Origin: Neobacillus piezotolerans
GTDB lineage: Bacteria > Bacillota > Bacilli > Bacillales > Cytobacillaceae
NCBI RefSeq assembly: GCF_003362805.1
Contig: NZ_QNQT01000004.1
Span: 1 to 64,000, forward strand
Length of the DNA stretch: 64,000 nt
Reading direction: 5' to 3'
Made by a program: the position numbers and the translations under genes. The notes beneath the pieces are model-generated. The model was not told where the DNA came from and searched no databases. It worked only from the letters and a program-made list of their open reading frames with translations. This document shows, one piece after another, positions 1-64,000 of this stretch. Positions within the stretch are counted from its first letter, which is position 1. Every line of letters starts with the position of its first letter.

Positions 1-10
1 GCAAAATGGA

Positions 11-40
11 AGGCAACCTGAAATGGGTTGCCTTTTTTGG
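11..40 (+). terminator. Rho-independent terminator of an upstream gene
   Basis: GGCAACC at 12-18 pairs with GGTTGCC at 26-32 and is followed by a run of six T. It must end transcription of a gene lying left of the window. Confidence 0.7.
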
Positions 41-355
41 TGTTCGATAAACCTTTCTGCACCCAGGAAGAATAAATTGCATTTATTGCCCAGGCATCGT
101 CAAGATATTCGCCACTAACTGTTACCCTTCATAATCCTCAAATCAACCTTCTTAATGTTCTTCATAAGAAAAGTGGTTTAAATCAAATGCCAGACTTTAA
201 ACCTCAGCAAATAATCCGTAGGACAGAACAATGGGTTGCAATCCAAAACAGAAATAAACGAATTGATTTCCTTTAGAGCCCGAAGCCCCGTCAGCCCTCT
301 CCTGTTCGGTGACTAACTTTTTAAATAAGCAAGTTGCTTTCCAAATGAAGGGAAC
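41..355. other. Gene-free stretch
   Basis: I see no open frame with a ribosome binding site, no RNA gene and no clear promoter here. It separates the terminator at the window edge from the DUF421 gene. No purine riboswitch aptamer was recognised in this stretch. Confidence 0.5.
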
Positions 356-409
356 ATGAATGCTAGAAAAAACGGGTATATGGACGGAAAGAGAGAAGGA
401 GGAAATTTA

Positions 410-1087
410 ATGTATGGCTCTATAGCATTAAAATTAGGAGTGGGCTTTTTTGCACTCGTTGTTGTAACCAGACTCCTTGGGAAGAAAGAAATGTCCCAGT
501 TAACCCCATATGATTTTGTTTTCGCAATCTTATTGGGAGGGATTATTGAGGAATCAATATATGATGAAAAAGTCAATCTGCTTCATATATTATTCGGAAT
601 TGCGTTATGGGGCGGAATCAGCTATACAGTTGAGAAACTAGGCCAAAAATATGAAAAAATAAGGACACCGCTTACGGGAACGGCATCAATCCTGGTAAGA
701 GAAGGGAAAATCGACCTTCAAGAAATGAAGAAGAACCAATTGGAAATGGAGCAGCTGCGGGCTTTGCTTCGTACGCAAGGAGTGTTTTCATTAAAAGATG
801 TAAGGTATGTCTTCATGGAGACAGGCGGACAGCTGAGTGTATTGAAAAAAGCATCGGCTGATCCGGTTACGCCTGAAATGTTAAATCTGGAAGCCGAAGA
901 AGTCGACCCTTCTTTGCTGTTGGTTGATGAGGGAGAAATCAATGATGATGAACTTAACGCTGCAGGCAAGGATGAAAAATGGCTTAAAGAAGAGCTCAAA
1001 AAGGAAGGCATTACGAATATAGAAGAAGTATATTACGCCGAATGGTCACCCCAGGAAGGTTTTTATATAAAGATGTATAAAGATTAA
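410..1087 (+). CDS. DUF421 family membrane protein (YetF/YdfR-like)
   Basis: The start at 410 is chosen because GGAGG lies just upstream (398-402); an in-frame ATG at 356 has no such site. The 225-residue product has an N-terminal hydrophobic part with two or three membrane segments, including an L-G-K-K-E-(M)-Q-L-T-(P)-(Y)-D motif typical of DUF421, followed by a soluble domain of about 150 residues ending in a strand-rich acidic tail. DUF421 proteins of Bacillus are inner-membrane proteins of unknown biochemical role, some forespore expressed. It is transcribed alone: a terminator follows at 1097-1130. Family assignment is strong, function is unknown. Confidence 0.85.
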   Translation: MYGSIALKLGVGFFALVVVTRLLGKKEMSQLTPYDFVFAILLGGIIEESIYDEKVNLLHILFGIALWGGISYTVEKLGQKYEKIRTPLTGTASILVREGKIDLQEMKKNQLEMEQLRALLRTQGVFSLKDVRYVFMETGGQLSVLKKASADPVTPEMLNLEAEEVDPSLLLVDEGEINDDELNAAGKDEKWLKEELKKEGITNIEEVYYAEWSPQEGFYIKMYKD

Positions 1088-1096
1088 ATAACATTG

Positions 1097-1130
1097 ATAC
1101 CGGAAGAGTCTCTTCTGGTATTTTCTTTGT
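1097..1130 (+). terminator. Terminator after the DUF421 gene
   Basis: ATACCGGAAGA at 1097-1107 pairs, with one G-T wobble, with TCTTCTGGTAT at 1111-1121, followed by T-rich sequence. Confidence 0.75.
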
Positions 1131-1179
1131 TTTGAACGAGTTGGGATATAATAAGGAAAAATAGAAGGGAAGTTTGGGT

Positions 1180-1365
1180 ATGGGGAAGAAGCAGCTTTTT
1201 GAGGTAAAGGCAAGTGAAACCATAGATGAATGCCTTAAACGTATGGACGAACAGGGATATACTCCAATCCGAAGACTGGAGAAGCCAATTTTTAAAGAGG
1301 AAGGTGATAGCGTTGTGCCGGCAGGAAGGCAAATCATTTTCGAAGGCAAGCTAAAAGAGGAATAA
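1180..1365 (+). CDS. yebG: NETI motif-containing protein (YebG)
   Basis: This 61-residue protein starts MGKKQLFEVKASETIDECLK and contains the S-E-T-I version of the NETI motif, followed by a short basic and beta-rich tail. In B. subtilis the homologue yebG sits directly before purE at the head of the purine operon, and here it sits directly before purB, which supports the call. ATG 1180 is preferred over TTG 1174 because the site GAAGGGA (1164-1170) is too close to the TTG. TATAAT at 1147-1152 looks like a -10 box. The function is not known. Confidence 0.85.
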   Translation: MGKKQLFEVKASETIDECLKRMDEQGYTPIRRLEKPIFKEEGDSVVPAGRQIIFEGKLKEE

Positions 1366-1402
1366 ACACGAACAAAAAATATCGATTTAATAAAATTGTT
1401 CG
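1366..1402 (+). promoter_or_regulatory. PurBox-like inverted pair (PurR operator)
   Basis: CGAAC at 1369-1373, in the context ACACGAACAAAA, faces GTTCG at 1398-1402. They lie near -79 and -46 of the start inferred from the promoter at 1412-1441, which is close to where the two inverted PurBoxes lie in the B. subtilis pur operon. The core match is seen; PurR binding is inferred. Confidence 0.6.
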
Positions 1403-1411
1403 CCTATGGGT

Positions 1412-1441
1412 TTGACATCTCCCAATTGTGGCTGATAAGAT
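1412..1441 (+). promoter_or_regulatory. Sigma-A promoter of purB
   Basis: TTGACA at 1412-1417 and TAAGAT at 1436-1441 are separated by 18 bp. The leader to the purB start is about 80 nt and shows no purine riboswitch aptamer, unlike the B. subtilis pur leader. Confidence 0.7.
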
Positions 1442-1526
1442 AGGGGTGGATTCGCTTGAAGCCTCTCATCAAATTCAGCTCAGGCTAAGAAGTGATATTT
1501 AACAAACGAAAAACGGGGGATATACG

Positions 1527-2819
1527 ATGATTGATCGCTATACGAGGCCAGAAATGGCGAGAATATGGGAAGAGCACAACCGTTTCGCCGCATGGCTGGA
1601 AGTTGAAATCCTTGCGTGTGAAGCTTGGGCGGAACTTGGGGAAATCCCGCATGAGGACGTCCAAAAAATCAGGGAGAACGCCCGATTCGATGTCGATAGG
1701 ATTAAAGAAATCGAAGAAGAAACAAGGCACGATGTCGTCGCCTTTACGAGGGCTGTATCGGAAACGCTTGGAGAAGAAAAGAAATGGGTCCATTACGGCC
1801 TAACATCAACGGATGTAGTAGACACCGCGCTTTCTTATTTGATCAGGCAGGCAAATGAAATAATCAGAGCCGATATAGAACGGTTTATAGACATTTTAAA
1901 AGAAAAGGCTCAGGAACATAAATATACTGTCATGATGGGCCGCACGCACGGGGTACATGCCGAGCCGACAACGTTCGGACTGAAGCTTGCGCTTTGGCAT
2001 GAGGAAATGAAACGGAATCTCGACCGTTTTAATGAAGCCGCAAAAGGCATCGAGTTCGGGAAAATCTCCGGGGCAGTCGGTACATATGCGAATATTGATC
2101 CTTTTGTCGAAAAGTATGTGTGCGAAAAACTGGGGCTCGCTGCAGCGCCCATTTCAACCCAAACGCTGCAAAGGGACAGGCACGCTCATTATTTATCGGT
2201 TTTGGCCCTTATCGCAACATCGATAGAGAAATTCGCGGTGGAAGTGCGCGGGTTGCAAAAAAGCGAGACGCGTGAGGTCGAGGAGTTCTTTGCAAAAGGC
2301 CAAAAGGGTTCATCAGCCATGCCGCATAAGCGTAACCCGATCGGGTCTGAAAATATGGCCGGCCTTTCCAGGGTTATCAGGGGACATATGCTGACGGCTT
2401 ATGAAAATGTTCCTTTATGGCATGAACGGGATATTTCCCACTCATCCGCTGAGCGAATTATCCTCCCGGATGCTACCGGCTTGTTGAATTACATGCTTAA
2501 CCGGTTCGGGAACATCATTAAAAACCTGACTGTATACCCGGAAAACATGAAACGCAATATGGACAGGACACTGGGACTGATTTATTCACAAAGGGTGCTG
2601 CTTGCCCTTATTGAAAAAGGTTTATCCCGTGAAGAGGCATATGATACGGTACAGCCAAGGGCGATGGAAGCATGGGAAAAACAAGTCCCATTCCGAAACC
2701 TGCTAGACGAGGATGAGAAGATTACCAAGTATTTGAGCCCCAAAGAACTCGATGATTGTTTTGACTACAGTTACCACCTGCAGCATGTTGATACTATTTT
2801 CCAAAGGCTTGGCCTTTAA
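1527..2819 (+). CDS. purB: Adenylosuccinate lyase
   Basis: PurB removes fumarate from SAICAR in de novo purine synthesis and from adenylosuccinate to give AMP, so it serves both synthesis and salvage. The 430-residue product has the family length and the superfamily signature [10 protein letters not shown] near residues 262-272. A GGGGG site precedes the ATG. The gene has its own promoter with a PurBox-like pair and is followed at once by a terminator, so it forms a single-gene unit. In the common Bacillus order it is the third gene of purEKBCSQLFMNHD; here neither purE/purK before it nor purC onward after it is present. The enzyme call is secure. Confidence 0.97.
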
Positions 2820-2835
2820 TCGAAATTGCTTAATG

Positions 2836-2868
2836 GAAGCATTCACCTTCAGGTGGATGCTTCTTTCA
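2836..2868 (+). terminator. Terminator after purB
   Basis: GAAGCATTCACC at 2836-2847 pairs with GGTGGATGCTTC at 2852-2863 (one wobble), then TTT. It would stop purB transcription before yerA. Confidence 0.75.
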
Positions 2869-3101
2869 TGTATTTCCCTATTTCGGATATGTGACACTAC
2901 CGTGTGTCCTGCTATCCGCCACCGAAAAATTGAGGAAAAAAGGGCCACACGCTGATTTGTTAGATTTTTCACAAAAATTGTAATAGATTCTGTCATTCAC
3001 TGCTCCATGAAAGCATGGATTATGGTACTATAAAATGTAAGGGCTTACTTACCTAAAAAATGGTTTAATAGATATCCTTTCAATAGAAGGGTGGAGATAC
3101 A

Positions 3102-4844
3102 ATGGAACAGCGCTACAGGTGGAAAAACAAGCATTTGCGGGAGCATATTGATGTTTTGGACGGAAAGCTCGCGCCTACGATTCTATTAAAAAATTGCACG
3201 TATCTTAATCAGACGTTCCGCAGCTGGATGCAGGCGAATATTTGGATTTATGAGGACAGGATTGTATATGTTGGCGAAAAATTGCCGGAGAATCTTGTGA
3301 ATTGCAGCACAATAGACTGTTCCGGGCAATTCATTGTACCCGGTTATATCGAGCCGCACGCCCACCCATTCCAGTTATATAATCCACACTCTTTCGCGGC
3401 ATATGCTTCGGGCAGGGGGACGACGACCATCATCAATGATAACATGGCCCTCATCCTTCATTTGGACAAAAAGCGGGCGTTTTTGCTTATGAAAGATTTA
3501 CGGAGAATTCCTGCCAGTATGTTTTGGTGGTGCAGGTTCGATCCCCAAACAGAAATAATGAATGAGGAAGAAATCTTTTCTCACACCAATATTAAATCAT
3601 GGCTTGAGCATGACGCAGTCATTCAGGGCGGTGAACTGACAGGCTGGCCGAAACTGCTTGCCGGCGATGACATGATGCTCCACTGGATCCAGGAAGCCAA
3701 GCGCATGAGGAAACAGATTGAAGGGCATTTCCCTGGCGCATCCGAAAAAACGCTCGCAAAGATGATGCTGATGGGCGCCGATTGCGACCATGAGGCAATG
3801 ACGGGGGAAGAGGTCTATAACCGGCTAATGCAGGGGTATACAGTTTCACTCAGGCATTCTTCGATCCGTCCGGATTTGCCAAGCCTGCTTGAAGATATAC
3901 AAAAGCTCGGGATAACCGCATATGATCATATGATGTTTACCACGGATGGTTCCTCTTCAGGCTTTTACAGGGAGGGGGTCATTGACCAAATGATCCGGAT
4001 TGCAATTGAAAAGGGCGTTCCGGTTATCGATGCCTATAATATGGCGACCATCAACCCCGCCAGGTATTATAACCTCAGCCATATTCATGGCAAAATTGCC
4101 ACAGGAAGGGTGGCCAACCTCAACATCCTGTCCAGTGTGGAGGAACCATGCCCTGTTTCTGTCCTTGCGAAAGGAAAGTGGGTAAAGAGGGACGGTGAGA
4201 TTATCGGTGAAGCATTTCCGGATCTTGATTGGAATGAATATGGCCTTGAACCGTTCCGTCCTGATTGGGAGCTAACAATGGATGACCTTCAGTTCTCGAT
4301 GCCATTCGGGATAAAAATGGAGAATGCCGTTATTACAAAACCCTATTCGGTTTCGCTTGAGGTATCGAGGGACTGCCTTTCAGACAACCATGATGAGTGC
4401 TTTTTCATGCTGATCGACCGGAAGGGAAAGTGGCGTGTAAACACCATCCTGAAAGGATTCGCCAGCAGCCTGCAAGGAATGGCGAGTTCCTTCTCCAATA
4501 CGGGAGACATAATCCTTATTGGCAAAAGCAAAGCTGACATTCTCTATGCTTTTAATAGGATGAAGGAGATTGGCGGCGGGATAGTCGTCTCCGAGGGAGG
4601 TAACATTCTATGTGAACTGCCGCTTCCGCTTGGGGGACTAATGACGGGGCTGCAGCTTGAGGAATTGATGGAAGAAGAAAAAAAGCTGCTTGAGGTTTTG
4701 CGTGGACGAGGCTATGGCTATTCAGACCCGATTTACAGCTTGCTGTTCTTTTCTTCCACCCATTTGCCCTATATCCGAATTACTCAGCAAGGAATGTACG
4801 ATGTAATGAATAAAATGGTACTCTTTCCGTCTATAATGCGTTAA
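3102..4844 (+). CDS. yerA: Adenine deaminase-like amidohydrolase (YerA)
   Basis: The 580-residue product matches the length of B. subtilis YerA, a member of the metal-dependent amidohydrolase family related to adenine deaminase (adenine to hypoxanthine plus ammonia). The metal-binding segment is E-P-H-A-H-P near residues 84-90 in place of the usual H-x-H context, with further His/Glu motifs in the 200s (E-G-H-F-P-G) and D-H-M-M-F-T-T-D near 280. The site GGGTGGAG precedes ATG 3102. In B. subtilis yerA lies just after purD; here it follows purB directly. Adenine deaminase activity is inferred from the family and has been disputed for some YerA-type members. Confidence 0.85.
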   Translation: MEQRYRWKNKHLREHIDVLDGKLAPTILLKNCTYLNQTFRSWMQANIWIYEDRIVYVGEKLPENLVNCSTIDCSGQFIVPGYIEPHAHPFQLYNPHSFAAYASGRGTTTIINDNMALILHLDKKRAFLLMKDLRRIPASMFWWCRFDPQTEIMNEEEIFSHTNIKSWLEHDAVIQGGELTGWPKLLAGDDMMLHWIQEAKRMRKQIEGHFPGASEKTLAKMMLMGADCDHEAMTGEEVYNRLMQGYTVSLRHSSIRPDLPSLLEDIQKLGITAYDHMMFTTDGSSSGFYREGVIDQMIRIAIEKGVPVIDAYNMATINPARYYNLSHIHGKIATGRVANLNILSSVEEPCPVSVLAKGKWVKRDGEIIGEAFPDLDWNEYGLEPFRPDWELTMDDLQFSMPFGIKMENAVITKPYSVSLEVSRDCLSDNHDECFFMLIDRKGKWRVNTILKGFASSLQGMASSFSNTGDIILIGKSKADILYAFNRMKEIGGGIVVSEGGNILCELPLPLGGLMTGLQLEELMEEEKKLLEVLRGRGYGYSDPIYSLLFFSSTHLPYIRITQQGMYDVMNKMVLFPSIMR

Positions 4845-4984
4845 AATAATAAAGTAAACCTTTCGGCTATGAATGGTTTATCCCGCGGCTGATGGCAGTC
4901 ATTTGGGGGCTTAAAGTCCTTATGTGCGGGAGGGAATGTAAAAACTTAGCTAAGACAGATAGATGCACATACAGGGGTGTGAGA

Positions 4985-6031
4985 ATGAGGAAATGGTCAT
5001 TGGCGGTGGCGGCAACATTGCTTCTGCTATCGGCATGCAGCGACAAGGAGGTCCCGAAGGAATCGGCTAAGCCTACAAAAAAAGCTGCGGCGGCGGAAAA
5101 GGTGGAACATTCGGTACCAGATTTCCCTTTTGCGTATCCGCTTACAGGAATCGGATCGCAAACAGAGTCGGTTGACAGGGCATTCGCGGTTGTAGTCAAT
5201 AATTTTCCAAAAGCCCGTCCACAATCAGGGCTGCACATGGCGGATATTGTTTATGAATTGCTGGCGGAAGGGGAGGTTACCCGGTTCCTCGCCGTGTATC
5301 AAAGCGAAAAGCCTGAGATAATCGGGCCTGTCAGAAGCGCGAGGGATTATTATATCAACGTTGCCAAAGGGCTTGATAGCATTTTTATTGCACATGGCTA
5401 TAGTGTGGAAGCGAAAAAGATGTTGAATTCCGGGTACATTGATAACCTGAATGGAATGGCTTATGACGGAACTCTGTTTAAGAGGGCTAGTTTCCGGAAG
5501 GCGCCGCATAATTCATATATTTCTTATGAAAATATGATGAAGGGTGCAAAAAAGAATGGCTTTAAACTGGAGCCGGCGCCAAGGCCATTTAAATTCCTGT
5601 CGGAGAAGGAAGTTGAGAAGATCGAAGGAAGGATCGCGCTTTCGGCATTTGTCTCCTATGGGACAAAAACATTTTCCCCTACCTATAAATACGATCCCGC
5701 GATCGGAAAATATAAAAGGTATATCAATGGCGAACTGATGGTTGATTTGGAAACAAAACAGCCAATCCTGCTGGACAACATTTTTATCGCGGAAATGGGC
5801 CATACTCCCGCGGGTCCGGGAGGCCTTCGCGACATTGATTTGAAAGGCGGGGGCAAGGGATATCTTTTCCAAAAAGGCAAGGTAATTGAAGTCGACTGGC
5901 TTAATGATAATGGAAGAATTATTCCGATAAAAAATGGAAACGAAGCCGGCCTTGTACCAGGGAAAACCTGGGTTAATATCGTTCCGTCCAGTCCCGGCCT
6001 CGCCAAGAGCGTCTCCATTGAAGAAAGCTAA
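4985..6031 (+). CDS. yerB: DUF3048 lipoprotein YerB
   Basis: The start at 4985 gives an N-terminus MRKWSLAVAATLLLLSAC, a lipoprotein signal peptide with Cys-18 as the lipid-attachment residue, and it is preceded by AGGGGTGTGAG. An in-frame upstream ATG at 4892 would bury the signal. The 348-residue protein has the N-terminal DUF3048 domain (V-N-N-F-P-K-A-R-P-Q-S-G motif near 77-90) and its C-terminal partner domain. It would be anchored on the outer face of the membrane. The family's role is unknown. It lies between yerA and yerC as in B. subtilis. Confidence 0.9.
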   Translation: MRKWSLAVAATLLLLSACSDKEVPKESAKPTKKAAAAEKVEHSVPDFPFAYPLTGIGSQTESVDRAFAVVVNNFPKARPQSGLHMADIVYELLAEGEVTRFLAVYQSEKPEIIGPVRSARDYYINVAKGLDSIFIAHGYSVEAKKMLNSGYIDNLNGMAYDGTLFKRASFRKAPHNSYISYENMMKGAKKNGFKLEPAPRPFKFLSEKEVEKIEGRIALSAFVSYGTKTFSPTYKYDPAIGKYKRYINGELMVDLETKQPILLDNIFIAEMGHTPAGPGGLRDIDLKGGGKGYLFQKGKVIEVDWLNDNGRIIPIKNGNEAGLVPGKTWVNIVPSSPGLAKSVSIEES

Positions 6032-6083
6032 ACCATTTGAAGATACAGTATAGAAAATATAGATACAAGGGGGTAAAAATACG

Positions 6084-6398
6084 ATGCAGATCAATAAGCT
6101 TAGAGGAAAAGAACTCGACCAGCTTTTCAACTCAATCCTCACACTTAAAGACCTGGAGGAATGCTACCGTTTTTTCGATGACCTTTGCACGGTGAACGAA
6201 ATCCAGTCGCTTTCCCAGCGCCTTGAGGTGGCAAGGATGCTCCGCGAAGGGAAGACGTACCATAAGATTGAGAGTGAAACAGGCGCGAGCACGGCAACGA
6301 TTTCAAGGGTGAAGCGCTGCCTCAACTATGGCAACGATGCCTATGAGATGGTTCTTGACCGCGTTAAAGAGCCTGCCGTTTCGGGTCCAGAAGAATAG
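6084..6398 (+). CDS. yerC: YerC/YecD family TrpR-like regulator
   Basis: This 104-residue protein has the family's usual size and belongs to the TrpR superfamily. A helix-turn-helix covers about residues 56-82 (K-T-Y-H-K-I...G-A-S-T-A-T-I-S-R-V). AAGGGGG precedes the ATG. It follows yerB by 52 bp and is probably co-transcribed; a strong terminator comes after. It is a DNA-binding protein with no well-defined target. Confidence 0.9.
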   Translation: MQINKLRGKELDQLFNSILTLKDLEECYRFFDDLCTVNEIQSLSQRLEVARMLREGKTYHKIESETGASTATISRVKRCLNYGNDAYEMVLDRVKEPAVSGPEE

Positions 6399-6410
6399 AC
6401 AAAGACTACA

Positions 6411-6437
6411 AGCCGGGGCAATGCTTCGGCTTCTTTT
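6411..6437 (+). terminator. Terminator after yerC
   Basis: AGCCGGGGC at 6411-6419 pairs over nine positions with GCTTCGGCT at 6423-6431, loop AAT, followed by TCTTTT. Confidence 0.75.
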
Positions 6438-6508
6438 AATGGCCCTGCTAATGGTTATCATTTCTACATGGAGTTTCCCGCGTTTTCTTTTTTTTACGTT
6501 TTCCCAAA

Positions 6509-6517
6509 TGCTATAAT
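6509..6517 (+). promoter_or_regulatory. Extended -10 promoter of the pcrB operon
   Basis: TGCTATAAT at 6509-6517 is an extended -10 element. The -35 region (about 6489-6494) is only a T-run, consistent with an extended -10 type promoter. It lies about 30 bp before pcrB. Confidence 0.6.
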
Positions 6518-6551
6518 GTACTAATGGAATAGTGAATGGAGGATTTTTTGC

Positions 6552-7244
6552 ATGTATGATTTTCGGGAGTGGCGCCATGTGTTCAAACTTGACCCGGCCC
6601 GGGAGATTGCCGATTCGGATTTGGAGGCGATTTGTGAATCAGGTACGGATGCGGTCATAGTCGGCGGCACGGACGGGGTGACACTGGAAGGGGTCCTGGA
6701 TTTAATGGCGAGGGTCCGCCGCTTTACTGTTCCATGCGTGCTGGAGGTCTCGAACCTTGAATCGGTTACTCCTGGATTCGACCTTTATTTCGTCCCATCC
6801 ATCCTGAACAGCAAGGATCCGAAGTGGATAAATGGCCTGCATTTTGAAGCCGTCAAGGAATATGGCGACATTATGGATTGGGACGAGTTCGCGATGGAGG
6901 CGTATGTTATCCTCAATGAAGAGTGCAAGGCGGCAAAGCTGACCCAGGCGGAAACCAGGTTATCGGAGGAAGACATCAAGGCTTATGCAATGATGGCCGA
7001 GAAAATGTTCGGTATGCCGATTTTTTACCTCGAATACAGCGGGGCATTTGGGAATCCAGAGATGGTTTCAGCCGCGAAAAAAGGCCTCGAGAAAGCGGTC
7101 CTCTTTTATGGAGGCGGAATCAAAACAAAGGAACAGGCCGCGGAGATGGCTAGGCATGCCGATGTTATTGTCGTTGGGAATAGTATATATGAGGACATAG
7201 ACAAGGCGCTTGAAACAGTTAAAGCTGTGAAAGTAGAAAAATAG
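6552..7244 (+). CDS. pcrB: Heptaprenylglyceryl phosphate synthase PcrB
   Basis: PcrB is a TIM-barrel prenyltransferase that joins heptaprenyl diphosphate to sn-glycerol-1-phosphate, the first step to archaeal-type ether lipids found in Bacillales. The 230-residue product has family length, with V-G-G-T-D-G-V near residues 36-42, P-S-I-L-N-S near 82-87 and the phosphate-binding Y-G-G-G-I and V-V-G-N-S-I segments near 186-212. GGAGG lies upstream of the ATG. It heads pcrB-pcrA-ligA-camS, the conserved Bacillus order. Confidence 0.95.
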
Positions 7245-7311
7245 CTGCATTTTTACAATAAAGAGCTTACAATAAAAACAGAACATACGTTTTGTTATGG
7301 TGGTGGAGAGA

Positions 7312-9567
7312 ATGCAATACCTGAAAGATAAATTGCTTGGAGGCCTGAATCCAGAGCAGCAGGCGGCAGTTAAGGCGACGGATGGGCCGCTGCTCATAAT
7401 GGCGGGAGCCGGAAGCGGAAAGACCCGGGTGCTGACCCATCGGATTGGGTACCTGATGGTTGAGAAGCTGGTGAACCCATACAACATCCTGGCGATTACG
7501 TTTACAAACAAGGCTGCCCGAGAAATGAGAGACAGGATTTCAAAATTGATGGGCGGGGCGGCGGAACAAATCTGGATATCGACATTCCACTCAATGTGTG
7601 TCCGTATTTTGCGCCGGGATATTGACCGGATTGGCTTCAATCGCAATTTTACCATCCTTGATACAACAGACCAGCAGTCGGTAATCAAAGGGATTCTGAA
7701 GGATTTGAACATGGATCCGAAGCAATTCGATCCTAGGGCGATCCTTGGATCAATTTCTTCGGCGAAAAATGAATTGATTGGGCCGGACGAATTTGAAAAT
7801 ACGGCGGGAAGCTACATAGAGCAAAAGGTCGCCAATGTGTATAAGGAGTATCAAAAGAGGCTGCGTAAGAACCAGGCCCTTGATTTTGATGACTTGATCA
7901 TGATGACAACCCAGCTTTTCAAGCAGGTTCCAGAAGTGCTCGAATTTTACCAGCGGAAGTTCCAGTATATCCATGTCGATGAGTACCAGGATACGAACCG
8001 GGCGCAGTACATGCTTGTGAAAATGCTCGCGGCCCGTTTCAAGAACCTGTGCGTAGTGGGCGATTCCGACCAATCGATCTATAAATGGCGCGGGGCGGAC
8101 ATTGCGAACATCCTCTCGTTTGAGAAGGATTATCCAAATGCGAAGGTTATCCTGCTTGAGCAGAACTACCGTTCGACCAAAAGGATCCTGTTGGCGGCCA
8201 ATGAGGTCATCGCGAAAAACATGAACCGGAAACCGAAGAATTTGTGGACAGAGAACCAGGAAGGGAATAAACTCGTCTATTACAGGGCGGACAGCGAGCA
8301 GGGCGAGGCGCAGTTCGTTGCCGGCAAAATCAAGGAACTGATTGATTCCGGTGACTATACAGCATCCGATATCGCCATCCTTTACCGGACGAACGCCCAG
8401 TCACGTGTGATGGAGGAAGTTTTGCTGAAATCGGTCATTGATTACCAGATCGTCGGCGGCATCAAGTTCTATGACAGGAAGGAAATCAAGGACATCCTTG
8501 CGTACCTGAGGCTCATTTCCAACCCGGACGATGATATAAGCCTGGTCAGGGTGATCAATGTGCCAAAGAGGGCGATCGGGGCGACATCGGTTGATAAAAT
8601 CATTGATTTCGCCAATCTTCATGACCTGACGCTTTTCCAGGCGCTTGAATCTGTGGAACTGATCGGGCTTAGCCCGAAGACAGCGAAAGCGGCGGCCGAG
8701 TTCCGTGACTTGATCGCAAATTACACACGGATGCAAGAATTCCTTTCCGTCACGGAAATCGTCGAGGATTTGTTGGATAAGTCCGGCTATATGGAGATGC
8801 TTCGCGCCGAAAAATCGCTTGAGGCGCAAAGCAGGATGGAGAACCTTGAGGAATTGCTGTCCGTTACGAAAAGCTTTGAGGAAACAAGCGAGGATAAGTC
8901 GCTTGTCGCGTTTTTAACAGACCTCGCACTCGTCGCCGATATCGATTCGATGGATGATGAGCCTGAGAAAAATGAGAAAGTTACGCTGATGACCCTCCAT
9001 TCCGCCAAGGGGCTTGAATTTCCGGTCGTTTTCCTGATCGGCCTTGAAGAAGGAGTGTTCCCTCATAGCCGTTCCCTGATGGATGAAGGGGAAATGGAAG
9101 AGGAGCGCCGCCTAGCCTATGTCGGCATCACCAGGGCGGAGGAGTATTTGTTTTTAACAAACGCCCAGATGAGGACGCTGTTCGGGCGGACAAATATGAA
9201 TCCCCCGTCAAGGTTTATCAAGGAAATCCCCACGGATCTTCTTGAAACGGTTGAACCTGCGGAAAAGAGGTTCGCGGCTTCACCGTTTGAACCATCCGGC
9301 AACCGGTTTGGGGCGGGCGGCATGAACCGCCAGTTTGCCGCTCCGCAACAGCAAGCCATAAGAAAGCCTGTCACCCGTCCAGCGGCATCCGGCGGGGAAA
9401 CGATGGGCTGGAAGGCCGGCGATAAAGCCGAGCATGGAAAGTGGGGCGTCGGCACAGTTGTAGGCGTAAGAGGAGAGGGCGATGGGATGGAACTGGATAT
9501 TGCGTTCCCAAGCCCGACCGGCATAAAACGGCTCCTCGCAAAATTTGCTCCGATTAAAAAAGTTTAA
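7312..9567 (+). CDS. pcrA: ATP-dependent DNA helicase PcrA (UvrD family)
   Basis: PcrA is the essential Gram-positive SF1A 3'-5' helicase used in repair, rolling-circle replication and removal of RecA or stalled RNA polymerase. The 751-residue product has Walker A AGAGSGKT at 31-38, the DEYQDT box near 222, QNYRST near 285, the L-M-T-L-H-x-A-K-G-L-E-F-like block (S-A-K-G) near 565 and Y-V-G-I-T-R-A near 605; the C-terminus carries the RNA-polymerase-binding Tudor-like region. The start at 7312 fits the B. subtilis N-terminus; an in-frame ATG at 7297 would add five residues. It is followed closely by ligA. Confidence 0.97.
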
Positions 9568-9606
9568 TCCGTGCACGAAATCAATTTTTACGAAAAGAGG
9601 GATTGA

Positions 9607-11616
<2,010 letters not shown>

Positions 11617-11630
11617 GAGGTGCAGGAAAC

Positions 11631-12800
11631 GTGAGAAAGCTTACAATCGCGCTTCTATCCTTATCCCTTCTGCTGGGTGCGTGCGCGCCAAACTTCCAAC
11701 AACGGGAGGAGGTCGTCGACCAGCCAAAGAATACCAAGGAAGAAGCGATTATACCAAAGTACAAGATTTCGGATAAATATTACCAGGTAATCCTGCCATT
11801 TAAGCCAAGCGGGGCTAGGGGGCTGACCGTCAATAACCTCAATACCCGCTACGACATCAATGAATTTGAAATGGGATTGATGAGGGTTGCCCAAAATACG
11901 TTCGATCCGAATCCGGATAAGTATGTGTTCCGGGAAGGCCAAATCCTGAAAAAGAGTACTGTCGAGTCATGGCTTGCACGAAAGTATACGAAAAAGCAGC
12001 TTGCGGAATTAAAAAAGAAGGAAGAAGACAATCTTGGCCTGAATCCGGTTGATGAAGGCGTCGGCGATATTGAAGCCCGAAATAAAAAAAGCCCGATTTA
12101 CCTGGCCCATCTTCTCGAGTACGATTTCCTTGTAAAAGGGGATAAAGATACGTACAAGCTCGGCGGAGTGGCGATTGGCCTCGCCCTGAATTCGGTGCAC
12201 TATTATCAAAAGGAAAAGTATGGGGATACATTCCACGTTAATATTGACCAGCAGGTGATGGAGCGGGAAGGAAAAAAGATCGCCCAGGAAGTATTGACAC
12301 GGCTTCGTGCAATGGATGAACTGAGGAATGTCCCGATTACAATCGCTTTGTTTGAACAAGCAAGCATTGAATCCGTTGTGCCGGGGAACTTTTTTGCCTA
12401 TACAACCGTTAGGCAGGGAGCCGATATTGATAAATGGGAAAAGGTCAATGAAAAATACTATCTGTTCCCTTCAAAGGACGCCCGTGAAAAATACCGCGAA
12501 GATGCGCTTGCATTTGACAACTTCAAGCAGGATGTCGAGAAATACTTCCCCAACTTCAATGGGGTAGTCGGCAAAGCCCATTATGTAGACGGCCAGCTTA
12601 AGGAGCTGAACATTACGATTCCAATCCAATTTTATGGAAAGGCGGAAGGGATCGGATTTACCCAGTATGTAACCGGCAAAGTGATGGAGCATTTTCCTAA
12701 ATACATTTCCGTTTCGGTAAGCGTAACATCGGTCAACGGCCCAGAATCGCTCATTGTCAGAAAGGCGGACCAGGACGCACCAATGGTTCATATATACTAA
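11631..12800 (+). CDS. camS: CamS family sex pheromone lipoprotein (YerH)
   Basis: The gene starts with GTG at 11631 after GAGGTGCAGG. The 389-residue product starts with a lipoprotein signal ending L-L-L-G-A-C, with Cys-18 as the lipidated residue. CamS proteins are conserved after pcrA-ligA in Firmicutes; in Staphylococcus aureus the cleaved signal peptide yields the cAM373 peptide pheromone, but there is no evidence of such a role here. A strong terminator follows. Function in Bacillus is unknown. Confidence 0.92.
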   Translation: MRKLTIALLSLSLLLGACAPNFQQREEVVDQPKNTKEEAIIPKYKISDKYYQVILPFKPSGARGLTVNNLNTRYDINEFEMGLMRVAQNTFDPNPDKYVFREGQILKKSTVESWLARKYTKKQLAELKKKEEDNLGLNPVDEGVGDIEARNKKSPIYLAHLLEYDFLVKGDKDTYKLGGVAIGLALNSVHYYQKEKYGDTFHVNIDQQVMEREGKKIAQEVLTRLRAMDELRNVPITIALFEQASIESVVPGNFFAYTTVRQGADIDKWEKVNEKYYLFPSKDAREKYREDALAFDNFKQDVEKYFPNFNGVVGKAHYVDGQLKELNITIPIQFYGKAEGIGFTQYVTGKVMEHFPKYISVSVSVTSVNGPESLIVRKADQDAPMVHIY

Positions 12801-12840
12801 TGGCGGACTGAACACACCGAGCATTATCCGTAATAGAAGA

Positions 12841-12865
12841 GAGGCTGCCCAAGGAGGCAGCCTCT
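12841..12865 (+). terminator. Terminator between camS and the anti-sigma gene
   Basis: GAGGCTGCC at 12841-12849 pairs with GGCAGCCTC at 12856-12864, then TTT. The two genes converge here, so it may work in both directions. Confidence 0.8.
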
Positions 12866-12870
12866 TTACA

Positions 12871-14670
12871 TTAATAACCGCTTATTTGATTCGTTTTTGG
12901 ATTGTACTCATACAGTATTTCACCATTGTCCTGCAATTTCCTGAACATCAGCCTTCCATCCTGCCAAAATTTAGAGTGCGCCTGCTCGAACACTGCAAGC
13001 TGGCTCTTTGCCTCTAGATCATAGATAAACACGCTCGGCCTTTCCAAGCCGGGGAAGGCATCAACGGCCACATAACGGCCGGATGAATCGACGGACAGTT
13101 GTTCAATCGTCATGTCTTTTCCCGGATATGATAGTTTGCCAAGAAGGCTGAAAGATTTTGTTTTTAAGTCGAATACAAGAAGCTGGACGGAGGAATTACG
13201 ATCCCCCAAATCATATTCCTGAAGGCTGAATACAATGTTCCCGGTACCGGGAATCTCCGCGAGGGAGCTGATACGGATATTTACCGCTGTCATGTATTCC
13301 TTCGGTATATCCCCCATGGAAAAGAGCGTTTCCGACTGATCTCTCTCAATGGACCGCACTTCATTTTGCGTCTCGATAATTTGTCTGTTTGAAATCTCGT
13401 TAACTTCATTTATCCGGTAATGCCCGTTCTTTTTTACGAGGGCAAACTCATAGTTGGATATCTGGTAATACGGGTTGGCGGTATAGCTCCACTGAACTTC
13501 AGCCTGTACCGTTGCTGTGTTTTGGCTTTTTTCAGATTTGATGATTCGGTATCCGATTTGATGCGGGTTTGAAATGGTTAGAAATTCAGGCGGAGTTTCC
13601 ATCAGCGTTTTTGCATAGTCATCATCCCTGTTGATTAAAGCCTGGAGGTATTGTTCTACCGTTATTTCCGGGCCCATTTCCTTCTCGCTCAATGAAATTT
13701 GCATGACTTTCATTGGAAATCCTTCCTGCTGTTTTAAAACAAAAACCGTATGCCGCCCCGAATCCCATTGGGGCATATGATAGCTGTACATTCCTTTGGT
13801 TGGGACATCCATTCCGGCAGGATTGGCTGTTACCTTCTTCTTCGAATCCAAATCGATGTCGGCTATCCAGACGTCTTCAAATCCGGAAGTCTCTTTTATA
13901 TACGTAATGTACAGGCCATCCATTGACACGGCGGGCTCTTTCCCCTGATCAATAATACTTTCCTTGCCGTTTTTGAGGTCTCTGACCATTATATTTCCGC
14001 CACGGTTAAACGCCAATTTGTTTTCCTCTTTGCTGTAGGCAGGCGCTGAACCGTCCGTAATGGAGGTTTCCTTTTTTGTTTTCAAGTGAATGGCCACGAT
14101 TTTCGTTTTGGAACCCGATTGTTTTGCCACAAAAATCTCTTCACCGTTTTTCCATTCCGGATGTGAATAGTTTGCGTTGGAAGCCTTGGCGGCAATGGTT
14201 ACCCTTTTTTTCGTCTTTAAGTCTAGACTGTAAATGCCGCCTTCATTTGAGAAGAGCAGTATTTTCCCGTTTTCGGAAAAACGAAGGCTTTCGGCTGTTA
14301 CATCGGCCACCAAATGGAAGCCATCTTCCGTAATTTCATAAATTCCTTTCTGTTTGATTGATACAAAAAGGCTGCCATTCTGAATAGTGTAGGCATCAAT
14401 TTCACCGCTGCCAATGTCAAAGAATGAAATCGCATTTGAGATATTCAGTGAATCGGCCTTAACAACCATAACCTCCTCTCCCCGAAAGTTGCCAAAGAAC
14501 AATGCGATAAGTATGCTTGCGGCAAGCAACCCGTATATCCACGGGTTATTCCAGCGGCGAGTTTTCTGCTTCCTTACATATTTTTTCCTTAGTTTTTCTT
14601 TTAAGGTTTGATCAACATGGATTTGGTCCCGCACGGCATATAAAGACCGTTCAATTTTTTCCTCTTCCAT
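12871..14670 (-). CDS. Membrane-bound anti-sigma factor with beta-propeller-like domain
   Basis: The 599-residue protein has a charged cytoplasmic N-terminus (about 1-44), one membrane segment (about 45-60) and a large outer domain with repeated G-x-I-Y-S-L-D-L-like blades that resemble TolB/WD40 propeller repeats. A middle segment near 340-440 looks like an NTF2-like or Mce-type insertion, and more blades follow. Its ATG abuts the stop of the sigma gene, with GGAGG inside that gene's end, so the two are translationally coupled. I infer that it is the cognate anti-sigma factor, sensing something outside the membrane. The name is inferred from context and topology, not from a recognised zinc anti-sigma motif. 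Confidence 0.7.
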   Translation of the reverse strand: MEEEKIERSLYAVRDQIHVDQTLKEKLRKKYVRKQKTRRWNNPWIYGLLAASILIALFFGNFRGEEVMVVKADSLNISNAISFFDIGSGEIDAYTIQNGSLFVSIKQKGIYEITEDGFHLVADVTAESLRFSENGKILLFSNEGGIYSLDLKTKKRVTIAAKASNANYSHPEWKNGEEIFVAKQSGSKTKIVAIHLKTKKETSITDGSAPAYSKEENKLAFNRGGNIMVRDLKNGKESIIDQGKEPAVSMDGLYITYIKETSGFEDVWIADIDLDSKKKVTANPAGMDVPTKGMYSYHMPQWDSGRHTVFVLKQQEGFPMKVMQISLSEKEMGPEITVEQYLQALINRDDDYAKTLMETPPEFLTISNPHQIGYRIIKSEKSQNTATVQAEVQWSYTANPYYQISNYEFALVKKNGHYRINEVNEISNRQIIETQNEVRSIERDQSETLFSMGDIPKEYMTAVNIRISSLAEIPGTGNIVFSLQEYDLGDRNSSVQLLVFDLKTKSFSLLGKLSYPGKDMTIEQLSVDSSGRYVAVDAFPGLERPSVFIYDLEAKSQLAVFEQAHSKFWQDGRLMFRKLQDNGEILYEYNPKTNQISGY

Positions 14671-15168
14671 TTAGAATTCCTCCAAACATTTTTTGACCAA
14701 GACGCCGAGTTTTTTTGTGATTCGATTGGATTTTACTCGAAGGGATTCTTCCGACTTTTTTAAAATGAGGGCAATTTCCTTAAACTTTAAACCAGCAAAG
14801 TATCTTAAGTTCGTAACCTCAAGATCTTCTTTTGACAGGTGGTTCAGGCTTTTTTTAAGGCAATCCATTTCCCTTGATTCTTCAAACGGGTCCTCAAAGG
14901 GAACCGGGGTAAGATAACCGTCGATTTCTTCACCCACCAGAAGGCTCTTCTTCTTCCGATAAAAATCTATAACAGTGTTCCGTGCAATGGCCAAAATCCA
15001 TGCCTTTGGATTGTTGGGATTGCTTCGGTGCCCCAAATTTTCATAAGCTTTGCGAAAAACTTCGCTCACAATGTCTTCGGCATCCCATTTGTTGCCTAAC
15101 TTGACGAACACATAACGATAAACATCATCAAAATATTCATCATATAAATCAATAAACGTCCTACTCAT
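14671..15168 (-). CDS. ECF-type RNA polymerase sigma factor
   Basis: The 165-residue product has region 2 (D-L-Y-D-E-Y-F-D-D-V-Y-R-Y-V-F, then D-A-E-D-I-V-S-E-V-F-x-K-A near 29-41) and region 4 (L-x-Y-F-A-G-L-K-F-K-E-I-A-L-I-L near 122-138), the two domains of a group 4 sigma factor. GGGGGGG lies just upstream of the ATG. The partner gene follows with no gap. A promoter resembling ECF promoters lies upstream, suggesting autoregulation. Confidence 0.92.
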   Translation of the reverse strand: MSRTFIDLYDEYFDDVYRYVFVKLGNKWDAEDIVSEVFRKAYENLGHRSNPNNPKAWILAIARNTVIDFYRKKKSLLVGEEIDGYLTPVPFEDPFEESREMDCLKKSLNHLSKEDLEVTNLRYFAGLKFKEIALILKKSEESLRVKSNRITKKLGVLVKKCLEEF

Positions 15169-15191
15169 AAAACCCCCCCTTCACTAATAAA

Positions 15192-15217
15192 ATCGATTGG
15201 ATTGCAAAAATGTAACA
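15192..15217 (-). promoter_or_regulatory. Possible autoregulated ECF promoter
   Basis: On the minus strand TGTTAC (15217-15212) and CGAT (15195-15192) are separated by 16 bp, resembling the TGAAAC-N16-CGT layout of Bacillus ECF promoters. The match is partial, so this is an inference. Confidence 0.4.
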
Positions 15218-15239
15218 GTTCTGGAAAAACACGAAAGGA

Positions 15240-15635
15240 AAAATATGTGTGAGGATGGCAGGACCGAATCGCTTACGGCAGGATGAGAGATACTTCCATG
15301 TATGATCGGCCGATGGATGAACGATGAAGCTTTAGTGGTTGCGTTATTTTAAAATCTCTAGGGCGATATATGAAAAATCTATTCCCGTTTCATGATGTAT
15401 AAAATTAAAAAGATAAATGAAGATAAGAACAACGCATAATCAACTTGATTATACATAAAAAGTTGAATTTATAAGTTGCTTTTGGAAAAGTATCCAGATT
15501 TGAAAACAGTTGGAGTTTTAGTTTGTCTATGGAATGGCTTGGCTGTCCCGCAGCATTTAAGTGGACAAAAAGGCAAGTCCCGCACAGAATAGAGGGAATA
15601 AACATAAATAGTACTAGCGAATGGGGGGGATGGAG
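15240..15635. other. Gene-free stretch before yueI
   Basis: No supported gene is seen. The segment separates the divergent sigma-factor promoter from yueI. It is AT-rich around 15340-15480 and contains a short dyad (AATCAACTTGATTAT) near 15437. Confidence 0.4.
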
Positions 15636-16079
15636 ATGAGAAAGCAATCGGTCGAGGATGTGCTCCAGGAAGGAATCCACGGGCCAAAGGAAATAAAGCC
15701 CGAAGAGAGGCGCCGTTTTCTAGGGACGATCCGGGAGCGGATCCTTGTTGCGCTCACAAAAGGCCAGGTCTACGAACCGGGGACATATCCTGAAGTGGCA
15801 CGCCTCATGAAGGAATTTCCCGATGCCCACTTGTATGTGAATGGTACTATCGCCTATCAGGAATTTTCAAAGTATCTAAAAGAGGCTGCCGAACATAAAA
15901 TCGAATATACGATTGTGGCAAACCAGGAACACGATACGGATATCGGCCTAGTGCTTGCCTGTCAATACGCGGTTGACAAAGAAGAAATATTTATCAAGAA
16001 AGACAGCGAGCCTGTGCAGGTCTCTGCTGGCGGTAAAAAAGGCTTTTTTGCAAAATTGGGAAGCTGGCTTCGCAAGTGA
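15636..16079 (+). CDS. yueI: YueI family protein (DUF1694)
   Basis: The 147-residue product matches YueI: an N-terminal region with R-R-R-F-L-G-T-I-R-E-R-I, a central alpha/beta part with D-A-H-L-Y-V-N-G and Y-T-I-V-A-N, and a basic Gly/Lys-rich tail ending G-F-F-A-K-L-G-S-W-L. ATG 15636 is preferred to 15621 because GGGGGGG (15623-15629) lies at the right distance. In B. subtilis yueI precedes yueJ-yueK (pncA-pncB); here those two lie 13 kb away. Function is unknown. Confidence 0.88.
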   Translation: MRKQSVEDVLQEGIHGPKEIKPEERRRFLGTIRERILVALTKGQVYEPGTYPEVARLMKEFPDAHLYVNGTIAYQEFSKYLKEAAEHKIEYTIVANQEHDTDIGLVLACQYAVDKEEIFIKKDSEPVQVSAGGKKGFFAKLGSWLRK

Positions 16080-16104
16080 TTTTTATACACAAGGTAAAAT
16101 GGAT

Positions 16105-16130
16105 GGGAACCCGAACGGGGTTCCTTTTTT
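16105..16130 (+). terminator. Terminator after yueI
   Basis: GGAACCC pairs with GGGGTTCC around the loop GAAC, followed by six T. Confidence 0.85.
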
Positions 16131-16251
16131 CATGGAGAAATAGTCCTAAAAAAATAGGTCTTTCTTTTTTGGTGAAAACGGATTACGATATTGGTTGAGA
16201 TAAATTGGGTGGAATTTTTCTGGAAAGAAAACCTGAGAGGGAGCCATTTTT

Positions 16252-17076
16252 ATGAACCCGGTTGCTTTAAGGCCAAAGGAACGTTCATCGCTAAGGATAA
16301 AGCTTGGAAAAACATATTATATATCCAGGCGTTATCTCAAGTGGATGTTGAACCGCAATAAATTCGCGAAGACCCGGCAAAGGGTCCTCCTGCCATATTC
16401 GGCTTTCGGACACCAGACTCCTTTGCTCCGTAAGCTGCAGGGTGTCGATATGTCTTATCAATACAACAAAATCAAAAACCTGAAGCTTGCGATTGAACGG
16501 CTGAATGGCGTCATCATTCAGCCAGGAGAGACATTCTCATATTGGAAGCTCATCGGGAACCCGACAAAGAAAAAGGGATATGTCGATGGGATGGTCCTCC
16601 ATTATGGCCGATTCACAAAAGGAACCGGCGGCGGACTTTGCCAGCTGTCCAACCTTATTTATTGGATGACGCTCCATACTCCGTTGACTGTGACGGAACG
16701 GCATCGCCACAGTTTTGATGTTTTTCCGGATTCCAATCGGACGCAGCCATTCGGAAGCGGTGCGACATGCGCCTACAACTATCTCGATCTGCAGATTGAA
16801 AATGGTACAGGCGTGCCATATCAGCTGCATGTCCGCCTGACGGATACACATCTTGTCGGCGAGTGGAGATGCGCTGAGCCGCAGCTTTATTCGTACCATA
16901 TTTATGAGAAAGACCATAGCATCACGCCAGCTTACTGGGGAGGCTACATCCGCCACAACGAACTGTGGCGCAAAGCGTATAACAGGCAGCATAAGCTTGT
17001 CGAGGAAGAATTCATTACCGAAAACAATGCGATCATGATGTATGAACCGCTGCTGGAACAGCAATCGATAAAATAA
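16252..17076 (+). CDS. VanW family protein
   Basis: The 274-residue protein contains the VanW domain at about 70-215, with the motifs F-S-Y-W-K-L-I-G-N-P, G-T-G-G-G-L-C-Q-L-S-N-L-I-Y and H-R-H-S-F-D-V-F-P-D. It has no signal peptide or membrane segment, so it is cytoplasmic. VanW is named from vancomycin gene clusters, but its function is unknown and most members are unrelated to resistance. GAGAGGGAGCC precedes the ATG. It stands alone between yueI and the protease gene. Confidence 0.88.
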   Translation: MNPVALRPKERSSLRIKLGKTYYISRRYLKWMLNRNKFAKTRQRVLLPYSAFGHQTPLLRKLQGVDMSYQYNKIKNLKLAIERLNGVIIQPGETFSYWKLIGNPTKKKGYVDGMVLHYGRFTKGTGGGLCQLSNLIYWMTLHTPLTVTERHRHSFDVFPDSNRTQPFGSGATCAYNYLDLQIENGTGVPYQLHVRLTDTHLVGEWRCAEPQLYSYHIYEKDHSITPAYWGGYIRHNELWRKAYNRQHKLVEEEFITENNAIMMYEPLLEQQSIK

Positions 17077-17332
17077 AGGAAGATGGCATCCGCTGTAGTG
17101 TGTGGTGTTTTTTATTATGTTAACGGCATGTACGCATACTACGGAATTTTCCGATTGAAATGGGTTTTGCACAGTCCCATCCTTCTGTTTCAAATGATGG
17201 CTGATTACTTGATTGGGACAAAAACCCTTTTATCATATTAAGATTCTATAACCTTATTAAACAACTTTGCCGATATTATCATTATCTGAAACTGCCACTG
17301 GTTATTCTTTATATGAAAGAAGGAAAATTTGA

Positions 17333-19285
17333 ATGTGGAAAGACTCCATGCACCAAGGGAAGAAGCAGCGTACTCCACTTTTGTTTCAAACGGCATTTAA
17401 AGCCTTAATCGTTTCCGCGGTTTTATTTGGTTCGTATGCGCAATTCGCCGCGCCTGTAGAGGCCAGCGATTTGGCCGAAAAGGAAGTCGTAATAGTTTAC
17501 AAGAATGAAGATGGGAAAGACAAAGTGCTCGATAACAGCCTTGAGATTGACCATGAATTTATGAATGTCCCCGCTGTCGCTGTGACCATGACGAATGCGG
17601 ATGTAAAAGAGCTGAAGAACGATAGGGATATCGCCTATATAGAACCGAATGTTTCATTCAAGATTGCGGGTGAGGAAGACCAATACGGATTCAAGCAGGT
17701 CACCGGCAATGCGAAAACCCGGACGGATGGCCTGACAGGCGTGGGAGTAAAAGTAGCCGTAATCGATTCCGGGATATCCGCCCACGATGAACTCATTATC
17801 GCCGGGGGAGTCTCGACTGTCGATTATACAGCTTCTTATGAAGACGACAACGGGCACGGCACCCATGTGGCAGGCGTAATCGCCGCGAAGCGCGATGGCA
17901 AAGGCATGGTTGGGATCGCCCCTGATGTCAAGCTATACGCTGTTAAAGTAATGGGAGCGGACGGGAACGGAACGCTAGCGGATGTAATTGAAGGCCTCGA
18001 CTGGGCAATCGCGAACGGAATGGATATCGTCAATATGAGCCTTGGGACCCCATCGGATTCCAGGGTGTTTCATAGCCTGGTCGATACCGCCCGCCAAAAG
18101 AACATCATTGTCGTCGCTGCCGCGGGGAATGAAAGCACTTCAGTGTCCTATCCCGCAAAGTATGATAGTGCGGTCGCAGTTTCGGCTGTCGATTCAGCAA
18201 AGCAATTCGCTTCGTTTTCCAACTTCGGGGCGGAAATTGATTTTGCCGCGCCGGGAGTAGGAATCGTCAGCACGTATCCTGGTAACCGATTTGCCCGGAT
18301 GAGCGGCACTTCCCAGGCGACGCCACATGTGGCGGGATTGCTTGCAGATCTTAAGCAAAAGTATCCCGGCCAAACCGCCGGAGAGTTGATTGAAACGCTC
18401 AAGCTGTACACAGAGGATCTAGGCGCCCCAGGGGCAGACAGCTTGTATGGGAATGGATTGGTCAACTACGGCGTTTATGTGGCACCCGCTCCAGTACCGA
18501 ATGTGGAAACGCCAGCAGTGCCTGAATCGGCACCTCAGCCTACTCTTGCAGTCGAGGAACCTATACCGGCCCCTGCTCCGGTAAAAGAGCCAACTCCGGC
18601 TCCAGCGCCAGCGCCAGTACCGGTTTTCGAGCCGTCCCCGGTAGCGGCTCCGGCACCAGTGCCAGTACCGGTTTCCGAGCCAGCTCCGGTAGCGGCTCCA
18701 GCGCCAACGCCTATTCCAGAACCGGCCCCAGTGGCGGTTCCAGCGCCAGTTCCAGCGCCCGTTCCGGCTCCTCTGCCGAAAGTGCCTGTGCCTGCGGTAG
18801 AACAGCCTAAGCCTGCGCCGGTAACAGCCCCTGTACCTTCAAAGGAAGAAAGGGAAAGGCATATTGCCGACCTGAACAACCGCCTCGCCAGCGCGCAAAA
18901 GGCGATGGATTTAAAAATCAACAGCCCCCAGCAGGCAACCAAAGAATTGGCGGCGGTGAACAAATCCATTTCCTCTTTTAAAAGAGGTGCGGTGTCCCAG
19001 CAGGTTACTGTCGAATTTATTGGCAAATACCAAGCGATTATCAACGAATTCAACAAAGCGAAGAAAAAGCCGTCCGCTCTATCGGTTGTTTCGGTATCGG
19101 TAAAATTATTCACAGATAAGGGCGCGGACCAAAACCTAGTGAAAGCGTTCATTAAAAGAAATGTAAAAACGTCCACCGATGCCCAGAAAGTAATCAATGA
19201 AATGGCGAAAAAGAAGTACAACACTGCCTTAATGGTTAAAGTAAAAGCCGAACTGGCAGCAGCGGAAAAAGCCAAAAAGAAATAA
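17333..19285 (+). CDS. Secreted subtilisin-like serine protease (S8) with Pro/Ala-rich linker
   Basis: The 650-residue product has a signal peptide (about 1-45, ending A-A-P-V-E-A), an inhibitor I9 propeptide (about 46-110) and an S8 catalytic domain with Asp-145 (V-A-V-I-D-S-G), His-175 (N-G-H-G-T-H-V-A-G), the oxyanion Asn in A-A-A-G-N-E-S and Ser-327 (M-S-G-T-S-Q-A-T-P-H). A linker of about 110 residues (roughly 385-500) is made of repeated A-P-A-P-V-P units, and a lysine-rich helical C-terminal domain of about 150 residues follows, perhaps binding the cell wall. No LPxTG or SLH motif is seen. It is a complete, probably active exoprotease; ATG 17348 is a possible alternative start. Confidence 0.92.
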   Translation: MWKDSMHQGKKQRTPLLFQTAFKALIVSAVLFGSYAQFAAPVEASDLAEKEVVIVYKNEDGKDKVLDNSLEIDHEFMNVPAVAVTMTNADVKELKNDRDIAYIEPNVSFKIAGEEDQYGFKQVTGNAKTRTDGLTGVGVKVAVIDSGISAHDELIIAGGVSTVDYTASYEDDNGHGTHVAGVIAAKRDGKGMVGIAPDVKLYAVKVMGADGNGTLADVIEGLDWAIANGMDIVNMSLGTPSDSRVFHSLVDTARQKNIIVVAAAGNESTSVSYPAKYDSAVAVSAVDSAKQFASFSNFGAEIDFAAPGVGIVSTYPGNRFARMSGTSQATPHVAGLLADLKQKYPGQTAGELIETLKLYTEDLGAPGADSLYGNGLVNYGVYVAPAPVPNVETPAVPESAPQPTLAVEEPIPAPAPVKEPTPAPAPAPVPVFEPSPVAAPAPVPVPVSEPAPVAAPAPTPIPEPAPVAVPAPVPAPVPAPLPKVPVPAVEQPKPAPVTAPVPSKEERERHIADLNNRLASAQKAMDLKINSPQQATKELAAVNKSISSFKRGAVSQQVTVEFIGKYQAIINEFNKAKKKPSALSVVSVSVKLFTDKGADQNLVKAFIKRNVKTSTDAQKVINEMAKKKYNTALMVKVKAELAAAEKAKKK

Positions 19286-19289
19286 GTAA

Positions 19290-19325
19290 ATGGCCGTATG
19301 GGTTGAATCCATACGGTCATTTTAG
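19290..19325 (+). terminator. Terminator after the protease gene
   Basis: ATGGCCGTATGG at 19290-19301 pairs with CCATACGGTCAT at 19309-19320, then TTTT. Confidence 0.75.
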
Positions 19326-19401
19326 TTCTTACGAAACGTTTGTTGCGATTGGTTGATTTGTCTGGTGGAGTGACAAAATCCGGAAGAAATGCGTTTAGAT
19401 T

Positions 19402-19770
19402 GGCGCTCAAGTCCAGATGAGTCACTTTGATTGGGAGAAATCAGTAAAGGAAGTCACTCAAATTAGGATGAGTGACATTGAATGGGCTAAATCCGAAAAG
19501 GAAGTCACTCAAATCCAGATGAGTGACATTGATTAGGGAAAAATAAGAAAGGAAGTCACTCAAATCCAGATGAGTGACATTGATTGGACTCAAGAAAGGA
19601 AGTCACTCAAATCCAGATGAGTGACATTGTTTGGGCGGAATCCAGAAAGGAAGTCACTCAAATCCGGATGAGTGACATTGATTGGGCAAAATCAGGAAAG
19701 GAAGTCACTCAAAACAGGATGAGTGACAAAGATTCCTCAATATCCGGAAAAGGTGTCACTCAATCCCCCT
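19402..19770. repeat. Tandem array of 51-bp units each carrying a hairpin
   Basis: Six copies of a 24-nt hairpin, GTCACTCA-N8-TGAGTGAC with perfect arms, begin at 19453, 19504, 19555, 19602, 19653 and 19704. The spacing is 51 bp except once 47. A decayed copy lies at 19402-19434 and a half copy (GTGTCACTCA) at 19753-19762. The spacers also share sequence (GATTGGGCnAAATCnGnAAAGGAA). The array lies between the protease terminator and the gatC promoter. No adjacent gene explains it. The period is a multiple of three, so one frame stays open by chance. Confidence 0.9.
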
Positions 19771-19859
19771 GTTCATAAGAGCCGGACTAGATTTATTGTG
19801 ATATCCATCGAAGAAAACACAGTTTCCCACTCCAAACCTTTTGTTAACACCACCTTCCA

Positions 19860-19888
19860 TTGCGAACGACATAAATTTTCTGTATTAT
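19860..19888 (+). promoter_or_regulatory. Sigma-A promoter of gatCAB
   Basis: TTGCGA at 19860-19865 and TATTAT at 19883-19888 are 17 bp apart, 34 bp before gatC. Confidence 0.55.
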
Positions 19889-19921
19889 CATTAGTATTAT
19901 GGTTGGACGGGAGGAATAGGA

Positions 19922-20215
19922 ATGTCGAGGATTTCACTCGATCAGGTGCGGCATGTTGCGCACTTGGCAAGGCTTGAAATCAGCCAGGATGAGGCTGAAA
20001 AATTCGCCCAGCAGCTCGATGCGATCATCGGGTTTGCTGAACAATTGAATGAACTGGACACGGAGGGTATTGAGCCGACATCGCATGTTTTGCCGATGAC
20101 CAACGTACTGAGGGAAGATAAAGCGGGGCAAGGTCTTCCGCGGGAGGAAGTATTGAAGAATGCTCCCGACCAGGAGGATGGCTTTTTCCGTGTGCCGTCC
20201 ATTTTAGGCGAATAA
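19922..20215 (+). CDS. gatC: Asp/Glu-tRNA amidotransferase subunit C
   Basis: GatC is the small scaffold subunit of the GatCAB complex, which converts Glu-tRNA(Gln) and, where needed, Asp-tRNA(Asn) to the amidated forms. The 97-residue product has the typical start ([11 protein letters not shown]) and the [10 protein letters not shown] end. GGGAGG precedes the ATG. gatA starts 12 bp after the stop. Confidence 0.96.
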
Positions 20216-20227
20216 GGGGGAACGAAC

Positions 20228-21673
20228 GTGGGTTTATTTGATCATTCACTATCAGATTTACATGAACTTTTACAAAAAAAAGAACTAACCTCCCTCGATT
20301 TGGTCGAGGAATCGTATAAACGGATTGGCGAAGTCGAGGAGAAGGTACAAGCCTTCCTCACCCTCGATGAGGAAAATGCCCGCCAAAAGGCGAAAGAACT
20401 CGATGCCAAAGGGCCAGGCACCATCCTTTCGGGTATGCCAATCGGAATTAAGGACAATATCGTCACAAAAGGCCTTAAAACAACCTGTGCGAGCAAGATC
20501 CTCGAGAACTTCGACCCGATTTACAATGCAACTGTTATGGACAAGCTTTCCCATGCCGGCGCCATTACAATCGGAAAGCTGAACATGGACGAGTTTGCGA
20601 TGGGCTCCTCAAACGAGAACTCGCACTATCAAGTAACACGGAACCCCTGGGACCTTGAACGGGTGCCGGGCGGTTCATCGGGCGGCTCAGCCGCGTCAGT
20701 CGCGGCGGGGGAAGTTTTATTTTCGCTTGGCTCCGATACAGGCGGCTCCATCCGTCAGCCGGCATCGTATTGCGGAGTGGTCGGCATGAAACCTACATAC
20801 GGGCGTGTATCGCGCTTTGGCCTTGTTGCGTTTGCGTCATCGCTCGACCAGATTGGGCCGATTACAAGGAACGTGAAGGACAACGCCCATCTTTTAGGCG
20901 CGATTTGCGGACTCGATCCGATGGATTCCACATCCGCCAATGTCGAGGTACCGGATTTCACCGCTGGTTTGACAGGCGATGTGAAAGGCATGAGAATCGG
21001 CGTGCCGAAAGAATACATGGGTGAAGGAATTGGCGAAGGGGTTAAAAACTCCATCAAGGCCGCGCTTGAGGTTTTCGAAAAGCAGGGAGCCATTATCGAA
21101 GAGGTTTCCTTACCGCACTCGAAATACGCCCTGGCAGCATATTATCTGCTTTCTTCATCCGAGGCATCTGCGAACCTGGCCCGCTTTGACGGTATCCGCT
21201 ACGGATACAGGACGGAAAATGCCGCAGACCTGATTGATTTGTACAAAAAAACACGCGCGGAAGGCTTTGGCGATGAGGTGAAGCGCCGCATCATGCTTGG
21301 CACCTTCGCTCTCAGCTCCGGCTACTACGACGCCTATTACAAAAAGGCGCAGAAGGTTAGGACATTGATCAAAAAAGATTTTGACGATGTATTTGAAAAG
21401 TACGACCTCATCGTGGGACCAACAGCTCCAACGCCTGCTTTTAAAATCGGTGAAATTATTGATGACCCACTCACGATGTATGCGAACGACATCCTGACAA
21501 TCCCGGTTAACCTCGCTGGCGTACCGGCCCTGTCCGTACCATGCGGGTTTGAAAATGGCCTGCCGCTCGGTCTGCAAATCATTGGCCGACATTTCAATGA
21601 AAATGCCATTTACAGGGCAGCCTACGCGTTCGAGCAGGCAACTGACTACCATAAACATCGGCCGGCGCTTTAG
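20228..21673 (+). CDS. gatA: Asp/Glu-tRNA amidotransferase subunit A
   Basis: GatA is the glutaminase subunit, an amidase-signature enzyme. The 481-residue product has the catalytic Lys in G-I-K-D-N-I near residue 75, and the Ser-cisSer-Lys triad serines in the [10 protein letters not shown] block near 150 and T-G-G-S-I-R near 174. It starts with GTG after AAGGGGG. It is the second gene of gatCAB. Confidence 0.98.
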
Positions 21674-21688
21674 GGAGGGAGAGGCAAA

Positions 21689-23116
21689 ATGAATTTTGAA
21701 ACCGTCATTGGGCTTGAAGTCCATGTTGAATTGAAAACAGAATCAAAGATTTTTTCGAACAGCCCGAACCATTTCGGCGCCGAGCCGAACTCGAATACAT
21801 CCGTCATCGACCTTGGCTATCCAGGCGTCCTGCCGGTCCTGAACAAGAAGGCGGTCGAGTATGCCATCAAGGCAGCCATGGCGCTGAATTGCGAGATTGC
21901 GCCTGTAACGAAATTCGACCGGAAGAACTATTTTTACCCGGATAACCCGAAGGCTTTCCAGATTTCCCAGTTTGATAAGCCGATTGGCGAAAACGGCTGG
22001 ATTGAAATCGAAGTGAACGGCTATAAGAAAAAAATCGGCATCACAAGACTTCATCTTGAGGAGGATGCGGGCAAGCTCAACCACGTAAAGGGAGCGTCAC
22101 TCGTTGATTACAACCGCCAGGGAACGCCCCTTGTTGAAATCGTCTCCGAGCCGGATATCCGCACTCCTGATGAAGCGTATGCGTATCTTGAAAAATTGAA
22201 GTCAATCATCCTTTATACAGGCGTTTCCGATGTCAAAATGGAAGAGGGGTCGCTCCGCTGCGACGCGAACATCTCCATCCGTCCTGTGGGACAAAAGGAA
22301 TTCGGTACTAAGACTGAATTGAAAAACCTGAACTCATTCAATTTTGTCCGCAGGGGACTTGAGTTTGAAGAAAAGCGCCAGCGCGAAGTTGTCAGCGCGG
22401 GGGGAACAATCCAGCAGGAAACCCGCCGCTACGATGAAGCGACCGGGGAAACACTACTGATGCGTGTCAAAGAAGGGTCAGACGACTACCGCTACTTCCC
22501 TGAGCCGGATTTGCTCGATGTCATAATTGACGAGGAGTGGAAGGCCCGCATCCGCGCCGAAATTCCGGAGCTTCCGGATCAGCGGATTACAAGGTACGTA
22601 TCAGAACTTGGCCTGCCGGAGTATGATGCGAAGGTTCTTACGGCCACAAGGGAAATGGCTGATTTCTTTGAAGCATCCGTCAAGGCTGGAGTGGACGCAA
22701 AGCAGGCATCCAACTGGCTGATGGGCGAGATTTCCGCTTATCTGAAGGCGGAATCGAAGGAACTGGATGAAACAAAGCTAACTCCGGAAAACCTAGCCGG
22801 GATGATCAAGCTGATTGAGAACGGCACGATTTCATCCAAGATTGCCAAAACCGTGTTCAGGGAACTGATCGAGCATGGTGGCAACGCGGAGCAGATTGTG
22901 AAGGAAAAAGGGCTTGTCCAGATTTCTGACGAAGGCGCCCTTCTTAAAATTGTCAACGAAACGCTCGATGCCAACCCGCAATCGATTGAAGACTTTAAGG
23001 GCGGCAAGAGCAAAGCAACCGGCTTCCTCGTCGGTCAGATCATGAAAGCAACAAAAGGCCAGGCGAATCCTCAGCTTGTAAACAAGATCCTCGCGGAGGA
23101 AATCCAGAAACGGTAA
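21689..23116 (+). CDS. gatB: Asp/Glu-tRNA amidotransferase subunit B
   Basis: GatB is the kinase/amidotransferase subunit, binding tRNA through its C-terminal YqeY-like domain. The 475-residue product opens with the family motif ([13 protein letters not shown]), contains [13 protein letters not shown] near 138-150 and L-R-C-D-A-N-I-S near 192, and ends with the helical tail domain. GGAGGGAGAGG precedes the ATG. It closes the gatCAB operon, with a terminator 36 bp on. Confidence 0.98.
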
Positions 23117-23151
23117 TCCAGTTGGCAATATTCTAAAAGGTTACGAGTCAG

Positions 23152-23186
23152 CGCAGGCGGGGAATTTCCCTGCCTGCGTTTTTGTG
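23152..23186 (+). terminator. Terminator after gatB
   Basis: CGCAGGC-GGGGAA pairs with TTCCC-TGCCTGCG, giving a stem of about 13 bp, then TTTTTG. Confidence 0.85.
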
Positions 23187-23283
23187 TGTGTCGAAAAGGG
23201 AAGGCTCTTTTTCTGCCGAATTCCGGCATTTTTCTCGTTGAAAAAATCGTATGAGGCTAAGCGCGAAAGCTATCCCGGAAAAA

Positions 23284-23303
23284 TCAATCAAACGTTTGAT
23301 TGA
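23284..23303. promoter_or_regulatory. Perfect 20-bp palindrome, possible TetR-type operator
   Basis: TCAATCAAACGTTTGATTGA is fully self-complementary. It lies about 70 bp upstream of a TATAAT at 23371-23376 that precedes the tRNA region. The binding protein is unknown; the shape fits a TetR-family site. Confidence 0.4.
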
Positions 23304-23392
23304 ATGTCGGTTTGTTGGAACAGCGCGGATTTTTGGGGAAATCTAGGTGGAAAACCAATAGGCAAAAAGTTATAATAATAGTGTGAACAGCC

Positions 23393-23476
23393 ACTTAGTT
23401 ATTGAGGGCGAGACACAGAACGCTTCAGAAGATTAGGATGCTTTATATCGTCGGGATGTAGCTCAGCTTGGTAGAG
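23393..23476 (+). pseudogene. Broken 5' copy of the tRNA-Pro gene with its upstream region
   Basis: This 84-bp stretch repeats, with small differences, the 79 bp at 23537-23615. The last 25 bp (23452-23476) are identical to the first 25 bases of the tRNA-Pro at 23591, through the D arm, and then the match stops. No anticodon or T arm follows, so no tRNA can be made from it. Confidence 0.85.
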
Positions 23477-23590
23477 ACGAGCGGCGCTCCAGTGAAAATG
23501 CTGCGAGTTGTACCCGCCGAGCAGCTGCTTGCGTTAACTTACTGAGGCGGGGACACAGGATGCTCAAGAAGATTAGGATGCTTTTTATAT

Positions 23591-23664
23591 CGGGATGTAG
23601 CTCAGCTTGGTAGAGCACTAGCATGGGGTGCTAGGGGTCGCAGGTTCGATTCCTGTCATCCCGA
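23591..23664 (+). tRNA. tRNA-Pro (anticodon GGG)
   Basis: The 74-nt gene folds as a full cloverleaf: acceptor CGGGATG (23591-23597) with CATCCCG (23657-23663) and discriminator A, D arm with AGCTCAGCTTGGTAGAGC, anticodon stem CTAGC/GCTAG around loop ATGGGGT, and T arm with GGTTCGATTCC. The loop gives anticodon GGG, reading CCC and CCU proline codons. CCA is not encoded. A terminator follows at 23691. Confidence 0.95.
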
Positions 23665-23690
23665 TCGTTAAGGCGTAGACGCCTATCCAA

Positions 23691-23722
23691 AAGCCTGTCC
23701 GCTTTCAGGACGGGCTTTTTGT
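23691..23722 (+). terminator. Terminator after tRNA-Pro
   Basis: AAGCCTGTCC at 23691-23700 pairs with GGACGGGCTT at 23708-23717, followed by T. Confidence 0.8.
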
Positions 23723-23799
23723 TTGGAATACAAATACATCCCTCCTTCAAAAATCATTACGAAGCACTAGATTATCCCCTGTTTCTTTTCGGGACAGCG

Positions 23800-23832
23800 A
23801 AAAGGCCGGGGCCCAATGGGTCCCGGCCTTTT
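23800..23832 (-). terminator. Terminator of opuE/putP
   Basis: A very stable near-perfect inverted repeat with arms AAAAGGCCGGG and CCCGGCCTTTT lies just past the transporter's stop. It is T-ended on both strands. Confidence 0.85.
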
Positions 23833-23834
23833 GC

Positions 23835-25328
23835 TTATTCGTTCTTTAAAAGGTGTAAACTTTGATCGAATTCATTTTCGATTTGGTCATTGCGCTTGTA
23901 GGTCATAAGGCTGACGACATAGGCCACAACCAAGTTCAGGAGGAAGCCTGGAACGATTTCATACAGCGTTTCTCCGAAGAGGACTTTGCCAAGATTATAG
24001 TTGGACCACACAATTACCGTAACCGCACCAACGACCATCCCGGCAATAGCGCCCCAGTTCGTCATCTTCCTCCAGAAAAGGCTCATGAGGATAATAGGCC
24101 CGAAAGAAGCACCAAATCCCGCCCATGCATAAGCGACAAGGTTCAGGATCGTGTTGTCCTGGTCGAATGCCAATGCTGCCGCCACAAGTGCGACAACCAA
24201 GACGGACATCCGGCCAAGGAAAACGAGATGCTTGTCCGTTGCATCCTTTTTGACAAGGACCTTGTATAAGTCCTCAACAAGGGCGCTCGATGTAACGATA
24301 AGCTGGGATGAAATTGTGCTCATGATGGCAGCAAGGACGGCCGCTAGCATGAAGCCCGCAAAAATAGGGTGGAACAGGATTTGCCCGAGAACAATGAAGA
24401 CTGCTTCCGGATTGTCGAGTTTTACATTCGTGTTTTGATGGAAGTAGGCAATCCCGACAAGAGCGACGAAAATCGTTCCAATCAGGGAGAAAATCATCCA
24501 GCCCATCCCGATCCGGCGGGCATTTTTGATTTCCTTAACATCCGTAATCGCCATAAAGCGGACGATGATATGCGGCTGGCCAAAATAGCCAAGCCCCCAA
24601 GCAGCCGCTGAAATGATGCCGATGAAAGTAGTTCCTTTCAGAAGATCGAGAAAGGCTGGATTCACAGCCCGGACTGATTCAAACGTTTCCGATGGCCCGC
24701 CTGTCGCAAAAATTCCAATAGCCGGAACGAGAAGCAAGGCGACCAGCATCATTAAGCCTTGAATGAAGTCTGTATAGCTGACAGCCAGGAATCCGCCGAA
24801 CAAAGTATAGGCGACGACAACCCCGCCAACGATGTACAGGCCTGTCATGTAGCTTGTCCCAAATGAATTTTCAAAGAAAACAGCGCCGGCTACAAGACCG
24901 GAAGAAACATAGAATGTGAAGAAAATAAGAATGACAATACCTGAAATGATTCTTAAAAGCTTTGTTCCATCCTTAAACCTGTTTTCTAAATAACTCGGAA
25001 TCGTAATGGAATTGTTGGAAACCTCCGTATATGCCCGCAGGCGCGGCGCCACCAACAGCCAGTTGATATAAGCGCCTGTTGTAAGACCAATCGCAATCCA
25101 TGCGTCCGCTAATCCACTTACATAAATACCCCCAGGCAACCCCATTAACAGCCATCCGCTCATATCGGCGGCGCCGGCGCTCAATGCCGTTACCGCAGGG
25201 CCGAGAGAGCGTCCCCCAAGCATGTAATCGGTAAGGTTGCTGGTCTTTCGATAGGAATACCAGCCGATCAATAGCATACCGCCCATGTAAATCCCGATCG
25301 AGATGAGTTGAAGCACCCCATTCGTCAT
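23835..25328 (-). CDS. opuE: Sodium/proline symporter (OpuE/PutP, SSS family)
   Basis: The 497-residue protein has about 13 hydrophobic segments and sodium:solute symporter motifs, including S-A-G-A-A-D-M-S-G-W-L-L-M-G-L-P near 48-64 and the G-L-G-Y-F-G-Q-P-H-I-I-V-R-F-M block near 245-260. It would import proline with Na+, either as an osmoprotectant (OpuE) or nutrient (PutP). In B. subtilis opuE lies next to gatCAB, which favours OpuE. GGGGGAAC precedes the ATG. It is a single-gene unit with its own promoter and terminator. Confidence 0.9.
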   Translation of the reverse strand: MTNGVLQLISIGIYMGGMLLIGWYSYRKTSNLTDYMLGGRSLGPAVTALSAGAADMSGWLLMGLPGGIYVSGLADAWIAIGLTTGAYINWLLVAPRLRAYTEVSNNSITIPSYLENRFKDGTKLLRIISGIVILIFFTFYVSSGLVAGAVFFENSFGTSYMTGLYIVGGVVVAYTLFGGFLAVSYTDFIQGLMMLVALLLVPAIGIFATGGPSETFESVRAVNPAFLDLLKGTTFIGIISAAAWGLGYFGQPHIIVRFMAITDVKEIKNARRIGMGWMIFSLIGTIFVALVGIAYFHQNTNVKLDNPEAVFIVLGQILFHPIFAGFMLAAVLAAIMSTISSQLIVTSSALVEDLYKVLVKKDATDKHLVFLGRMSVLVVALVAAALAFDQDNTILNLVAYAWAGFGASFGPIILMSLFWRKMTNWGAIAGMVVGAVTVIVWSNYNLGKVLFGETLYEIVPGFLLNLVVAYVVSLMTYKRNDQIENEFDQSLHLLKNE

Positions 25329-25403
25329 ACGAGTTCCCCCTTTGTGAAGTTGGAAAATATTTTAAATAATATTCCGTATATAAAAAATATTCTCTCTTCT
25401 TAT

Positions 25404-25432
25404 TTTATAACGATATCTGTTTTTCAAGTCAA
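25404..25432 (-). promoter_or_regulatory. Sigma-A promoter of opuE
   Basis: On the minus strand TTGACT (25432-25427) and TATAAA (25409-25404) are 17 bp apart, about 75 bp before the start codon. Confidence 0.75.
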
Positions 25433-25561
25433 CTTATAAAGTTTTACCAAAATAACAATTTACAATTTAAGGAAAGTGTCCGATCGGTTAGAGAACAGGG
25501 AATTTGTAAACACGGGAAAGGATGAGTAAAATAAAGAAAAAGGATTGAGAGGGTGCACAAA

Positions 25562-26113
25562 ATGGATTTAAACAGCTGGTTTGAAAAAGCGATTCCGGTT
25601 GATGAGTACATAGACAATATGAAGACTCACAAGGAAGGGATGCTTGAAGTTTACAGGAAGTTTGAGCTGTCAGAGCCTCAGAAGGCGAGCCTGGAAGAAG
25701 TAAAAGGGAAGAAACTGCGTGTGATCGGCCTGACAGAGGATTGGTGCGGGGATGCGATGCTGAATAACCCCATCCTTCTGAAAATTGCCGAAGCGGCTGA
25801 CATGGAAGTGCGCTTCCTGCTGCGTGATTCGAATCTTGAGTTAATGGACCAATACCTTACAAATGGAACATCCAGGGCAATCCCGATTTATATTTTTATC
25901 GATTCGGAAGGGAAGGAATACGCTGTTTGGGGACCGCGCGCCCCGAAGGTGCAGGACTTTGTCGATCGCGGGAGGGCCGGGCTTCCTGAAAAGGACGCGC
26001 CTGAGTTCGAGGAGAAACAAAAGGCTTTTTACAAGGATCTTATCGAATCGTACCGCACAGACATGGGCTTCTGGCAAACTGTATCGGAAAGTATTATCCA
26101 AAAAATAGTATAA
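25562..26113 (+). CDS. Thioredoxin-fold protein with a single-cysteine W-C-G-D-A motif
   Basis: The 183-residue protein belongs to the thioredoxin-like group with the active-site region L-T-E-D-W-C-G-D-A near residues 60-68, a cis-proline in S-R-A-I-P-I-Y-I, and a helical C-terminal tail. The second cysteine of the usual C-x-x-C is replaced by Ala, so a classical disulfide reductase is unlikely. ATG 25562 is chosen because GAGAGGG lies 9 bp upstream; a GTG at 25553 overlaps that site. It stands alone between divergent opuE and convergent plsY. Confidence 0.8.
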   Translation: MDLNSWFEKAIPVDEYIDNMKTHKEGMLEVYRKFELSEPQKASLEEVKGKKLRVIGLTEDWCGDAMLNNPILLKIAEAADMEVRFLLRDSNLELMDQYLTNGTSRAIPIYIFIDSEGKEYAVWGPRAPKVQDFVDRGRAGLPEKDAPEFEEKQKAFYKDLIESYRTDMGFWQTVSESIIQKIV

Positions 26114-26124
26114 TTGATATATTG

Positions 26125-26160
26125 AAAAAGCAGCTTCGCGTGTGTGAAGCTGCTTTTTTA
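26125..26160. terminator. Bidirectional terminator between the thioredoxin-like gene and plsY
   Basis: AAAAAGCAGCTTC at 26125-26137 pairs perfectly with GAAGCTGCTTTTT at 26146-26158, with T-runs on both strands. Confidence 0.85.
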
Positions 26161-26171
26161 TTGCATAAAAA

Positions 26172-26792
26172 TTAGCTGAATGGACGGCTTCCATTCGGAG
26201 GGATCCGGTCTTTTTTTATGCTTTTATCATTAATCTTGGGTTCAATGCCTAAAATGAGATTTCGGATATTCGATCGGTGCAGGTAGATAAGAAATATAGT
26301 AAAACATCCAAATAGGAGGCTCTGGCCTGGTACTGGGAGAATCAATGAATAAATGAACAAGGATAAACCCACAGAAATCGAGCCGAAGAATACATACTTT
26401 GTTGCATACGTTATGATAATGAACGCCAGGTATGCCGCCAAAAACATCGGCAGGCTGGTGGCGAGAAGGGCTCCAGCCGTTGTCGCAATCGCCTTGCCGC
26501 CCCTGAAACCGGCGAAGATGGGAAAACAATGGCCAATCACCGCGGCCATCCCAAGATAAAGCGGGTCGACCGCAGAAGGAAAGAAGATGGGAATTGACGC
26601 GGCAAGTGCCCCTTTGCCGGCATCCACTGCAAGTACAAACAAGGCTGCCCGTTTTCCCATAACCCTTAGTGTATTTGTCGCGCCGGGATTATTGCTTCCG
26701 TGTTCACGGATGTCCACTCCATATATAAGCTTGCCCACAATCAGGGCGGTCGGGATTGACCCTATTAAATAGGCGGTCAGGATTGCCAGCAT
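26172..26792 (-). CDS. plsY: Glycerol-3-phosphate acyltransferase PlsY
   Basis: PlsY transfers the acyl group from acyl-phosphate to glycerol-3-phosphate, the first step of phospholipid synthesis in most bacteria. The 206-residue product has the start M-L-A-I-L-T-A-Y-L-I-G-S-I-P-T-A, the G-S-N-N-P-G-A-T-N-T-x-R loop, G-H-C-F-P-I-F-x-x-F-R-G-G-K and several membrane segments. The start at 26792 has AAAGGAATG upstream; an in-frame ATG 72 bp earlier would add a non-family extension. Confidence 0.95.
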   Translation of the reverse strand: MLAILTAYLIGSIPTALIVGKLIYGVDIREHGSNNPGATNTLRVMGKRAALFVLAVDAGKGALAASIPIFFPSAVDPLYLGMAAVIGHCFPIFAGFRGGKAIATTAGALLATSLPMFLAAYLAFIIITYATKYVFFGSISVGLSLFIYSLILPVPGQSLLFGCFTIFLIYLHRSNIRNLILGIEPKINDKSIKKDRIPPNGSRPFS

Positions 26793-26998
26793 ACCATCAT
26801 TCCTTTTATCATTGTACTGGATGAATATGGAATATAGTGTAGCATATAAGCTAGTAAACTTCATTCAAAAAAAGAGTATCGCGTTTTTCTACCATTATAT
26901 TCACCAGTAATTTTTTTACGACCTTTCATTCCTATGAAAACATTTTTAAAAGTTTTTGCAGAAAAAACCAAGTTTCTTACGTCTATATACTAGGGTGG

Positions 26999-27077
26999 AA
27001 TCCAGAAATAATATACCGGCAAAAAAAGCATTTGGATGGCTCGTTCCAAGTAGGGAAGCGCCGCCGGTCAGGAGCCC
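26999..27077 (+). ncRNA. Candidate structured leader RNA with kissing hairpin loops
   Basis: Two hairpins are directly adjacent: ATCCA 27000-27004 with TGGAT 27033-27037, and GGCTC 27038-27042 with GAGCC 27072-27076. The loop of the first contains ACCGGC (27015-27020), complementary over six bases to GCCGGT (27063-27068) in the loop of the second. This gives a coaxial stack with a loop-loop kiss. It ends about 30 nt before the 35-codon gene at 27109. I recognise no known riboswitch class. The stems are short, so the structure is only a proposal. Confidence 0.4.
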
Positions 27078-27108
27078 GGATTTGGGAGTTTAATAGGGAG
27101 GAAAAAAG

Positions 27109-27216
27109 ATGAAAAGCATAAATTGGGTAAAAGTATTGATTGGTATGGCTATGGCTTCAGGGGCGTTGCTAGAGCTCCTTTTTAAAAAAATCGGGAAAGC
27201 GGCTAGCAATGTTTAA
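27109..27216 (+). CDS. Small hydrophobic protein of 35 residues, unknown
   Basis: The frame starts ATG at 27109 after a strong GGGAGG and reads MKSINWVKVLIGMAMASGAL, then L-E-L-L-F-K-K-I-G-K-A-A-S-N-V. It has a single hydrophobic helix with a basic C-terminus, like many small Bacillus membrane proteins. Its stop overlaps the start of the next gene by 8 nt, so the two are translationally coupled. I do not recognise a family. Confidence 0.65.
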   Translation: MKSINWVKVLIGMAMASGALLELLFKKIGKAASNV

Positions 27217-27421
27217 ATATCTTTCAATCGTGGCTGCCTTGCTATCTGTTTTACTGTACTATGCGAAACCGCTGCCTTATGCAGGCTGGTTTGCAGGCGC
27301 TGCCGCCGCGTTTGGCTTCGGTTATGGTTTAATCAGCCTGTTGAAGGAGAAAGACAGCGGGGGAAAAACGTCTATCAAGCTGAATGTAGTGGCCATGCTC
27401 ATTTTGTTACTCGGGCAATGA
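27209..27421 (+). CDS. Small membrane protein of 70 residues, unknown
   Basis: The product has two or three hydrophobic segments (about 3-18, 22-43 and 57-69) and a short charged loop (K-E-K-D-S-G-G-K-T). The ATG at 27209 overlaps the stop of the 35-residue gene. The pair lies behind a candidate structured leader and is followed by a terminator, so it forms its own transcription unit between plsY and dgkB. Function is unknown. Confidence 0.7.
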   Translation: MFKYLSIVAALLSVLLYYAKPLPYAGWFAGAAAAFGFGYGLISLLKEKDSGGKTSIKLNVVAMLILLLGQ

Positions 27422-27443
27422 AAAAGGGGCGCTTTCCTTTTTT
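27421..27443 (+). terminator. Terminator after the small membrane-protein pair
   Basis: AAAAAGG pairs with CCTTTTT across GGCGCTTT, ending in a T-run. Confidence 0.6.
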
Positions 27444-27644
27444 TGTCGGATATCCTTTTACAATCGCCTTTCCTCTATCCGTTTACAAAATCCTCTTTAA
27501 TTTTGATAAAGCGAGGGGCAAGGGGTATGATAGGTGTCGAGTTCCCCTTTAAATTCCATTGCGGAAGACAATTCAATCGGTTATGATGATAGTTGGTGAA
27601 TGGATTTAATTGGGAATAAGCATTTTGAAATAGGGATGATACGT

Positions 27645-28586
27645 ATGAAAAGAGCGCGGATAATTTATAATCCCACATCCGGCAGGGAAATTTTCAAGCG
27701 CAATTTGCCTGAGGTTCTGGAGAAGCTTGAAAAGGCGGGCTATGAAACCTCTTGCCACGCCACAACCGGTGAAGGGGACGCGACCAGGGCGGCGCGGATA
27801 GCCGTTGAACGCCGCTTTGATATTGTAATTGCCGCTGGCGGGGACGGAACGATAAATGAAGTCGTTAACGGCCTTGCGAATCAGGAGTACCGCCCAAAGC
27901 TGGGCATAATCCCGATGGGTACGACGAATGACTTTGCCCGTGCGCTTAAAATCCCGAGGGATATAGAGGCGGCTGTCGACATCATTGCCAAGGGCGACCG
28001 TATCCCAGTCGATATCGGAAGAATGAATGATAAATATTTCATAAATATAGCTGGCGGCGGACGCATTACAGAGCTGACTTATGAGGTGCCGAGCAAGCTG
28101 AAGACGATGCTGGGGCAGCTGGCTTATTACCTGAAGGGAATCGAGATGCTCCCTTCCATCAGGGCCAGCCATGTATGCATTGAATATGACGGAAAGCTTT
28201 TTGAAGGGGAGGCAATGTTCTTTCTTGTCGGGCTGACCAATTCAGTAGGCGGCTTTGAAAAACTTGCTCCGGACGCTTCCCTTAATGATGGCATGTTCAC
28301 GCTGATTATTTTAAAAAAGCTGAACCTTGCCGAGTTTATAAGGGTTGCGACGCTTGCTGTCCGCGGCGAGCATATCCACGATGAACATGTGATCTATACA
28401 AAAGCAAACAGAATTAAAGTGCATTCGAACGATAAAATGCAATTGAATCTTGATGGGGAATTTGGAGGGCTTCTTCCGGCTGAATTTGAAAATCTGTACC
28501 GGCATTTTGAAGTGTTCGCGCCGGTTGGAGATTTGCGCCCCGAGGATATCCCGACCGACTGGATTGCTGGAAAGAGATATAGCTAA
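27645..28586 (+). CDS. dgkB: Diacylglycerol kinase DgkB (YerQ)
   Basis: DgkB phosphorylates diacylglycerol released during lipoteichoic acid synthesis so that it can be reused for phospholipids. The 313-residue product begins MKRARIIYNPTSGREIFKRN, as in B. subtilis, and has the DAGK catalytic G-G-D-G-T-I-N-E-V near 67-75 and P-M-G-T-T-N-D-F-A-R-A near 95-105. AGGGATG precedes ATG 27645; an in-frame ATG at 27600 has no site. In B. subtilis it lies just before the rlmCD homologue; here NAD-salvage and other genes intervene. Confidence 0.95.
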   Translation: MKRARIIYNPTSGREIFKRNLPEVLEKLEKAGYETSCHATTGEGDATRAARIAVERRFDIVIAAGGDGTINEVVNGLANQEYRPKLGIIPMGTTNDFARALKIPRDIEAAVDIIAKGDRIPVDIGRMNDKYFINIAGGGRITELTYEVPSKLKTMLGQLAYYLKGIEMLPSIRASHVCIEYDGKLFEGEAMFFLVGLTNSVGGFEKLAPDASLNDGMFTLIILKKLNLAEFIRVATLAVRGEHIHDEHVIYTKANRIKVHSNDKMQLNLDGEFGGLLPAEFENLYRHFEVFAPVGDLRPEDIPTDWIAGKRYS

Positions 28587-28587
28587 T

Positions 28588-28625
28588 AGGCGGTTCCGTC
28601 CTTTTGGGGCGGAGCCTTTTTCTGA
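28588..28625 (+). terminator. Terminator after dgkB
   Basis: GGCGGTTCCGTCC pairs imperfectly with GGGGCGGAGCC around TTTT, then TTTTT. Confidence 0.75.
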
Positions 28626-28778
28626 TTTTTCAGGCAATGTTCCGCCTATACCAACTCCCGGCCTATTTGTGGTATCCTAAGTTGGAATACTGGAAATGCT
28701 GCGAAAAAGGGAAATATCCTTAAGGCATTTTAATGGTACAATGGGGTTGGTTCTTATTTTGCGAAATGGGGTGGCAAA

Positions 28779-29330
28779 ATGGGTAAGAGGGCTTTGCTCA
28801 ATATCGACTATACATATGACTTCGTAGCCGATGCCGGGGCATTGACATGCGGGAAACCGGGACAGGCTATTGAAGGTAAAATAGTTGAATTGACCGAAGA
28901 GTTCATCAGGAACGGGGACTATACCGTGTTTGCGATTGACGTCCATGACAAGGGCGACGAGTATCATCCGGAGACAAAGCTGTTTCCTCCACACAACATC
29001 CGCGGTACAAACGGGCGTGATTTGTTTGGGGACCTGCAAAAGGTGTATGATAGCAATAAGCATCTTGAGAATGTATACTATATCGACAAAACCAGGTACT
29101 CAGCCTTTGCCGGAACCGATTTGGAAATAAAATTGCGTGAACGGGGAATAACCGAAGTGCATCTCGTCGGTGTGTGCACGGATATTTGCATCCTGCATAC
29201 GGCCGTGGATGCCTATAATAAAGGCTTCAAGATTGTTGTTCATAAGGAAGGCGTCGCGTCATTTAACCAGGCCGGCCACGAGTGGGCGCTCGGCCATTTT
29301 GAAGGGGCGCTTGGGGCCGAGGTTAAATAG
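28779..29330 (+). CDS. pncA: Nicotinamidase, isochorismatase-like (YueJ)
   Basis: PncA deamidates nicotinamide to nicotinate for NAD salvage. The 183-residue product has the isochorismatase fold with the catalytic Asp in L-N-I-D-Y-T-Y-D-F near residue 9-13, a metal/Lys region (K-T-R-Y-S-A-F-A-G-T-D-L) and the catalytic Cys in G-V-C-T-D-I-C near 127. GGGGTGG precedes the ATG. pncB follows 28 bp later, the same pairing as B. subtilis yueJ-yueK. Confidence 0.92.
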   Translation: MGKRALLNIDYTYDFVADAGALTCGKPGQAIEGKIVELTEEFIRNGDYTVFAIDVHDKGDEYHPETKLFPPHNIRGTNGRDLFGDLQKVYDSNKHLENVYYIDKTRYSAFAGTDLEIKLRERGITEVHLVGVCTDICILHTAVDAYNKGFKIVVHKEGVASFNQAGHEWALGHFEGALGAEVK

Positions 29331-29358
29331 CACGACACTACACAAAGGGGTTAACGTC

Positions 29359-30834
29359 ATGAAACACATCTATAAAGATGACAGCTATGCCTTGCATACT
29401 GACCTATATCAAATAAACATGGTCGAAACATATTGGAGGGATGGCCTCCATAACCGGAAAGCCGTGTTCGAACTTTATTTCCGGAAGCTGCCGTTCGGGA
29501 ATGGCTATGCTGTGTTTGCCGGCCTTGACCGGATTATCAACTATGTAAAAGGATTGCGGTTTACCGAAGAGGATCTCGACTATTTGCGGAATGAAGTTGG
29601 CTATGCCGAAGATTTCCTTGAATATTTGAAGGGACTTCGTTTTACAGGCACAATCAGGGGGATGAAAGAAGGAGAGCTCGTTTTTGGAAATGAGCCGCTT
29701 CTTCGCGTCGATACGACCCTCGCCGAGGCGCAGCTTCTGGAAACAGCCCTGCTTAACATTGTGAATTACCAAACACTCATCGCCACTAAAGCATCACGGA
29801 TTAAACAGGTGCTCGGCAAAAATGAAGTGGCCATGGAGTTCGGGACAAGGCGCGCCCATGAATTCGACGCCGCCGTCTGGGGAACACGGGCGGCATATCT
29901 AGCCGGATTTGATGCGACAAGCAACGTCCGCGCCGGAAAAATGTTCAACATCCCTGTCGCTGGAACGCATGCGCATGCAATGGTCCAGGCCTACCGCGAT
30001 GATTACACAGCGTTCGTGAAATACGCGGAGACGCATAAGGACTGCACATTCCTTGTCGACACGTACGATACGCTCCGTTCGGGAGTACCCAATGCCATCA
30101 GGGTGGCCAAGGAAATGGGCGACAAAATCAATTTCGTCGGCATCCGCCTCGACAGCGGCGACCTTGCCTACCTGTCCAAAGAGGCGCGGAAAATGCTCGA
30201 CGATGCCGGCTTCAAGGATGCCAAGATTTTTGCTTCGAGTGATTTGGACGAGTATACGATCCTTCATTTAAAGGCCCAGGATGCGAAAATCGACAGCTGG
30301 GGAGTAGGGACAAAACTGATAACAGCGTTTGAACAAGCGGCGCTTGGGGCTGTTTATAAAATTGTCTCGATTGAAGATGAAAATGGCAAGATGATGGATA
30401 CCATCAAAATCTCCTCCAATCCGGAAAAAGTCACGACGCCGGGATTGAAGCGGGTTTACCGCATCATTAATAACCGGACAGGCTACTCCGAAGGGGATTA
30501 CATCACCCTTGAGACGGAGAATCCCCAGGAAGAAAAGCGGATCAAGATGTTCCATCCGACACATACGTACATCAGCAAATATGTGTCCAACTTCACGGCT
30601 AGGGAGCTTCACGAGGATATTTTCGTTGGCGGCGAGCTTGTCTACGAAGTGCCATGCCTGGAAGAATCCCGTGAGTTTTTGGTGAAAAACCTATCCGAAA
30701 TCTGGGATGAGTACAAACGGACGGCCAATCCGGAAGAATATCCAGTCGATTTAAGCCAGAAGTGCTGGAATAACAAAATGCGCAACATTGAAGAAGTGAA
30801 GGAAAAGGTTTCGGCCATGTTCAAAAAAGAATAG
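29359..30834 (+). CDS. pncB: Nicotinate phosphoribosyltransferase (YueK)
   Basis: PncB joins nicotinate with phosphoribosyl diphosphate to give nicotinate mononucleotide. The 491-residue product starts near H-T-D-L-Y-Q-I-N-M and carries E-F-G-T-R-R-A-H near 159-166, T-H-A-H-A-M near 203 and the phosphate-binding S-S-D-L-D-E region. AAAGGGG precedes ATG 29359; the open frame extends far upstream but overlaps pncA. Together with pncA it forms a complete nicotinamide-to-NaMN salvage operon. Confidence 0.95.
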   Translation: MKHIYKDDSYALHTDLYQINMVETYWRDGLHNRKAVFELYFRKLPFGNGYAVFAGLDRIINYVKGLRFTEEDLDYLRNEVGYAEDFLEYLKGLRFTGTIRGMKEGELVFGNEPLLRVDTTLAEAQLLETALLNIVNYQTLIATKASRIKQVLGKNEVAMEFGTRRAHEFDAAVWGTRAAYLAGFDATSNVRAGKMFNIPVAGTHAHAMVQAYRDDYTAFVKYAETHKDCTFLVDTYDTLRSGVPNAIRVAKEMGDKINFVGIRLDSGDLAYLSKEARKMLDDAGFKDAKIFASSDLDEYTILHLKAQDAKIDSWGVGTKLITAFEQAALGAVYKIVSIEDENGKMMDTIKISSNPEKVTTPGLKRVYRIINNRTGYSEGDYITLETENPQEEKRIKMFHPTHTYISKYVSNFTARELHEDIFVGGELVYEVPCLEESREFLVKNLSEIWDEYKRTANPEEYPVDLSQKCWNNKMRNIEEVKEKVSAMFKKE

Positions 30835-30872
30835 TGGGATCGCGGGTCCGAAATGGGCAGCAATTTCTGAAT

Positions 30873-30902
30873 GCGTCCGGATTTTGCCGGGCGCCTTTTT
30901 TG
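30873..30902 (+). terminator. Terminator after pncB
   Basis: GCGTCCGG at 30873-30880 pairs with CCGGGCGC at 30887-30894 (one wobble), followed by T-rich sequence. Confidence 0.8.
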
Positions 30903-30909
30903 ATGGATT

Positions 30910-31020
30910 TTAAAAGAACTGTTTTAGGACGAAATACAGAATGGCGGCGATGATAATGATGGACATGCAACCGGCATTGCCGAATAGTATCCGGTCCTGG
31001 TTTTTTCGGTCTGGGAACAT
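30910..31020 (-). CDS. Small single-span membrane protein of 36 residues
   Basis: The minus-strand frame reads MFPDRKNQDRILFGNAGCMS followed by I-I-I-I-A-A-I-L-Y-F-V-L-K-Q-F-F: a charged N-terminus and one hydrophobic helix. A perfect AGGAGGT (31037-31031) lies 10 nt before the ATG, which is the main reason to accept it. It lies between the pncB terminator and a gene-free stretch. No family is recognised. Confidence 0.6.
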   Translation of the reverse strand: MFPDRKNQDRILFGNAGCMSIIIIAAILYFVLKQFF

Positions 31021-31037
31021 AGAGGGGTGCACCTCCT

Positions 31038-31405
31038 GGGTATTTGAAATATCATTGTGTTCAGGATAAATTGCGCTAAAGAATCAATGGAAACCCCGCG
31101 TTGGGTTCTGACAGCTTTTCATGATTTCAAGCCAGAAGCTCCCCATAAGATCTATTGAAACCTCCTAATAACAACTCTCTCCCACTAATCAGTTCACAAA
31201 AATACGGCCCTTCGATTAAAATAGAGTCAAATTAATCCAGGTTTTGAGAGTGAATCAGCGAGTACCAGGAAAGCAAGGGCTACCTATATTGCCCTTTACT
31301 TCACACCATACAGGATAAGCACTGTTTTTCTGGTTTCCAAAGGTTTATCAGGAATACGGCATCAACCTATGAAAAGATTCATTCTTATGGAATGGGGGAT
31401 TTCCT
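31038..31405. other. Gene-free stretch
   Basis: About 370 bp with no supported gene and no clear terminator. It should contain the promoter of the 36-residue minus-strand gene and that of the acetyltransferase, but no convincing pair of boxes stands out. Confidence 0.4.
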
Positions 31406-31954
31406 TTGGCAAAAATATTACCCAAAAAGGTAAACATGAGGAATGGCGACCAGTTTATACTTAAGGAGGCTACCGCAGAGGATGCAGAAGCGGTACTGGA
31501 ATATATGAAGGAAATCCTCGATGATTCCCCGTATTTAATGACAACACCCGAAGAGTTTACCCAGACTGCAAGCCAGCAGCAGGAATGGCTCGCCCAGATG
31601 GCGGAAGACCCAAATAAGCTTGTGATTGTGGCGGAACTAAATGGAATGATTATTGGATTTCTCGATTTCCATAACGGAAACCGAATCCGGAACAGGCATC
31701 AAGGCGCATTCGGGATGAGCGTGAAACGGGAATACAGGAATATGGGAGTTGGCAACGCTCTTCTTTATGCTCTTTTGGAGTGGGCAGAGGGCAACCCGGA
31801 AATCGAAAAGGTTACTCTTGAGGTATTTTCCGACAATGCAAACGCCATTGCCCTTTATAAAAAACTCGGCTTTGAAATGGAAGGAATTAAAAGAAAGGCT
31901 ATAAAGACGGACACTGGTTACCATAACCTTTACCTGATGGCGAAGTTTGTATAG
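31406..31954 (+). CDS. GNAT family N-acetyltransferase
   Basis: The 182-residue product has a GNAT fold: the N-terminal strand I-L-K-E-A-T-A-E-D-A, the central G-F-L-D-F and acetyl-CoA loop segment R-x-x-G-V-G (E-Y-R-N-M-G-V-G-N-A-L) near 110-120, and N-A-x-A-I-A-L-Y-K-K-L-G-F-E near 148-161. It starts with TTG at 31406 after GGGGGA. The substrate cannot be read from sequence. Confidence 0.85.
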   Translation: MAKILPKKVNMRNGDQFILKEATAEDAEAVLEYMKEILDDSPYLMTTPEEFTQTASQQQEWLAQMAEDPNKLVIVAELNGMIIGFLDFHNGNRIRNRHQGAFGMSVKREYRNMGVGNALLYALLEWAEGNPEIEKVTLEVFSDNANAIALYKKLGFEMEGIKRKAIKTDTGYHNLYLMAKFV

Positions 31955-31966
31955 TCCAACTCACGC

Positions 31967-31997
31967 AAAAAAGCCTCAGGCAAGTTCCGCCTGAAGC
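31967..31997 (-). terminator. Terminator of the unknown minus-strand gene
   Basis: On the minus strand GCTTCAGGC pairs with GCCTGAGGC and is followed by TTTTTT. Confidence 0.8.
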
Positions 31998-32002
31998 CGT
32001 AG

Positions 32003-32845
32003 TTATTCGGGGTTTTTTAAGTCAAACTGCAGGTGTTCTGACAGATATGGGTTTTGTCCCTGTATAAAGACATTTGCAAAGTTGTAATCCTCAGGAGTTT
32101 CAAACCGGGTTGCAGTCGTAAAGTGAAGGCCGGCGACGTCCTTAAGAATACCAGGCTTTTTCCAAGGAACCGAATAATATAGGGATGGGGAAGAGGTCAT
32201 CTGGAAAAAAGGGAAATCATTGTTTTCAATTGGCTGGGATGAAGGATGAATTGCTTCATTCCCCCACTTTATTTTTTTTGGACCAATTGTCGATGCGGTC
32301 CACCATACTTGTTTTGCATAATTCTCAAACGCTGGTATTTCCTGTGGCAACTGGATTTCAATCCCCATCGGTTTGATGGACCCCGATACATAATCAAAGT
32401 GATGTTCGGTAATCAAAGTGAAATTCCGGCCTCCTTCATGAAGCAGCTTCAAGCTGACCCGTTCAAGACTTGAGAACTTTGGCAAATAAGAAGTTGAATA
32501 CGATTTTAAAAGAGATTCATATTCTTTTTCCGAAAGCACAGCACCTCCGTAAGAATCATCAATTTCTCTGTAAATGTCTTTTTCAGAAACAATCTCTCCA
32601 TCAATCACCAGGAATGCAGTTCGTTCCGCATTGTCCATATGGCTGATTGTAACTTTTGAAAAACCAAGCTTCTCAAGATGCCGCAAGTCACGATCTGGAA
32701 TTGATAAATTGGGGTTTTCAAGTTTTTTAAAGTCTGTGATTACCACAGCCTGTGTTGTGTAATCGAGATAGGTGGCTCCTGTATACACGAACAAAAGAAT
32801 TATCAAAGCACTTGCCAGGCGAAGGACCGGAAGTTTATTTTTCAG
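32003..32845 (-). CDS. Membrane-anchored protein of unknown function, probable CTG start
   Basis: The frame is bounded upstream by a stop at 32860-32858 and contains no ATG or GTG before a TTG at 32806. A strong GAGGAGG (32858-32852) sits seven bases before CTG at 32845, which would give K-N-K-L-P-V-L-R-L-A-S-A-L-I-I-L-L-F-V-Y, a complete membrane anchor; starting at the TTG would cut the anchor's basic part and leave the site 46 bp away. The outer domain of about 250 residues has no recognised motif. It diverges from the membrane-protein gene at 32931. Confidence 0.65.
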   Translation of the reverse strand: MKNKLPVLRLASALIILLFVYTGATYLDYTTQAVVITDFKKLENPNLSIPDRDLRHLEKLGFSKVTISHMDNAERTAFLVIDGEIVSEKDIYREIDDSYGGAVLSEKEYESLLKSYSTSYLPKFSSLERVSLKLLHEGGRNFTLITEHHFDYVSGSIKPMGIEIQLPQEIPAFENYAKQVWWTASTIGPKKIKWGNEAIHPSSQPIENNDFPFFQMTSSPSLYYSVPWKKPGILKDVAGLHFTTATRFETPEDYNFANVFIQGQNPYLSEHLQFDLKNPE

Positions 32846-32930
32846 TTCTGCTCCTCCTCAACGGTGATTAATAGTATACTATTACCATTATTATACACCG
32901 GTAGCAGGTTAGGCGATAGGGGGAAAGAGC

Positions 32931-33545
32931 ATGGGCTTTGGAACGATGATTGTTGGATTCTTTTTTGTCTTTTTTAACTTTAACTTTGGGCCGGTGAATC
33001 TCTTCCCGGATTTGGTCGGGTATATCCTTCTTTGTATTGGAGGGAATCAACTGGCCGGGCGAATCGATAATAAACATTTTTATGTTTTGGGCAAAACCGC
33101 AAAGTTGTTAATCGCATTGTCAGTGCTTGATTTGTTTGTTAAAAACTCATCCATCCTGAATGGCGCAATAAACGGGCCGGATACAATCGAAGGAAGATTA
33201 TTTATCGGAATAACCACATTGCTAACAGTATTCCTTTCTGTATTCTTTTTCTATAACCTTTCAACAGGAATTAGCGAAGAAGCAGGTAAGGGTGGGAATT
33301 CGGAGTTGGCGGAGAGGGCGGCAAAAACAAATAAACTATTTATGGTTTATCAGTTGGCCGGGGCCATTATTTTATTGGGAACCCTTATTTTTGTGGGTGA
33401 GGTTGTCCAGTATCAGATAGGAGGTTCAGGCTTTTTTCTCATGATAGGATTAATAATCGTTATCCTCTATTTATTCGTTCAGGTTAGGAAAATGCTTAAG
33501 CTTGCCTCGGAAACATTCGAAGATAACCAACAGGAAAGCTGGTGA
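32931..33545 (+). CDS. Multi-span membrane protein, unknown
   Basis: The 204-residue product has about five or six hydrophobic segments, starting with F-F-F-V-F-F-N-F-N-F-G-P-V-N-L-F-P-D, and a charged loop near 118-130. AGGGGGAAAG precedes the ATG. It is transcribed away from the anchored protein at 32845, so the two share an intergenic region and may be related in function. I do not recognise the family. Confidence 0.75.
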   Translation: MGFGTMIVGFFFVFFNFNFGPVNLFPDLVGYILLCIGGNQLAGRIDNKHFYVLGKTAKLLIALSVLDLFVKNSSILNGAINGPDTIEGRLFIGITTLLTVFLSVFFFYNLSTGISEEAGKGGNSELAERAAKTNKLFMVYQLAGAIILLGTLIFVGEVVQYQIGGSGFFLMIGLIIVILYLFVQVRKMLKLASETFEDNQQESW

Positions 33546-33559
33546 AAACCGGCTTTTTT
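33536..33559 (+). terminator. Terminator overlapping the stop of the membrane-protein gene
   Basis: AAGCTGGT at 33536-33543 pairs with ACCGGCTT at 33548-33555 and a T-run follows. The stop codon lies at the stem/loop edge. Confidence 0.75.
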
Positions 33560-33616
33560 CTTGTTTTAGGAAATATAAAATTGAACCTTGTTTATAACCC
33601 GAAATAAGTTATTGTA

Positions 33617-33728
33617 ATCCAGCTCCAGCGCCTAGCCCCTCGAGGTCATAAGCCGTTTCCCTCCGGAGGGCAGGCCCATCCTGCGGGCTCCGTCTTATGC
33701 TGGTCGGGGCTGAGCAAGGCGCTTCCGC
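33617..33728. repeat. Imperfect inverted-repeat element of the dispersed Bacillus type
   Basis: Nested arms are visible: AGCGCCT (33627) with AGGCGCT (33717), AGCCCC (33634) with GGGGCT (33706), CATAAG (33647) with CTTATG (33694), and CGGAG (33664) with CTCCG (33688). Sequences of this type recur between genes in many Bacillus genomes; that statement is from general knowledge, not a search. Confidence 0.7.
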
Positions 33729-33793
33729 ATTTTGTTTCATTCGCCTTCCGATTATGATAAAATCCTTGTATTAAAAACTGCGAGGGCGAAACA

Positions 33794-35173
33794 ATGACAA
33801 AATCAATTCCAGTCCGGAAAAATGACTATATAGATGTACGATTTGAAGATTTGACCCATGACGGCGCGGGGGTCGCGAAGGTGGTCGGATTTCCAATCTT
33901 CGTCCAAGAAGCACTGCCGGAAGAATCGGGAAAAATAAAAATCATTAAAACGCAAAAAAACTATGCAATCGGCAAGCTTGTTGAAATAACCGAAAAAAGC
34001 CCATACCGGGTTGAAATCCCTGCCGGGGAATCCCATAAATACGGAGGCTGCCAGTTGGAGCACATGTCCTATGAAGGGCAGCTTAAATACAAGGAAAACC
34101 AGGTAAAGCAGGTGCTGACGCGGATCGGCAAGCTTGAAGATGTGGTTGTCCATCCTGTGCTTGGAATGGAAGAGCCGTGGCATTACCGGAACAAGGCCCA
34201 GGTACCGGTCGGCGAAAAGGACGGAAAGCTAATCGCTGGCTTTTTTAAGCCAAGGAGCCATGAAATCGTCGACACGAATGAGAGTCTTATTCAGCTTCCC
34301 GAGGTCAATGAAGCGATCAATATAGTAAAGGACATCTGCAGCCGGCTTGGCATTGAGGCTTATAATGAGCAGACCCATAAAGGCGTCCTCCGCCATATTA
34401 TGGCCCGCTATGGCAAGCAAACCGGCGAGCTTATGGTTGTCCTGATTACAAGGACACTGGAACTTCCTCATAAAACCAAGATTATTGAAGAAATTATCGC
34501 AAGGCTTCCAATGGTAAAATCGATCGTCCACAACGTTAATTCGATGCGGACAAATGTCATCATGGGGCCGCAAACAACGGTGGTTTGGGGAAATGAATTT
34601 GTCTATGACTATATTGGCGATGTTAAATTCGCCATTTCTGCCATGTCCTTTTACCAGGTCAATCCCGACCAGACAAAGGTGCTGTATGAAAAAGCGTTGG
34701 AATATACGGGGCTGACCGGCGGGGAAACGGTCATTGACGCCTACTGCGGAATCGGAACCATCTCTCTGTTCCTCGCGCAAAAGGCGGGTAAGGTTTTCGG
34801 AGTCGAGGTAGTTCCTCAGGCTATTGAGGATGCAAAACGGAATGCCGAGCTAAACGGCATCACGAATGCGGAATTCGAGGCAGGCGAAGCGGAAGTTGTA
34901 ATCCCGAAGTGGTATAAGGAAGGCAACAGGGCAGACGTCCTTGTCGTCGACCCACCCCGCAAAGGCTGCGACGAAGCGCTCCTTCAAACAATCATTGACA
35001 TGAAACCAACAAAAGTCGTCTACGTCTCCTGCAACCCGGGAACACTCGCCCGCGACCTTCGGATCCTTGAGGACGGGGGATACAAGACGGTGGAAGTCCA
35101 ACCTGTCGATATGTTTCCGCAGACCACACATGTCGAAGCGATTGCGAAAATAATTTTGAAAGAAGGCAACTAA
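33794..35173 (+). CDS. rlmCD: 23S rRNA (uracil-5-)-methyltransferase RlmCD
   Basis: RlmCD makes m5U747 and m5U1939 in 23S rRNA. The 459-residue product has an N-terminal TRAM domain (about 1-65), the G-G-C-Q-L-E-H-M segment near 85-92, the SAM site D-A-Y-C-G-I-G-T near 315-322 and the catalytic loop [12 protein letters not shown] near 413-424. Only one of the four cysteines that hold the Fe-S cluster in RlmD/RumA-type enzymes is evident. The gene is intact. Its last codons and terminator recur downstream at 45.1, 59.6 and 60.7 kb, so it marks the left edge of an accessory island. Confidence 0.95.
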
Positions 35174-35195
35174 CCCTATGGGAGTTGCCTTCTCA
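35131..35195 (+). repeat. rlmCD 3' end and terminator (repeat copy A)
   Basis: The last 14 codons of rlmCD plus the hairpin AAGGCAACT...AGTTGCCTT (35162-35191). This is the reference copy of a repeat also present at 45072-45112, 59552-59612 and 60691-60752. The most conserved core is GCGAAAATAAT followed by AAAGAAGGCAACT. Confidence 0.9.
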
Positions 35196-35401
35196 TGTTT
35201 CTTGCAATGATATTCAAAGCTGTATTTAGTGTCAATAGTTCCATCTAATTGGCAGGTTACTTTCTCAACTAATGAATTATGTAGTTGAGGCGTTAAATCC
35301 TTCCCTTGTTCAATACACATGTCCCTTAACTCGTAAGAGAGCTTACCATTACGTGCGAGACGAGACAGTTCTTTGGTTAAAATCGTTAATAATCCGGCCA
35401 T
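35196..35401 (-). pseudogene. Serine recombinase relic
   Basis: The minus-strand frame reads I-L-T-K-E-L-S-R-L-A-R-N-G-K-L-S-Y-E-L-R-D, a hallmark of the catalytic domain of large serine recombinases, and then jumps to L-V-E-K-V-T-C-Q-L-D-G-T-I-D-T-K-Y-S-F, which resembles the usual C-terminal end of these proteins. The N-terminal catalytic part with the nucleophile serine and the whole middle are missing. It abuts the rlmCD 3' end, where the integrase gene of an rlmCD-targeting element would lie. Confidence 0.7.
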
Positions 35402-35640
35402 AAAAAAGAGCCATTACAGCGGATGCTTCTTTTTCAACCTCCATTTACTTATGGAACCCCTTCTTTTTAAGGGCGCATTTCCAGATTAAGGATCTTCGTT
35501 ATTTTGCCTGAAGGGACATATTCTTGCATAATTCTAGTTAATAGGCGGCTATTTTTAAATCTTAAATAAGGTGAATGGTATTAGTATAAATCCTCAGCAC
35601 ACAGGGGGATTTTTTACCATAGGCTACAGTCACCAATATT
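35402..35640. other. Gene-free stretch between recombinase relic and bla cluster
   Basis: No supported gene. A weak hairpin CCCCTTCTTTTTAAGGG lies near 35456-35473. Confidence 0.4.
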
Positions 35641-35641
35641 C

Positions 35642-35692
35642 TTTATATATATGGACCTTCTTGCTATAATAAATACTACATTTGTAAAAGTA
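35642..35692 (+). promoter_or_regulatory. blaI promoter with BlaI operator
   Basis: TGCTATAAT (35662-35670) is an extended -10, with TTTATA near 35642. TACTACATTTGTAAAAGTA at 35674 matches the TACTACA...TGTAGTA form of BlaI/MecI operators with one decayed half. BlaI would repress its own operon from here. Confidence 0.7.
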
Positions 35693-35703
35693 GGAGGGGG
35701 ATC

Positions 35704-36090
35704 ATGAAGGAGATTCCACAAATATCAGAAGCAGAATTTGAAGTGATGAAGGTTATATGGCAATATGAGCCGATTTCAACTCCTGAGGTAGTTGAGAAAT
35801 TATCGAATAAGAGTGATTGGAAGCCAAATACCATTCACACCATGCTGGCCCGCCTAGTTAAGAAAAAGGCTTTGCATTCAAGAAAAGATGGCCGAGTGTT
35901 TATTTATACTTCACTGGTTGAAAAGCACGAATATGTTGAGCAAAAAAGTAAATCCTTTCTAAAGCAGTTTTTCGGCGGTACGTTAAATTCAATGGTATTA
36001 AATTTTATTGAAAATGATCAGTTATCGAATGAAGATATTACCGAATTAAAGAAAATCTTATCCAAGAGAGATAAGAAAGGGGAAAAATAA
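35704..36090 (+). CDS. blaI: BlaI/MecI family repressor
   Basis: The 128-residue product is a winged-helix repressor of the penicillinase type: I-S-E-A-E-F-E-V-M-K-V-I-W near 7-19, the recognition segment W-K-P-N-T-I-H-T-M-L-A-R-L near 38-51, and a C-terminal dimer helix pair. BlaI dimers bind TACTACA/TGTAGTA sites until cleaved after BlaR1 activation. AGGAGGGGG precedes the ATG. Its stop shares a base with the blaR1 start, so the genes are coupled. Confidence 0.93.
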   Translation: MKEIPQISEAEFEVMKVIWQYEPISTPEVVEKLSNKSDWKPNTIHTMLARLVKKKALHSRKDGRVFIYTSLVEKHEYVEQKSKSFLKQFFGGTLNSMVLNFIENDQLSNEDITELKKILSKRDKKGEK

Positions 36091-37886
36091 TGGATAACAT
36101 GCTGCTACGGATTTTAGTCAGCACAATTGTGGTATCCCTCCTTATCTTCATCATTCTATTAATCAAAAAGCTATTAAACAATCATATGACAGTGAAAGCA
36201 CATTATCATATTTGGTATTTGCTTTGCATTCCTGTCCTTACTGCCTTTTTACCTTGGAATTATTTTCGCCTTGGAGAAGGCATTCGCTATTTAAAAAGCT
36301 TACATTTTTTTCACAAAGAAGCGCCATTCTACAGTAAGAGGATGAATGGAGTGGATGCCTCTCAGGCACCAAACAGTGATTTATTACATGATTTCACCGT
36401 TTCAGTAAACAAGTCAACGCCCGATTTTGTCTACCATACATTATTTACAGTTTGGTTCATTGGGGTGGCTCTTTTTGTTGGGGCTGCTGTTTTTTCAACT
36501 TACAAAATCTATAAAATCAGGAACTCTGCTGTGGCTATTGATGACCAAAAGCTAAATAACCTATTAGAAGCGTGCAAAGAGATGGTTGGGGTGAAAAGAA
36601 ACATAAGGTTACGGGAGACCTCTATGATTTCCTCGCCAATCACGTTCGGGATTTTTCAGCCCTATATTTTTTTACCAAGCAAAACGCGGGAAGAATTCTC
36701 GTTAAATGAATTAAAATACGTGCTTATGCACGAGCTTCACCATCATAAAAGCAAAGATCTGTTCGTGAATTACGTCATGTGGATGTTTCAGATTATTTAT
36801 TGGTTTAACCCGGTCGTCTGGTATGCTTCAAAAAGGATTCGAATCGATCGGGAGTTGGCCTGTGATGCTTCCGTTTTAAATCTCTTGGATGAGAGCGGAT
36901 ATATCGAATATGGGCATACCATCATTCGTTTCGCAGATAAAAAATATGATAGCACCCTTAAACAGATTGCTCCAGGTATAGGTGGGACAAATAAACAAAT
37001 CAAACAAAGAATCCAATTCATTGCAAGCTACTCAAGAGATTCTCTAGTTTTGAAATGGAAAAGCAAGGTTATCTGTGCTGTTTTAGGAATTGTTTTGCTA
37101 TTCCTTGCTCCAATCACCAACGTTATTGCCAGCCCAAATGATGTGTATCAGTTTAGCGGGAAGAATGCGGTCTATGAAGATTTAAGCTCCTATTTTAAGG
37201 ACACCAAGGGGAGCTTTGTTTTATATGATCCCTCTAAAGACCAATATCAAATATATAATCGAGAGATGAGTGAACAGAGGATTTCTCCTGATAGTACTTA
37301 TAAAATATATTCTGCCGTATTCGCATTGGAATCCAATGTGATTTCCCCGAATAAAAATAAACAGGTTTGGGATGGAGAAGTTTATCCTTTTTCAGAATGG
37401 AATCAAAATCAAAATTTAGAGTCCGCCTTAAGCCGTTCCGTGAATTGGTATTTCCAGAATACCGATCGGGAGGTAGGAAGGAAGCAACTGCAAGATTATT
37501 TTCACAAGATAAAATACGGGAATGAGGATCTTTCCGGGAATTTGGATAATTACTGGATGGAATCTTCTTTAAAAATATCACCCATTGAACAAGTCCAATT
37601 ATTATACAAATTAGAAGAAAATCAATGGGGGTTTAAAGAAGAAAATATCAAAGCAGTAAAAAAGGCACTTTTAATAGATGAACAAAGGAATGGGCGGTTG
37701 TACGGTAAAACGGGAACCGGCATGGTTAATGGAAAGAATGTAAACGGCTGGTTTATTGGCTTTGTCGATAAAGGTGATGATCGTTTTTATTTTGCCATTA
37801 ATATTCAAAATAAGGATGGTCAAGCCCAGGGAAGTAAGGCTGCAGAGATTGCCAAGCAGATCCTGCATCATAAAAAGATATATTAA
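36090..37886 (+). CDS. blaR1: Beta-lactam sensor/signal transducer BlaR1
   Basis: The 598-residue product has N-terminal membrane segments, an M56 zinc-protease domain with H-E-L-H-H near 214-218 and R-E-L-A-C-D near 253, a further membrane segment near 325-345, and an extracellular penicillin-binding sensor domain with S-T-Y-K (near 406-409), the S-V-N box and K-T-G-T-G near 542. Acylation of the serine by a beta-lactam switches on the protease, leading to BlaI loss. All key motifs are intact. The ATG overlaps the blaI stop. Confidence 0.95.
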   Translation: MDNMLLRILVSTIVVSLLIFIILLIKKLLNNHMTVKAHYHIWYLLCIPVLTAFLPWNYFRLGEGIRYLKSLHFFHKEAPFYSKRMNGVDASQAPNSDLLHDFTVSVNKSTPDFVYHTLFTVWFIGVALFVGAAVFSTYKIYKIRNSAVAIDDQKLNNLLEACKEMVGVKRNIRLRETSMISSPITFGIFQPYIFLPSKTREEFSLNELKYVLMHELHHHKSKDLFVNYVMWMFQIIYWFNPVVWYASKRIRIDRELACDASVLNLLDESGYIEYGHTIIRFADKKYDSTLKQIAPGIGGTNKQIKQRIQFIASYSRDSLVLKWKSKVICAVLGIVLLFLAPITNVIASPNDVYQFSGKNAVYEDLSSYFKDTKGSFVLYDPSKDQYQIYNREMSEQRISPDSTYKIYSAVFALESNVISPNKNKQVWDGEVYPFSEWNQNQNLESALSRSVNWYFQNTDREVGRKQLQDYFHKIKYGNEDLSGNLDNYWMESSLKISPIEQVQLLYKLEENQWGFKEENIKAVKKALLIDEQRNGRLYGKTGTGMVNGKNVNGWFIGFVDKGDDRFYFAINIQNKDGQAQGSKAAEIAKQILHHKKIY

Positions 37887-37939
37887 TAATAAACCCCAGA
37901 AAGCATTTCACTACCTTTTTGGGACTTTCTTGGTTTAAA

Positions 37940-37955
37940 TACTACAATTGTAGTG
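37940..37955. promoter_or_regulatory. BlaI operator after blaR1
   Basis: TACTACAATTGTAGTG differs from a perfect dyad at one end only. It lies about 50 bp past blaR1 and about 255 bp before the next pair of sites. Confidence 0.65.
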
Positions 37956-37979
37956 TTTGTTATTAACTTTCACACAAAT

Positions 37980-38182
37980 TTCCCAGTATGAAAGGGCTGA
38001 TGTGTTTTGAAGCAGAAAAAGCAGAAAATCTGGATAACCTGCCGGGTGTGGATGTCTCGAATGATTGGAAGAGGGGCCGAACCTATGGGGAAACGCATCA
38101 CAGTGCCGCTGATATCATCAGCCATCGGGTTTTCCGGGTATATTTTGACATTAATAAAAAAGGACAGCCAACTACAAAATGA
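37980..38182 (+). other. Stretch with two ambiguous small frames
   Basis: A 64-codon frame (37988-38182) has no convincing ribosome binding site. An overlapping frame from ATG 38083, preceded by GAGGGG, would give 33 residues with a hydrophobic centre (V-P-L-I-S-S-A-I-G-F-S-G-Y-I-L-T-L). Neither is recognised. The stretch lies between two sets of BlaI operators and may be a remnant of a former bla-operon gene. Confidence 0.3.
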
Positions 38183-38242
38183 TTGACATCTATTTACTAC
38201 AAGCGTAGTATTAATTGTGTAATAAATACTACATATGTAGTA
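38183..38242 (+). promoter_or_regulatory. Beta-lactamase promoter with two BlaI operators
   Basis: TTGACA (38183-38188) and TAGTAT (38206-38211) are 17 bp apart. The dyad TACTACAAGCGTAGTA (38195-38210) overlaps the -10, and the perfect palindrome TACTACATATGTAGTA (38227-38242) follows near +10 to +25. Both match the BlaI site well. Confidence 0.85.
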
Positions 38243-38413
38243 TTTTCTGCGTAATTTACTATTACGTATGTAATCAAATTGGAGAAAGGAGGACATTATC
38301 TCCCAGCATTTTTAGAATCTGCTGGTTGTGAGCCGATCGGTGTTAATCTAAACATAATGATTAAACCCGCTGATTCTATTTTCAGGACAGCTAAATATTA
38401 ATAGAAAGAGGTT

Positions 38414-39352
38414 ATGATTTTGAAGAAAACACATAATATTTTCAGTATGAATAATTTTATATTTGCTCTGCTTGTGCTAGTGGTTGCAATTGTACCCCTC
38501 GCTGGCTGGTCGATGAGCACCTATAACCATTCTGACAAGCCCGAAAATACAGTCGTGAAAACACCAGCACCCCAATTACACCGTAAGTTCGCAGAACTCG
38601 AGAACAAATATGATGCCCGTCTCGGAGTCTACGCCATCGATACAGGTACAAACCGGAAAGTCTCTTATCGGCCTCAAGAGCGGTTCGCTTACGCATCTAC
38701 TTACAAAGCTCTAGCAGCAGGTGCATTGTTGCAGCAATACTCCATTGATCAACTTGACGAGTTGGTCACATACAACAGCGAGGACATCGTTTCGTATTCA
38801 CCCGTAACACAACTTCACGTAGATACCGGGATGACTCTTGGGGAAGTTGCCGAGGCTGCTGTTCGATATAGCGACAACACTGCAGGAAACCTTTTATTAG
38901 AGAAACTGGGAGGACCTGAGGGATTTGAAACAGCACTGAGGCAGATTGGCGATCGCGTTACCCAGGCTGATCGCTACGAGACGGATTTGAACTCAGCTGT
39001 TCCTGGAGACAAACGTGACACCAGCACACCCAAAGCACTTGCTACAAGCCTCCAGGCTCTCGCAGTCAGCGACTTGCTCCCAACTGAAAAACGTACGATC
39101 CTAACAGATTGGATGCGGGGAAATGCAACTGGAGATACATTGATTCGTGCTGGTGCACCAACAGGCTGGGAAGTCGATGATAAGAGCGGGGCGGGAAGCT
39201 ATGGAACGCGGAATGACATTGCCATTGTTTGGCCGCCGAATAGAGCTCCCATTGTCATCGCAGTTCTATCCAGCCGCGATACACAGAATGCCACCTTTGA
39301 CAATACGCTAATCGCAGAAGCTGCAAAGGTCGCACTTAACGCCCTGAAGTGA
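38414..39352 (+). CDS. bla: Class A beta-lactamase
   Basis: The 312-residue product has an N-terminal hydrophobic signal (about 12-34) without a lipobox, then the class A motifs: active-site S-T-Y-K near 95-98, S-D-N near 154-156, the omega-loop E-T-D-L-N near 190 and K-S-G in place of K-T-G near 258. It hydrolyses penicillins and related drugs outside the cell; the spectrum cannot be read from sequence. A TTG at 38420 gives better spacing from GAGG and is an alternative start. The gene is richer in GC than blaI/blaR1, so it may have a separate origin although two BlaI operators control it. Confidence 0.93.
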
Positions 39353-39389
39353 ACAGATAAATAAATTTACGCATCACAATAGTCGAATG

Positions 39390-39436
39390 AAAAAGCTGAT
39401 GAGTTTACCATTTATAACTCATCAGCTTACATTTTA
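39390..39436 (+). terminator. Terminator after bla
   Basis: AAGCTGATGAGTT at 39393-39405 pairs perfectly over 13 bp with AACTCATCAGCTT at 39416-39428, then ACATTTT. Confidence 0.8.
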
Positions 39437-39520
39437 AAATCTATCTAATGTTATATCCATGTTTATGCTGGAAGTAACCTTATAGCACTACTATTTCTCT
39501 TAATTCCCCTTAAAAATCTT

Positions 39521-39782
39521 TTAGTTATTACAGATCATTAACACATTTCCATCCAAATCTTCAAAGTTAAAATTAACAAAATCCCCAATTCGCTCAACTT
39601 CTTTCACAATGGTGATACCCCTATTTTTCACAAATTGGTACGCTTCATCGATATCCTTGACGAAAAAAATTAAACAGAACATGATTCGAGGGTTTTAATG
39701 TAAAACCCGGATTAAAAGTGTGATCATCTAAAGTTAGTCCAGTTTCAGAGGTAACAGGGATGTTGTAAACAGGAGATTCAAC
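39521..39782 (-). pseudogene. Glyoxalase/VOC family fragment with frameshift
   Basis: On the minus strand one frame reads L-D-D-H-T-F-N-P-G-F-T-L-K-P-S-N-H-V-L-F and breaks at a run of seven T; the next frame continues with F-V-K-D-I-D-E-A-Y-Q-F-V-K-N-R-G and ends F-E-D-L-D-G-N-V-L-M-I-C-N-N, the typical C-terminal half of a VOC protein. The upstream part is replaced by a dehydrogenase fragment at about 39783. It is broken both by the shift and by truncation. Confidence 0.7.
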
Positions 39783-40136
39783 CTTGGATGGCTTGGTGCT
39801 CCGGGAATGAGCGTTTATGTAGCGTCGAAACACGCTATTGTCGGGCTTACAAAATCCGCAGCTTTAGAAATGGCGTCATATGGCGTCCGCGTAAATGCTG
39901 TGGCTCCGGGCGCTACAAATACAGAGATGATGCGTAGTATTGAAAGAAATGCAGTTGGCGAAGAACACGCTGAAGAAGCACAAAAAGCATTTGCGGCTGC
40001 TGTTCCAATGGGGCGCTATGCTACTCCGGAAGAAATCGCGGATTTGATGGTATTCTTAGGTTCTGAAAAATCCAGGTTCATTGATGGAACGATGGTTCGT
40101 ATCGATGGCGGCATGTCCTCCAATTCAGCACAATAA
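39783..40136 (+). pseudogene. Short-chain dehydrogenase, 5'-truncated
   Basis: About 118 codons remain, starting L-G-W-L-G-A-P-G-M-S-V and including the active-site Y-V-A-S-K, V-N-A-V-A-P-G, and the C-terminal D-G-G-M. The Rossmann half with the NAD(P)-binding glycines is missing. The closest relative in the window by eye is the SDR at 45593. A terminator follows at 40255. Expression from the internal ATG 39807 would not give an active enzyme. Confidence 0.8.
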
Positions 40137-40254
40137 ATTATTAAGTGCTCGCCCGGTTTGTTTTTGTTCCCTGGAATTCTGTTTTTTAGGGTATTTAAAT
40201 ATTCATTTATTAACCAAACAATTTTTTGTAGGCAACCTTTTATGGCGAAGAAAG

Positions 40255-40285
40255 AGGTCCATTCTTAAAAGAATGGCCTTTTTTC
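40255..40285 (+). terminator. Terminator after the truncated dehydrogenase
   Basis: AGGTCCATTCT pairs, with one bulged base, with AGAATGGCCT, followed by a T-run. Confidence 0.7.
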
Positions 40286-40506
40286 TTGTCTTTAACAGTA
40301 AAGATGACGAAAACGCCCCTATAACGGCGCCGTTATCGTTATCAAGTGATTCTGCCGTCCTCAAGCAGAGTATACTGGGATATATTTCTTCCCGCCCTTC
40401 CTTAAATCTCGCTTCATATGGGAAGACGATTCGAAGAGCTACCTGTTTTCAACAATTCACCCCCGATCCTTCCGGTCTTAGGCATACTATCGATGATCAA
40501 ATATAT

Positions 40507-40524
40507 TATCTCAAATTCGAGATA
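40507..40524. promoter_or_regulatory. MhqR-like operator
   Basis: TATCTCAAATTCGAGATA, arms TATCTC and GAGATA around six bases, closely resembles the MhqR box of B. subtilis (TATCTCGAATTCGAGATA), which controls quinone-stress genes. TTGACA follows at 40531. It lies 100 bp before the dehydrogenase gene at 40624. The protein that binds is inferred. Confidence 0.6.
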
Positions 40525-40623
40525 CTTTAATTGACAATATATTAATATAGGATTACTCTTAAGGTGTTCACAAATAATTCACATATTTTTAGGTTAAATT
40601 ATAGAACAATGGAGGGATTTAAC

Positions 40624-41367
40624 ATGACAAATTTACAAGAAAAAGTAGCGATTATAACAGGAGGAGCTTCTGGAATTGGACTAGCCACTGTAAAAGCGTT
40701 TTTAGAAAAAGGGGCAAAAGTTGTAATCGCTGATTACAACGAGGAAGCAGGACTATCAGTAGAAAAAGAATTAAAAGAAACATATGACAATGTATTATTC
40801 GTAAAGGTAAATGTCGCCGAGGAGAAAGAAGTCGAAGATCTAGTATCTAAAACGGTTAATCATTTCGGTAAATTAGATATCATTTATAACAATGCTGGAA
40901 TTGGGATACAAAAGCCATCCCATGAAATGACAGCAGAAGAATATAAAAGAGTAATTGCGATTAACCAAGAAGGTGTCTTTTATGGCGCAAAGTACGCCAT
41001 TCGGGAAATGTTAAAAACCGGTGGAGGTTCTATTATTAACACTTCTTCTATCTTAGGAACGGTCGGAGAACCAAATGCGCTTCCATATGCTGCAAGTAAA
41101 GGTGCTGTTAACCTAATGACTAAATCATTGGCGTTGGAATATGCGAATCGTAATATTCGCGTAAATGCGGTTGCCCCTGGTTTTATCGAATCCGGTTTAG
41201 TTAACAAAGAGGCTTTGGGAGATTTTTATGATGGTTTAGTCGCTAAGCACCCAATTGGCCGCTTAGGAAATCCGGAAGAAATTGCTCATGCAGTTGTTTT
41301 CCTAGCTGAAAATGACTTTGTTACAGGTACAACTATTCATGTTGATGGTGGATATACGGCAAAATAA
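40624..41367 (+). CDS. Short-chain dehydrogenase/reductase (SDR)
   Basis: The 247-residue classical SDR has the cofactor motif T-G-G-A-S-G-I-G near 13-20, N-N-A-G near 90, the catalytic Ser (T-S-S) and Y-A-A-S-K near 157-161, and a C-terminal D-G-G-Y. An acidic residue after the second strand (A-D-Y-N) suggests NAD rather than NADP. ATG 40624 is preferred over 40564 because GGAGGG lies upstream. It is followed by a second SDR and probably shares its transcript, under the MhqR-like box. Substrate unknown. Confidence 0.88.
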   Translation: MTNLQEKVAIITGGASGIGLATVKAFLEKGAKVVIADYNEEAGLSVEKELKETYDNVLFVKVNVAEEKEVEDLVSKTVNHFGKLDIIYNNAGIGIQKPSHEMTAEEYKRVIAINQEGVFYGAKYAIREMLKTGGGSIINTSSILGTVGEPNALPYAASKGAVNLMTKSLALEYANRNIRVNAVAPGFIESGLVNKEALGDFYDGLVAKHPIGRLGNPEEIAHAVVFLAENDFVTGTTIHVDGGYTAK

Positions 41368-41425
41368 CAGGAAAAAATATGAGAGAAATCTTCTAACTTA
41401 ATAATTAAAAGGAGGAAATGTCAAA

Positions 41426-42169
41426 ATGGGAAAATTAGACGGTAAAGTAGCAATCATTACTGGTGCAGCTCAAGGGATGGGAGCAATGCACGCCCGTAAA
41501 TTTGTTGAAGAAGGGGCAAAAGTCGCCATTACGGATATCAATCTTGAAGCAGCTCAGGCATTAGCTAATGAAATCGGTGAAAATGCTGTCGCGTTAAAGC
41601 TAGATGTTTCAAATGCTGAAAATTGGAAAGAAGTTGTAGAAAAAACGGAAGAACTATTTGGACCAGTTACAGTATTGGTAAATAATGCCGGAGTCGGTAT
41701 TTTCAAACCTCTTGAAGAACTAACAGAAAAAGACTTCAGATTAACATTTGAAATAGATGAATTAGGTGTATTTTTAGGAATGAAAACAGTCGTTCCATCT
41801 ATGAAGAAAGCTGGAGTCGGTTCAATTGTAAATATTTCATCAGTTGATGGACTAGTTAGCGCACCAACGGCCATTGCCTACAGTGCATCCAAACATGCTG
41901 TTACTGGGATGACGAAAGGTGCTGCTGCAGAACTTGGTCAACACAATATTCGTGTTAACTCTGTTCACCCAGGAATTATTAAAACTCCAATGGCTGAACA
42001 AGGTGATGTTGCTGAGTATCTAAAACAACTTGAACAAGACATTCCATTAAGAAGAAGAGCCGAAGTATATGAAGTATCTAATTTAGTTATTTATCTTGCT
42101 TCTGAGGATTCCAGTTATTCAACTGGAGGACAATTCGTTGTTGACGGCGGTATGATCTCAGATTTGTAA
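41426..42169 (+). CDS. Short-chain dehydrogenase/reductase (SDR), second of pair
   Basis: The 247-residue product has T-G-A-A-Q-G-M-G near 13-20, N-N-A-G near 87, catalytic Ser (I-S-S) and Y-S-A-S-K near 152-156, and C-terminal V-D-G-G-M. T-D-I-N after the second strand suggests NAD preference; the pattern resembles 3-alpha/20-beta-hydroxysteroid dehydrogenase-type SDRs, but no substrate can be assigned. AAAGGAGG precedes the ATG. It follows the first SDR by 58 bp and a strong terminator ends the unit. Confidence 0.88.
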   Translation: MGKLDGKVAIITGAAQGMGAMHARKFVEEGAKVAITDINLEAAQALANEIGENAVALKLDVSNAENWKEVVEKTEELFGPVTVLVNNAGVGIFKPLEELTEKDFRLTFEIDELGVFLGMKTVVPSMKKAGVGSIVNISSVDGLVSAPTAIAYSASKHAVTGMTKGAAAELGQHNIRVNSVHPGIIKTPMAEQGDVAEYLKQLEQDIPLRRRAEVYEVSNLVIYLASEDSSYSTGGQFVVDGGMISDL

Positions 42170-42185
42170 ATGAAGATGACCTTCT

Positions 42186-42234
42186 AAGAGGCTGTCCCAA
42201 AAGTAACCCTTTTGTTGACAGCCTCTTTTTTTTA
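42186..42234 (+). terminator. Terminator after the SDR pair
   Basis: AAGAGGCTGTC at 42186-42196 pairs with GACAGCCTCTT at 42217-42227, with an inner CAAAAG/CTTTTG stem, then eight T. Confidence 0.85.
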
Positions 42235-42730
42235 GAAATGATTTTTTTCTGGGAAAGCCTTAGCAAAAAGAAACAATGAGCCTATGCGAATCTATATTGC
42301 TAAAAAAAAGCATTGGAAGATCTATAAGTAATATTGAAACCCTTCATTCTTAGTTGATGGAGGGCTGTTTTTTTGTAAACTCACCAAGCAACCCATGTGT
42401 TGTCACATACACACCACACATGTTGAGTGTGTTACATGGTTTAGTTTTGAAGGTGAATAAACTAAATTATGCATGACAACAGTGTATGAAAGGATTGCTA
42501 CACTGGTCGTCATGCATCTTTTTTTTGAGAATATTCTTTGAAACAAGAAAACTCGGGGGAGTTTCAGGCACCAACTATTTTCATATTGCTCATATCTTAT
42601 GACTACTTCGTGATGAGCAGTCTTAAAGGGACCTTTAAATCAGCTCTTTGTTCCTTTTAAACCCAGCCTTTCGTATCCCAGTGCCCGATATGATACGATA
42701 GTAAAAAACAGTAAACAGAAGTGAGGAACT
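42235..42730. other. Gene-free stretch with two orphan terminators
   Basis: No gene is supported. Two further terminator-like hairpins occur: CCCTTCAT/ATGGAGGG at 42340-42364 with seven T, and ATGCATGAC...AGTGTA/TACACT...GTCATGCAT at 42469-42517 with eight T. A short dispersed hairpin repeat lies at 42389-42428. Terminators without genes suggest that genes were lost here. Confidence 0.6.
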
Positions 42731-45058
42731 ATGCAGGAGCAAACAAAATGGAACAATGAACTGGACCAAAAAGGGTATATCGATGACGAGGCGGAAATCC
42801 TTGCCTATATCATGGAGCATGATCAAACATTTAGCGCTATGGAAATTGCCCGACTGCTAGTGATGGCTGCGAAATCCCGCTTCCAAAAAGACCAAGGGGA
42901 CCGGCTTGGAATGGTCTGGATGAAGCGGGCAGCCGATCTTGACCCAGCTAATCTTGACGCACAAGGATTTTTGAATAAATCTACCTGGCGGGCGGCAGAA
43001 CCATTTTTAGATTCATTGGATTTCCCACCTATCAGGGAAACGGATAATCGGACGACAAAGAAGAAAATCGCTGAGGAATATATAGTGATTTGCCGGTCTT
43101 TCCTTGAACAGGCTGATGATCAGCTTGAACAACTGGACAACTATCACCAGGGCGCAGTGGACCCGTCGCAGGCAAAGCTCTATAACTTGATGCTGGATGC
43201 AATTAAATCAACGAGCGAACTTTTAAAAGCAGCCGAGGAATACGAACAATCGATAACAGGAGTTTTTCACACAGCGGCATATATGGAAGAATTGTCCGCT
43301 AGACTTGAGCAGGTAGAGGCAATTAAAAAAGAATGGGCCATCCAATTCGCTGAATCGTCAGAGCAAGAAAAAGAGGCTAAAGAAAATGCGATCGATGAAT
43401 TAAATCAGATGATCGGCCTGGAAACAGTCAAGGCTCGCGTCAAGGATTATTACCAGTACCTTAAGTTTCAAAAAAAGCGCAAGAACTTGGGCTTCCAGAT
43501 GAAAGATGAGCTTAGCCTGAATTTTGTCCTTACCGGGAATCCGGGTACGGGAAAAACAACCCTATCCAGGCTGTTGGCAAGAATTTTTCATGAGCTTGGC
43601 TTTTTGCCAAGGGAAGAGGTCATTGAAACAAACAGATCCCAACTGGTAGGATCATATGTTGGCCAAACGGAGGAAAATGTCCGTGCAATTGTCAGTAAGG
43701 CTGTTGGAGGAGTTTTGTTCATTGATGAAGCCTATAGCCTTAAACGCGAGGGCCAAACTGGCAATGATTATGGACAAGCGGCAATTGATACACTGGTTTC
43801 ATTGATGACCGGAGAGGAATTTGGCGGAAAGTTCGCAGTTATCCTGGCCGGATATCCTGAAGAAATGAGGAGTTTCCTTGATGCGAATCCAGGCCTTCGA
43901 AGCCGATTCCCCCAATCCAACCACATTTTCCTTCGTGATTATACAAATAAGGAACTTGTTAAAATTGGTGAAAAAATTGCCGAGGACAATGACTATTTAT
44001 TAACAGGATCGGCAGAGAACGCATTAGAGGAACGGCTTGAACGTGAAAGGGTAGACGAAACCTTCGGGAACGCGAGAACTGTTCATAACCTTGTTCTTGA
44101 GGCAATTTTTCGAAAGGGAACGGCGAAAGATGACAATACGTTAGACATTCTTCGTTTCTCTATTCTGGACGGAAACGATTTCAAGCTGCCATTCCGGGAA
44201 AATCGCAACCGGCCTCTTGAAAAGCTGGACCGCCTGATCGGATTGCATTCCTTAAAGGGTGAAATGAAAACCCTGGCAGCCTTCGTCAAGCTGCAGCAAA
44301 TGAGGAGGGACAGCGGCCTTCCAGCGGTTCCCATCCAGCTGCATTCGGTATTTACCGGAAACCCCGGTACAGGAAAGACAACGGTGGCAAAAATATATGC
44401 GGAAATTTTAAAAGAAAACGGCTTCCTAAAGCGCGGCCATTTGGTGGTTGCCAGCAGAGCGGACCTTGTCGCAGGCTATGTCGGCCAAACAGCCGAGAAA
44501 ACCCGAAAGAAAGTCCGCGATGCACTCGGAGGGGTCCTGTTCATTGATGAAGCCTATTCATTGCTTAGCCCATCTGGAGGGGACTTCGGCAAGGAGGCTA
44601 TTGAAACACTGGTAGATGAAATGACGCGGCATAATGAAAATCTGGTTATTATCCTTGCAGGATACCCGAACCAAATGGATGCACTGCTGGAATTTAACCC
44701 TGGGTTAAGGTCCCGCTTTAAAAAATTCTTCCATTTTCCTGATTACAATACAGAGGAACTGCTTCAAATTATGACAAACTATGCAGAAACTTATCACTAC
44801 AGGCTTTCCGGGGACGCTGAGGACTATATCCTTGAGTCTCTAAAGGGCAGGCAGGTTTCGGGGAATGGCAGGTTTGCGGCGAATCTTATCGAAGAGGCGA
44901 TTCAGGCCCAGTCATTGAGACTCTCCATGATGGAGGATATTACTCTGGCCGATGCAGATGCGCTATCAAAACTTGAATTGGCTGATATAGAAAAAGCTTT
45001 CCTGAAAATACGAAATGGAGAAAAAGAGAGCAAAGGCAAATCAGAATTTGAAGTCTGA
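42731..45058 (+). CDS. Twin-AAA ATPase of the CbxX/CfxQ (SpoVK-like) family
   Basis: The 775-residue protein has a helical N-terminal domain (about 1-230) and two AAA modules, each with Walker A G-N-P-G-T-G-K-T-T (near 274 and 545), Walker B V-L-F-I-D-E-A-Y-S-L (near 333 and 608) and a G-Y-V-G-Q-T pore-type loop. Both ATPase sites look intact. Such proteins include Rubisco activase CbbX, SpoVK and type VII secretion EccA; the role here is unknown. Its GC and codon look are nearer the core genes than the bla cluster. It ends 14 bp before copy B of the rlmCD end. Confidence 0.9.
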   Translation: MQEQTKWNNELDQKGYIDDEAEILAYIMEHDQTFSAMEIARLLVMAAKSRFQKDQGDRLGMVWMKRAADLDPANLDAQGFLNKSTWRAAEPFLDSLDFPPIRETDNRTTKKKIAEEYIVICRSFLEQADDQLEQLDNYHQGAVDPSQAKLYNLMLDAIKSTSELLKAAEEYEQSITGVFHTAAYMEELSARLEQVEAIKKEWAIQFAESSEQEKEAKENAIDELNQMIGLETVKARVKDYYQYLKFQKKRKNLGFQMKDELSLNFVLTGNPGTGKTTLSRLLARIFHELGFLPREEVIETNRSQLVGSYVGQTEENVRAIVSKAVGGVLFIDEAYSLKREGQTGNDYGQAAIDTLVSLMTGEEFGGKFAVILAGYPEEMRSFLDANPGLRSRFPQSNHIFLRDYTNKELVKIGEKIAEDNDYLLTGSAENALEERLERERVDETFGNARTVHNLVLEAIFRKGTAKDDNTLDILRFSILDGNDFKLPFRENRNRPLEKLDRLIGLHSLKGEMKTLAAFVKLQQMRRDSGLPAVPIQLHSVFTGNPGTGKTTVAKIYAEILKENGFLKRGHLVVASRADLVAGYVGQTAEKTRKKVRDALGGVLFIDEAYSLLSPSGGDFGKEAIETLVDEMTRHNENLVIILAGYPNQMDALLEFNPGLRSRFKKFFHFPDYNTEELLQIMTNYAETYHYRLSGDAEDYILESLKGRQVSGNGRFAANLIEEAIQAQSLRLSMMEDITLADADALSKLELADIEKAFLKIRNGEKESKGKSEFEV

Positions 45059-45071
45059 TGTGTGGCAATGC

Positions 45072-45112
45072 TTGTGAAGATGTTGTGAAAACAATTTTGA
45101 AAGAAGGCAACT
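45072..45112 (+). repeat. rlmCD 3' end, copy B
   Basis: GTGAAAACAATTTTGAAAGAAGGCAACT matches the last codons of rlmCD with two changes; read in frame it would encode E-D-V-V-K-T-I-L-K-E-G-N, close to the RlmCD tail A-K-I-I-L-K-E-G-N. The terminator hairpin is missing. Confidence 0.8.
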
Positions 45113-45200
45113 GTCCTGAATAGTAACGGGTTCGGTTTTCAAGTACAAAAACGTAATTCCCATACGAATTAGCAGTCCAATTCGCAACTGAATTGGACTG
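45101..45200 (+). repeat. Left arm of a long imperfect inverted repeat
   Basis: Blocks AAGAAGGCAAC, GGGTTCGGTTTT-C-AAGTACAAAA and CGAATTAGCAGT recur in the same order on the opposite strand at about 46545-46635. The two arms enclose one dehydrogenase gene. Confidence 0.75.
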
Positions 45201-45209
45201 CATTTTTTT
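45172..45209 (+). terminator. Orphan terminator
   Basis: GCAGTCCAATTC at 45172-45183 pairs perfectly with GAATTGGACTGC at 45190-45201, then seven T. No gene remains directly upstream apart from the twin-AAA gene 110 bp before. Confidence 0.85.
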
Positions 45210-45592
45210 ATTGATATATAAGGGATTTCTGTACGTTTTATGGCGATTTAACACTCGAATTCACCCCCCTTTTTAGCACGATGACCGAAGTTATTGTAAG
45301 CGTGGTAATTCGTATTCAATAAGGTAATTCCACAAAAACAGCGTTGTTCCCTTCTGGATCAACGCATCAAAACGGTGCAGGATTGTGAAAAGGAATTATG
45401 AAACTTAGTATAGAATGACGTTTACAATGGATACGAACAAATACTTTACAATAAACTGCTGTGAAATATTACTAAAAGAGTTTAGAGGGAAAGATATAAG
45501 TCGTTTTTGTTGATAATTATTTATAGTGGGTTTATAATTATCTTGAATTAAAAATATTTTAATTAAAAGTAATATATTGGAGGTTATATACT

Positions 45593-46348
45593 ATGGGAAG
45601 ACTATCAGAAAAAGTTGCGGTAATCACAGGTGGAGCAGGTGGAATCGGAAAAGTAACAGCCAAACGATTTTTAGAAGAAGGAGCAAAAGTTGTATTGGTT
45701 GACTTGTTTGAAGAACCGTTATTGAAAGCGAAAGCAGAGCTTGATCCATATGGTGAAGTATCCATTTTTCAGGCTGATGTTTCAAATGAAGCAGACGTTG
45801 AAAACTATGTGAACAAAACCGTCGAAAAATATGGAAAAATTGATGTGTTCTTCAACAACGCTGGTATCGAAGGTAAGGTGGCTCCGATTACAGAGCAAAA
45901 AGTGGAAGACTTAGATAAGGTTCTTGCAGTTAACGTTCGTGGCGTGTTCTTAGGATTAAAACATGTTCTTCGTGTCATGCAAGAGCAAGGTTACGGAAGT
46001 GTAATCAACACATCATCCGTAGCTGGATTACAAGGTACTCTTTATGTTTCTCCATATATCGCTTCGAAACATGCGGTTGTTGGATTAACAAAAAATGCAG
46101 CACTAGAAGTTGCAAATTCAAATGTTCGAGTAAATTCAATCCATCCTTCACCAGTGAACACTCGAATGATGCGTTCATTAGAGGCAGGATACGAGACAGA
46201 TGAAGAATCACTAGCTAAATCCATTCCACTTGGTCGTTATGGAGAGTCTTCGGACATTGCTAACCTTGTGTTATTCCTTGCCTCTGACGAAAGTAGCTTT
46301 ATCACTGGCGTTCAATACCGTGTTGATGGTGGTATGGGAGCGTTATAA
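45593..46348 (+). CDS. Short-chain dehydrogenase/reductase (SDR)
   Basis: The 251-residue classical SDR has T-G-G-A-G-G-I-G near 13-20, V-D-L after the second strand (NAD-type), N-N-A-G near 90, T-S-S near 142 and Y-I-A-S-K near 157-161, with C-terminal V-D-G-G-M. GGAGG lies upstream of the ATG. It is the only gene inside the inverted repeat 45101-46635 and is the nearest relative of the truncated SDR at 39783. Substrate unknown. Confidence 0.88.
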   Translation: MGRLSEKVAVITGGAGGIGKVTAKRFLEEGAKVVLVDLFEEPLLKAKAELDPYGEVSIFQADVSNEADVENYVNKTVEKYGKIDVFFNNAGIEGKVAPITEQKVEDLDKVLAVNVRGVFLGLKHVLRVMQEQGYGSVINTSSVAGLQGTLYVSPYIASKHAVVGLTKNAALEVANSNVRVNSIHPSPVNTRMMRSLEAGYETDEESLAKSIPLGRYGESSDIANLVLFLASDESSFITGVQYRVDGGMGAL

Positions 46349-46431
46349 GCTTACGTTCAACGTAAAAACTAGTTTTATTATTAGTAATTCCAGAAAAAAG
46401 ACGCTTTACTTTAATAAGAAAGCGTCTCAGA

Positions 46432-46507
46432 CTGTAGGCAAACCCGAATATCTTCGAGTTTGTCTACAGCCTGGAAGCTCGAAGCATACTGGCTCCGAGC
46501 TTTTTTT
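46432..46507 (+). terminator. Two hairpins ending the SDR unit
   Basis: CTGTAGGCAAACCCGA (46432-46447) pairs with TCGAGTTTGTCTACAG (46454-46469); AAGCTCG (46475-46481) then pairs with CGAGCTT (46496-46502), followed by a T-run. Confidence 0.75.
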
Positions 46508-46544
46508 GTGCTAATTTTACTGCAAAAGTATATGCTAAATCAAC

Positions 46545-46635
46545 TGCGAATTACACTGCGAAAAGCACTGCTAATTCGAATTTTGTACTTCAAAACCGAA
46601 CCCTTTAACCAAATTGGTGGTTGCCTTCTTCCGGC
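46545..46635 (-). repeat. Right arm of the inverted repeat, with inverted rlmCD-end core
   Basis: Read on the minus strand this gives GAAGAAGGCAAC, GGGTTCGGTTTT-G-AAGTACAAAA, CGAATTAGCAGT in the same order as at 45101. It therefore includes an inverted copy of the AAGAAGGCAAC core of the rlmCD end. Confidence 0.7.
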
Positions 46636-46889
46636 TTCCTTAAGTACTCGCAAACCTTTCACGCAAAACACCTCTAAAAAACCGGATTGGTTCAAATTTT
46701 TGAGCCGGATGTTTTGAGAAGAGATTTTATGTTATGCCAAAATAAATTATTATTTTCCAATAACTATGTGAATTACTTTAGACTATACAATTGAAAAGTA
46801 TATTAAAATAGATTAAGGTAAATAAGATTCTACTTATGAGTTGTTAAGTAGTGAAAATATAATGAAAAGATAGAAATGGAGATAGGGTA

Positions 46890-47876
46890 TTGAGTAATAA
46901 AATTATAGTAGGAATTGTAGGCTATGGAAATCTTGGCAGAGGAACGATTGAGGCGATCAAGCTATGTCCGGATATGGAGCTTGTGGCTATTTTTACAAGA
47001 AGAGCACCTGAAACCCTTTCAATTAATGAACCAAATGTAGAGGTTTTGCCTATTTCAAGTGCAGAGGAATATAAGGACAAAATTGATGTGATGATCTTAT
47101 GTGGAGGTTCAGCAACAGATCTTCCAGAACAAGGTCCATATTTTGCTAGAATGTTTAACACAATCGACAGTTATGATACTCATGCAAAGATTCCTGGATA
47201 TTTCGATGCGGTAGATCAAATGGCGAAAGAAAGCGGCAAGACAAGCATAATCTCAGTCGGCTGGGATCCTGGTCTATTTTCACTGAATCGTTTAATGGCT
47301 GAAGCCATTCTGCCAAATGGTGAAACGTACACCTTCTGGGGGAAAGGGCTTAGCCAAGGACATTCAGACGCTATTCGCAGAGTAGAGGGTGTAGCCGGTG
47401 GTGTTCAGTATACGGTTCCAATTGATGAAGCGATCCTGAAGGTCAAAAGTGGAGTTAATCCTGAATTATCTACAGGTGAAAAACACCGCCGTGTCTGTTA
47501 TGTCGTAGCGCAAGAAGGGTATGACAAGGCAAAAATCGAACACGATATTAAAACAATGCCGAACTACTTTGCTGACTATGAGACAGAAGTAAACTTTATT
47601 ACAGCAGAAGAATTAAAAGAGAACCACTCAAAATTACCACATGGCGGTTTTGTCATTCGAAGCGGAAAAACAGGAAATGACAATAACCAAATTATTGAAT
47701 ACTTCCTTAACTTAGAGAGCAATCCTGAATTTACAGCTAGTGTACTAGTGGCATATGCAAGAGCAGCTTATCGTTTAAATAAAGAAGGACAAGCTGGTGC
47801 AAAAACGGTTTTTGATGTTGCACCCGGTTATCTGTCTCCAAAATCCGCGGAGGATTTGAGAAGAGACCTATTGTAA
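46890..47876 (+). CDS. ddh: meso-Diaminopimelate D-dehydrogenase
   Basis: Ddh reductively aminates tetrahydrodipicolinate to meso-diaminopimelate with NADPH, a one-step bypass in lysine and cell-wall synthesis. The 328-residue product has the family length, the Rossmann start V-G-I-V-G-Y-G-N-L-G-R-G near 7-18, C-G-G-S-A-T-D near 74, S-Y-D-T-H near 94 and S-V-G-W-D-P-G near 123-129 followed by the K-G-L-S-Q-G-H-S-D-A block near 152-161. It starts with TTG after GGAGATAGGG. It is an accessory rather than universal Bacillus gene and lies inside the island. Confidence 0.92.
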   Translation: MSNKIIVGIVGYGNLGRGTIEAIKLCPDMELVAIFTRRAPETLSINEPNVEVLPISSAEEYKDKIDVMILCGGSATDLPEQGPYFARMFNTIDSYDTHAKIPGYFDAVDQMAKESGKTSIISVGWDPGLFSLNRLMAEAILPNGETYTFWGKGLSQGHSDAIRRVEGVAGGVQYTVPIDEAILKVKSGVNPELSTGEKHRRVCYVVAQEGYDKAKIEHDIKTMPNYFADYETEVNFITAEELKENHSKLPHGGFVIRSGKTGNDNNQIIEYFLNLESNPEFTASVLVAYARAAYRLNKEGQAGAKTVFDVAPGYLSPKSAEDLRRDLL

Positions 47877-47977
47877 AAGGGAATCCTGTCCCCCGGTACG
47901 TCAATGATTTGATTTATTGCCTCGAGGGTCAGGATCCACGGAAAAAGATAATGTTATTATGATAAAAAATCACCAAT

Positions 47978-48007
47978 AACCCGAGTGTTGTCACTTACAC
48001 TCGGGTT
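47978..48007. repeat. Hairpin of a short dispersed repeat family
   Basis: AACCCGAGTGT and ACACTCGGGTT form a perfect 11-bp stem around TGTCACTT. Related sequences with the AACCC..GTGTT..CAC.TACAC core lie at 42389-42428 and 59518-59544. Confidence 0.7.
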
Positions 48008-48134
48008 GTTAAATTTCATTAAGTTTTGAATAGATAAATTTGTAGATTTATCGGAAAATTAATTACTATATTAGAATAGACAAATCTCACTGAAAAAAGA
48101 TTCATTGACGAGACTATATGGGTTGGAATGTAAG

Positions 48135-48320
48135 TTGATTGGAGCGGAGGGCACCGACTCCTGCGGGATGCAGCGGCAAGGTGGAGACCCCGCAGGCGCT
48201 AGCGCCGAGGAGGCTCCACTGACGCCCCGCGGAAAGCGTGTGCCTCGTGACAGGCAAAAACCGCCTGTCCCTGCGATGATTATTCTTGGAAGCTTTCTTT
48301 TGTGGAGCGGAAATCAACCG
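48135..48320. repeat. GC-rich dispersed intergenic repeat of Bacillus type
   Basis: The core includes GGAGCGGAGGGCACCGACTC, ACCCCGCAGGCGCTAGCGCC, GAGGAGGCTC and CCCCGCGGAAAGCGTGTGCC, then GGAGCGGAAATCAACCG. Elements with this shape occur in multiple intergenic copies in many Bacillus genomes (general knowledge). The 96-codon frame across it is not accepted as a gene. Confidence 0.75.
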
Positions 48321-48396
48321 CAAGGCACATTAGAATATACAATATCTGATTCAACCTATATAGTTGCTTTAAAAAAGATAATCCACCAAGATTAAA

Positions 48397-49185
48397 TTAA
48401 TCAATTATTCTTTCCGGACAGGAATAGACATTGAATGACTCTCCCCTTATAAAGCCGACCGCTGTAATGTTTAAATCCTGGGCAAGCTTGATCGCCAAAT
48501 CGGTTGGCGCAGACTTGGACAATACAATTCCTACCCCAATCTTCGCAGCCTTCAATAACACTTCAGAAGAGATTCTTCCGCTGAATACAATAATTTTATC
48601 CCTCACAGAAACATTATTCAAAATACTATATCCGAATAATTTATCCAGCGCGTTATGCCTGCCAATATCGGTACGGACAGCAATGACCTCATCCGGTGTG
48701 CACAGTGCTGCATTATGGACTCCTCCGGTTTCCTGAAACACCTCTGAGCTGTTTTGCATTTCATTCATGAGGTAAATGCTTTGGGATGCACTTATTTTCG
48801 TTTTTGACATGGACGTCCTAGCCGTCCGGGCGTCATTGTGGAAATAGAACTGGCGGCTTTTCCCGCAGCAAGAGCCGATGAACCGTTTTGAATAATATTG
48901 CTGATTCGTAGTTGAATTCACCTTCAATTCAACGTAGGCATATCCACGATCTTCGTCGATGTTGAGTGATAGTATGTCACTGTAAGTGCGTATGACACCT
49001 TCCGATGCAAGGAAACCGATAACCATTTCTTCAAAATGGGTAGGAGTCACGACCATTGTCGCAAACTCAACGTTATTGACGAACACAGTCAAAGGGAATT
49101 CGTTAACAATCACATCTTCAACATGACGAAAACGGCCATTGGCATATTTGGTTATTTGATATTTTTGGCTCATACTTTCCAGCAT
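48397..49185 (-). CDS. fdhD: Formate dehydrogenase accessory sulfurtransferase FdhD
   Basis: FdhD passes sulfur from IscS-type desulfurases to the molybdenum cofactor of formate dehydrogenase. The 262-residue product has the N-terminal P-L-T-V-F-V-N strand, G-F-L-A-S-E-G-V-I near 58, the cysteine pair in G-S-C-C-G-K near 105 and the cofactor region R-T-D-I-G-R-H-N-A-L-D-K near 170. ATG 49185 is preferred to the upstream GTG because GGGGTGAGG fits it. It is divergent from the transporter and oxidoreductase genes that follow. Confidence 0.93.
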   Translation of the reverse strand: MLESMSQKYQITKYANGRFRHVEDVIVNEFPLTVFVNNVEFATMVVTPTHFEEMVIGFLASEGVIRTYSDILSLNIDEDRGYAYVELKVNSTTNQQYYSKRFIGSCCGKSRQFYFHNDARTARTSMSKTKISASQSIYLMNEMQNSSEVFQETGGVHNAALCTPDEVIAVRTDIGRHNALDKLFGYSILNNVSVRDKIIVFSGRISSEVLLKAAKIGVGIVLSKSAPTDLAIKLAQDLNITAVGFIRGESFNVYSCPERIID

Positions 49186-49302
49186 AATCCTCACCCCAAA
49201 TTTGTGACGAAATTTCGAATAATTAAAATCTAATCATATTCTTCTCATTTTCACAAGGAAAATAATTAACATGCACATAGTGAAAAATTATTTGGTTAGG
49301 AG

Positions 49303-49331
49303 TTGCGCTTGACTTTGTGAAATGATAAAAT
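49303..49331 (+). promoter_or_regulatory. Promoter of the formate/oxalate module with TTTGTGAA/TTCACAAA half-sites
   Basis: TTGCGC (49303-49308) and TAAAAT (49326-49331) are 17 bp apart. TTTGTGAA lies at 49315-49322 and its inverse TTCACAAA at 49342-49349, flanking the -10; this spacing is too wide for a standard Fnr box and I cannot name the regulator. Confidence 0.45.
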
Positions 49332-49416
49332 TTTTGTAAAGTTCACAAAAATGTCACATTTTGATTCGGAATAGCGACCCTGTTCTCGGTTAAAGTGTGA
49401 ACATTTGAAAGCGATT

Positions 49417-49468
49417 ACTGTTAGTCTGAAAGTAGCGAACCTGCTGGAACCTAACCGTCAGTTTTTTT
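49417..49468 (+). terminator. Leader terminator before the OFA transporter
   Basis: ACTGTTAG (49417-49424) pairs with CTAA...CAGT (49451-49462), with an inner AGC/GCT stem, followed by seven T. It sits between the inferred promoter and the start codon, so it may work as an attenuator. A second hairpin GCATGT/ACATGC follows at 49471-49490. Confidence 0.55.
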
Positions 49469-49573
49469 CTGCATGTAACCTTATACATGCATGATAAATT
49501 GGCGGTTTTTTGCTGCAATTTGCCCTACAGACAAACAGTCTATAAAGAAAATATACAAACGAGGAGGAACGAA

Positions 49574-50830
49574 ATGAAAACGAAAAACCGATGGCTCATT
49601 GCTGCATCGGCTGTGGGAATTCATATTTCCATTGGCTCTGTCTATGCTTGGAGCAACTTTACAAATCCCTTAATGGAGCAATTTGGCTGGACCGCAAAGC
49701 AAGTGCAATTCACCTTCAGCCTTGCGATTCTTTTCCTTGGCTTGTCTGCTGCTTTCCTTGGCCACTTTGTCGAAAAGCATGGGCCGAGAAAGGCTGGACT
49801 TCTTGCAGCCGCGTTCTTCGGCGCCGGCATTTTAGGTTCGGGACTCGCTGTAAATCTTGGTTCCCTGCCGCTACTGTATATAACCTACGGGGTTTTGGGC
49901 GGAATCGGCTTGGGAGTCGGCTATATCGCTCCGGTTTCAACGCTTGTAAAATGGTTCCCAGACAGGCGCGGCCTTGCAACAGGCCTTGCGATCATGGGAT
50001 TTGGTTTCGCGGCTGCAATAAGCAGTCCTATCATGGATTCATTGATTAAATCGGTTGGCACCGCTAATACTTTTTTTATTTTGGGAGCTGCCTATTTCGC
50101 AATTATGACATTATCATCTCTTTATTTGGAAAAGCCTCCAGTGAATTGGCTTCCTGAAGGATTCAAGGAAAAGGTCCAGTCCGGAAAAGCCAAAGTTAAG
50201 CAGGATCTATCTCAATTAACGGCTAATGAAGCTGTCAAAACCAAGCGTTTTTACTATCTGTGGCTTATGCTATTCATTAACGTAACGTGCGGGATCGCAA
50301 TTCTGTCCGCTGCAAAGCCACTGTCGCAAGAAAGTATTGGATTGACGACAGCCGGAGCAGCTGCGCTTGTCGGCGTAATGGGGCTATTCAACGGTTTCGG
50401 CCGACTTGGCTGGGCATCAATTTCCGATTATATCGGCCGTCCTAACACGTATACCATTTTCTTCGCGACTCAAATTATCTTGTTTGCGTTGCTGCCGCAT
50501 ACAACAAATGCCTTGCTGTTCCAAATCATGCTGGCGATTGTCTACACTATGTACGGCGGCGGTTTCGCTTCCATTCCTGCCTACATCGGTGATTTGTTTG
50601 GAACGAAACAGCTTGGTGCGATTCATGGTTATATTCTAACAGCATGGGCGGCGGCAGGGTTGGCGGGCCCGATGTTTGCAGCGTGGATGTTTGATAAAAC
50701 ACAAAGCTATGCAGCAAGCCTTACCTATTTCGCAGCATTGTTTGTCGTTGCACTTGTCGTATCAATCGTCATCCGCTTTGACATACGCAAGTTACGCAAA
50801 CAAAACGAGCAAAAGAAGCTCGCATCTTGA
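49574..50830 (+). CDS. OFA-family (oxalate/formate antiporter-type) MFS transporter
   Basis: The 418-residue protein has about 12 membrane segments and the OFA pattern at its start (I-G-S-V-Y-A-W-S-N-F near 20-29), with the MFS loop G-P-R-K-A-G near 78 and W-F-P-D-R-R-G-L-A-T-G near 138-148. The family exchanges oxalate, formate or related monocarboxylates. ATG 49574 follows GAGGAGG; the frame is open further upstream without a site. Its place beside fdhD and the formate dehydrogenase-like gene favours formate or oxalate as substrate. Confidence 0.88.
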   Translation: MKTKNRWLIAASAVGIHISIGSVYAWSNFTNPLMEQFGWTAKQVQFTFSLAILFLGLSAAFLGHFVEKHGPRKAGLLAAAFFGAGILGSGLAVNLGSLPLLYITYGVLGGIGLGVGYIAPVSTLVKWFPDRRGLATGLAIMGFGFAAAISSPIMDSLIKSVGTANTFFILGAAYFAIMTLSSLYLEKPPVNWLPEGFKEKVQSGKAKVKQDLSQLTANEAVKTKRFYYLWLMLFINVTCGIAILSAAKPLSQESIGLTTAGAAALVGVMGLFNGFGRLGWASISDYIGRPNTYTIFFATQIILFALLPHTTNALLFQIMLAIVYTMYGGGFASIPAYIGDLFGTKQLGAIHGYILTAWAAAGLAGPMFAAWMFDKTQSYAASLTYFAALFVVALVVSIVIRFDIRKLRKQNEQKKLAS

Positions 50831-50899
50831 TTTCTTTTTTAATTTAGCTCCGTATGGTAAAATACCAATCATTATGAGCCTCTGGAGTTGGGGGAAATT

Positions 50900-51259
50900 A
50901 TGAATAAATACGAAGCTGAGTTTAGTAATCTGGTCCGTTCCTTTCGGAAGAAGCATATGGGAAAAGGGCCAAGCAGAATTACCACTACATTTTGCAAAAA
51001 CTGGGCAATTTGCGAAATGGAAGGAAACCTTTCGCCGGTAGAGAAATTCATCGCTTCCGCAAACGAGGGAAAACAGGCATTGCGTGCCGCCAGAACCGAA
51101 ATGGTAAAAGAAATGTACCGGAAAAACCCTCCTGTGGAAATGGAAGAATTCCTTGGCTGTAAATTTGTTGAGGTTTTCGTCGATATTGATATCGACCGTG
51201 ACTTTGGAATGTCAGTTTTTGTTTTTGATCAAGACATCGAAAAAAAGTTTTGTAATTAA
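50900..51259 (+). CDS. DUF2294 family protein
   Basis: The 119-residue product carries the DUF2294 pattern: G-K-G-P-x-x-I-x-T near 23, a central helix, and a beta-hairpin end with V-D-I-D-I-D-R-D-F-G-M-S-V-F-V-F. GGGGGAAATT precedes ATG 50900. DUF2294 genes often lie next to formate dehydrogenase-type genes in Bacilli, as here, but have no known function. A long hairpin terminator follows. Confidence 0.82.
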   Translation: MNKYEAEFSNLVRSFRKKHMGKGPSRITTTFCKNWAICEMEGNLSPVEKFIASANEGKQALRAARTEMVKEMYRKNPPVEMEEFLGCKFVEVFVDIDIDRDFGMSVFVFDQDIEKKFCN

Positions 51260-51298
51260 ATTGAAGGTATGGCACTTGGCAGCGTCCCTGCTAAAGAC

Positions 51299-51356
51299 TA
51301 ACCACCGTTTACTTTGGAATTCTTTGAAATTCCAGTGTTTGCGGTGGTTTTTTCTT
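51299..51356 (+). terminator. Terminator between DUF2294 and the oxidoreductase gene
   Basis: AACCACCG pairs with CGGTGGTT and TGGAATT with AATTCCA, followed by TTTTTTC. Some read-through may still supply the next gene. Confidence 0.75.
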
Positions 51357-51399
51357 TTAAGAAAAGCTTTATTTATTGATTTAAATAGGAGTGTTTTAT

Positions 51400-53760
51400 A
51401 TGGGAAAAACGAAGCATCCAGGACCTCAGAAAAAAGCGGCTATGCCGGCACCGGAACATTGGGTCAGCCCCATTCCGTTCGGGCTCGGCAAAGTAAAGCC
51501 GAAACATATACGTGATACTGTTAAAACACTATGGGAAAACCGCGACAATTTCGGGTATGCTACCAATATCCTGACAAAAGGGGTGTGTGACGGCTGTGCA
51601 CTCGGAGTGTCGGGGCTTCAGGATCAGACATTGACAGGCCCTCACATTTGCACGACAAGATTGAACGTGCTTCGCTTGAATACAATCGGGGCGATTAAAC
51701 CGGAAATCCTTCATGCCGATATTGATGAACTAAGGAAATACAGCAGTTCAGAGCTCCGAAAGCTCGGCAGGATTCCTTATCCGATGATCCGCAGGAAAGG
51801 TGAGCGCAGGTTCTCACGGATAAACTGGGATGATGCTATGAATATGATCGCTGGAAAGATGAAGACGCTTGATCCGAAACAATTTGCGTTTTACATGACC
51901 GCGCGCGGAATTACGAATGAAACATATTATGTCGCGGCGAAGGTATCCCGTTTCCTTGGCACAAACAATATCGACAACGCCAGCCGGATTTGCCATTCCC
52001 CTTCAAAGACGGCAATGAAGCGCTCTATCGGCGTTGGGGCTTCGACCGCCAACTACCTTGATTGGATTGGTACGGATGTACTTGTTTTCTGGGGAAGCGT
52101 TGCTTCCAACAGTTCACCGGTCTCCTCAAAATACATGTTGGAAGCAAAGAAAAAAGGCACAAAAATTATCGTTGTTAATCCATATCGGGAACCGGCACTG
52201 GATAAATACTGGATTCCTTCGTCCCCTGAATCCGCTTTGTTCGGAACAAAGCTTGCCGATGATTTTTACCAAGTGAATATCGGTGGGGATATCGCATTTA
52301 TGCACGGAATAATGAAGCATTGGTTTGAAATGGAGGAAAACAGGCACGGTTCGGCAATTAACCACGCATTCGTCCAAGAACACGTAAATGGCTACCCCGA
52401 GTTAGTGGCGCATGTCCAGCAGCAATCATGGGAAGACATTGAAAAATCTTCGGGAGTTACTAAGGACCGTATCGCTGAATTGGCTGAGTTGCTTGCGAAT
52501 AGCAAAAACGCTGTCTATGCATGGGCGATGGGTTTAACGATGCACTCCTTTGCCACGGATAATATTTCCCAGGTGGCCAACCTTGCTTTATTGCGCGGGC
52601 ATCTAGGTAGAAAATATACAGGGTTAATGCCTTTCCGGGGCCATTCTTCTGTACAAGGGTCGGGAGAAATGGGTGCGGACCCCTTTGTTTTGCCAGGTGG
52701 AGATTTCTATGGCGAAAATATAGACCGGATTGAACGGCTTTGGGGATTCAAGCTGCCTGAATGGCAGGGAGATATAGTCGGGGTCACTCTGGAAAACATA
52801 GTCCTGCCAGATGATCATGAACGAAAAATCAAACTTTACTATATGTCGGGCGGTAATTTCCTGGAAACGATGCCGGATCCGGAATTTATAGAAAAGGCAT
52901 TGTCCGAGCTTGAAATTCGTGTCCACCAGGATATCATTCTTAACACGTCTACCCTGCTTGATGCCAAGGAAGCGGTCTTAGTCCTTCCGGCAAAGACACG
53001 TTACGAGCAGGAAGGCGGTGGTACATCCACTTCAACTGAACGTATGGTTTATTTTAGCCCGGAAATTCCGGGAAACAAGAATCGGATCGAGGAAGCGCGT
53101 GAAGAGTGGAAAATTTATGTCGATCTTGCTAAGCGAGTGAAGCCGGAAACGGCAGATGCGGTCGATTTTAAGGATGCACAGGAAATCCGCAATGAAATCG
53201 CATTAGCCAACCCTAACTATGACGGTATCCAGCACTTGAAAAATGCAGGCGATGTATTTCAGTGGGGCGGCGCCTGGTTGTGTGAGGATGGAATTTGTCC
53301 TACCCCGGATGGACGGGGAAATCTCATTGCTGTTGATATCCCTGAACTAGGTAAAAAGGAAGGCCAATTCGTTGTTACATCCCGCCGGGGCAAGCAGTTT
53401 AACTCCATGGTTTATAATGAAGTGGATCCATTGAATGGTGCTGGCCGCTATGATGTATTAATGAACGAAGAAGATGCCCGGGAACTGAGCATAGCAGAAG
53501 GGGAAGGAGTCGTTCTTTACAATGGATTCGGCGTTTTCCAGGGAAGGGCGAAGTTTGTTGAAATCTCGCGCGGAAATGTTCAGGTTCACTTCCCGGAAGG
53601 CAACTTCCTCTTGCCTCGGGGACGGTATGAAAAATATGCCGGCATCCCGGATTACAATATCATTGTCAGCCTGGAAAAGGCAGACCGCTTCAGCGCAAGG
53701 AAAGACGTTCAATATGTAGAAAAACGCATTGAAGAAGACGAAATCGATGCACCAGCATAA
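51400..53760 (+). CDS. FdhF/YdeP-family molybdopterin oxidoreductase (formate dehydrogenase-like)
   Basis: The 786-residue protein belongs to the bis-molybdopterin oxidoreductases of the YdeP type. Near the N-terminus only C-D-G-C-A-L-G is present (near 63-69), so the usual four-cysteine [4Fe-4S] motif is not obvious. The molybdenum region includes S-R-I-C-H-S-P-S near 193-200, and the C-terminal molybdopterin-binding domain follows from about 665 (V-T-S-R-R-G-K-Q-F-N-S-M). ATG 51400 fits AGGAG. With fdhD and the OFA transporter it suggests formate or a linked acid as substrate, but YdeP relatives are not proven formate dehydrogenases. Confidence 0.88.
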   Translation: MGKTKHPGPQKKAAMPAPEHWVSPIPFGLGKVKPKHIRDTVKTLWENRDNFGYATNILTKGVCDGCALGVSGLQDQTLTGPHICTTRLNVLRLNTIGAIKPEILHADIDELRKYSSSELRKLGRIPYPMIRRKGERRFSRINWDDAMNMIAGKMKTLDPKQFAFYMTARGITNETYYVAAKVSRFLGTNNIDNASRICHSPSKTAMKRSIGVGASTANYLDWIGTDVLVFWGSVASNSSPVSSKYMLEAKKKGTKIIVVNPYREPALDKYWIPSSPESALFGTKLADDFYQVNIGGDIAFMHGIMKHWFEMEENRHGSAINHAFVQEHVNGYPELVAHVQQQSWEDIEKSSGVTKDRIAELAELLANSKNAVYAWAMGLTMHSFATDNISQVANLALLRGHLGRKYTGLMPFRGHSSVQGSGEMGADPFVLPGGDFYGENIDRIERLWGFKLPEWQGDIVGVTLENIVLPDDHERKIKLYYMSGGNFLETMPDPEFIEKALSELEIRVHQDIILNTSTLLDAKEAVLVLPAKTRYEQEGGGTSTSTERMVYFSPEIPGNKNRIEEAREEWKIYVDLAKRVKPETADAVDFKDAQEIRNEIALANPNYDGIQHLKNAGDVFQWGGAWLCEDGICPTPDGRGNLIAVDIPELGKKEGQFVVTSRRGKQFNSMVYNEVDPLNGAGRYDVLMNEEDARELSIAEGEGVVLYNGFGVFQGRAKFVEISRGNVQVHFPEGNFLLPRGRYEKYAGIPDYNIIVSLEKADRFSARKDVQYVEKRIEEDEIDAPA

Positions 53761-53818
53761 ACTTATTACTTCTCGTGTAATCAAAATATAGTAGATAGAT
53801 CTTTTGACTGTAAAACAT

Positions 53819-53856
53819 AAGGTACAACTAGTAATAATATTAGTTGTACCTTTTGA
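53819..53856. terminator. Bidirectional terminator between oxidoreductase and M3 peptidase
   Basis: AAGGTACAACTA at 53819-53830 pairs perfectly with TAGTTGTACCTT at 53841-53852, with T on both outgoing strands. Confidence 0.85.
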
Positions 53857-53911
53857 ATTGAAAACTTCCAATTTTCCTCTGCGAAGAATCGTCTACAGTC
53901 CTTCCGCTTCG

Positions 53912-55609
53912 TTAATGAGTGTCTTGAATGACTTTTTCCAGGAATTCACCCATACGCTTAACAGCCTGTTCTGAAAAATCAAAACTGACCCCAGTTTCTT
54001 TATAAATAGCTGCGATGGATTGATTGCAGTCCGCACTTGCCCCTTTTTTAAAGGATTCGACAGCTTGATCTGGATTTTCCCGGTAGTTTTCAAGTATTTG
54101 AAGAGCCCCCAGCATAGCGATGCCGTAATCTATCGTATAGAAAGGAAAATGGAAATAATGAATGGTGTCTGCCCAACTCATCCCCACTTCCTCCTCAAAC
54201 CCAGAAGTATCCACAGGGTTTAAGCCATAACGTTTTGAGATTTCAAAGAACTTTACATCACGCTCTTTGGCAGTGTGCGCAGGGTTCGTATACATCCAAT
54301 GCTGGAAGAGATCACCGGTTAACGGTTTTAATAACATTGAAAAAGCCCATCTTAGTTCTTCGCGCTGTACGCTCTTGAAATCTTCTTTTTCTGGATAAAA
54401 ACGATCTAACTTATCCAATAAGAGCAATTCCATCCCAAAAGAATACAGTTCAGCAACTTCCATTCGTAATTGGTATTCTTCAAAAGGCCCGTGTTCCGAA
54501 AACTGAAGGTACGCATTCACCGCATGGCCCATTTCATGAATCAATGCGCTTAGTGAATCAAAGGATGGACTAAAATTCGCAAAAACAAAGGTATCCCCTG
54601 AAACAGGTAAGAAGGTACAGAAAGCACCTGGGCCTTTTCCTTTCCGATCTCCAAGATCTAGTAACCCATGCTCCCCCATGTGATCGAAACACTCTCCAAA
54701 ATATGGGTCGGTCTTCCGTAACATTTCGGAAACGCCATCCAAAAGAGTAGATTCTTCGGAGTATGGCGGGTTTGTCAACAATTTAGCGGTGTTATCCCAA
54801 GGGCGATAAGTATCAACCCCAAGTTTGGACTTAAAGACATCTGCTAGTCGATTCCATGCTGGGACAATATGCTTTTCCACATTTTCATGAAAGTCATAAC
54901 AATCTTGAACACTATACTCGCGATTTTTGGCAACAAACATATAATCGCGGTAATTTTCAAAGCCTGCATTTAAAGCAATTTGATGGCGTAGTTGAACAAG
55001 TTCGTCCATAATGGTATCAATTTCGGGCTTAATCGCTCGATGGGCTGACATCATGGCGTGATAAGCTTTTTCTCGCACCCCCCTATCAAGGAGATCGAGC
55101 TTAGATTGGATGGATGGATAAGGCTTTTCCTCTCCTTCCCATTCAACTGTTAACCCTCCCATAATTTCACTATACTTCGTACAGAGCTCCTGTTCTTTTA
55201 CCATTAATGGAATGTTTTCTTCCCTGAACAGTTTAATTTTTGACTCGCGAAAGCGCCGCATTAAGCCGTAACGGTTTTCATCTAATTGATTTATATAAGG
55301 AGACTTGCAGCATTTCTCATTTAATTTTGCTTCATATTTCATTATGATTGGCTGGATGACCTGCTGGTCGTGAAGATAAATTGATTTGATATCCGCATCT
55401 TCAGTGTTGCGGTAGAAATCGACTTGGTGGCCTGTCATCGCTTCCTGGATTTTAATCATTAAATCCTTTTCATCTTTCAACCACTTTTCCAGGTCAGAAA
55501 TGGATTCGATCGGAACCTCAAGTAAACTTGAAAATTGAGCTTCGACCCCTTCAGCATCTTGTAAATCAATTAATTCTTTATAATAACTATGATCTATATC
55601 TTGTGTCAT
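53912..55609 (-). CDS. M3 family oligoendopeptidase (PepF-like)
   Basis: The 565-residue product has the zinc-protease motif H-E-M-G-H in A-L-I-H-E-M-G-H-A-V-N near 356-366 and the downstream helix with E-V-A-E-L-Y-S near 390. No signal peptide is present, so it acts on peptides in the cytoplasm. ATG 55609 fits AAGGGAGAG; an upstream in-frame ATG at 55630 overlaps that site. It is a single-gene unit. Which peptides it cuts cannot be told. Confidence 0.9.
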   Translation of the reverse strand: MTQDIDHSYYKELIDLQDAEGVEAQFSSLLEVPIESISDLEKWLKDEKDLMIKIQEAMTGHQVDFYRNTEDADIKSIYLHDQQVIQPIIMKYEAKLNEKCCKSPYINQLDENRYGLMRRFRESKIKLFREENIPLMVKEQELCTKYSEIMGGLTVEWEGEEKPYPSIQSKLDLLDRGVREKAYHAMMSAHRAIKPEIDTIMDELVQLRHQIALNAGFENYRDYMFVAKNREYSVQDCYDFHENVEKHIVPAWNRLADVFKSKLGVDTYRPWDNTAKLLTNPPYSEESTLLDGVSEMLRKTDPYFGECFDHMGEHGLLDLGDRKGKGPGAFCTFLPVSGDTFVFANFSPSFDSLSALIHEMGHAVNAYLQFSEHGPFEEYQLRMEVAELYSFGMELLLLDKLDRFYPEKEDFKSVQREELRWAFSMLLKPLTGDLFQHWMYTNPAHTAKERDVKFFEISKRYGLNPVDTSGFEEEVGMSWADTIHYFHFPFYTIDYGIAMLGALQILENYRENPDQAVESFKKGASADCNQSIAAIYKETGVSFDFSEQAVKRMGEFLEKVIQDTH

Positions 55610-55872
55610 GGATAACTCTCCCTTCCTCATTATTATTTGAATTATCTTAATATTTATATTATAGATTTCTAGATAGTAAAACTAGCTTTTTCAAAAATAT
55701 CAACAGGATTTAATTCGTTGTGAAATCCCTAAATGTGAATTATCCTAATATAAGAAGATGTAAATATTTTGAATAGCTTGGGGCAACTTCGCCTCCGGTG
55801 TCACCTAAAGGCTCGGCTATCAATGATTTTCTTTTAAAAATTTACGTAGATTGGGATAAATGGAGAATTTCT

Positions 55873-57174
55873 ATGGTGGACTTAATAAGCCAATTAATTT
55901 GGCGGATGTGCATGATTGTTACAGTTGCCTTTTTGATTACCCGGCTAAAACTCTTTAGGCAAATGATTTACCATCGCTTAAGCTACAAAGGCAAAATGAT
56001 TATGATCATAGTATTTGGTTTGTTTGGAGTTATAGGAAATTATGCGGGAATCGAGGTCCATCCTGAAATTCCTAACCTGGCCCCTGGAGATGGGGATCAG
56101 GAAGAAACCTTTAAAGCAATTGCGGATATTCGGAATATCGGGGTAATTATTGGCGGTCTGATAGGCGGTCCGGTTGTCGGCTTTGGGGCCGGGGTAATCG
56201 CGGGAGGCCATCGGTATCTTTTAGGCGGTTTTATTAGTACGGCCACGTTTATTTTAACTGTATTAGGCGGATTGATAGCCGGTTTTATTGGCAGAAAACT
56301 CACCTTTAATGAAAAAATGCAGCCACCTTTAATTTTCGTGTTAAGTGTCTTAATCTTATTTATGCAAATTATCTTAGTCCCTGTACTTGCCAAGTCCCAT
56401 TCCGTAGCTTTTCAATTAATTCAATATACTGGATTACCCATCATCATTGTAAATGGAATTGGGATATGGATTTGCGCATTAATTTTTTATAGCGTAATTC
56501 GTGATGAGGAAAAAGTAGTAGCGAAGATGAGGGCGCTGCAAGCCCAAATTCAGCCCCATTTTCTGTTTAATTCTATAAATGTAATCTCTGCCCTTTGCAA
56601 AAGGGATCCAATGTTTGCGAGATCTCTGCTGCTGCATTTAAGTACTTTCCTGCGTAATAATACGAGTGCTACAAATCAAACTTTGATACCGATCGAAAAG
56701 GAAATAGAAACAGTGAATGCCTATTTCTCATTGGAACAAGCCCGATTTCCAGAGCGGTTTCACCTTAGGGTCACGATAGAACCGTTTGTAAATCAGGCGT
56801 TAATTCCTCCGTTTACAATACAACCCATTGTTGAAAACGCGATCGTTCATGGGTTTTCAGAAAGATGTGAACAGGAAACGGTGGAAGTAACGATTTGCAA
56901 AGAGGGGAAAAGGTTCCTTCGAATTTCCATTAAAGATAATGGCAATGGAATAAATAGCGATAGATTAAACCTAATAGGGAGTAAATCCATCCCATCAAGT
57001 AAAGGGACGGGGATTGCGATATCAAATATAAGGGAGAGACTTTCTTTAGCATTCGGTCCGAAAGCACAATTTTCGATAGAAAGCCAGTTAAACATGGGAA
57101 CAACCGTGACGATCATTGTCCCACTTCAGTATGAAAGAAAGGAAAATTTGAATGATAAGAGCCTACGTGGTTGA
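55873..57174 (+). CDS. LytS-type sensor histidine kinase
   Basis: The 433-residue protein has an N-terminal 5TM-LYT type region with about six membrane segments (about 3-210; G-N-Y-A-G-I-E-V and the G-G-P-V-V-G-F-G-A-G-V-I-A-G-G-H-R-Y block), the His_kinase domain with the phosphorylated histidine in Q-P-H-F-L-F-N-S-I-N near 232, and a C-terminal ATPase with N-A-I-V-H-G and D-N-G-N-G. ATG 55873 has GGAG upstream. The 23-nt overlap with the next gene shows a two-component operon. LytS kinases of this kind sense pyruvate or cell-wall/membrane state. Confidence 0.9.
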   Translation: MVDLISQLIWRMCMIVTVAFLITRLKLFRQMIYHRLSYKGKMIMIIVFGLFGVIGNYAGIEVHPEIPNLAPGDGDQEETFKAIADIRNIGVIIGGLIGGPVVGFGAGVIAGGHRYLLGGFISTATFILTVLGGLIAGFIGRKLTFNEKMQPPLIFVLSVLILFMQIILVPVLAKSHSVAFQLIQYTGLPIIIVNGIGIWICALIFYSVIRDEEKVVAKMRALQAQIQPHFLFNSINVISALCKRDPMFARSLLLHLSTFLRNNTSATNQTLIPIEKEIETVNAYFSLEQARFPERFHLRVTIEPFVNQALIPPFTIQPIVENAIVHGFSERCEQETVEVTICKEGKRFLRISIKDNGNGINSDRLNLIGSKSIPSSKGTGIAISNIRERLSLAFGPKAQFSIESQLNMGTTVTIIVPLQYERKENLNDKSLRG

Positions 57175-57898
57175 GGATGAGCTGTTTGCAAGAGAAGATC
57201 TTAAGGACATACTTTCGCAAAGTAATAAAATAGAGGTAGTAGGGGAAGCTGATGGAATTCACAAAGCCCATGTCGATATTCAACAATTGGAACCGGACGT
57301 GGTTTTTTTAGACATCCATTTGGCAAATACAAATGGTATTGAATTAGCTGATAAACTACGTTCATTAAAGAATCCGCCATTTATTGTTTTTGCGACAGCT
57401 TTCGAAGAATATGCAGTAAAGGCTTTTGAACTTGATGCCGCGGATTATATATTAAAACCATTTGATGAAAAAAGAATCGAACGAACAATTGATAAAATAG
57501 TAAAGTGGTATCAATTGAAAAAAGAAGAAAGTCGACAACAGCGTGCAAATCATGGAACTCAAAACCTAAATTTAAATAAGCTGCCTGTTGTAAAAGATGA
57601 CCGTATTATCCTGATTGACATACAGAACATTTTTTACTTCGGTACAGAAAATCGCCATGTATTTGTAAAAACAGTAGATGATAAATATGACATTGATACT
57701 AATCTATATGAAATAGAAAAAAAGTTGGAGAATTATTCTTTTCTTAGGGTGCATCGAGGATGTATTATCAATCTCCAATATGTAAGTGAAATAGAACAAT
57801 GGTTTAACGGTACCTATAATATAATACTTTCCGATGGATCTAAATTACCTGTTAGTCGCTCATATGCAAAAACAGTGCGCCAATACTTAGGTTTTTAA
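57152..57898 (+). CDS. LytTR-family response regulator
   Basis: The 248-residue protein has a receiver domain (acidic pair E-D at 8-9, phosphorylated Asp in V-F-L-D-I-H near 54, Lys in L-K-P-F near 103) and a C-terminal LytTR DNA-binding domain (F-L-R-V-H-R-G-C-I-I-N near 203-213). AAAGGAAAA precedes the ATG inside the kinase gene. It most likely controls the MFS transporter gene 300 bp downstream, as LytS/LytTR pairs often control adjacent transporters. Confidence 0.92.
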   Translation: MIRAYVVEDELFAREDLKDILSQSNKIEVVGEADGIHKAHVDIQQLEPDVVFLDIHLANTNGIELADKLRSLKNPPFIVFATAFEEYAVKAFELDAADYILKPFDEKRIERTIDKIVKWYQLKKEESRQQRANHGTQNLNLNKLPVVKDDRIILIDIQNIFYFGTENRHVFVKTVDDKYDIDTNLYEIEKKLENYSFLRVHRGCIINLQYVSEIEQWFNGTYNIILSDGSKLPVSRSYAKTVRQYLGF

Positions 57899-57928
57899 TC
57901 AATTGCAATTGAAAAAGAATTTCTTTTA

Positions 57929-57957
57929 AAACTGACAATTATTTTGTCGGTTTTTTT
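57929..57957 (+). terminator. Terminator after the response regulator
   Basis: AACTGACAA pairs with TTGTCGGTT (one wobble), then a T-run. Confidence 0.7.
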
Positions 57958-58065
57958 ATTTTAGAGAATTTGAGTTTTCAAGTCATTATTATGCTTCCTT
58001 TCTTATGCATTCCAGCACGTTGCGGTAGGTAAATACCATCAGACTCTGTTTCATTCGTATCCGTA

Positions 58066-58079
58066 TGAAAGCGCTTTAT
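58066..58079. promoter_or_regulatory. cre-like site (CcpA)
   Basis: TGAAAGCGCTTTAT resembles the catabolite-responsive element TGWAANCGNTNWCA, with two mismatches at the 3' end. It lies about 120 bp before the MFS transporter gene, suggesting catabolite repression. Confidence 0.5.
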
Positions 58080-58194
58080 ATCGGATTTCTTGCATTTCGT
58101 AATGACTTTATCAAATGTAATTCCTTATTTAGTAATATTTAAAGGAAAAGTAAACGTATTATCTTAGTTACTCAAAGTACAAGGGGGTATTTTG

Positions 58195-59496
58195 GTGAGC
58201 GATGTATCATTGGCACAGCCAAAGAAAAAATGGAAAGTCCGTTATTCTGTTCTTTTAGTTTTATGGTTATGTTGGTTGTTTTCATTCCTCGATCGTATGG
58301 TGATTACCATTGCCTTGCCATTTATCGGTGAAGATTTAAACTTAAGTAAAACAGCACAAGGACTATTGATAAGTATGTTCTTTGCTGGCTACGCTTTGTT
58401 CCAGATACCCGGCGGAATGCTGTCCGATAAATTTGGTTTCCGGCGTGTAGTAAGTGTGGCGATTATATGGTGGTCGATTTTTACATCATTAACAGGATTT
58501 ATTTTTGTTTACCCTCTATTCCTATTGGTTCGTTTTGTTTTTGGATTAGGTGAAGCCTGTTTACCGGGTGGGTCATACAAAGCGATTGCGACTTACTTCC
58601 CGAGTAAGCAGCGTGGTACAGCAACAGGAATTCAATCAACGGTCAATACACTTGGACCTGCTGTTGCAGCAATAGCCGCTGCTGCAATCATTGGTTTATA
58701 TGGATGGCGTGTTGTCTTTATTGTAATGGGTATTCCGGGTCTTCTAATCGGGATTTACATTTGGTTCAAATTTAAAGACAATCCAAAAGATCATCCTAAA
58801 ATAAGTAAAGAGGAACTTGCGGAGTTAGAAGAGGATAATCTGCAGCAAGAGTCTCATGGGAAAAAGAAATCTGATGTATCCCTTAAGGAGCTATTTAAAA
58901 AGCCGATTTTATGGCAAATGGCCCTAATATGGTTTTTCTTTGATATTACATTTTGGGGTTTCACATCCTGGCTTCCTTCTTATTTAATTAATGAAAAAGG
59001 CCTCTCGTTAATGGATACAGGTATCTATAGTGCATTACCATATTTAGTAGGTACCGTCGCAATTGTTCTCGGCGGGTATATTTCGGATAAAATGAAAGCA
59101 AATAGAAAATGGGTATTTGTCCCGAATGCACTTGCTGGCGGGGTTGCTTTATATTTTATGTTCCAAGCTCAGTCATTAACAGCGGTAATTATTTTCCAGT
59201 GTCTGGCAGCATTCTTTATGTTTATGGCCCAAGGGGGATTCTGGGCCCTTGTTGTTGACAGTTTTTCTGCAAAAATTATGGCATCCGGTTCTGCAACGGT
59301 TAACTGCTTCGGATCGATTGCTGGTTTCATTTCTCCTTTCCTGATGGGTTACCTGATTGATACAAGCGGTTCCTACAATTCTTCTTTCATTTTGATGATT
59401 ATAGCTTTAGTAATTGCAGCTATTATCGCACTTACTATTTCTGGGAAAACTGAAGATGGACCTGTAAATCTAACTTCTAAACTTGGGACTAATTGA
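58195..59496 (+). CDS. MFS transporter, anion:cation symporter (sugar-acid) type
   Basis: The 433-residue protein has about 12 membrane segments and ACS-family motifs: W-L-F-S-F-L-D-R-M-V-I-T near 22-33, the loop D-K-F-G-F-R-R near 77-83, and R-F-V-F-G-L-G-E-A-C-L-P-G-G near 109-122. Relatives carry glucarate, galactonate, hexuronates or other organic anions. GTG 58195 is a better distance from AAGGGGG than the TTG at 58192. A LytS/LytTR pair upstream and a cre-like site suggest induction by its substrate and catabolite control. Confidence 0.87.
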   Translation: MSDVSLAQPKKKWKVRYSVLLVLWLCWLFSFLDRMVITIALPFIGEDLNLSKTAQGLLISMFFAGYALFQIPGGMLSDKFGFRRVVSVAIIWWSIFTSLTGFIFVYPLFLLVRFVFGLGEACLPGGSYKAIATYFPSKQRGTATGIQSTVNTLGPAVAAIAAAAIIGLYGWRVVFIVMGIPGLLIGIYIWFKFKDNPKDHPKISKEELAELEEDNLQQESHGKKKSDVSLKELFKKPILWQMALIWFFFDITFWGFTSWLPSYLINEKGLSLMDTGIYSALPYLVGTVAIVLGGYISDKMKANRKWVFVPNALAGGVALYFMFQAQSLTAVIIFQCLAAFFMFMAQGGFWALVVDSFSAKIMASGSATVNCFGSIAGFISPFLMGYLIDTSGSYNSSFILMIIALVIAAIIALTISGKTEDGPVNLTSKLGTN

Positions 59497-59517
59497 ATGG
59501 TTGATAAACATTCCAGC

Positions 59518-59544
59518 AACCCATGTGTTCCCACATACACTCGG
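59518..59544. repeat. Third member of the short dispersed hairpin repeat
   Basis: AACCCATGTGTTCCCACATACACTCGGG-type sequence, sharing its left half with the copy at 42389 and its right half with the copy at 47978. It lies 7 bp before copy C of the rlmCD end. Confidence 0.65.
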
Positions 59545-59551
59545 GACATCA

Positions 59552-59612
59552 CGAGGATGCTGCGAAAATAATAGTAAAAGAAGGCAACTACCCATTGGGC
59601 GTTGCCTTTTGT
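59552..59612 (+). repeat. rlmCD 3' end with terminator, copy C
   Basis: The frame H-E-D-A-A-K-I-I-V-K-E-G-N matches the RlmCD tail, and AAGGCAAC...GTTGCCTTTT repeats the rlmCD terminator with more T. It is in the same orientation as rlmCD. Confidence 0.85.
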
Positions 59613-59681
59613 GTTTTTTTAACGGATTTACAAAGCTTATTAAATATACTCCGAGATGCACCCAAGAAGCTAGCAGCAAAG

Positions 59682-60350
59682 TCATGGTTTTAACAGTTTC
59701 CAATTCCCTTCGGATACAACTTCGACTTCTCCATCAATTACTTTGATGGCGGTTTGATCATCAATTGCATACGCCGGCCCCTGCATCCCGGCAGCCCATT
59801 TCTCAGCATTAGCCATCGTATTATACGGCAGCATTTCGTGATCCAGATGCGGGAACATTGCAAAATCGACCATACCAAGCGTTTCATCACCACCGTTGGG
59901 TGGAGTCCAGCCAACGAAGAATTCCCCAATGTTGGGTGCCATCACCATGCTCCCAGCACTCATTCCCACATAGACAGCGTTCAGCGATGGCAAGAGGTCT
60001 GCCAGCCCGGATTGCCGCATCCAGTGGCACAGGTAGAGGGCGTCACCGCCCGATACCAGCAGGACGTCCGTCTCCCGGACCAGCGGCACCCAGCGGGCTT
60101 CGTCGATGCTTGGTAGCGCTGTGAGCTCCAGCACGCCGACCGACTTCCAACCCAGATTTACCATGGGATTCTGTTCTTTCCCGCTGATGAACTCCCAGGT
60201 TTTGACGCCGGGGCCGACCCAAGGATGTCCGTACATCGCGGTGGGGATGCACAGAGCGCTAGACTCGGCAATCGGTTTGTCCAGCATGTCAACCAACGCG
60301 TCATGTATGCTTTTATTATTGACGCCTGCAGCTGTAAGCAGTAATTTCAT
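59682..60350 (-). CDS. S51 family peptidase (peptidase E-like)
   Basis: The 222-residue product has the class I glutamine amidotransferase-like fold of peptidase E with the nucleophile elbow G-M-S-A-G-S (Ser-131), V-S-G-G-D near 99-103 and a C-terminal D-Q-T-A-I block. The family cuts Asp-X dipeptides or related small substrates. AGGAGGAG precedes the ATG. It is markedly richer in GC than its surroundings and is the only gene between rlmCD-end copies C and D, which points to recent transfer. Confidence 0.87.
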   Translation of the reverse strand: MKLLLTAAGVNNKSIHDALVDMLDKPIAESSALCIPTAMYGHPWVGPGVKTWEFISGKEQNPMVNLGWKSVGVLELTALPSIDEARWVPLVRETDVLLVSGGDALYLCHWMRQSGLADLLPSLNAVYVGMSAGSMVMAPNIGEFFVGWTPPNGGDETLGMVDFAMFPHLDHEMLPYNTMANAEKWAAGMQGPAYAIDDQTAIKVIDGEVEVVSEGNWKLLKP

Positions 60351-60690
60351 AACTCAACTCCTCCTCTTCGTATGCGTTTTACTTAATTCTTCAGACTTTT
60401 CAAATGTGGTTGCGGATGTCTAGTGGGACAGCTATGCCGGTATAGCCAAACTGACCCGAAATTATAGTCGGTCTATTAGACCCTTTTTCTTTATTGGTAT
60501 GCAGCTACATGCTGTAGTTAAATGTTAAAATCAGGGTGCAGTAGAGTCAAGGTGAAAATCTGAATATTTTGTAATTTTAATAGAGCAAAATGGACATTCG
60601 TTATCGTTTTGGCTTTTGATATTCGAAACTACTATGTTATAGGTGTCTTTACATTTTAAAAATATCAAATGTGCATGCATATTAGGCAAT
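60351..60690. other. Gene-free stretch before copy D
   Basis: No supported gene is seen. The segment is AT-rich with no clear promoter or terminator. Confidence 0.4.
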
Positions 60691-60752
60691 AGCGAAAATA
60701 ATTTTTTAAAGAAGGCAACTACTCCTTTGGACGCTGTCTTTTTTGTGTTTTA
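60691..60752 (+). repeat. rlmCD 3' end with terminator, copy D
   Basis: GCGAAAATAATTTT followed by AAAGAAGGCAACT repeats the rlmCD end almost exactly, and the decayed terminator (AAGGCAACTACTCC...GGACGCTGTCTT then T-run) follows. It is the right-most copy. Confidence 0.8.
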
Positions 60753-60861
60753 ACCAAGCGTATTTTTGCAAAAAATTAAATGTTTTAAAAGTGATGAAAT
60801 AAAAATGAAACCAATGAAACGCTTCCGATGTCTAAAAGGTGAAGAGAAAGGAGGTTCCATA

Positions 60862-61452
60862 TTGGAAAGCAATGAACTGCATGCAATTTACCCAAACAAT
60901 ATTGATTGCCTGGATACAGCAAAACTGTTCAAGCAGTTAATGGATCTCTATACAGAGAAGGTCTATCTGCTTGCTTATTCTTTTGTTAAGGATAGAGGGT
61001 TGGCCGAGGATATTTCGCAGGAAGTTTTCCTGAAAGTTTATAAGTATTTGGATCGATATAGGGGAGAGGCGGAGCTTGGTACATGGATATACCGAATCAC
61101 TGTTAATACGTCCAAAGACTTTTTAAAGAAGAAAAGCTGGAAGCAGCTGTTATTACAGAAAAGCTTTTTTGAAGGTTTGAAAAGAACAGAGAGCACGGAA
61201 ACCTCGTTCTTTAAGGCTGACCAAAATGAACAACTCTTACAAACTGTTTTAACGTTGCCGGTGAAGTATCGTGAAGTGATTGTCCTCTTTTATTTTTATG
61301 ATGTAACAATCCATAAGCTTGCCGAGATGCTTCATTTAAATACAAATTCTGTGAAAACAAGGCTTTCCAGAGGGCGGGATATCCTAAAACGGAAATTAAA
61401 AGCTAAGGGAGGGGTTGAATTTTATGGAGAAAGAGTTGAAAAACGTCTATGA
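60862..61452 (+). CDS. ECF-type RNA polymerase sigma factor
   Basis: The 196-residue product has region 2 (L-Y-T-E-K-V-Y-L-L-A-Y-S-F-V-K-D, then L-A-E-D-I-S-Q-E-V-F-L-K-V) and region 4 (L-P-V-K-Y-R-E-V-I-V-L-F-Y-F-Y-D, then S-V-K-T-R-L-S-R-G-R). TTG 60862 is chosen because AAAGGAGG lies 7 bp upstream; the frame is open back to 60766 without a site. It overlaps the next gene by 29 nt, the normal layout of an ECF/anti-sigma pair. Confidence 0.88.
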   Translation: MESNELHAIYPNNIDCLDTAKLFKQLMDLYTEKVYLLAYSFVKDRGLAEDISQEVFLKVYKYLDRYRGEAELGTWIYRITVNTSKDFLKKKSWKQLLLQKSFFEGLKRTESTETSFFKADQNEQLLQTVLTLPVKYREVIVLFYFYDVTIHKLAEMLHLNTNSVKTRLSRGRDILKRKLKAKGGVEFYGERVEKRL

Positions 61453-62485
61453 GCATTACCGGAAACATTACATCAATGATCAAATAACAACAAGAATTCA
61501 AAATAAAGTTCATCAGGAAATCGAAAATGATAATATGAGCCAGTTTAAGAAGCAGCGTCCAGGCTTTGTAAAAAAACTATCCTATGCCTCCGCTTTTTGT
61601 GTAGTGGTAATCGGTCTATTTATTGGTTCCGCATTCTTTTCACCGGCGATGGCGGAAGTAGCTTCTATAATTCCGTTTTTAAGCAAAATTTTTGAGCAAA
61701 AACCGATTAGTGAAATGGTTCGGGATAGCCTGATGGATAAAGGTTATAAAGTCAGCGGGGTAGGATATAGTGTCCATGGGAAGATTTTTCATGTAACAGT
61801 AGACGGGCCAGAGGACTATTATAACCAAGTAAATGGAGAAATTAAAAAAATCACAGAAGAAGTCATTGCTTCGAGCGGATATGATGATTTTAAGGTGGAA
61901 GTGGGTCAGGAGCGGAGAATTGAACATAAGGATGATCCCCGTAATCGGGATGTTGAGCTCGTGTTGGATGTAGTGAATGAGATTGTCCCAAAATTACAGC
62001 AACAAGGCTATAAAATTCATACCTATGGTTCTGGTTATCCGGGTCCGGATGCGAAAATGATTAGTGTCCATCTTGATATTGAGGATACGGAAAAACGGTC
62101 TGATGACATCGAGCGAGCGATCCTTGAAGGCATTCAAAAACTGGATATTAAAAAAGAAGTAACGGTCAAATTCTATAAATTCAATGTTCTAAAAAGAGAA
62201 ATAGAGAATAAGTGGGCCAGTAAGGTACTGCCGGTTATTGGGGAAGGCCTGCTGGGCAAAAAAGAGTACAAAACAAAAGGCTTCGGTTACTCCTATAAGA
62301 AGGGCATTATGAACATTTATATTTCGACCAAAATAGAGAAGTCGGACAGCGAAGCGCCTGAACTAGCCAGCAAAATTGAAACCGAGATCCGCGAATTCCT
62401 GCAATCCGAAGATCTTAAGGATATCGTTGCCGACACTCCTTATAAAATTATTGTAAGAGATAAAGGAGGAAAAGATATAAATTAA
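61424..62485 (+). CDS. DUF4030-type membrane protein, probable anti-sigma factor
   Basis: The 353-residue product has a cytoplasmic N-terminus of about 45 residues, one membrane segment near 50-70 (F-C-V-V-V-I-G-L-F-I-G-S-A-F-F) and a long outer domain with two similar halves, each with G-Y-K/G-F-G-Y-S-Y-K-type strands, matching the DUF4030 pattern. Overlap with the sigma gene and the topology point to an anti-sigma role, which is inferred. ATG 61424 fits GGGAGGGG. Confidence 0.75.
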   Translation: MEKELKNVYEHYRKHYINDQITTRIQNKVHQEIENDNMSQFKKQRPGFVKKLSYASAFCVVVIGLFIGSAFFSPAMAEVASIIPFLSKIFEQKPISEMVRDSLMDKGYKVSGVGYSVHGKIFHVTVDGPEDYYNQVNGEIKKITEEVIASSGYDDFKVEVGQERRIEHKDDPRNRDVELVLDVVNEIVPKLQQQGYKIHTYGSGYPGPDAKMISVHLDIEDTEKRSDDIERAILEGIQKLDIKKEVTVKFYKFNVLKREIENKWASKVLPVIGEGLLGKKEYKTKGFGYSYKKGIMNIYISTKIEKSDSEAPELASKIETEIREFLQSEDLKDIVADTPYKIIVRDKGGKDIN

Positions 62486-62786
62486 AGCAAGGCGGTTAAC
62501 TGATTTACAAAGCAAATGGCGCTTCCCCCTTTGCAAGGATAGCGCTTATTTTAATTTTACGTAGATTGTTTTAAAAGATAATTATGATTATGAAGGAAAT
62601 TCCTAAGGCTAGCGGACAAGTTTGCTGAAGAAGGAATTTCAACATTTTGCTTGAATATATCTGTGTAAAGACTAAGATAAAAGGCTATTTATGTTATTGA
62701 TTTCAAACATACTGGCTGGAAATACTTCGAATTTGAGGGTTCAGACAAGGCTTTAATTCAAAAAGAAATGTTATTAGGAGGAAGGT
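62486..62786. other. Intergenic stretch with weak terminator
   Basis: AGCAAATGGCGCT with AGCGCT around 62520-62553 followed by TTATTTTAATTTT may end the anti-sigma transcript. Nothing else is recognised. Confidence 0.35.
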
Positions 62787-63311
62787 ATGGGGATTCCAGT
62801 TGCGGACAGACTGCGATGGGCAGTGGAACAGCTGGCGGTTGGCCCTTCCGATCGGCTTCTTGAAATCGGTTGTGGGAACGGAGCAGCGGTATCTTTGATT
62901 TGCAGCAGCTTGGAGGATGGAACCATTTTGGCCGTTGATCAATCGGCAAAGAGGATCCTTTCTGCGATGAAAAGGAACACTTCGTATATTTCGGAGGGAA
63001 AGGCGAGTTTTCTTGCCTCATCGTTTTGCGAGGCCGATTTGGGTCAATATATTTTCGATAAAATCTTTGCGGTGAATGTAAATTTGTTCTGGATGGAAGC
63101 TGCGCGGGAGCTCGAAATCATAAAAGAGCGATTGTTGCCGGGCGGTGCTGTATATTTGTTCAATCAACCACCCAATTCGAACAAGGTTCGGGATATTACG
63201 GAAAGAACCACCTACAATTTACAGAATGCCGGTTTTGCGGTCAGATCCGTCATAATAGGGGATCAAAAACCGATACCTGTCCTATGTGTAATTGGGAATC
63301 ACAATGGTTAG
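62787..63311 (+). CDS. Class I SAM-dependent methyltransferase
   Basis: The 174-residue product has motif I L-L-E-I-G-C-G-N-G near 24-32, the acidic end of the second strand (A-V-D-Q-S near 49-53) and motif IV F-A-V-N-V-N-L-F near 95. AGGAGGAAGG lies just before the ATG. The family is too broad to name a substrate; the small size suits a small-molecule methyltransferase. Confidence 0.85.
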   Translation: MGIPVADRLRWAVEQLAVGPSDRLLEIGCGNGAAVSLICSSLEDGTILAVDQSAKRILSAMKRNTSYISEGKASFLASSFCEADLGQYIFDKIFAVNVNLFWMEAARELEIIKERLLPGGAVYLFNQPPNSNKVRDITERTTYNLQNAGFAVRSVIIGDQKPIPVLCVIGNHNG

Positions 63312-63386
63312 AACAAAAGTTTGAATTTTCCCTCTCCCAGGACCAAATATAGGACTTTTTATAGATGTTGCTCCCTTGTGGCGGTA

Positions 63387-63420
63387 CTGTCTTTTTCACT
63401 AAACTGAAAGTGAAAAACAG
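63387..63420. promoter_or_regulatory. Inverted repeat before the last gene, possible operator
   Basis: TTTTTCACT (63392-63400) faces AGTGAAAAA (63409-63417), with CTGT/CAG outside. TTGTGG at 63376 and TAAACT at 63400 could be promoter boxes 18 bp apart, which the dyad would overlap. Confidence 0.45.
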
Positions 63421-63441
63421 TAAAACAAAGGAGTGGTTATT

Positions 63442-64000
63442 GTGAAGGAGAACATTCAACGGAGTTTCGCAAGTACGATAGGAGGAATCTTTTTTATCCT
63501 ATCAGCGGTTGTTCAGATTGTTGCTTTATTCGGTCCCCCTTTAGCTGGAGATATTGAATTCCTGGACTGGGTTCTTGAGAGGCCGGGTTATACACTGTTC
63601 TTTACATTCGTTGTGTTGGCAATTACGCTTTTTAATGTACCGGCACTTATTGGTGCAACCCACCGGGTGATCGGGCGCGGAAAGTGGCTTGCTTACATTG
63701 GATCCACTATGGCATTGATAGGAAACTTTTTCTTCATTATTCTGGTGACAGAAGCCCTCTCTTATCGGGGAATGGCAACTTTAGATCGCGAACCGATGGC
63801 TGAATTTATGCAATGGACCTTTGATACACCAATCTACTTTGTACCACATCTCCTCTACCTTTTGTTTTTCTACATTGGAATGATTATCCTCACAATTGGG
63901 CTTTACAAAGCAAGACTGGCTTCTTTTTGGCTAGTTGCCGCAGCTATATCCCAGATCGTCGCAGGTATTCTCGATTTGGGTGCTGCCCAGGAATATGTAC
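63442..64000 (+). CDS. Multi-span membrane protein, cut by the window edge
   Basis: The frame opens with GTG at 63442 after AAAGGAG and stays open to the end of the window (186 codons). The product begins V-K-E-N-I-Q-R-S-F-A-S-T-I-G-G-I and has about five hydrophobic segments separated by short charged loops. No family is recognised. It lies behind a possible operator. Confidence 0.75.
   Translation, partial: MKENIQRSFASTIGGIFFILSAVVQIVALFGPPLAGDIEFLDWVLERPGYTLFFTFVVLAITLFNVPALIGATHRVIGRGKWLAYIGSTMALIGNFFFIILVTEALSYRGMATLDREPMAEFMQWTFDTPIYFVPHLLYLLFFYIGMIILTIGLYKARLASFWLVAAAISQIVAGILDLGAAQEYV

Follow-up and report, generated by a model that had tools for sequence, protein, structure and literature searches.

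The region behind rlmCD in Neobacillus piezotolerans is, in our judgement, likely an array of cassettes in the chromosome, set at the 3' end of this gene and built through repeated integration by a large serine recombinase of the class I clade. The evidence that integration was repeated is good. The window that we analysed is the first 64,000 nucleotides of contig NZ_QNQT01000004.1, and it contains these sites and cargo genes:

33794..35173, + strand: rlmCD (rumA/RlmD family), the target gene; TIGR00479 rumA, 559.4 bits, cut-off 183.55
35128..35191, + strand: copy A, the first putative att half-site, with att core ACATGTCGAA, the last rlmCD codons, and the terminator hairpin
35174..42383, + strand: segment 1, with blaI, blaR1, a class A bla type gene, and SDR genes (Pfam)
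42384..42440, + strand: putative att site with class I arm, core at 42418, and the start of its own right arm; PWM 55.9
42731..45058, + strand: AAA ATPase gene (Pfam AAA)
45069..45112, + strand: copy B, a putative decayed right half-site with no arm and no hairpin
45593..47876, + strand: SDR gene and diaminopimelate dehydrogenase (DapDH) gene (Pfam)
47975..48010, + strand: class I arm without a core (repeat family D4), a putative decayed att site between DapDH and FdhD
48397..59496, no strand assigned: segment with FdhD, MFS, MpsC, molybdopterin oxidoreductase, M3 peptidase, a LytS/LytR-type pair, and MFS (Pfam)
59512..59609, + strand: copy C, with class I arm, core at 59546, and a putative right half-site with hairpin; PWM 47.5, fold z -2.91
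59682..60350, - strand: peptidase S51 gene (peptidase E-like); PF03575, E 6e-18
60678..60740, + strand: copy D, a putative decayed right half-site with a weak hairpin
60766..62485, + strand: ECF-type sigma factor and DUF4030/DUF4179 partner, within the island (Pfam)

The repeat copies and the extent of the island

An initial annotation reported four copies of the rlmCD 3' end, and these are indeed present, at 35147, 45088, 59565, and 60696, all on the + strand and with spacings of 9941, 14477, and 1131. The sequence AAAGAAGGCAACT has 6 matches across the 4.5-Mb genome, and its reversed control has 0. Four of the matches are copies A to D, and the other two are both strands of one hairpin, at contig position 90926, which lies outside the window and lacks RlmCD codons. 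The short core GCGAAAATAAT by itself is weak evidence for the copies: allowing up to 1 mismatch, the window has 7 matches where 3.3 would be expected, and as many as 7 turn up in 3 of 100 shuffles. Its exact matches in the window are copies A, C, and D and one on the opposite strand at 36259; copy B is not among them.

The copies look like half-sites of serine-recombinase att sites. Copies C and D were described as retaining the rlmCD terminator hairpin. This is correct for copy C and weakly so for copy D (z -1.43); copy A has a z of -4.71 and copy B has no hairpin (z -0.55). Among the four, copy C alone has a class I arm. Neither B nor D has an arm that we could recognise; B lies directly behind the AAA gene, and D is decayed. 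Copy B may also be part of an inverted repeat around a small insertion (45124-45150 and, inverted, 46581-46607; 25 of 27 bases match).

The spacing of the segments stands as first described, and three further sites had been overlooked, at 42418, at 47975-48010, and, beyond the window, at contig position 69100 (PWM 40.4). Since there is a site beyond copy D, the island extends past 60752, where the initial annotation had ended it. A 34-base arm precedes the core at 42418, 59546, and 69100.

Sites behind rlmCD in the same genus

Att sites are found behind rlmCD in six of the seven other genomes of the genus, always on the rlmCD strand, and G006 has eight in a row, including rlmCD's own. The exception, G007, still has an rlmCD tail, and the roughly 37 kb that follow contain no site of class I or class II, which fits the expectation that relatives without the element should lack isolated copies. 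The order of the shared genes between sites differs among the five genomes compared. For instance, the AAA ATPase gene is common to G001, G003, G004, and G006, with different surroundings. G004 has a full site (at 17155) between DapDH and FdhD, where the window has the core-less arm, and in both G004 and the window an att remnant precedes the peptidase S51 gene. The cargo in relatives includes defence systems.

The RlmCD proteins agree up to about ...HVE and diverge afterwards, as site-specific exchange would be expected to leave them. Alignments of the window's rlmCD to G006, G001, and G003 end at 35136, in copy A. Across 28 same-genus pairs, the rlmCD alignment ends between -4 and +28, counted from the C of the core, in 24 and continues in 4; the break is not a single sharp base in every pair, being at exactly +7 in 6 of the 28 and at -4 or +8 to +28 in the others. 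More broadly, 15 of 46 right ends of inter-genome alignments fall at sites, against a null that averaged 0.92 and never exceeded 7 over 2000 shifts; the left ends have a weak tie (4 of 43, P 0.02). For these counts, alignments under 150 bases were dropped and ends within 60 bases were collapsed.

These results bear out the earlier proposal of site-specific integration at the rlmCD 3' end, and they support the rightward displacement of older ends and the accessory nature of the cargo. Of stacked integration, repeated insertion holds up and simple stacking does not: gene orders differ, the sites do not stop at 60752, and in other species an rlmCD paralog has sites behind it as well.

The class I arm

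Class I sites have the form of an arm of about GTGTTGCCACATACACTCAACA-CA-TGTTGAG plus a right arm. By inspection, the sites contain a dyad, CACTCAACA-CA-TGTTGAGTG, and the crossover dinucleotide would be CA. When each training site was left out of the class I PWM in turn, 14 of 15 scored at least 28, including 42418 (51.2) and copy C (38.9); the null, four stretches of reversed sequence, had a maximum of 13.4. The site at G003 16181 scored -34.7 when left out, so we did not count it as class I. A separate tail PWM was trained on 11 rlmCD ends, so the scores of those ends are no evidence; we took its few minus-strand matches of 12-14 as noise.

With up to 1 mismatch, the class I arm occurs in 87 of 193 genomes of the family, and the reversed pattern has 1 match in the same 193. 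Of its 148 places, 41 are within 40 kb downstream of rlmCD and on the same strand, 29 are similarly placed relative to the paralog, and none at that distance lies upstream or on the opposite strand, all among the target genes listed. The other 78 contradict a strict rule tying these arms to rlmCD or its paralog, though some may adjoin target genes outside those listed. We read 18 of these loci: none had rlmCD or the paralog, and 16 had a PWM match above 20.

Recombinases at the junction

Directly behind rlmCD or its paralog, other genera of the family have large serine recombinases (with Resolvase and Recombinase domains) that are convergent with that gene. Of 58 recombinase matches, 32 from 30 genomes are convergent and within 1 kb of a listed rlmCD (15) or paralog (17), and 26 of the 32 are 14-51 bases away; some of the 26 counted elsewhere may adjoin target genes outside those listed. 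The elements with recombinases carry their own version of the repeat. The copies do contain RlmCD codons, as first described, and they are not purely native rlmCD ends.

Of the 12 class I-clade recombinases at junctions, 4 have a class I arm within 25 kb, versus 0 of 17 others (29 junction genes, leaving out one further piece of G020 and two of G038). Allowing up to 1 mismatch, no class I arm stands that close to the other 8 of the 12 on their contigs, some of which end early. The tree supports the class I clade, the class II pair, and the class IV pair. Class III is unsupported: G117 and G135 have class III arms in common, but their recombinases form no supported clade, and the G117 recombinase is equally close to that of G037 (54%). 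Identity between clades is roughly 30-54%.

The recombinases at these junctions bear out serine recombinases as the agents, and the relatives' enzyme is probably what inserts such cassettes. This type of gene is absent from the window and the same-genus islands: PF07508 has no match in the islands, and none of 20 att-bounded segments from seven same-genus genomes has a large serine recombinase. The loss of mobility genes suggested earlier is one option and movement in trans another, as this absence fits stripped elements and cassettes moved in trans alike. Also, the class I recombinase has no match (E 1e-40) in eight same-genus genomes, so we infer its action here, as the maker of the window's own sites.

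Other candidates were rejected. Of the two PF07508 genes in the genome itself, one is 28-29% identical to rlmCD-adjacent recombinases (best three matches) and the other has no match to them at E 1e-20. As for carriage by phages, there was no match in phages, and a 26-base pattern had no exact match in viral_contigs. As for plasmids, a site with 78.3% identity occurs on two from Priestia megaterium; in the stretch that PLSDB's incomplete table covers, there is no annotated recombinase.

Proposed mechanism and alternatives

We propose that a large serine recombinase of the class I clade would join the site of a circular element to the conserved rlmCD codons ACACATGTNGA; no circle was observed in excised form. 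With each insertion, rlmCD would receive a new last dozen codons and a terminator from the incoming element, and its former 3' end would come to lie beyond the element, next to the arm that the element brought. Repeated insertion, together with exchanges and losses among the copies of the site, would give a row of cassettes, mostly in the rlmCD direction. We infer that events followed this order.

It is improbable that homologous recombination between repeated tails simply shuffles an ordinary variable region, with no site-specific enzyme after a founding event. The tails have about 40 bases in common and could pair, gene orders differ, and the rlmCD breaks are spread from -4 to +28 instead of falling at one base. 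But the arms of the sites, with their dyads, are unrelated to rlmCD, recombinases occupy the same junction in 30 genomes, and class I arms track one clade.

Still less probable is that the copies are a common transcription terminator reused behind several genes. The initial annotation had counted a terminator-type repeat far from rlmCD against its own reading, and this is partly what we see: many class I arms are elsewhere, and the hairpin also occurs by itself, with no RlmCD codons. The hairpin at contig position 90926 has the same 13-mer on both strands, and the hairpin pattern is in 26 of 193 family genomes. Yet the repeats reach upstream into codons and, at 42418, 59546, and 69100, into the 34-base arm, and copy B has no hairpin. 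Because the homology enters codons and, at copy C, an arm, we rejected a terminator-only repeat for copies A to D; we retain it for the 90926 hairpin. We give equally little credence to a tyrosine recombinase as builder. A cassette in the G006 island (14794-17576) does encode a 474-amino-acid protein with DUF4062 and phage-integrase domains, but it is the sole case among 20 segments, the 7 PF00589 matches in the genome of N. piezotolerans are all off the window's contig, and serine recombinases occupy the junction in relatives. Insertion by a class I-clade serine recombinase remains our preferred reading.

Relation to known systems

Integrons hold small cassettes in a row at a single point of entry into the chromosome, with a tyrosine integrase and attC sites. 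The array behind rlmCD resembles them in being such a row, but its sites look like serine-recombinase att sites, and the window's contig has no tyrosine-integrase match (PF00589).

The target itself was known. According to excerpts of two reports, streptococcal ICEs that target rumA have a single serine integrase beside the target and change its C-terminus (PMC4701971, PMC10044541). The target family and integration in the 3' part of rumA/rlmCD, with an altered C-terminus, are alike, and a serine integrase at the junction occurs in relatives. Those are whole conjugative elements, whereas the array behind rlmCD stacks short cassettes, most of them free of recombinases, and the paralog serves as a target too; the 20 window ORFs scanned include no conjugation module. 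Similarly, an excerpted report describes Listeria prophages inserted directly behind rlmCD, between it and fosX, some with resistance cargo (PMC8386393). In that excerpt no stacked arrays are described, unlike what we see here.

There is also a likeness to the SCC elements of staphylococci, where resistance cassettes are added in much this way, and to the ECC elements of enterococci. As reported, both enter an rRNA methyltransferase gene at its 3' end, have serine recombinases and restriction-modification cargo, and show several attR sites in a row with dyads in attR, as here (PMC6222049). They target rlmH and have att core TATCATAA, whereas here the targets are rlmCD and its paralog, both of the rumA family, and the core is CACATGTNGA. 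The core TATCATAA was in none of 25 same-genus site windows on either strand. Against CcrB, the class I and class II recombinases score 95.8 and 126.3 bits, far below the cut-off of 900 for Ccr.

Implications

Among the matches listed, and with preprints outside its scope, our literature search found no Bacillaceae array that is stacked and mostly free of recombinases. With the arms as borders, defence and resistance genes borne on cassettes can be located in many genomes, and the recombinases, together with their sites, are candidate integration tools. Because many recombinase-free cassettes have good arms, movement in trans is directly testable. Tentatively, and with more doubt than for the array itself, we suggest that Bacillaceae may load traits in an integron-like way: a few elements that bear recombinases would act in trans on recombinase-free cassettes for defence, resistance, or metabolism, with class-specific arms at their ends, and move them to the 3' end of rlmCD or of its paralog, where the cassettes would be shuffled between species. 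The array would be to Bacillaceae what the cassette chromosome is to staphylococci, with another rRNA methyltransferase gene as its target and with one short core shared by several related clades of recombinases.

Four copies of the rlmCD 3' end

The 3' end of rlmCD is repeated four times in the window, at the places claimed in the initial annotation, with spacings of 9941, 14477, and 1131 bases. The repeats, their terminator hairpins (from a fold test), and related features are:

35147, + strand: copy A, hairpin clear
45088, + strand: copy B, no hairpin
59565, + strand: copy C, hairpin clear
60696, + strand: copy D, hairpin weak
42418: additional site found with weight matrices
47975-48010: arm without a core
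69100 of the same contig, outside the window: additional site found with weight matrices

The hairpin had been claimed for copies C and D; it is clear in C, but only partly holds for D. The genome contains six occurrences of the 13-mer AAAGAAGGCAACT. Four of these are copies A to D, and the other two are both strands of a single hairpin, without RlmCD codons, outside the window. This hairpin (contig 31, 90926-90963; L022) is beside a 783-amino-acid gene and looks like an ordinary terminator. The 11-base core (the short att sequence that holds CA) hardly exceeds chance expectation if taken alone. In an alignment, copies A to D share both the codons and the core with other sites.

Distribution of the sites

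We searched for sites with two position weight matrices, one from rlmCD ends and one from displaced sites. In leave-one-out analysis of the 15 training sites, 14 scored 28.3 to 57.9, and the only failure was position 16181 in G003 (another Neobacillus). The reversed sequence of four stretches gave a top score of 13.4. We scanned a 39-40 kb stretch with rlmCD from each of seven other genomes of the genus (15 kb in G001). Behind rlmCD, six of the seven have matches above 16 to class I or class II (arm types of the att sites; class I is the window's type), all on the strand of rlmCD. The 39-40 kb stretch of G007 has no such match. A second rumA-family gene, which is 45% identical to rlmCD and which we will call the paralog, is also a target: class I sites above 17 lie behind it in G005 (four), G007 (four), G003 (one), and G006 (one, weak).

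Across the family, 87 of 193 genomes contain the class I arm with at most one mismatch, while the reversed pattern has one match. Among the target genes listed, at least 70 of the 148 arms are within 40 kb behind rlmCD or the paralog, on the right strand, and none within 40 kb is on the wrong side or strand. The remaining 78 are elsewhere relative to these genes. We read 18 such loci: 16 have a matrix match above 20, some lack the core, and none contains rlmCD or the paralog. So, some class I arms have another history, such as long islands, broken contigs, or other sites. Two Priestia megaterium plasmids (L164:6390-6457 and L165:12001-12068) carry a site with 78.3% identity to one of the class I sites of G004. 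In two genomes (L176 and L179), a class I arm is fused to the same other sequence, beside 483- and 366-amino-acid genes; a Pfam search at E 1e-4 gives nothing for the gene pair at L179.

Site structure

Displaced class I sites have the approximate consensus CCAGCACCCCATGTGTTGCCACATACACTCAACACATGTTGAG, followed by the right arm, and the corresponding rlmCD codons are ACACATGTNGA. Several sites contain the dyad CACTCAACA-CA-TGTTGAGTG, exactly or nearly, and this symmetry suggests that crossover would occur at the CA.

In seven of the eight Neobacillus genomes, the RlmCD C-termini are the same up to ...QTTHVE (QTVHCE in G007), with different tails beyond. Among 28 pairs of rlmCD genes, 24 alignments stop within -4 to +28 bases of the C in CA (six of the 28 at exactly +7), and four continue through the tail. 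This locates the change at the core or just behind it. The tails show some relatedness to one another, and not all pairs break at one single base.

Recombinases behind the target genes

None of the PF07508 matches from the eight Neobacillus genomes are inside the rlmCD or paralog islands. A search with the class I recombinase at E 1e-40 gives matches in none of these eight, versus 47 of the 193 family genomes. In other genera, at least 32 of 58 matches, from 30 genomes, are directly behind rlmCD or the paralog, on the opposite strand. Given the target genes listed, at least 15 are at rlmCD and at least 17 are at the paralog; the distance is only 14-51 bases in 26 of the 32.

Five junction genes (from G037, G117, G116, G067, and G164) have Resolvase, Recombinase, and zinc-ribbon domains. 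In additional genes behind those of G037 and G164, one or two of these domains are missing or barely visible. G025 has a broken junction gene, whose open piece has no Resolvase domain.

A tree supports a class I clade (G067, G164, G127, and G114; 61-83% identity), a pair formed by G037 and the second gene of G116 (76%), and a pair formed by the first gene of G116 and G025 (53%). A recombinase piece from G118, which is outside the tree, is 72-77% identical to G037 and the second G116 gene. The arms beside the recombinases are class I at G114, class II at G037 and G118, and class IV at G116 and G025. A third arm is common to G117 and G135, whose recombinases form no supported clade.

Of the 12 class I junction genes, four (G114, G094, G072, and G020) have a class I arm on the right strand no more than 25 kb away, at 7 to 21 kb; of the 17 other junction genes, none does. 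The best case is G114, where the paralog tail ECISQLILKKGN is accompanied by an open recombinase gene and two more in pieces, with a class I site 9.2 kb farther on. The stretch from tail to site is probably one element. The contigs of G067, G164, and G127 end before any class I site.

Cassettes and cargo

Seven genomes contain 20 segments between sites (288 to 12206 bases). Common genes encode an AAA protein, DapDH, an FdhD-MFS-MpsC-molybdopterin oxidoreductase block, an S51 peptidase, a 758-amino-acid ABC protein, Dus, and a sigma/DUF4179 pair; their order and neighbors vary across G000 (the window's genome), G001, G003, G004, and G006. Of 46 right ends of alignments, 15 coincide with sites (mean 0.92 and maximum 7 in 2000 circular shifts); of 43 left ends, 4 do (P 0.02).

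Among the relatives, G004 carries type I restriction-modification as cargo, G138 LmuB, and G113 a LmuA/ThsA match. The cargo of G006 includes a GmrSD-type protein and a GajA match with a UvrD-type helicase behind it (Gabija). A 2.8 kb class I cassette of G006 encodes a 474-amino-acid protein with DUF4062 and phage-integrase domains (L025:16102-17526). In several genomes (L180, L175, L063, L155), small genes starting with MDNND or MIHTY/MLHTF are repeatedly found beside rlmCD or a class I site, which looks like one travelling cassette.

In the window, a 27-base inverted match (45124-45150 and 46581-46607) flanks an SDR gene between the AAA and DapDH genes, and G006 lacks the intervening stretch. 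A direct repeat (40617-40733 and 45586-45702, 71%) lies inside two SDR genes.

Relation to known systems

rumA is described as a target of serine-integrase ICEs, with a changed C-terminus (PMC4701971); rumA ICEs are also described in group B streptococci (PMC10044541). Listeria prophages that lie behind rlmCD have been described as well (PMC8386393). Our search of titles and abstract openings found no published description of a stacked rlmCD array in Bacillaceae. The closest architecture that we found described is that of SCC and ECC (PMC6222049). In contrast to those systems, the junction recombinases score far under the Ccr cut-offs, and the TATCATAA core of SCC/ECC is in none of 25 site windows.

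Site-specific integration at rlmCD by serine recombinases, repeated and reshuffled, explains these observations best. This bears out the repeated integration that was originally proposed, with reshuffling added. The rlmCD cassettes may be stripped elements, or they may always have been moved in trans.
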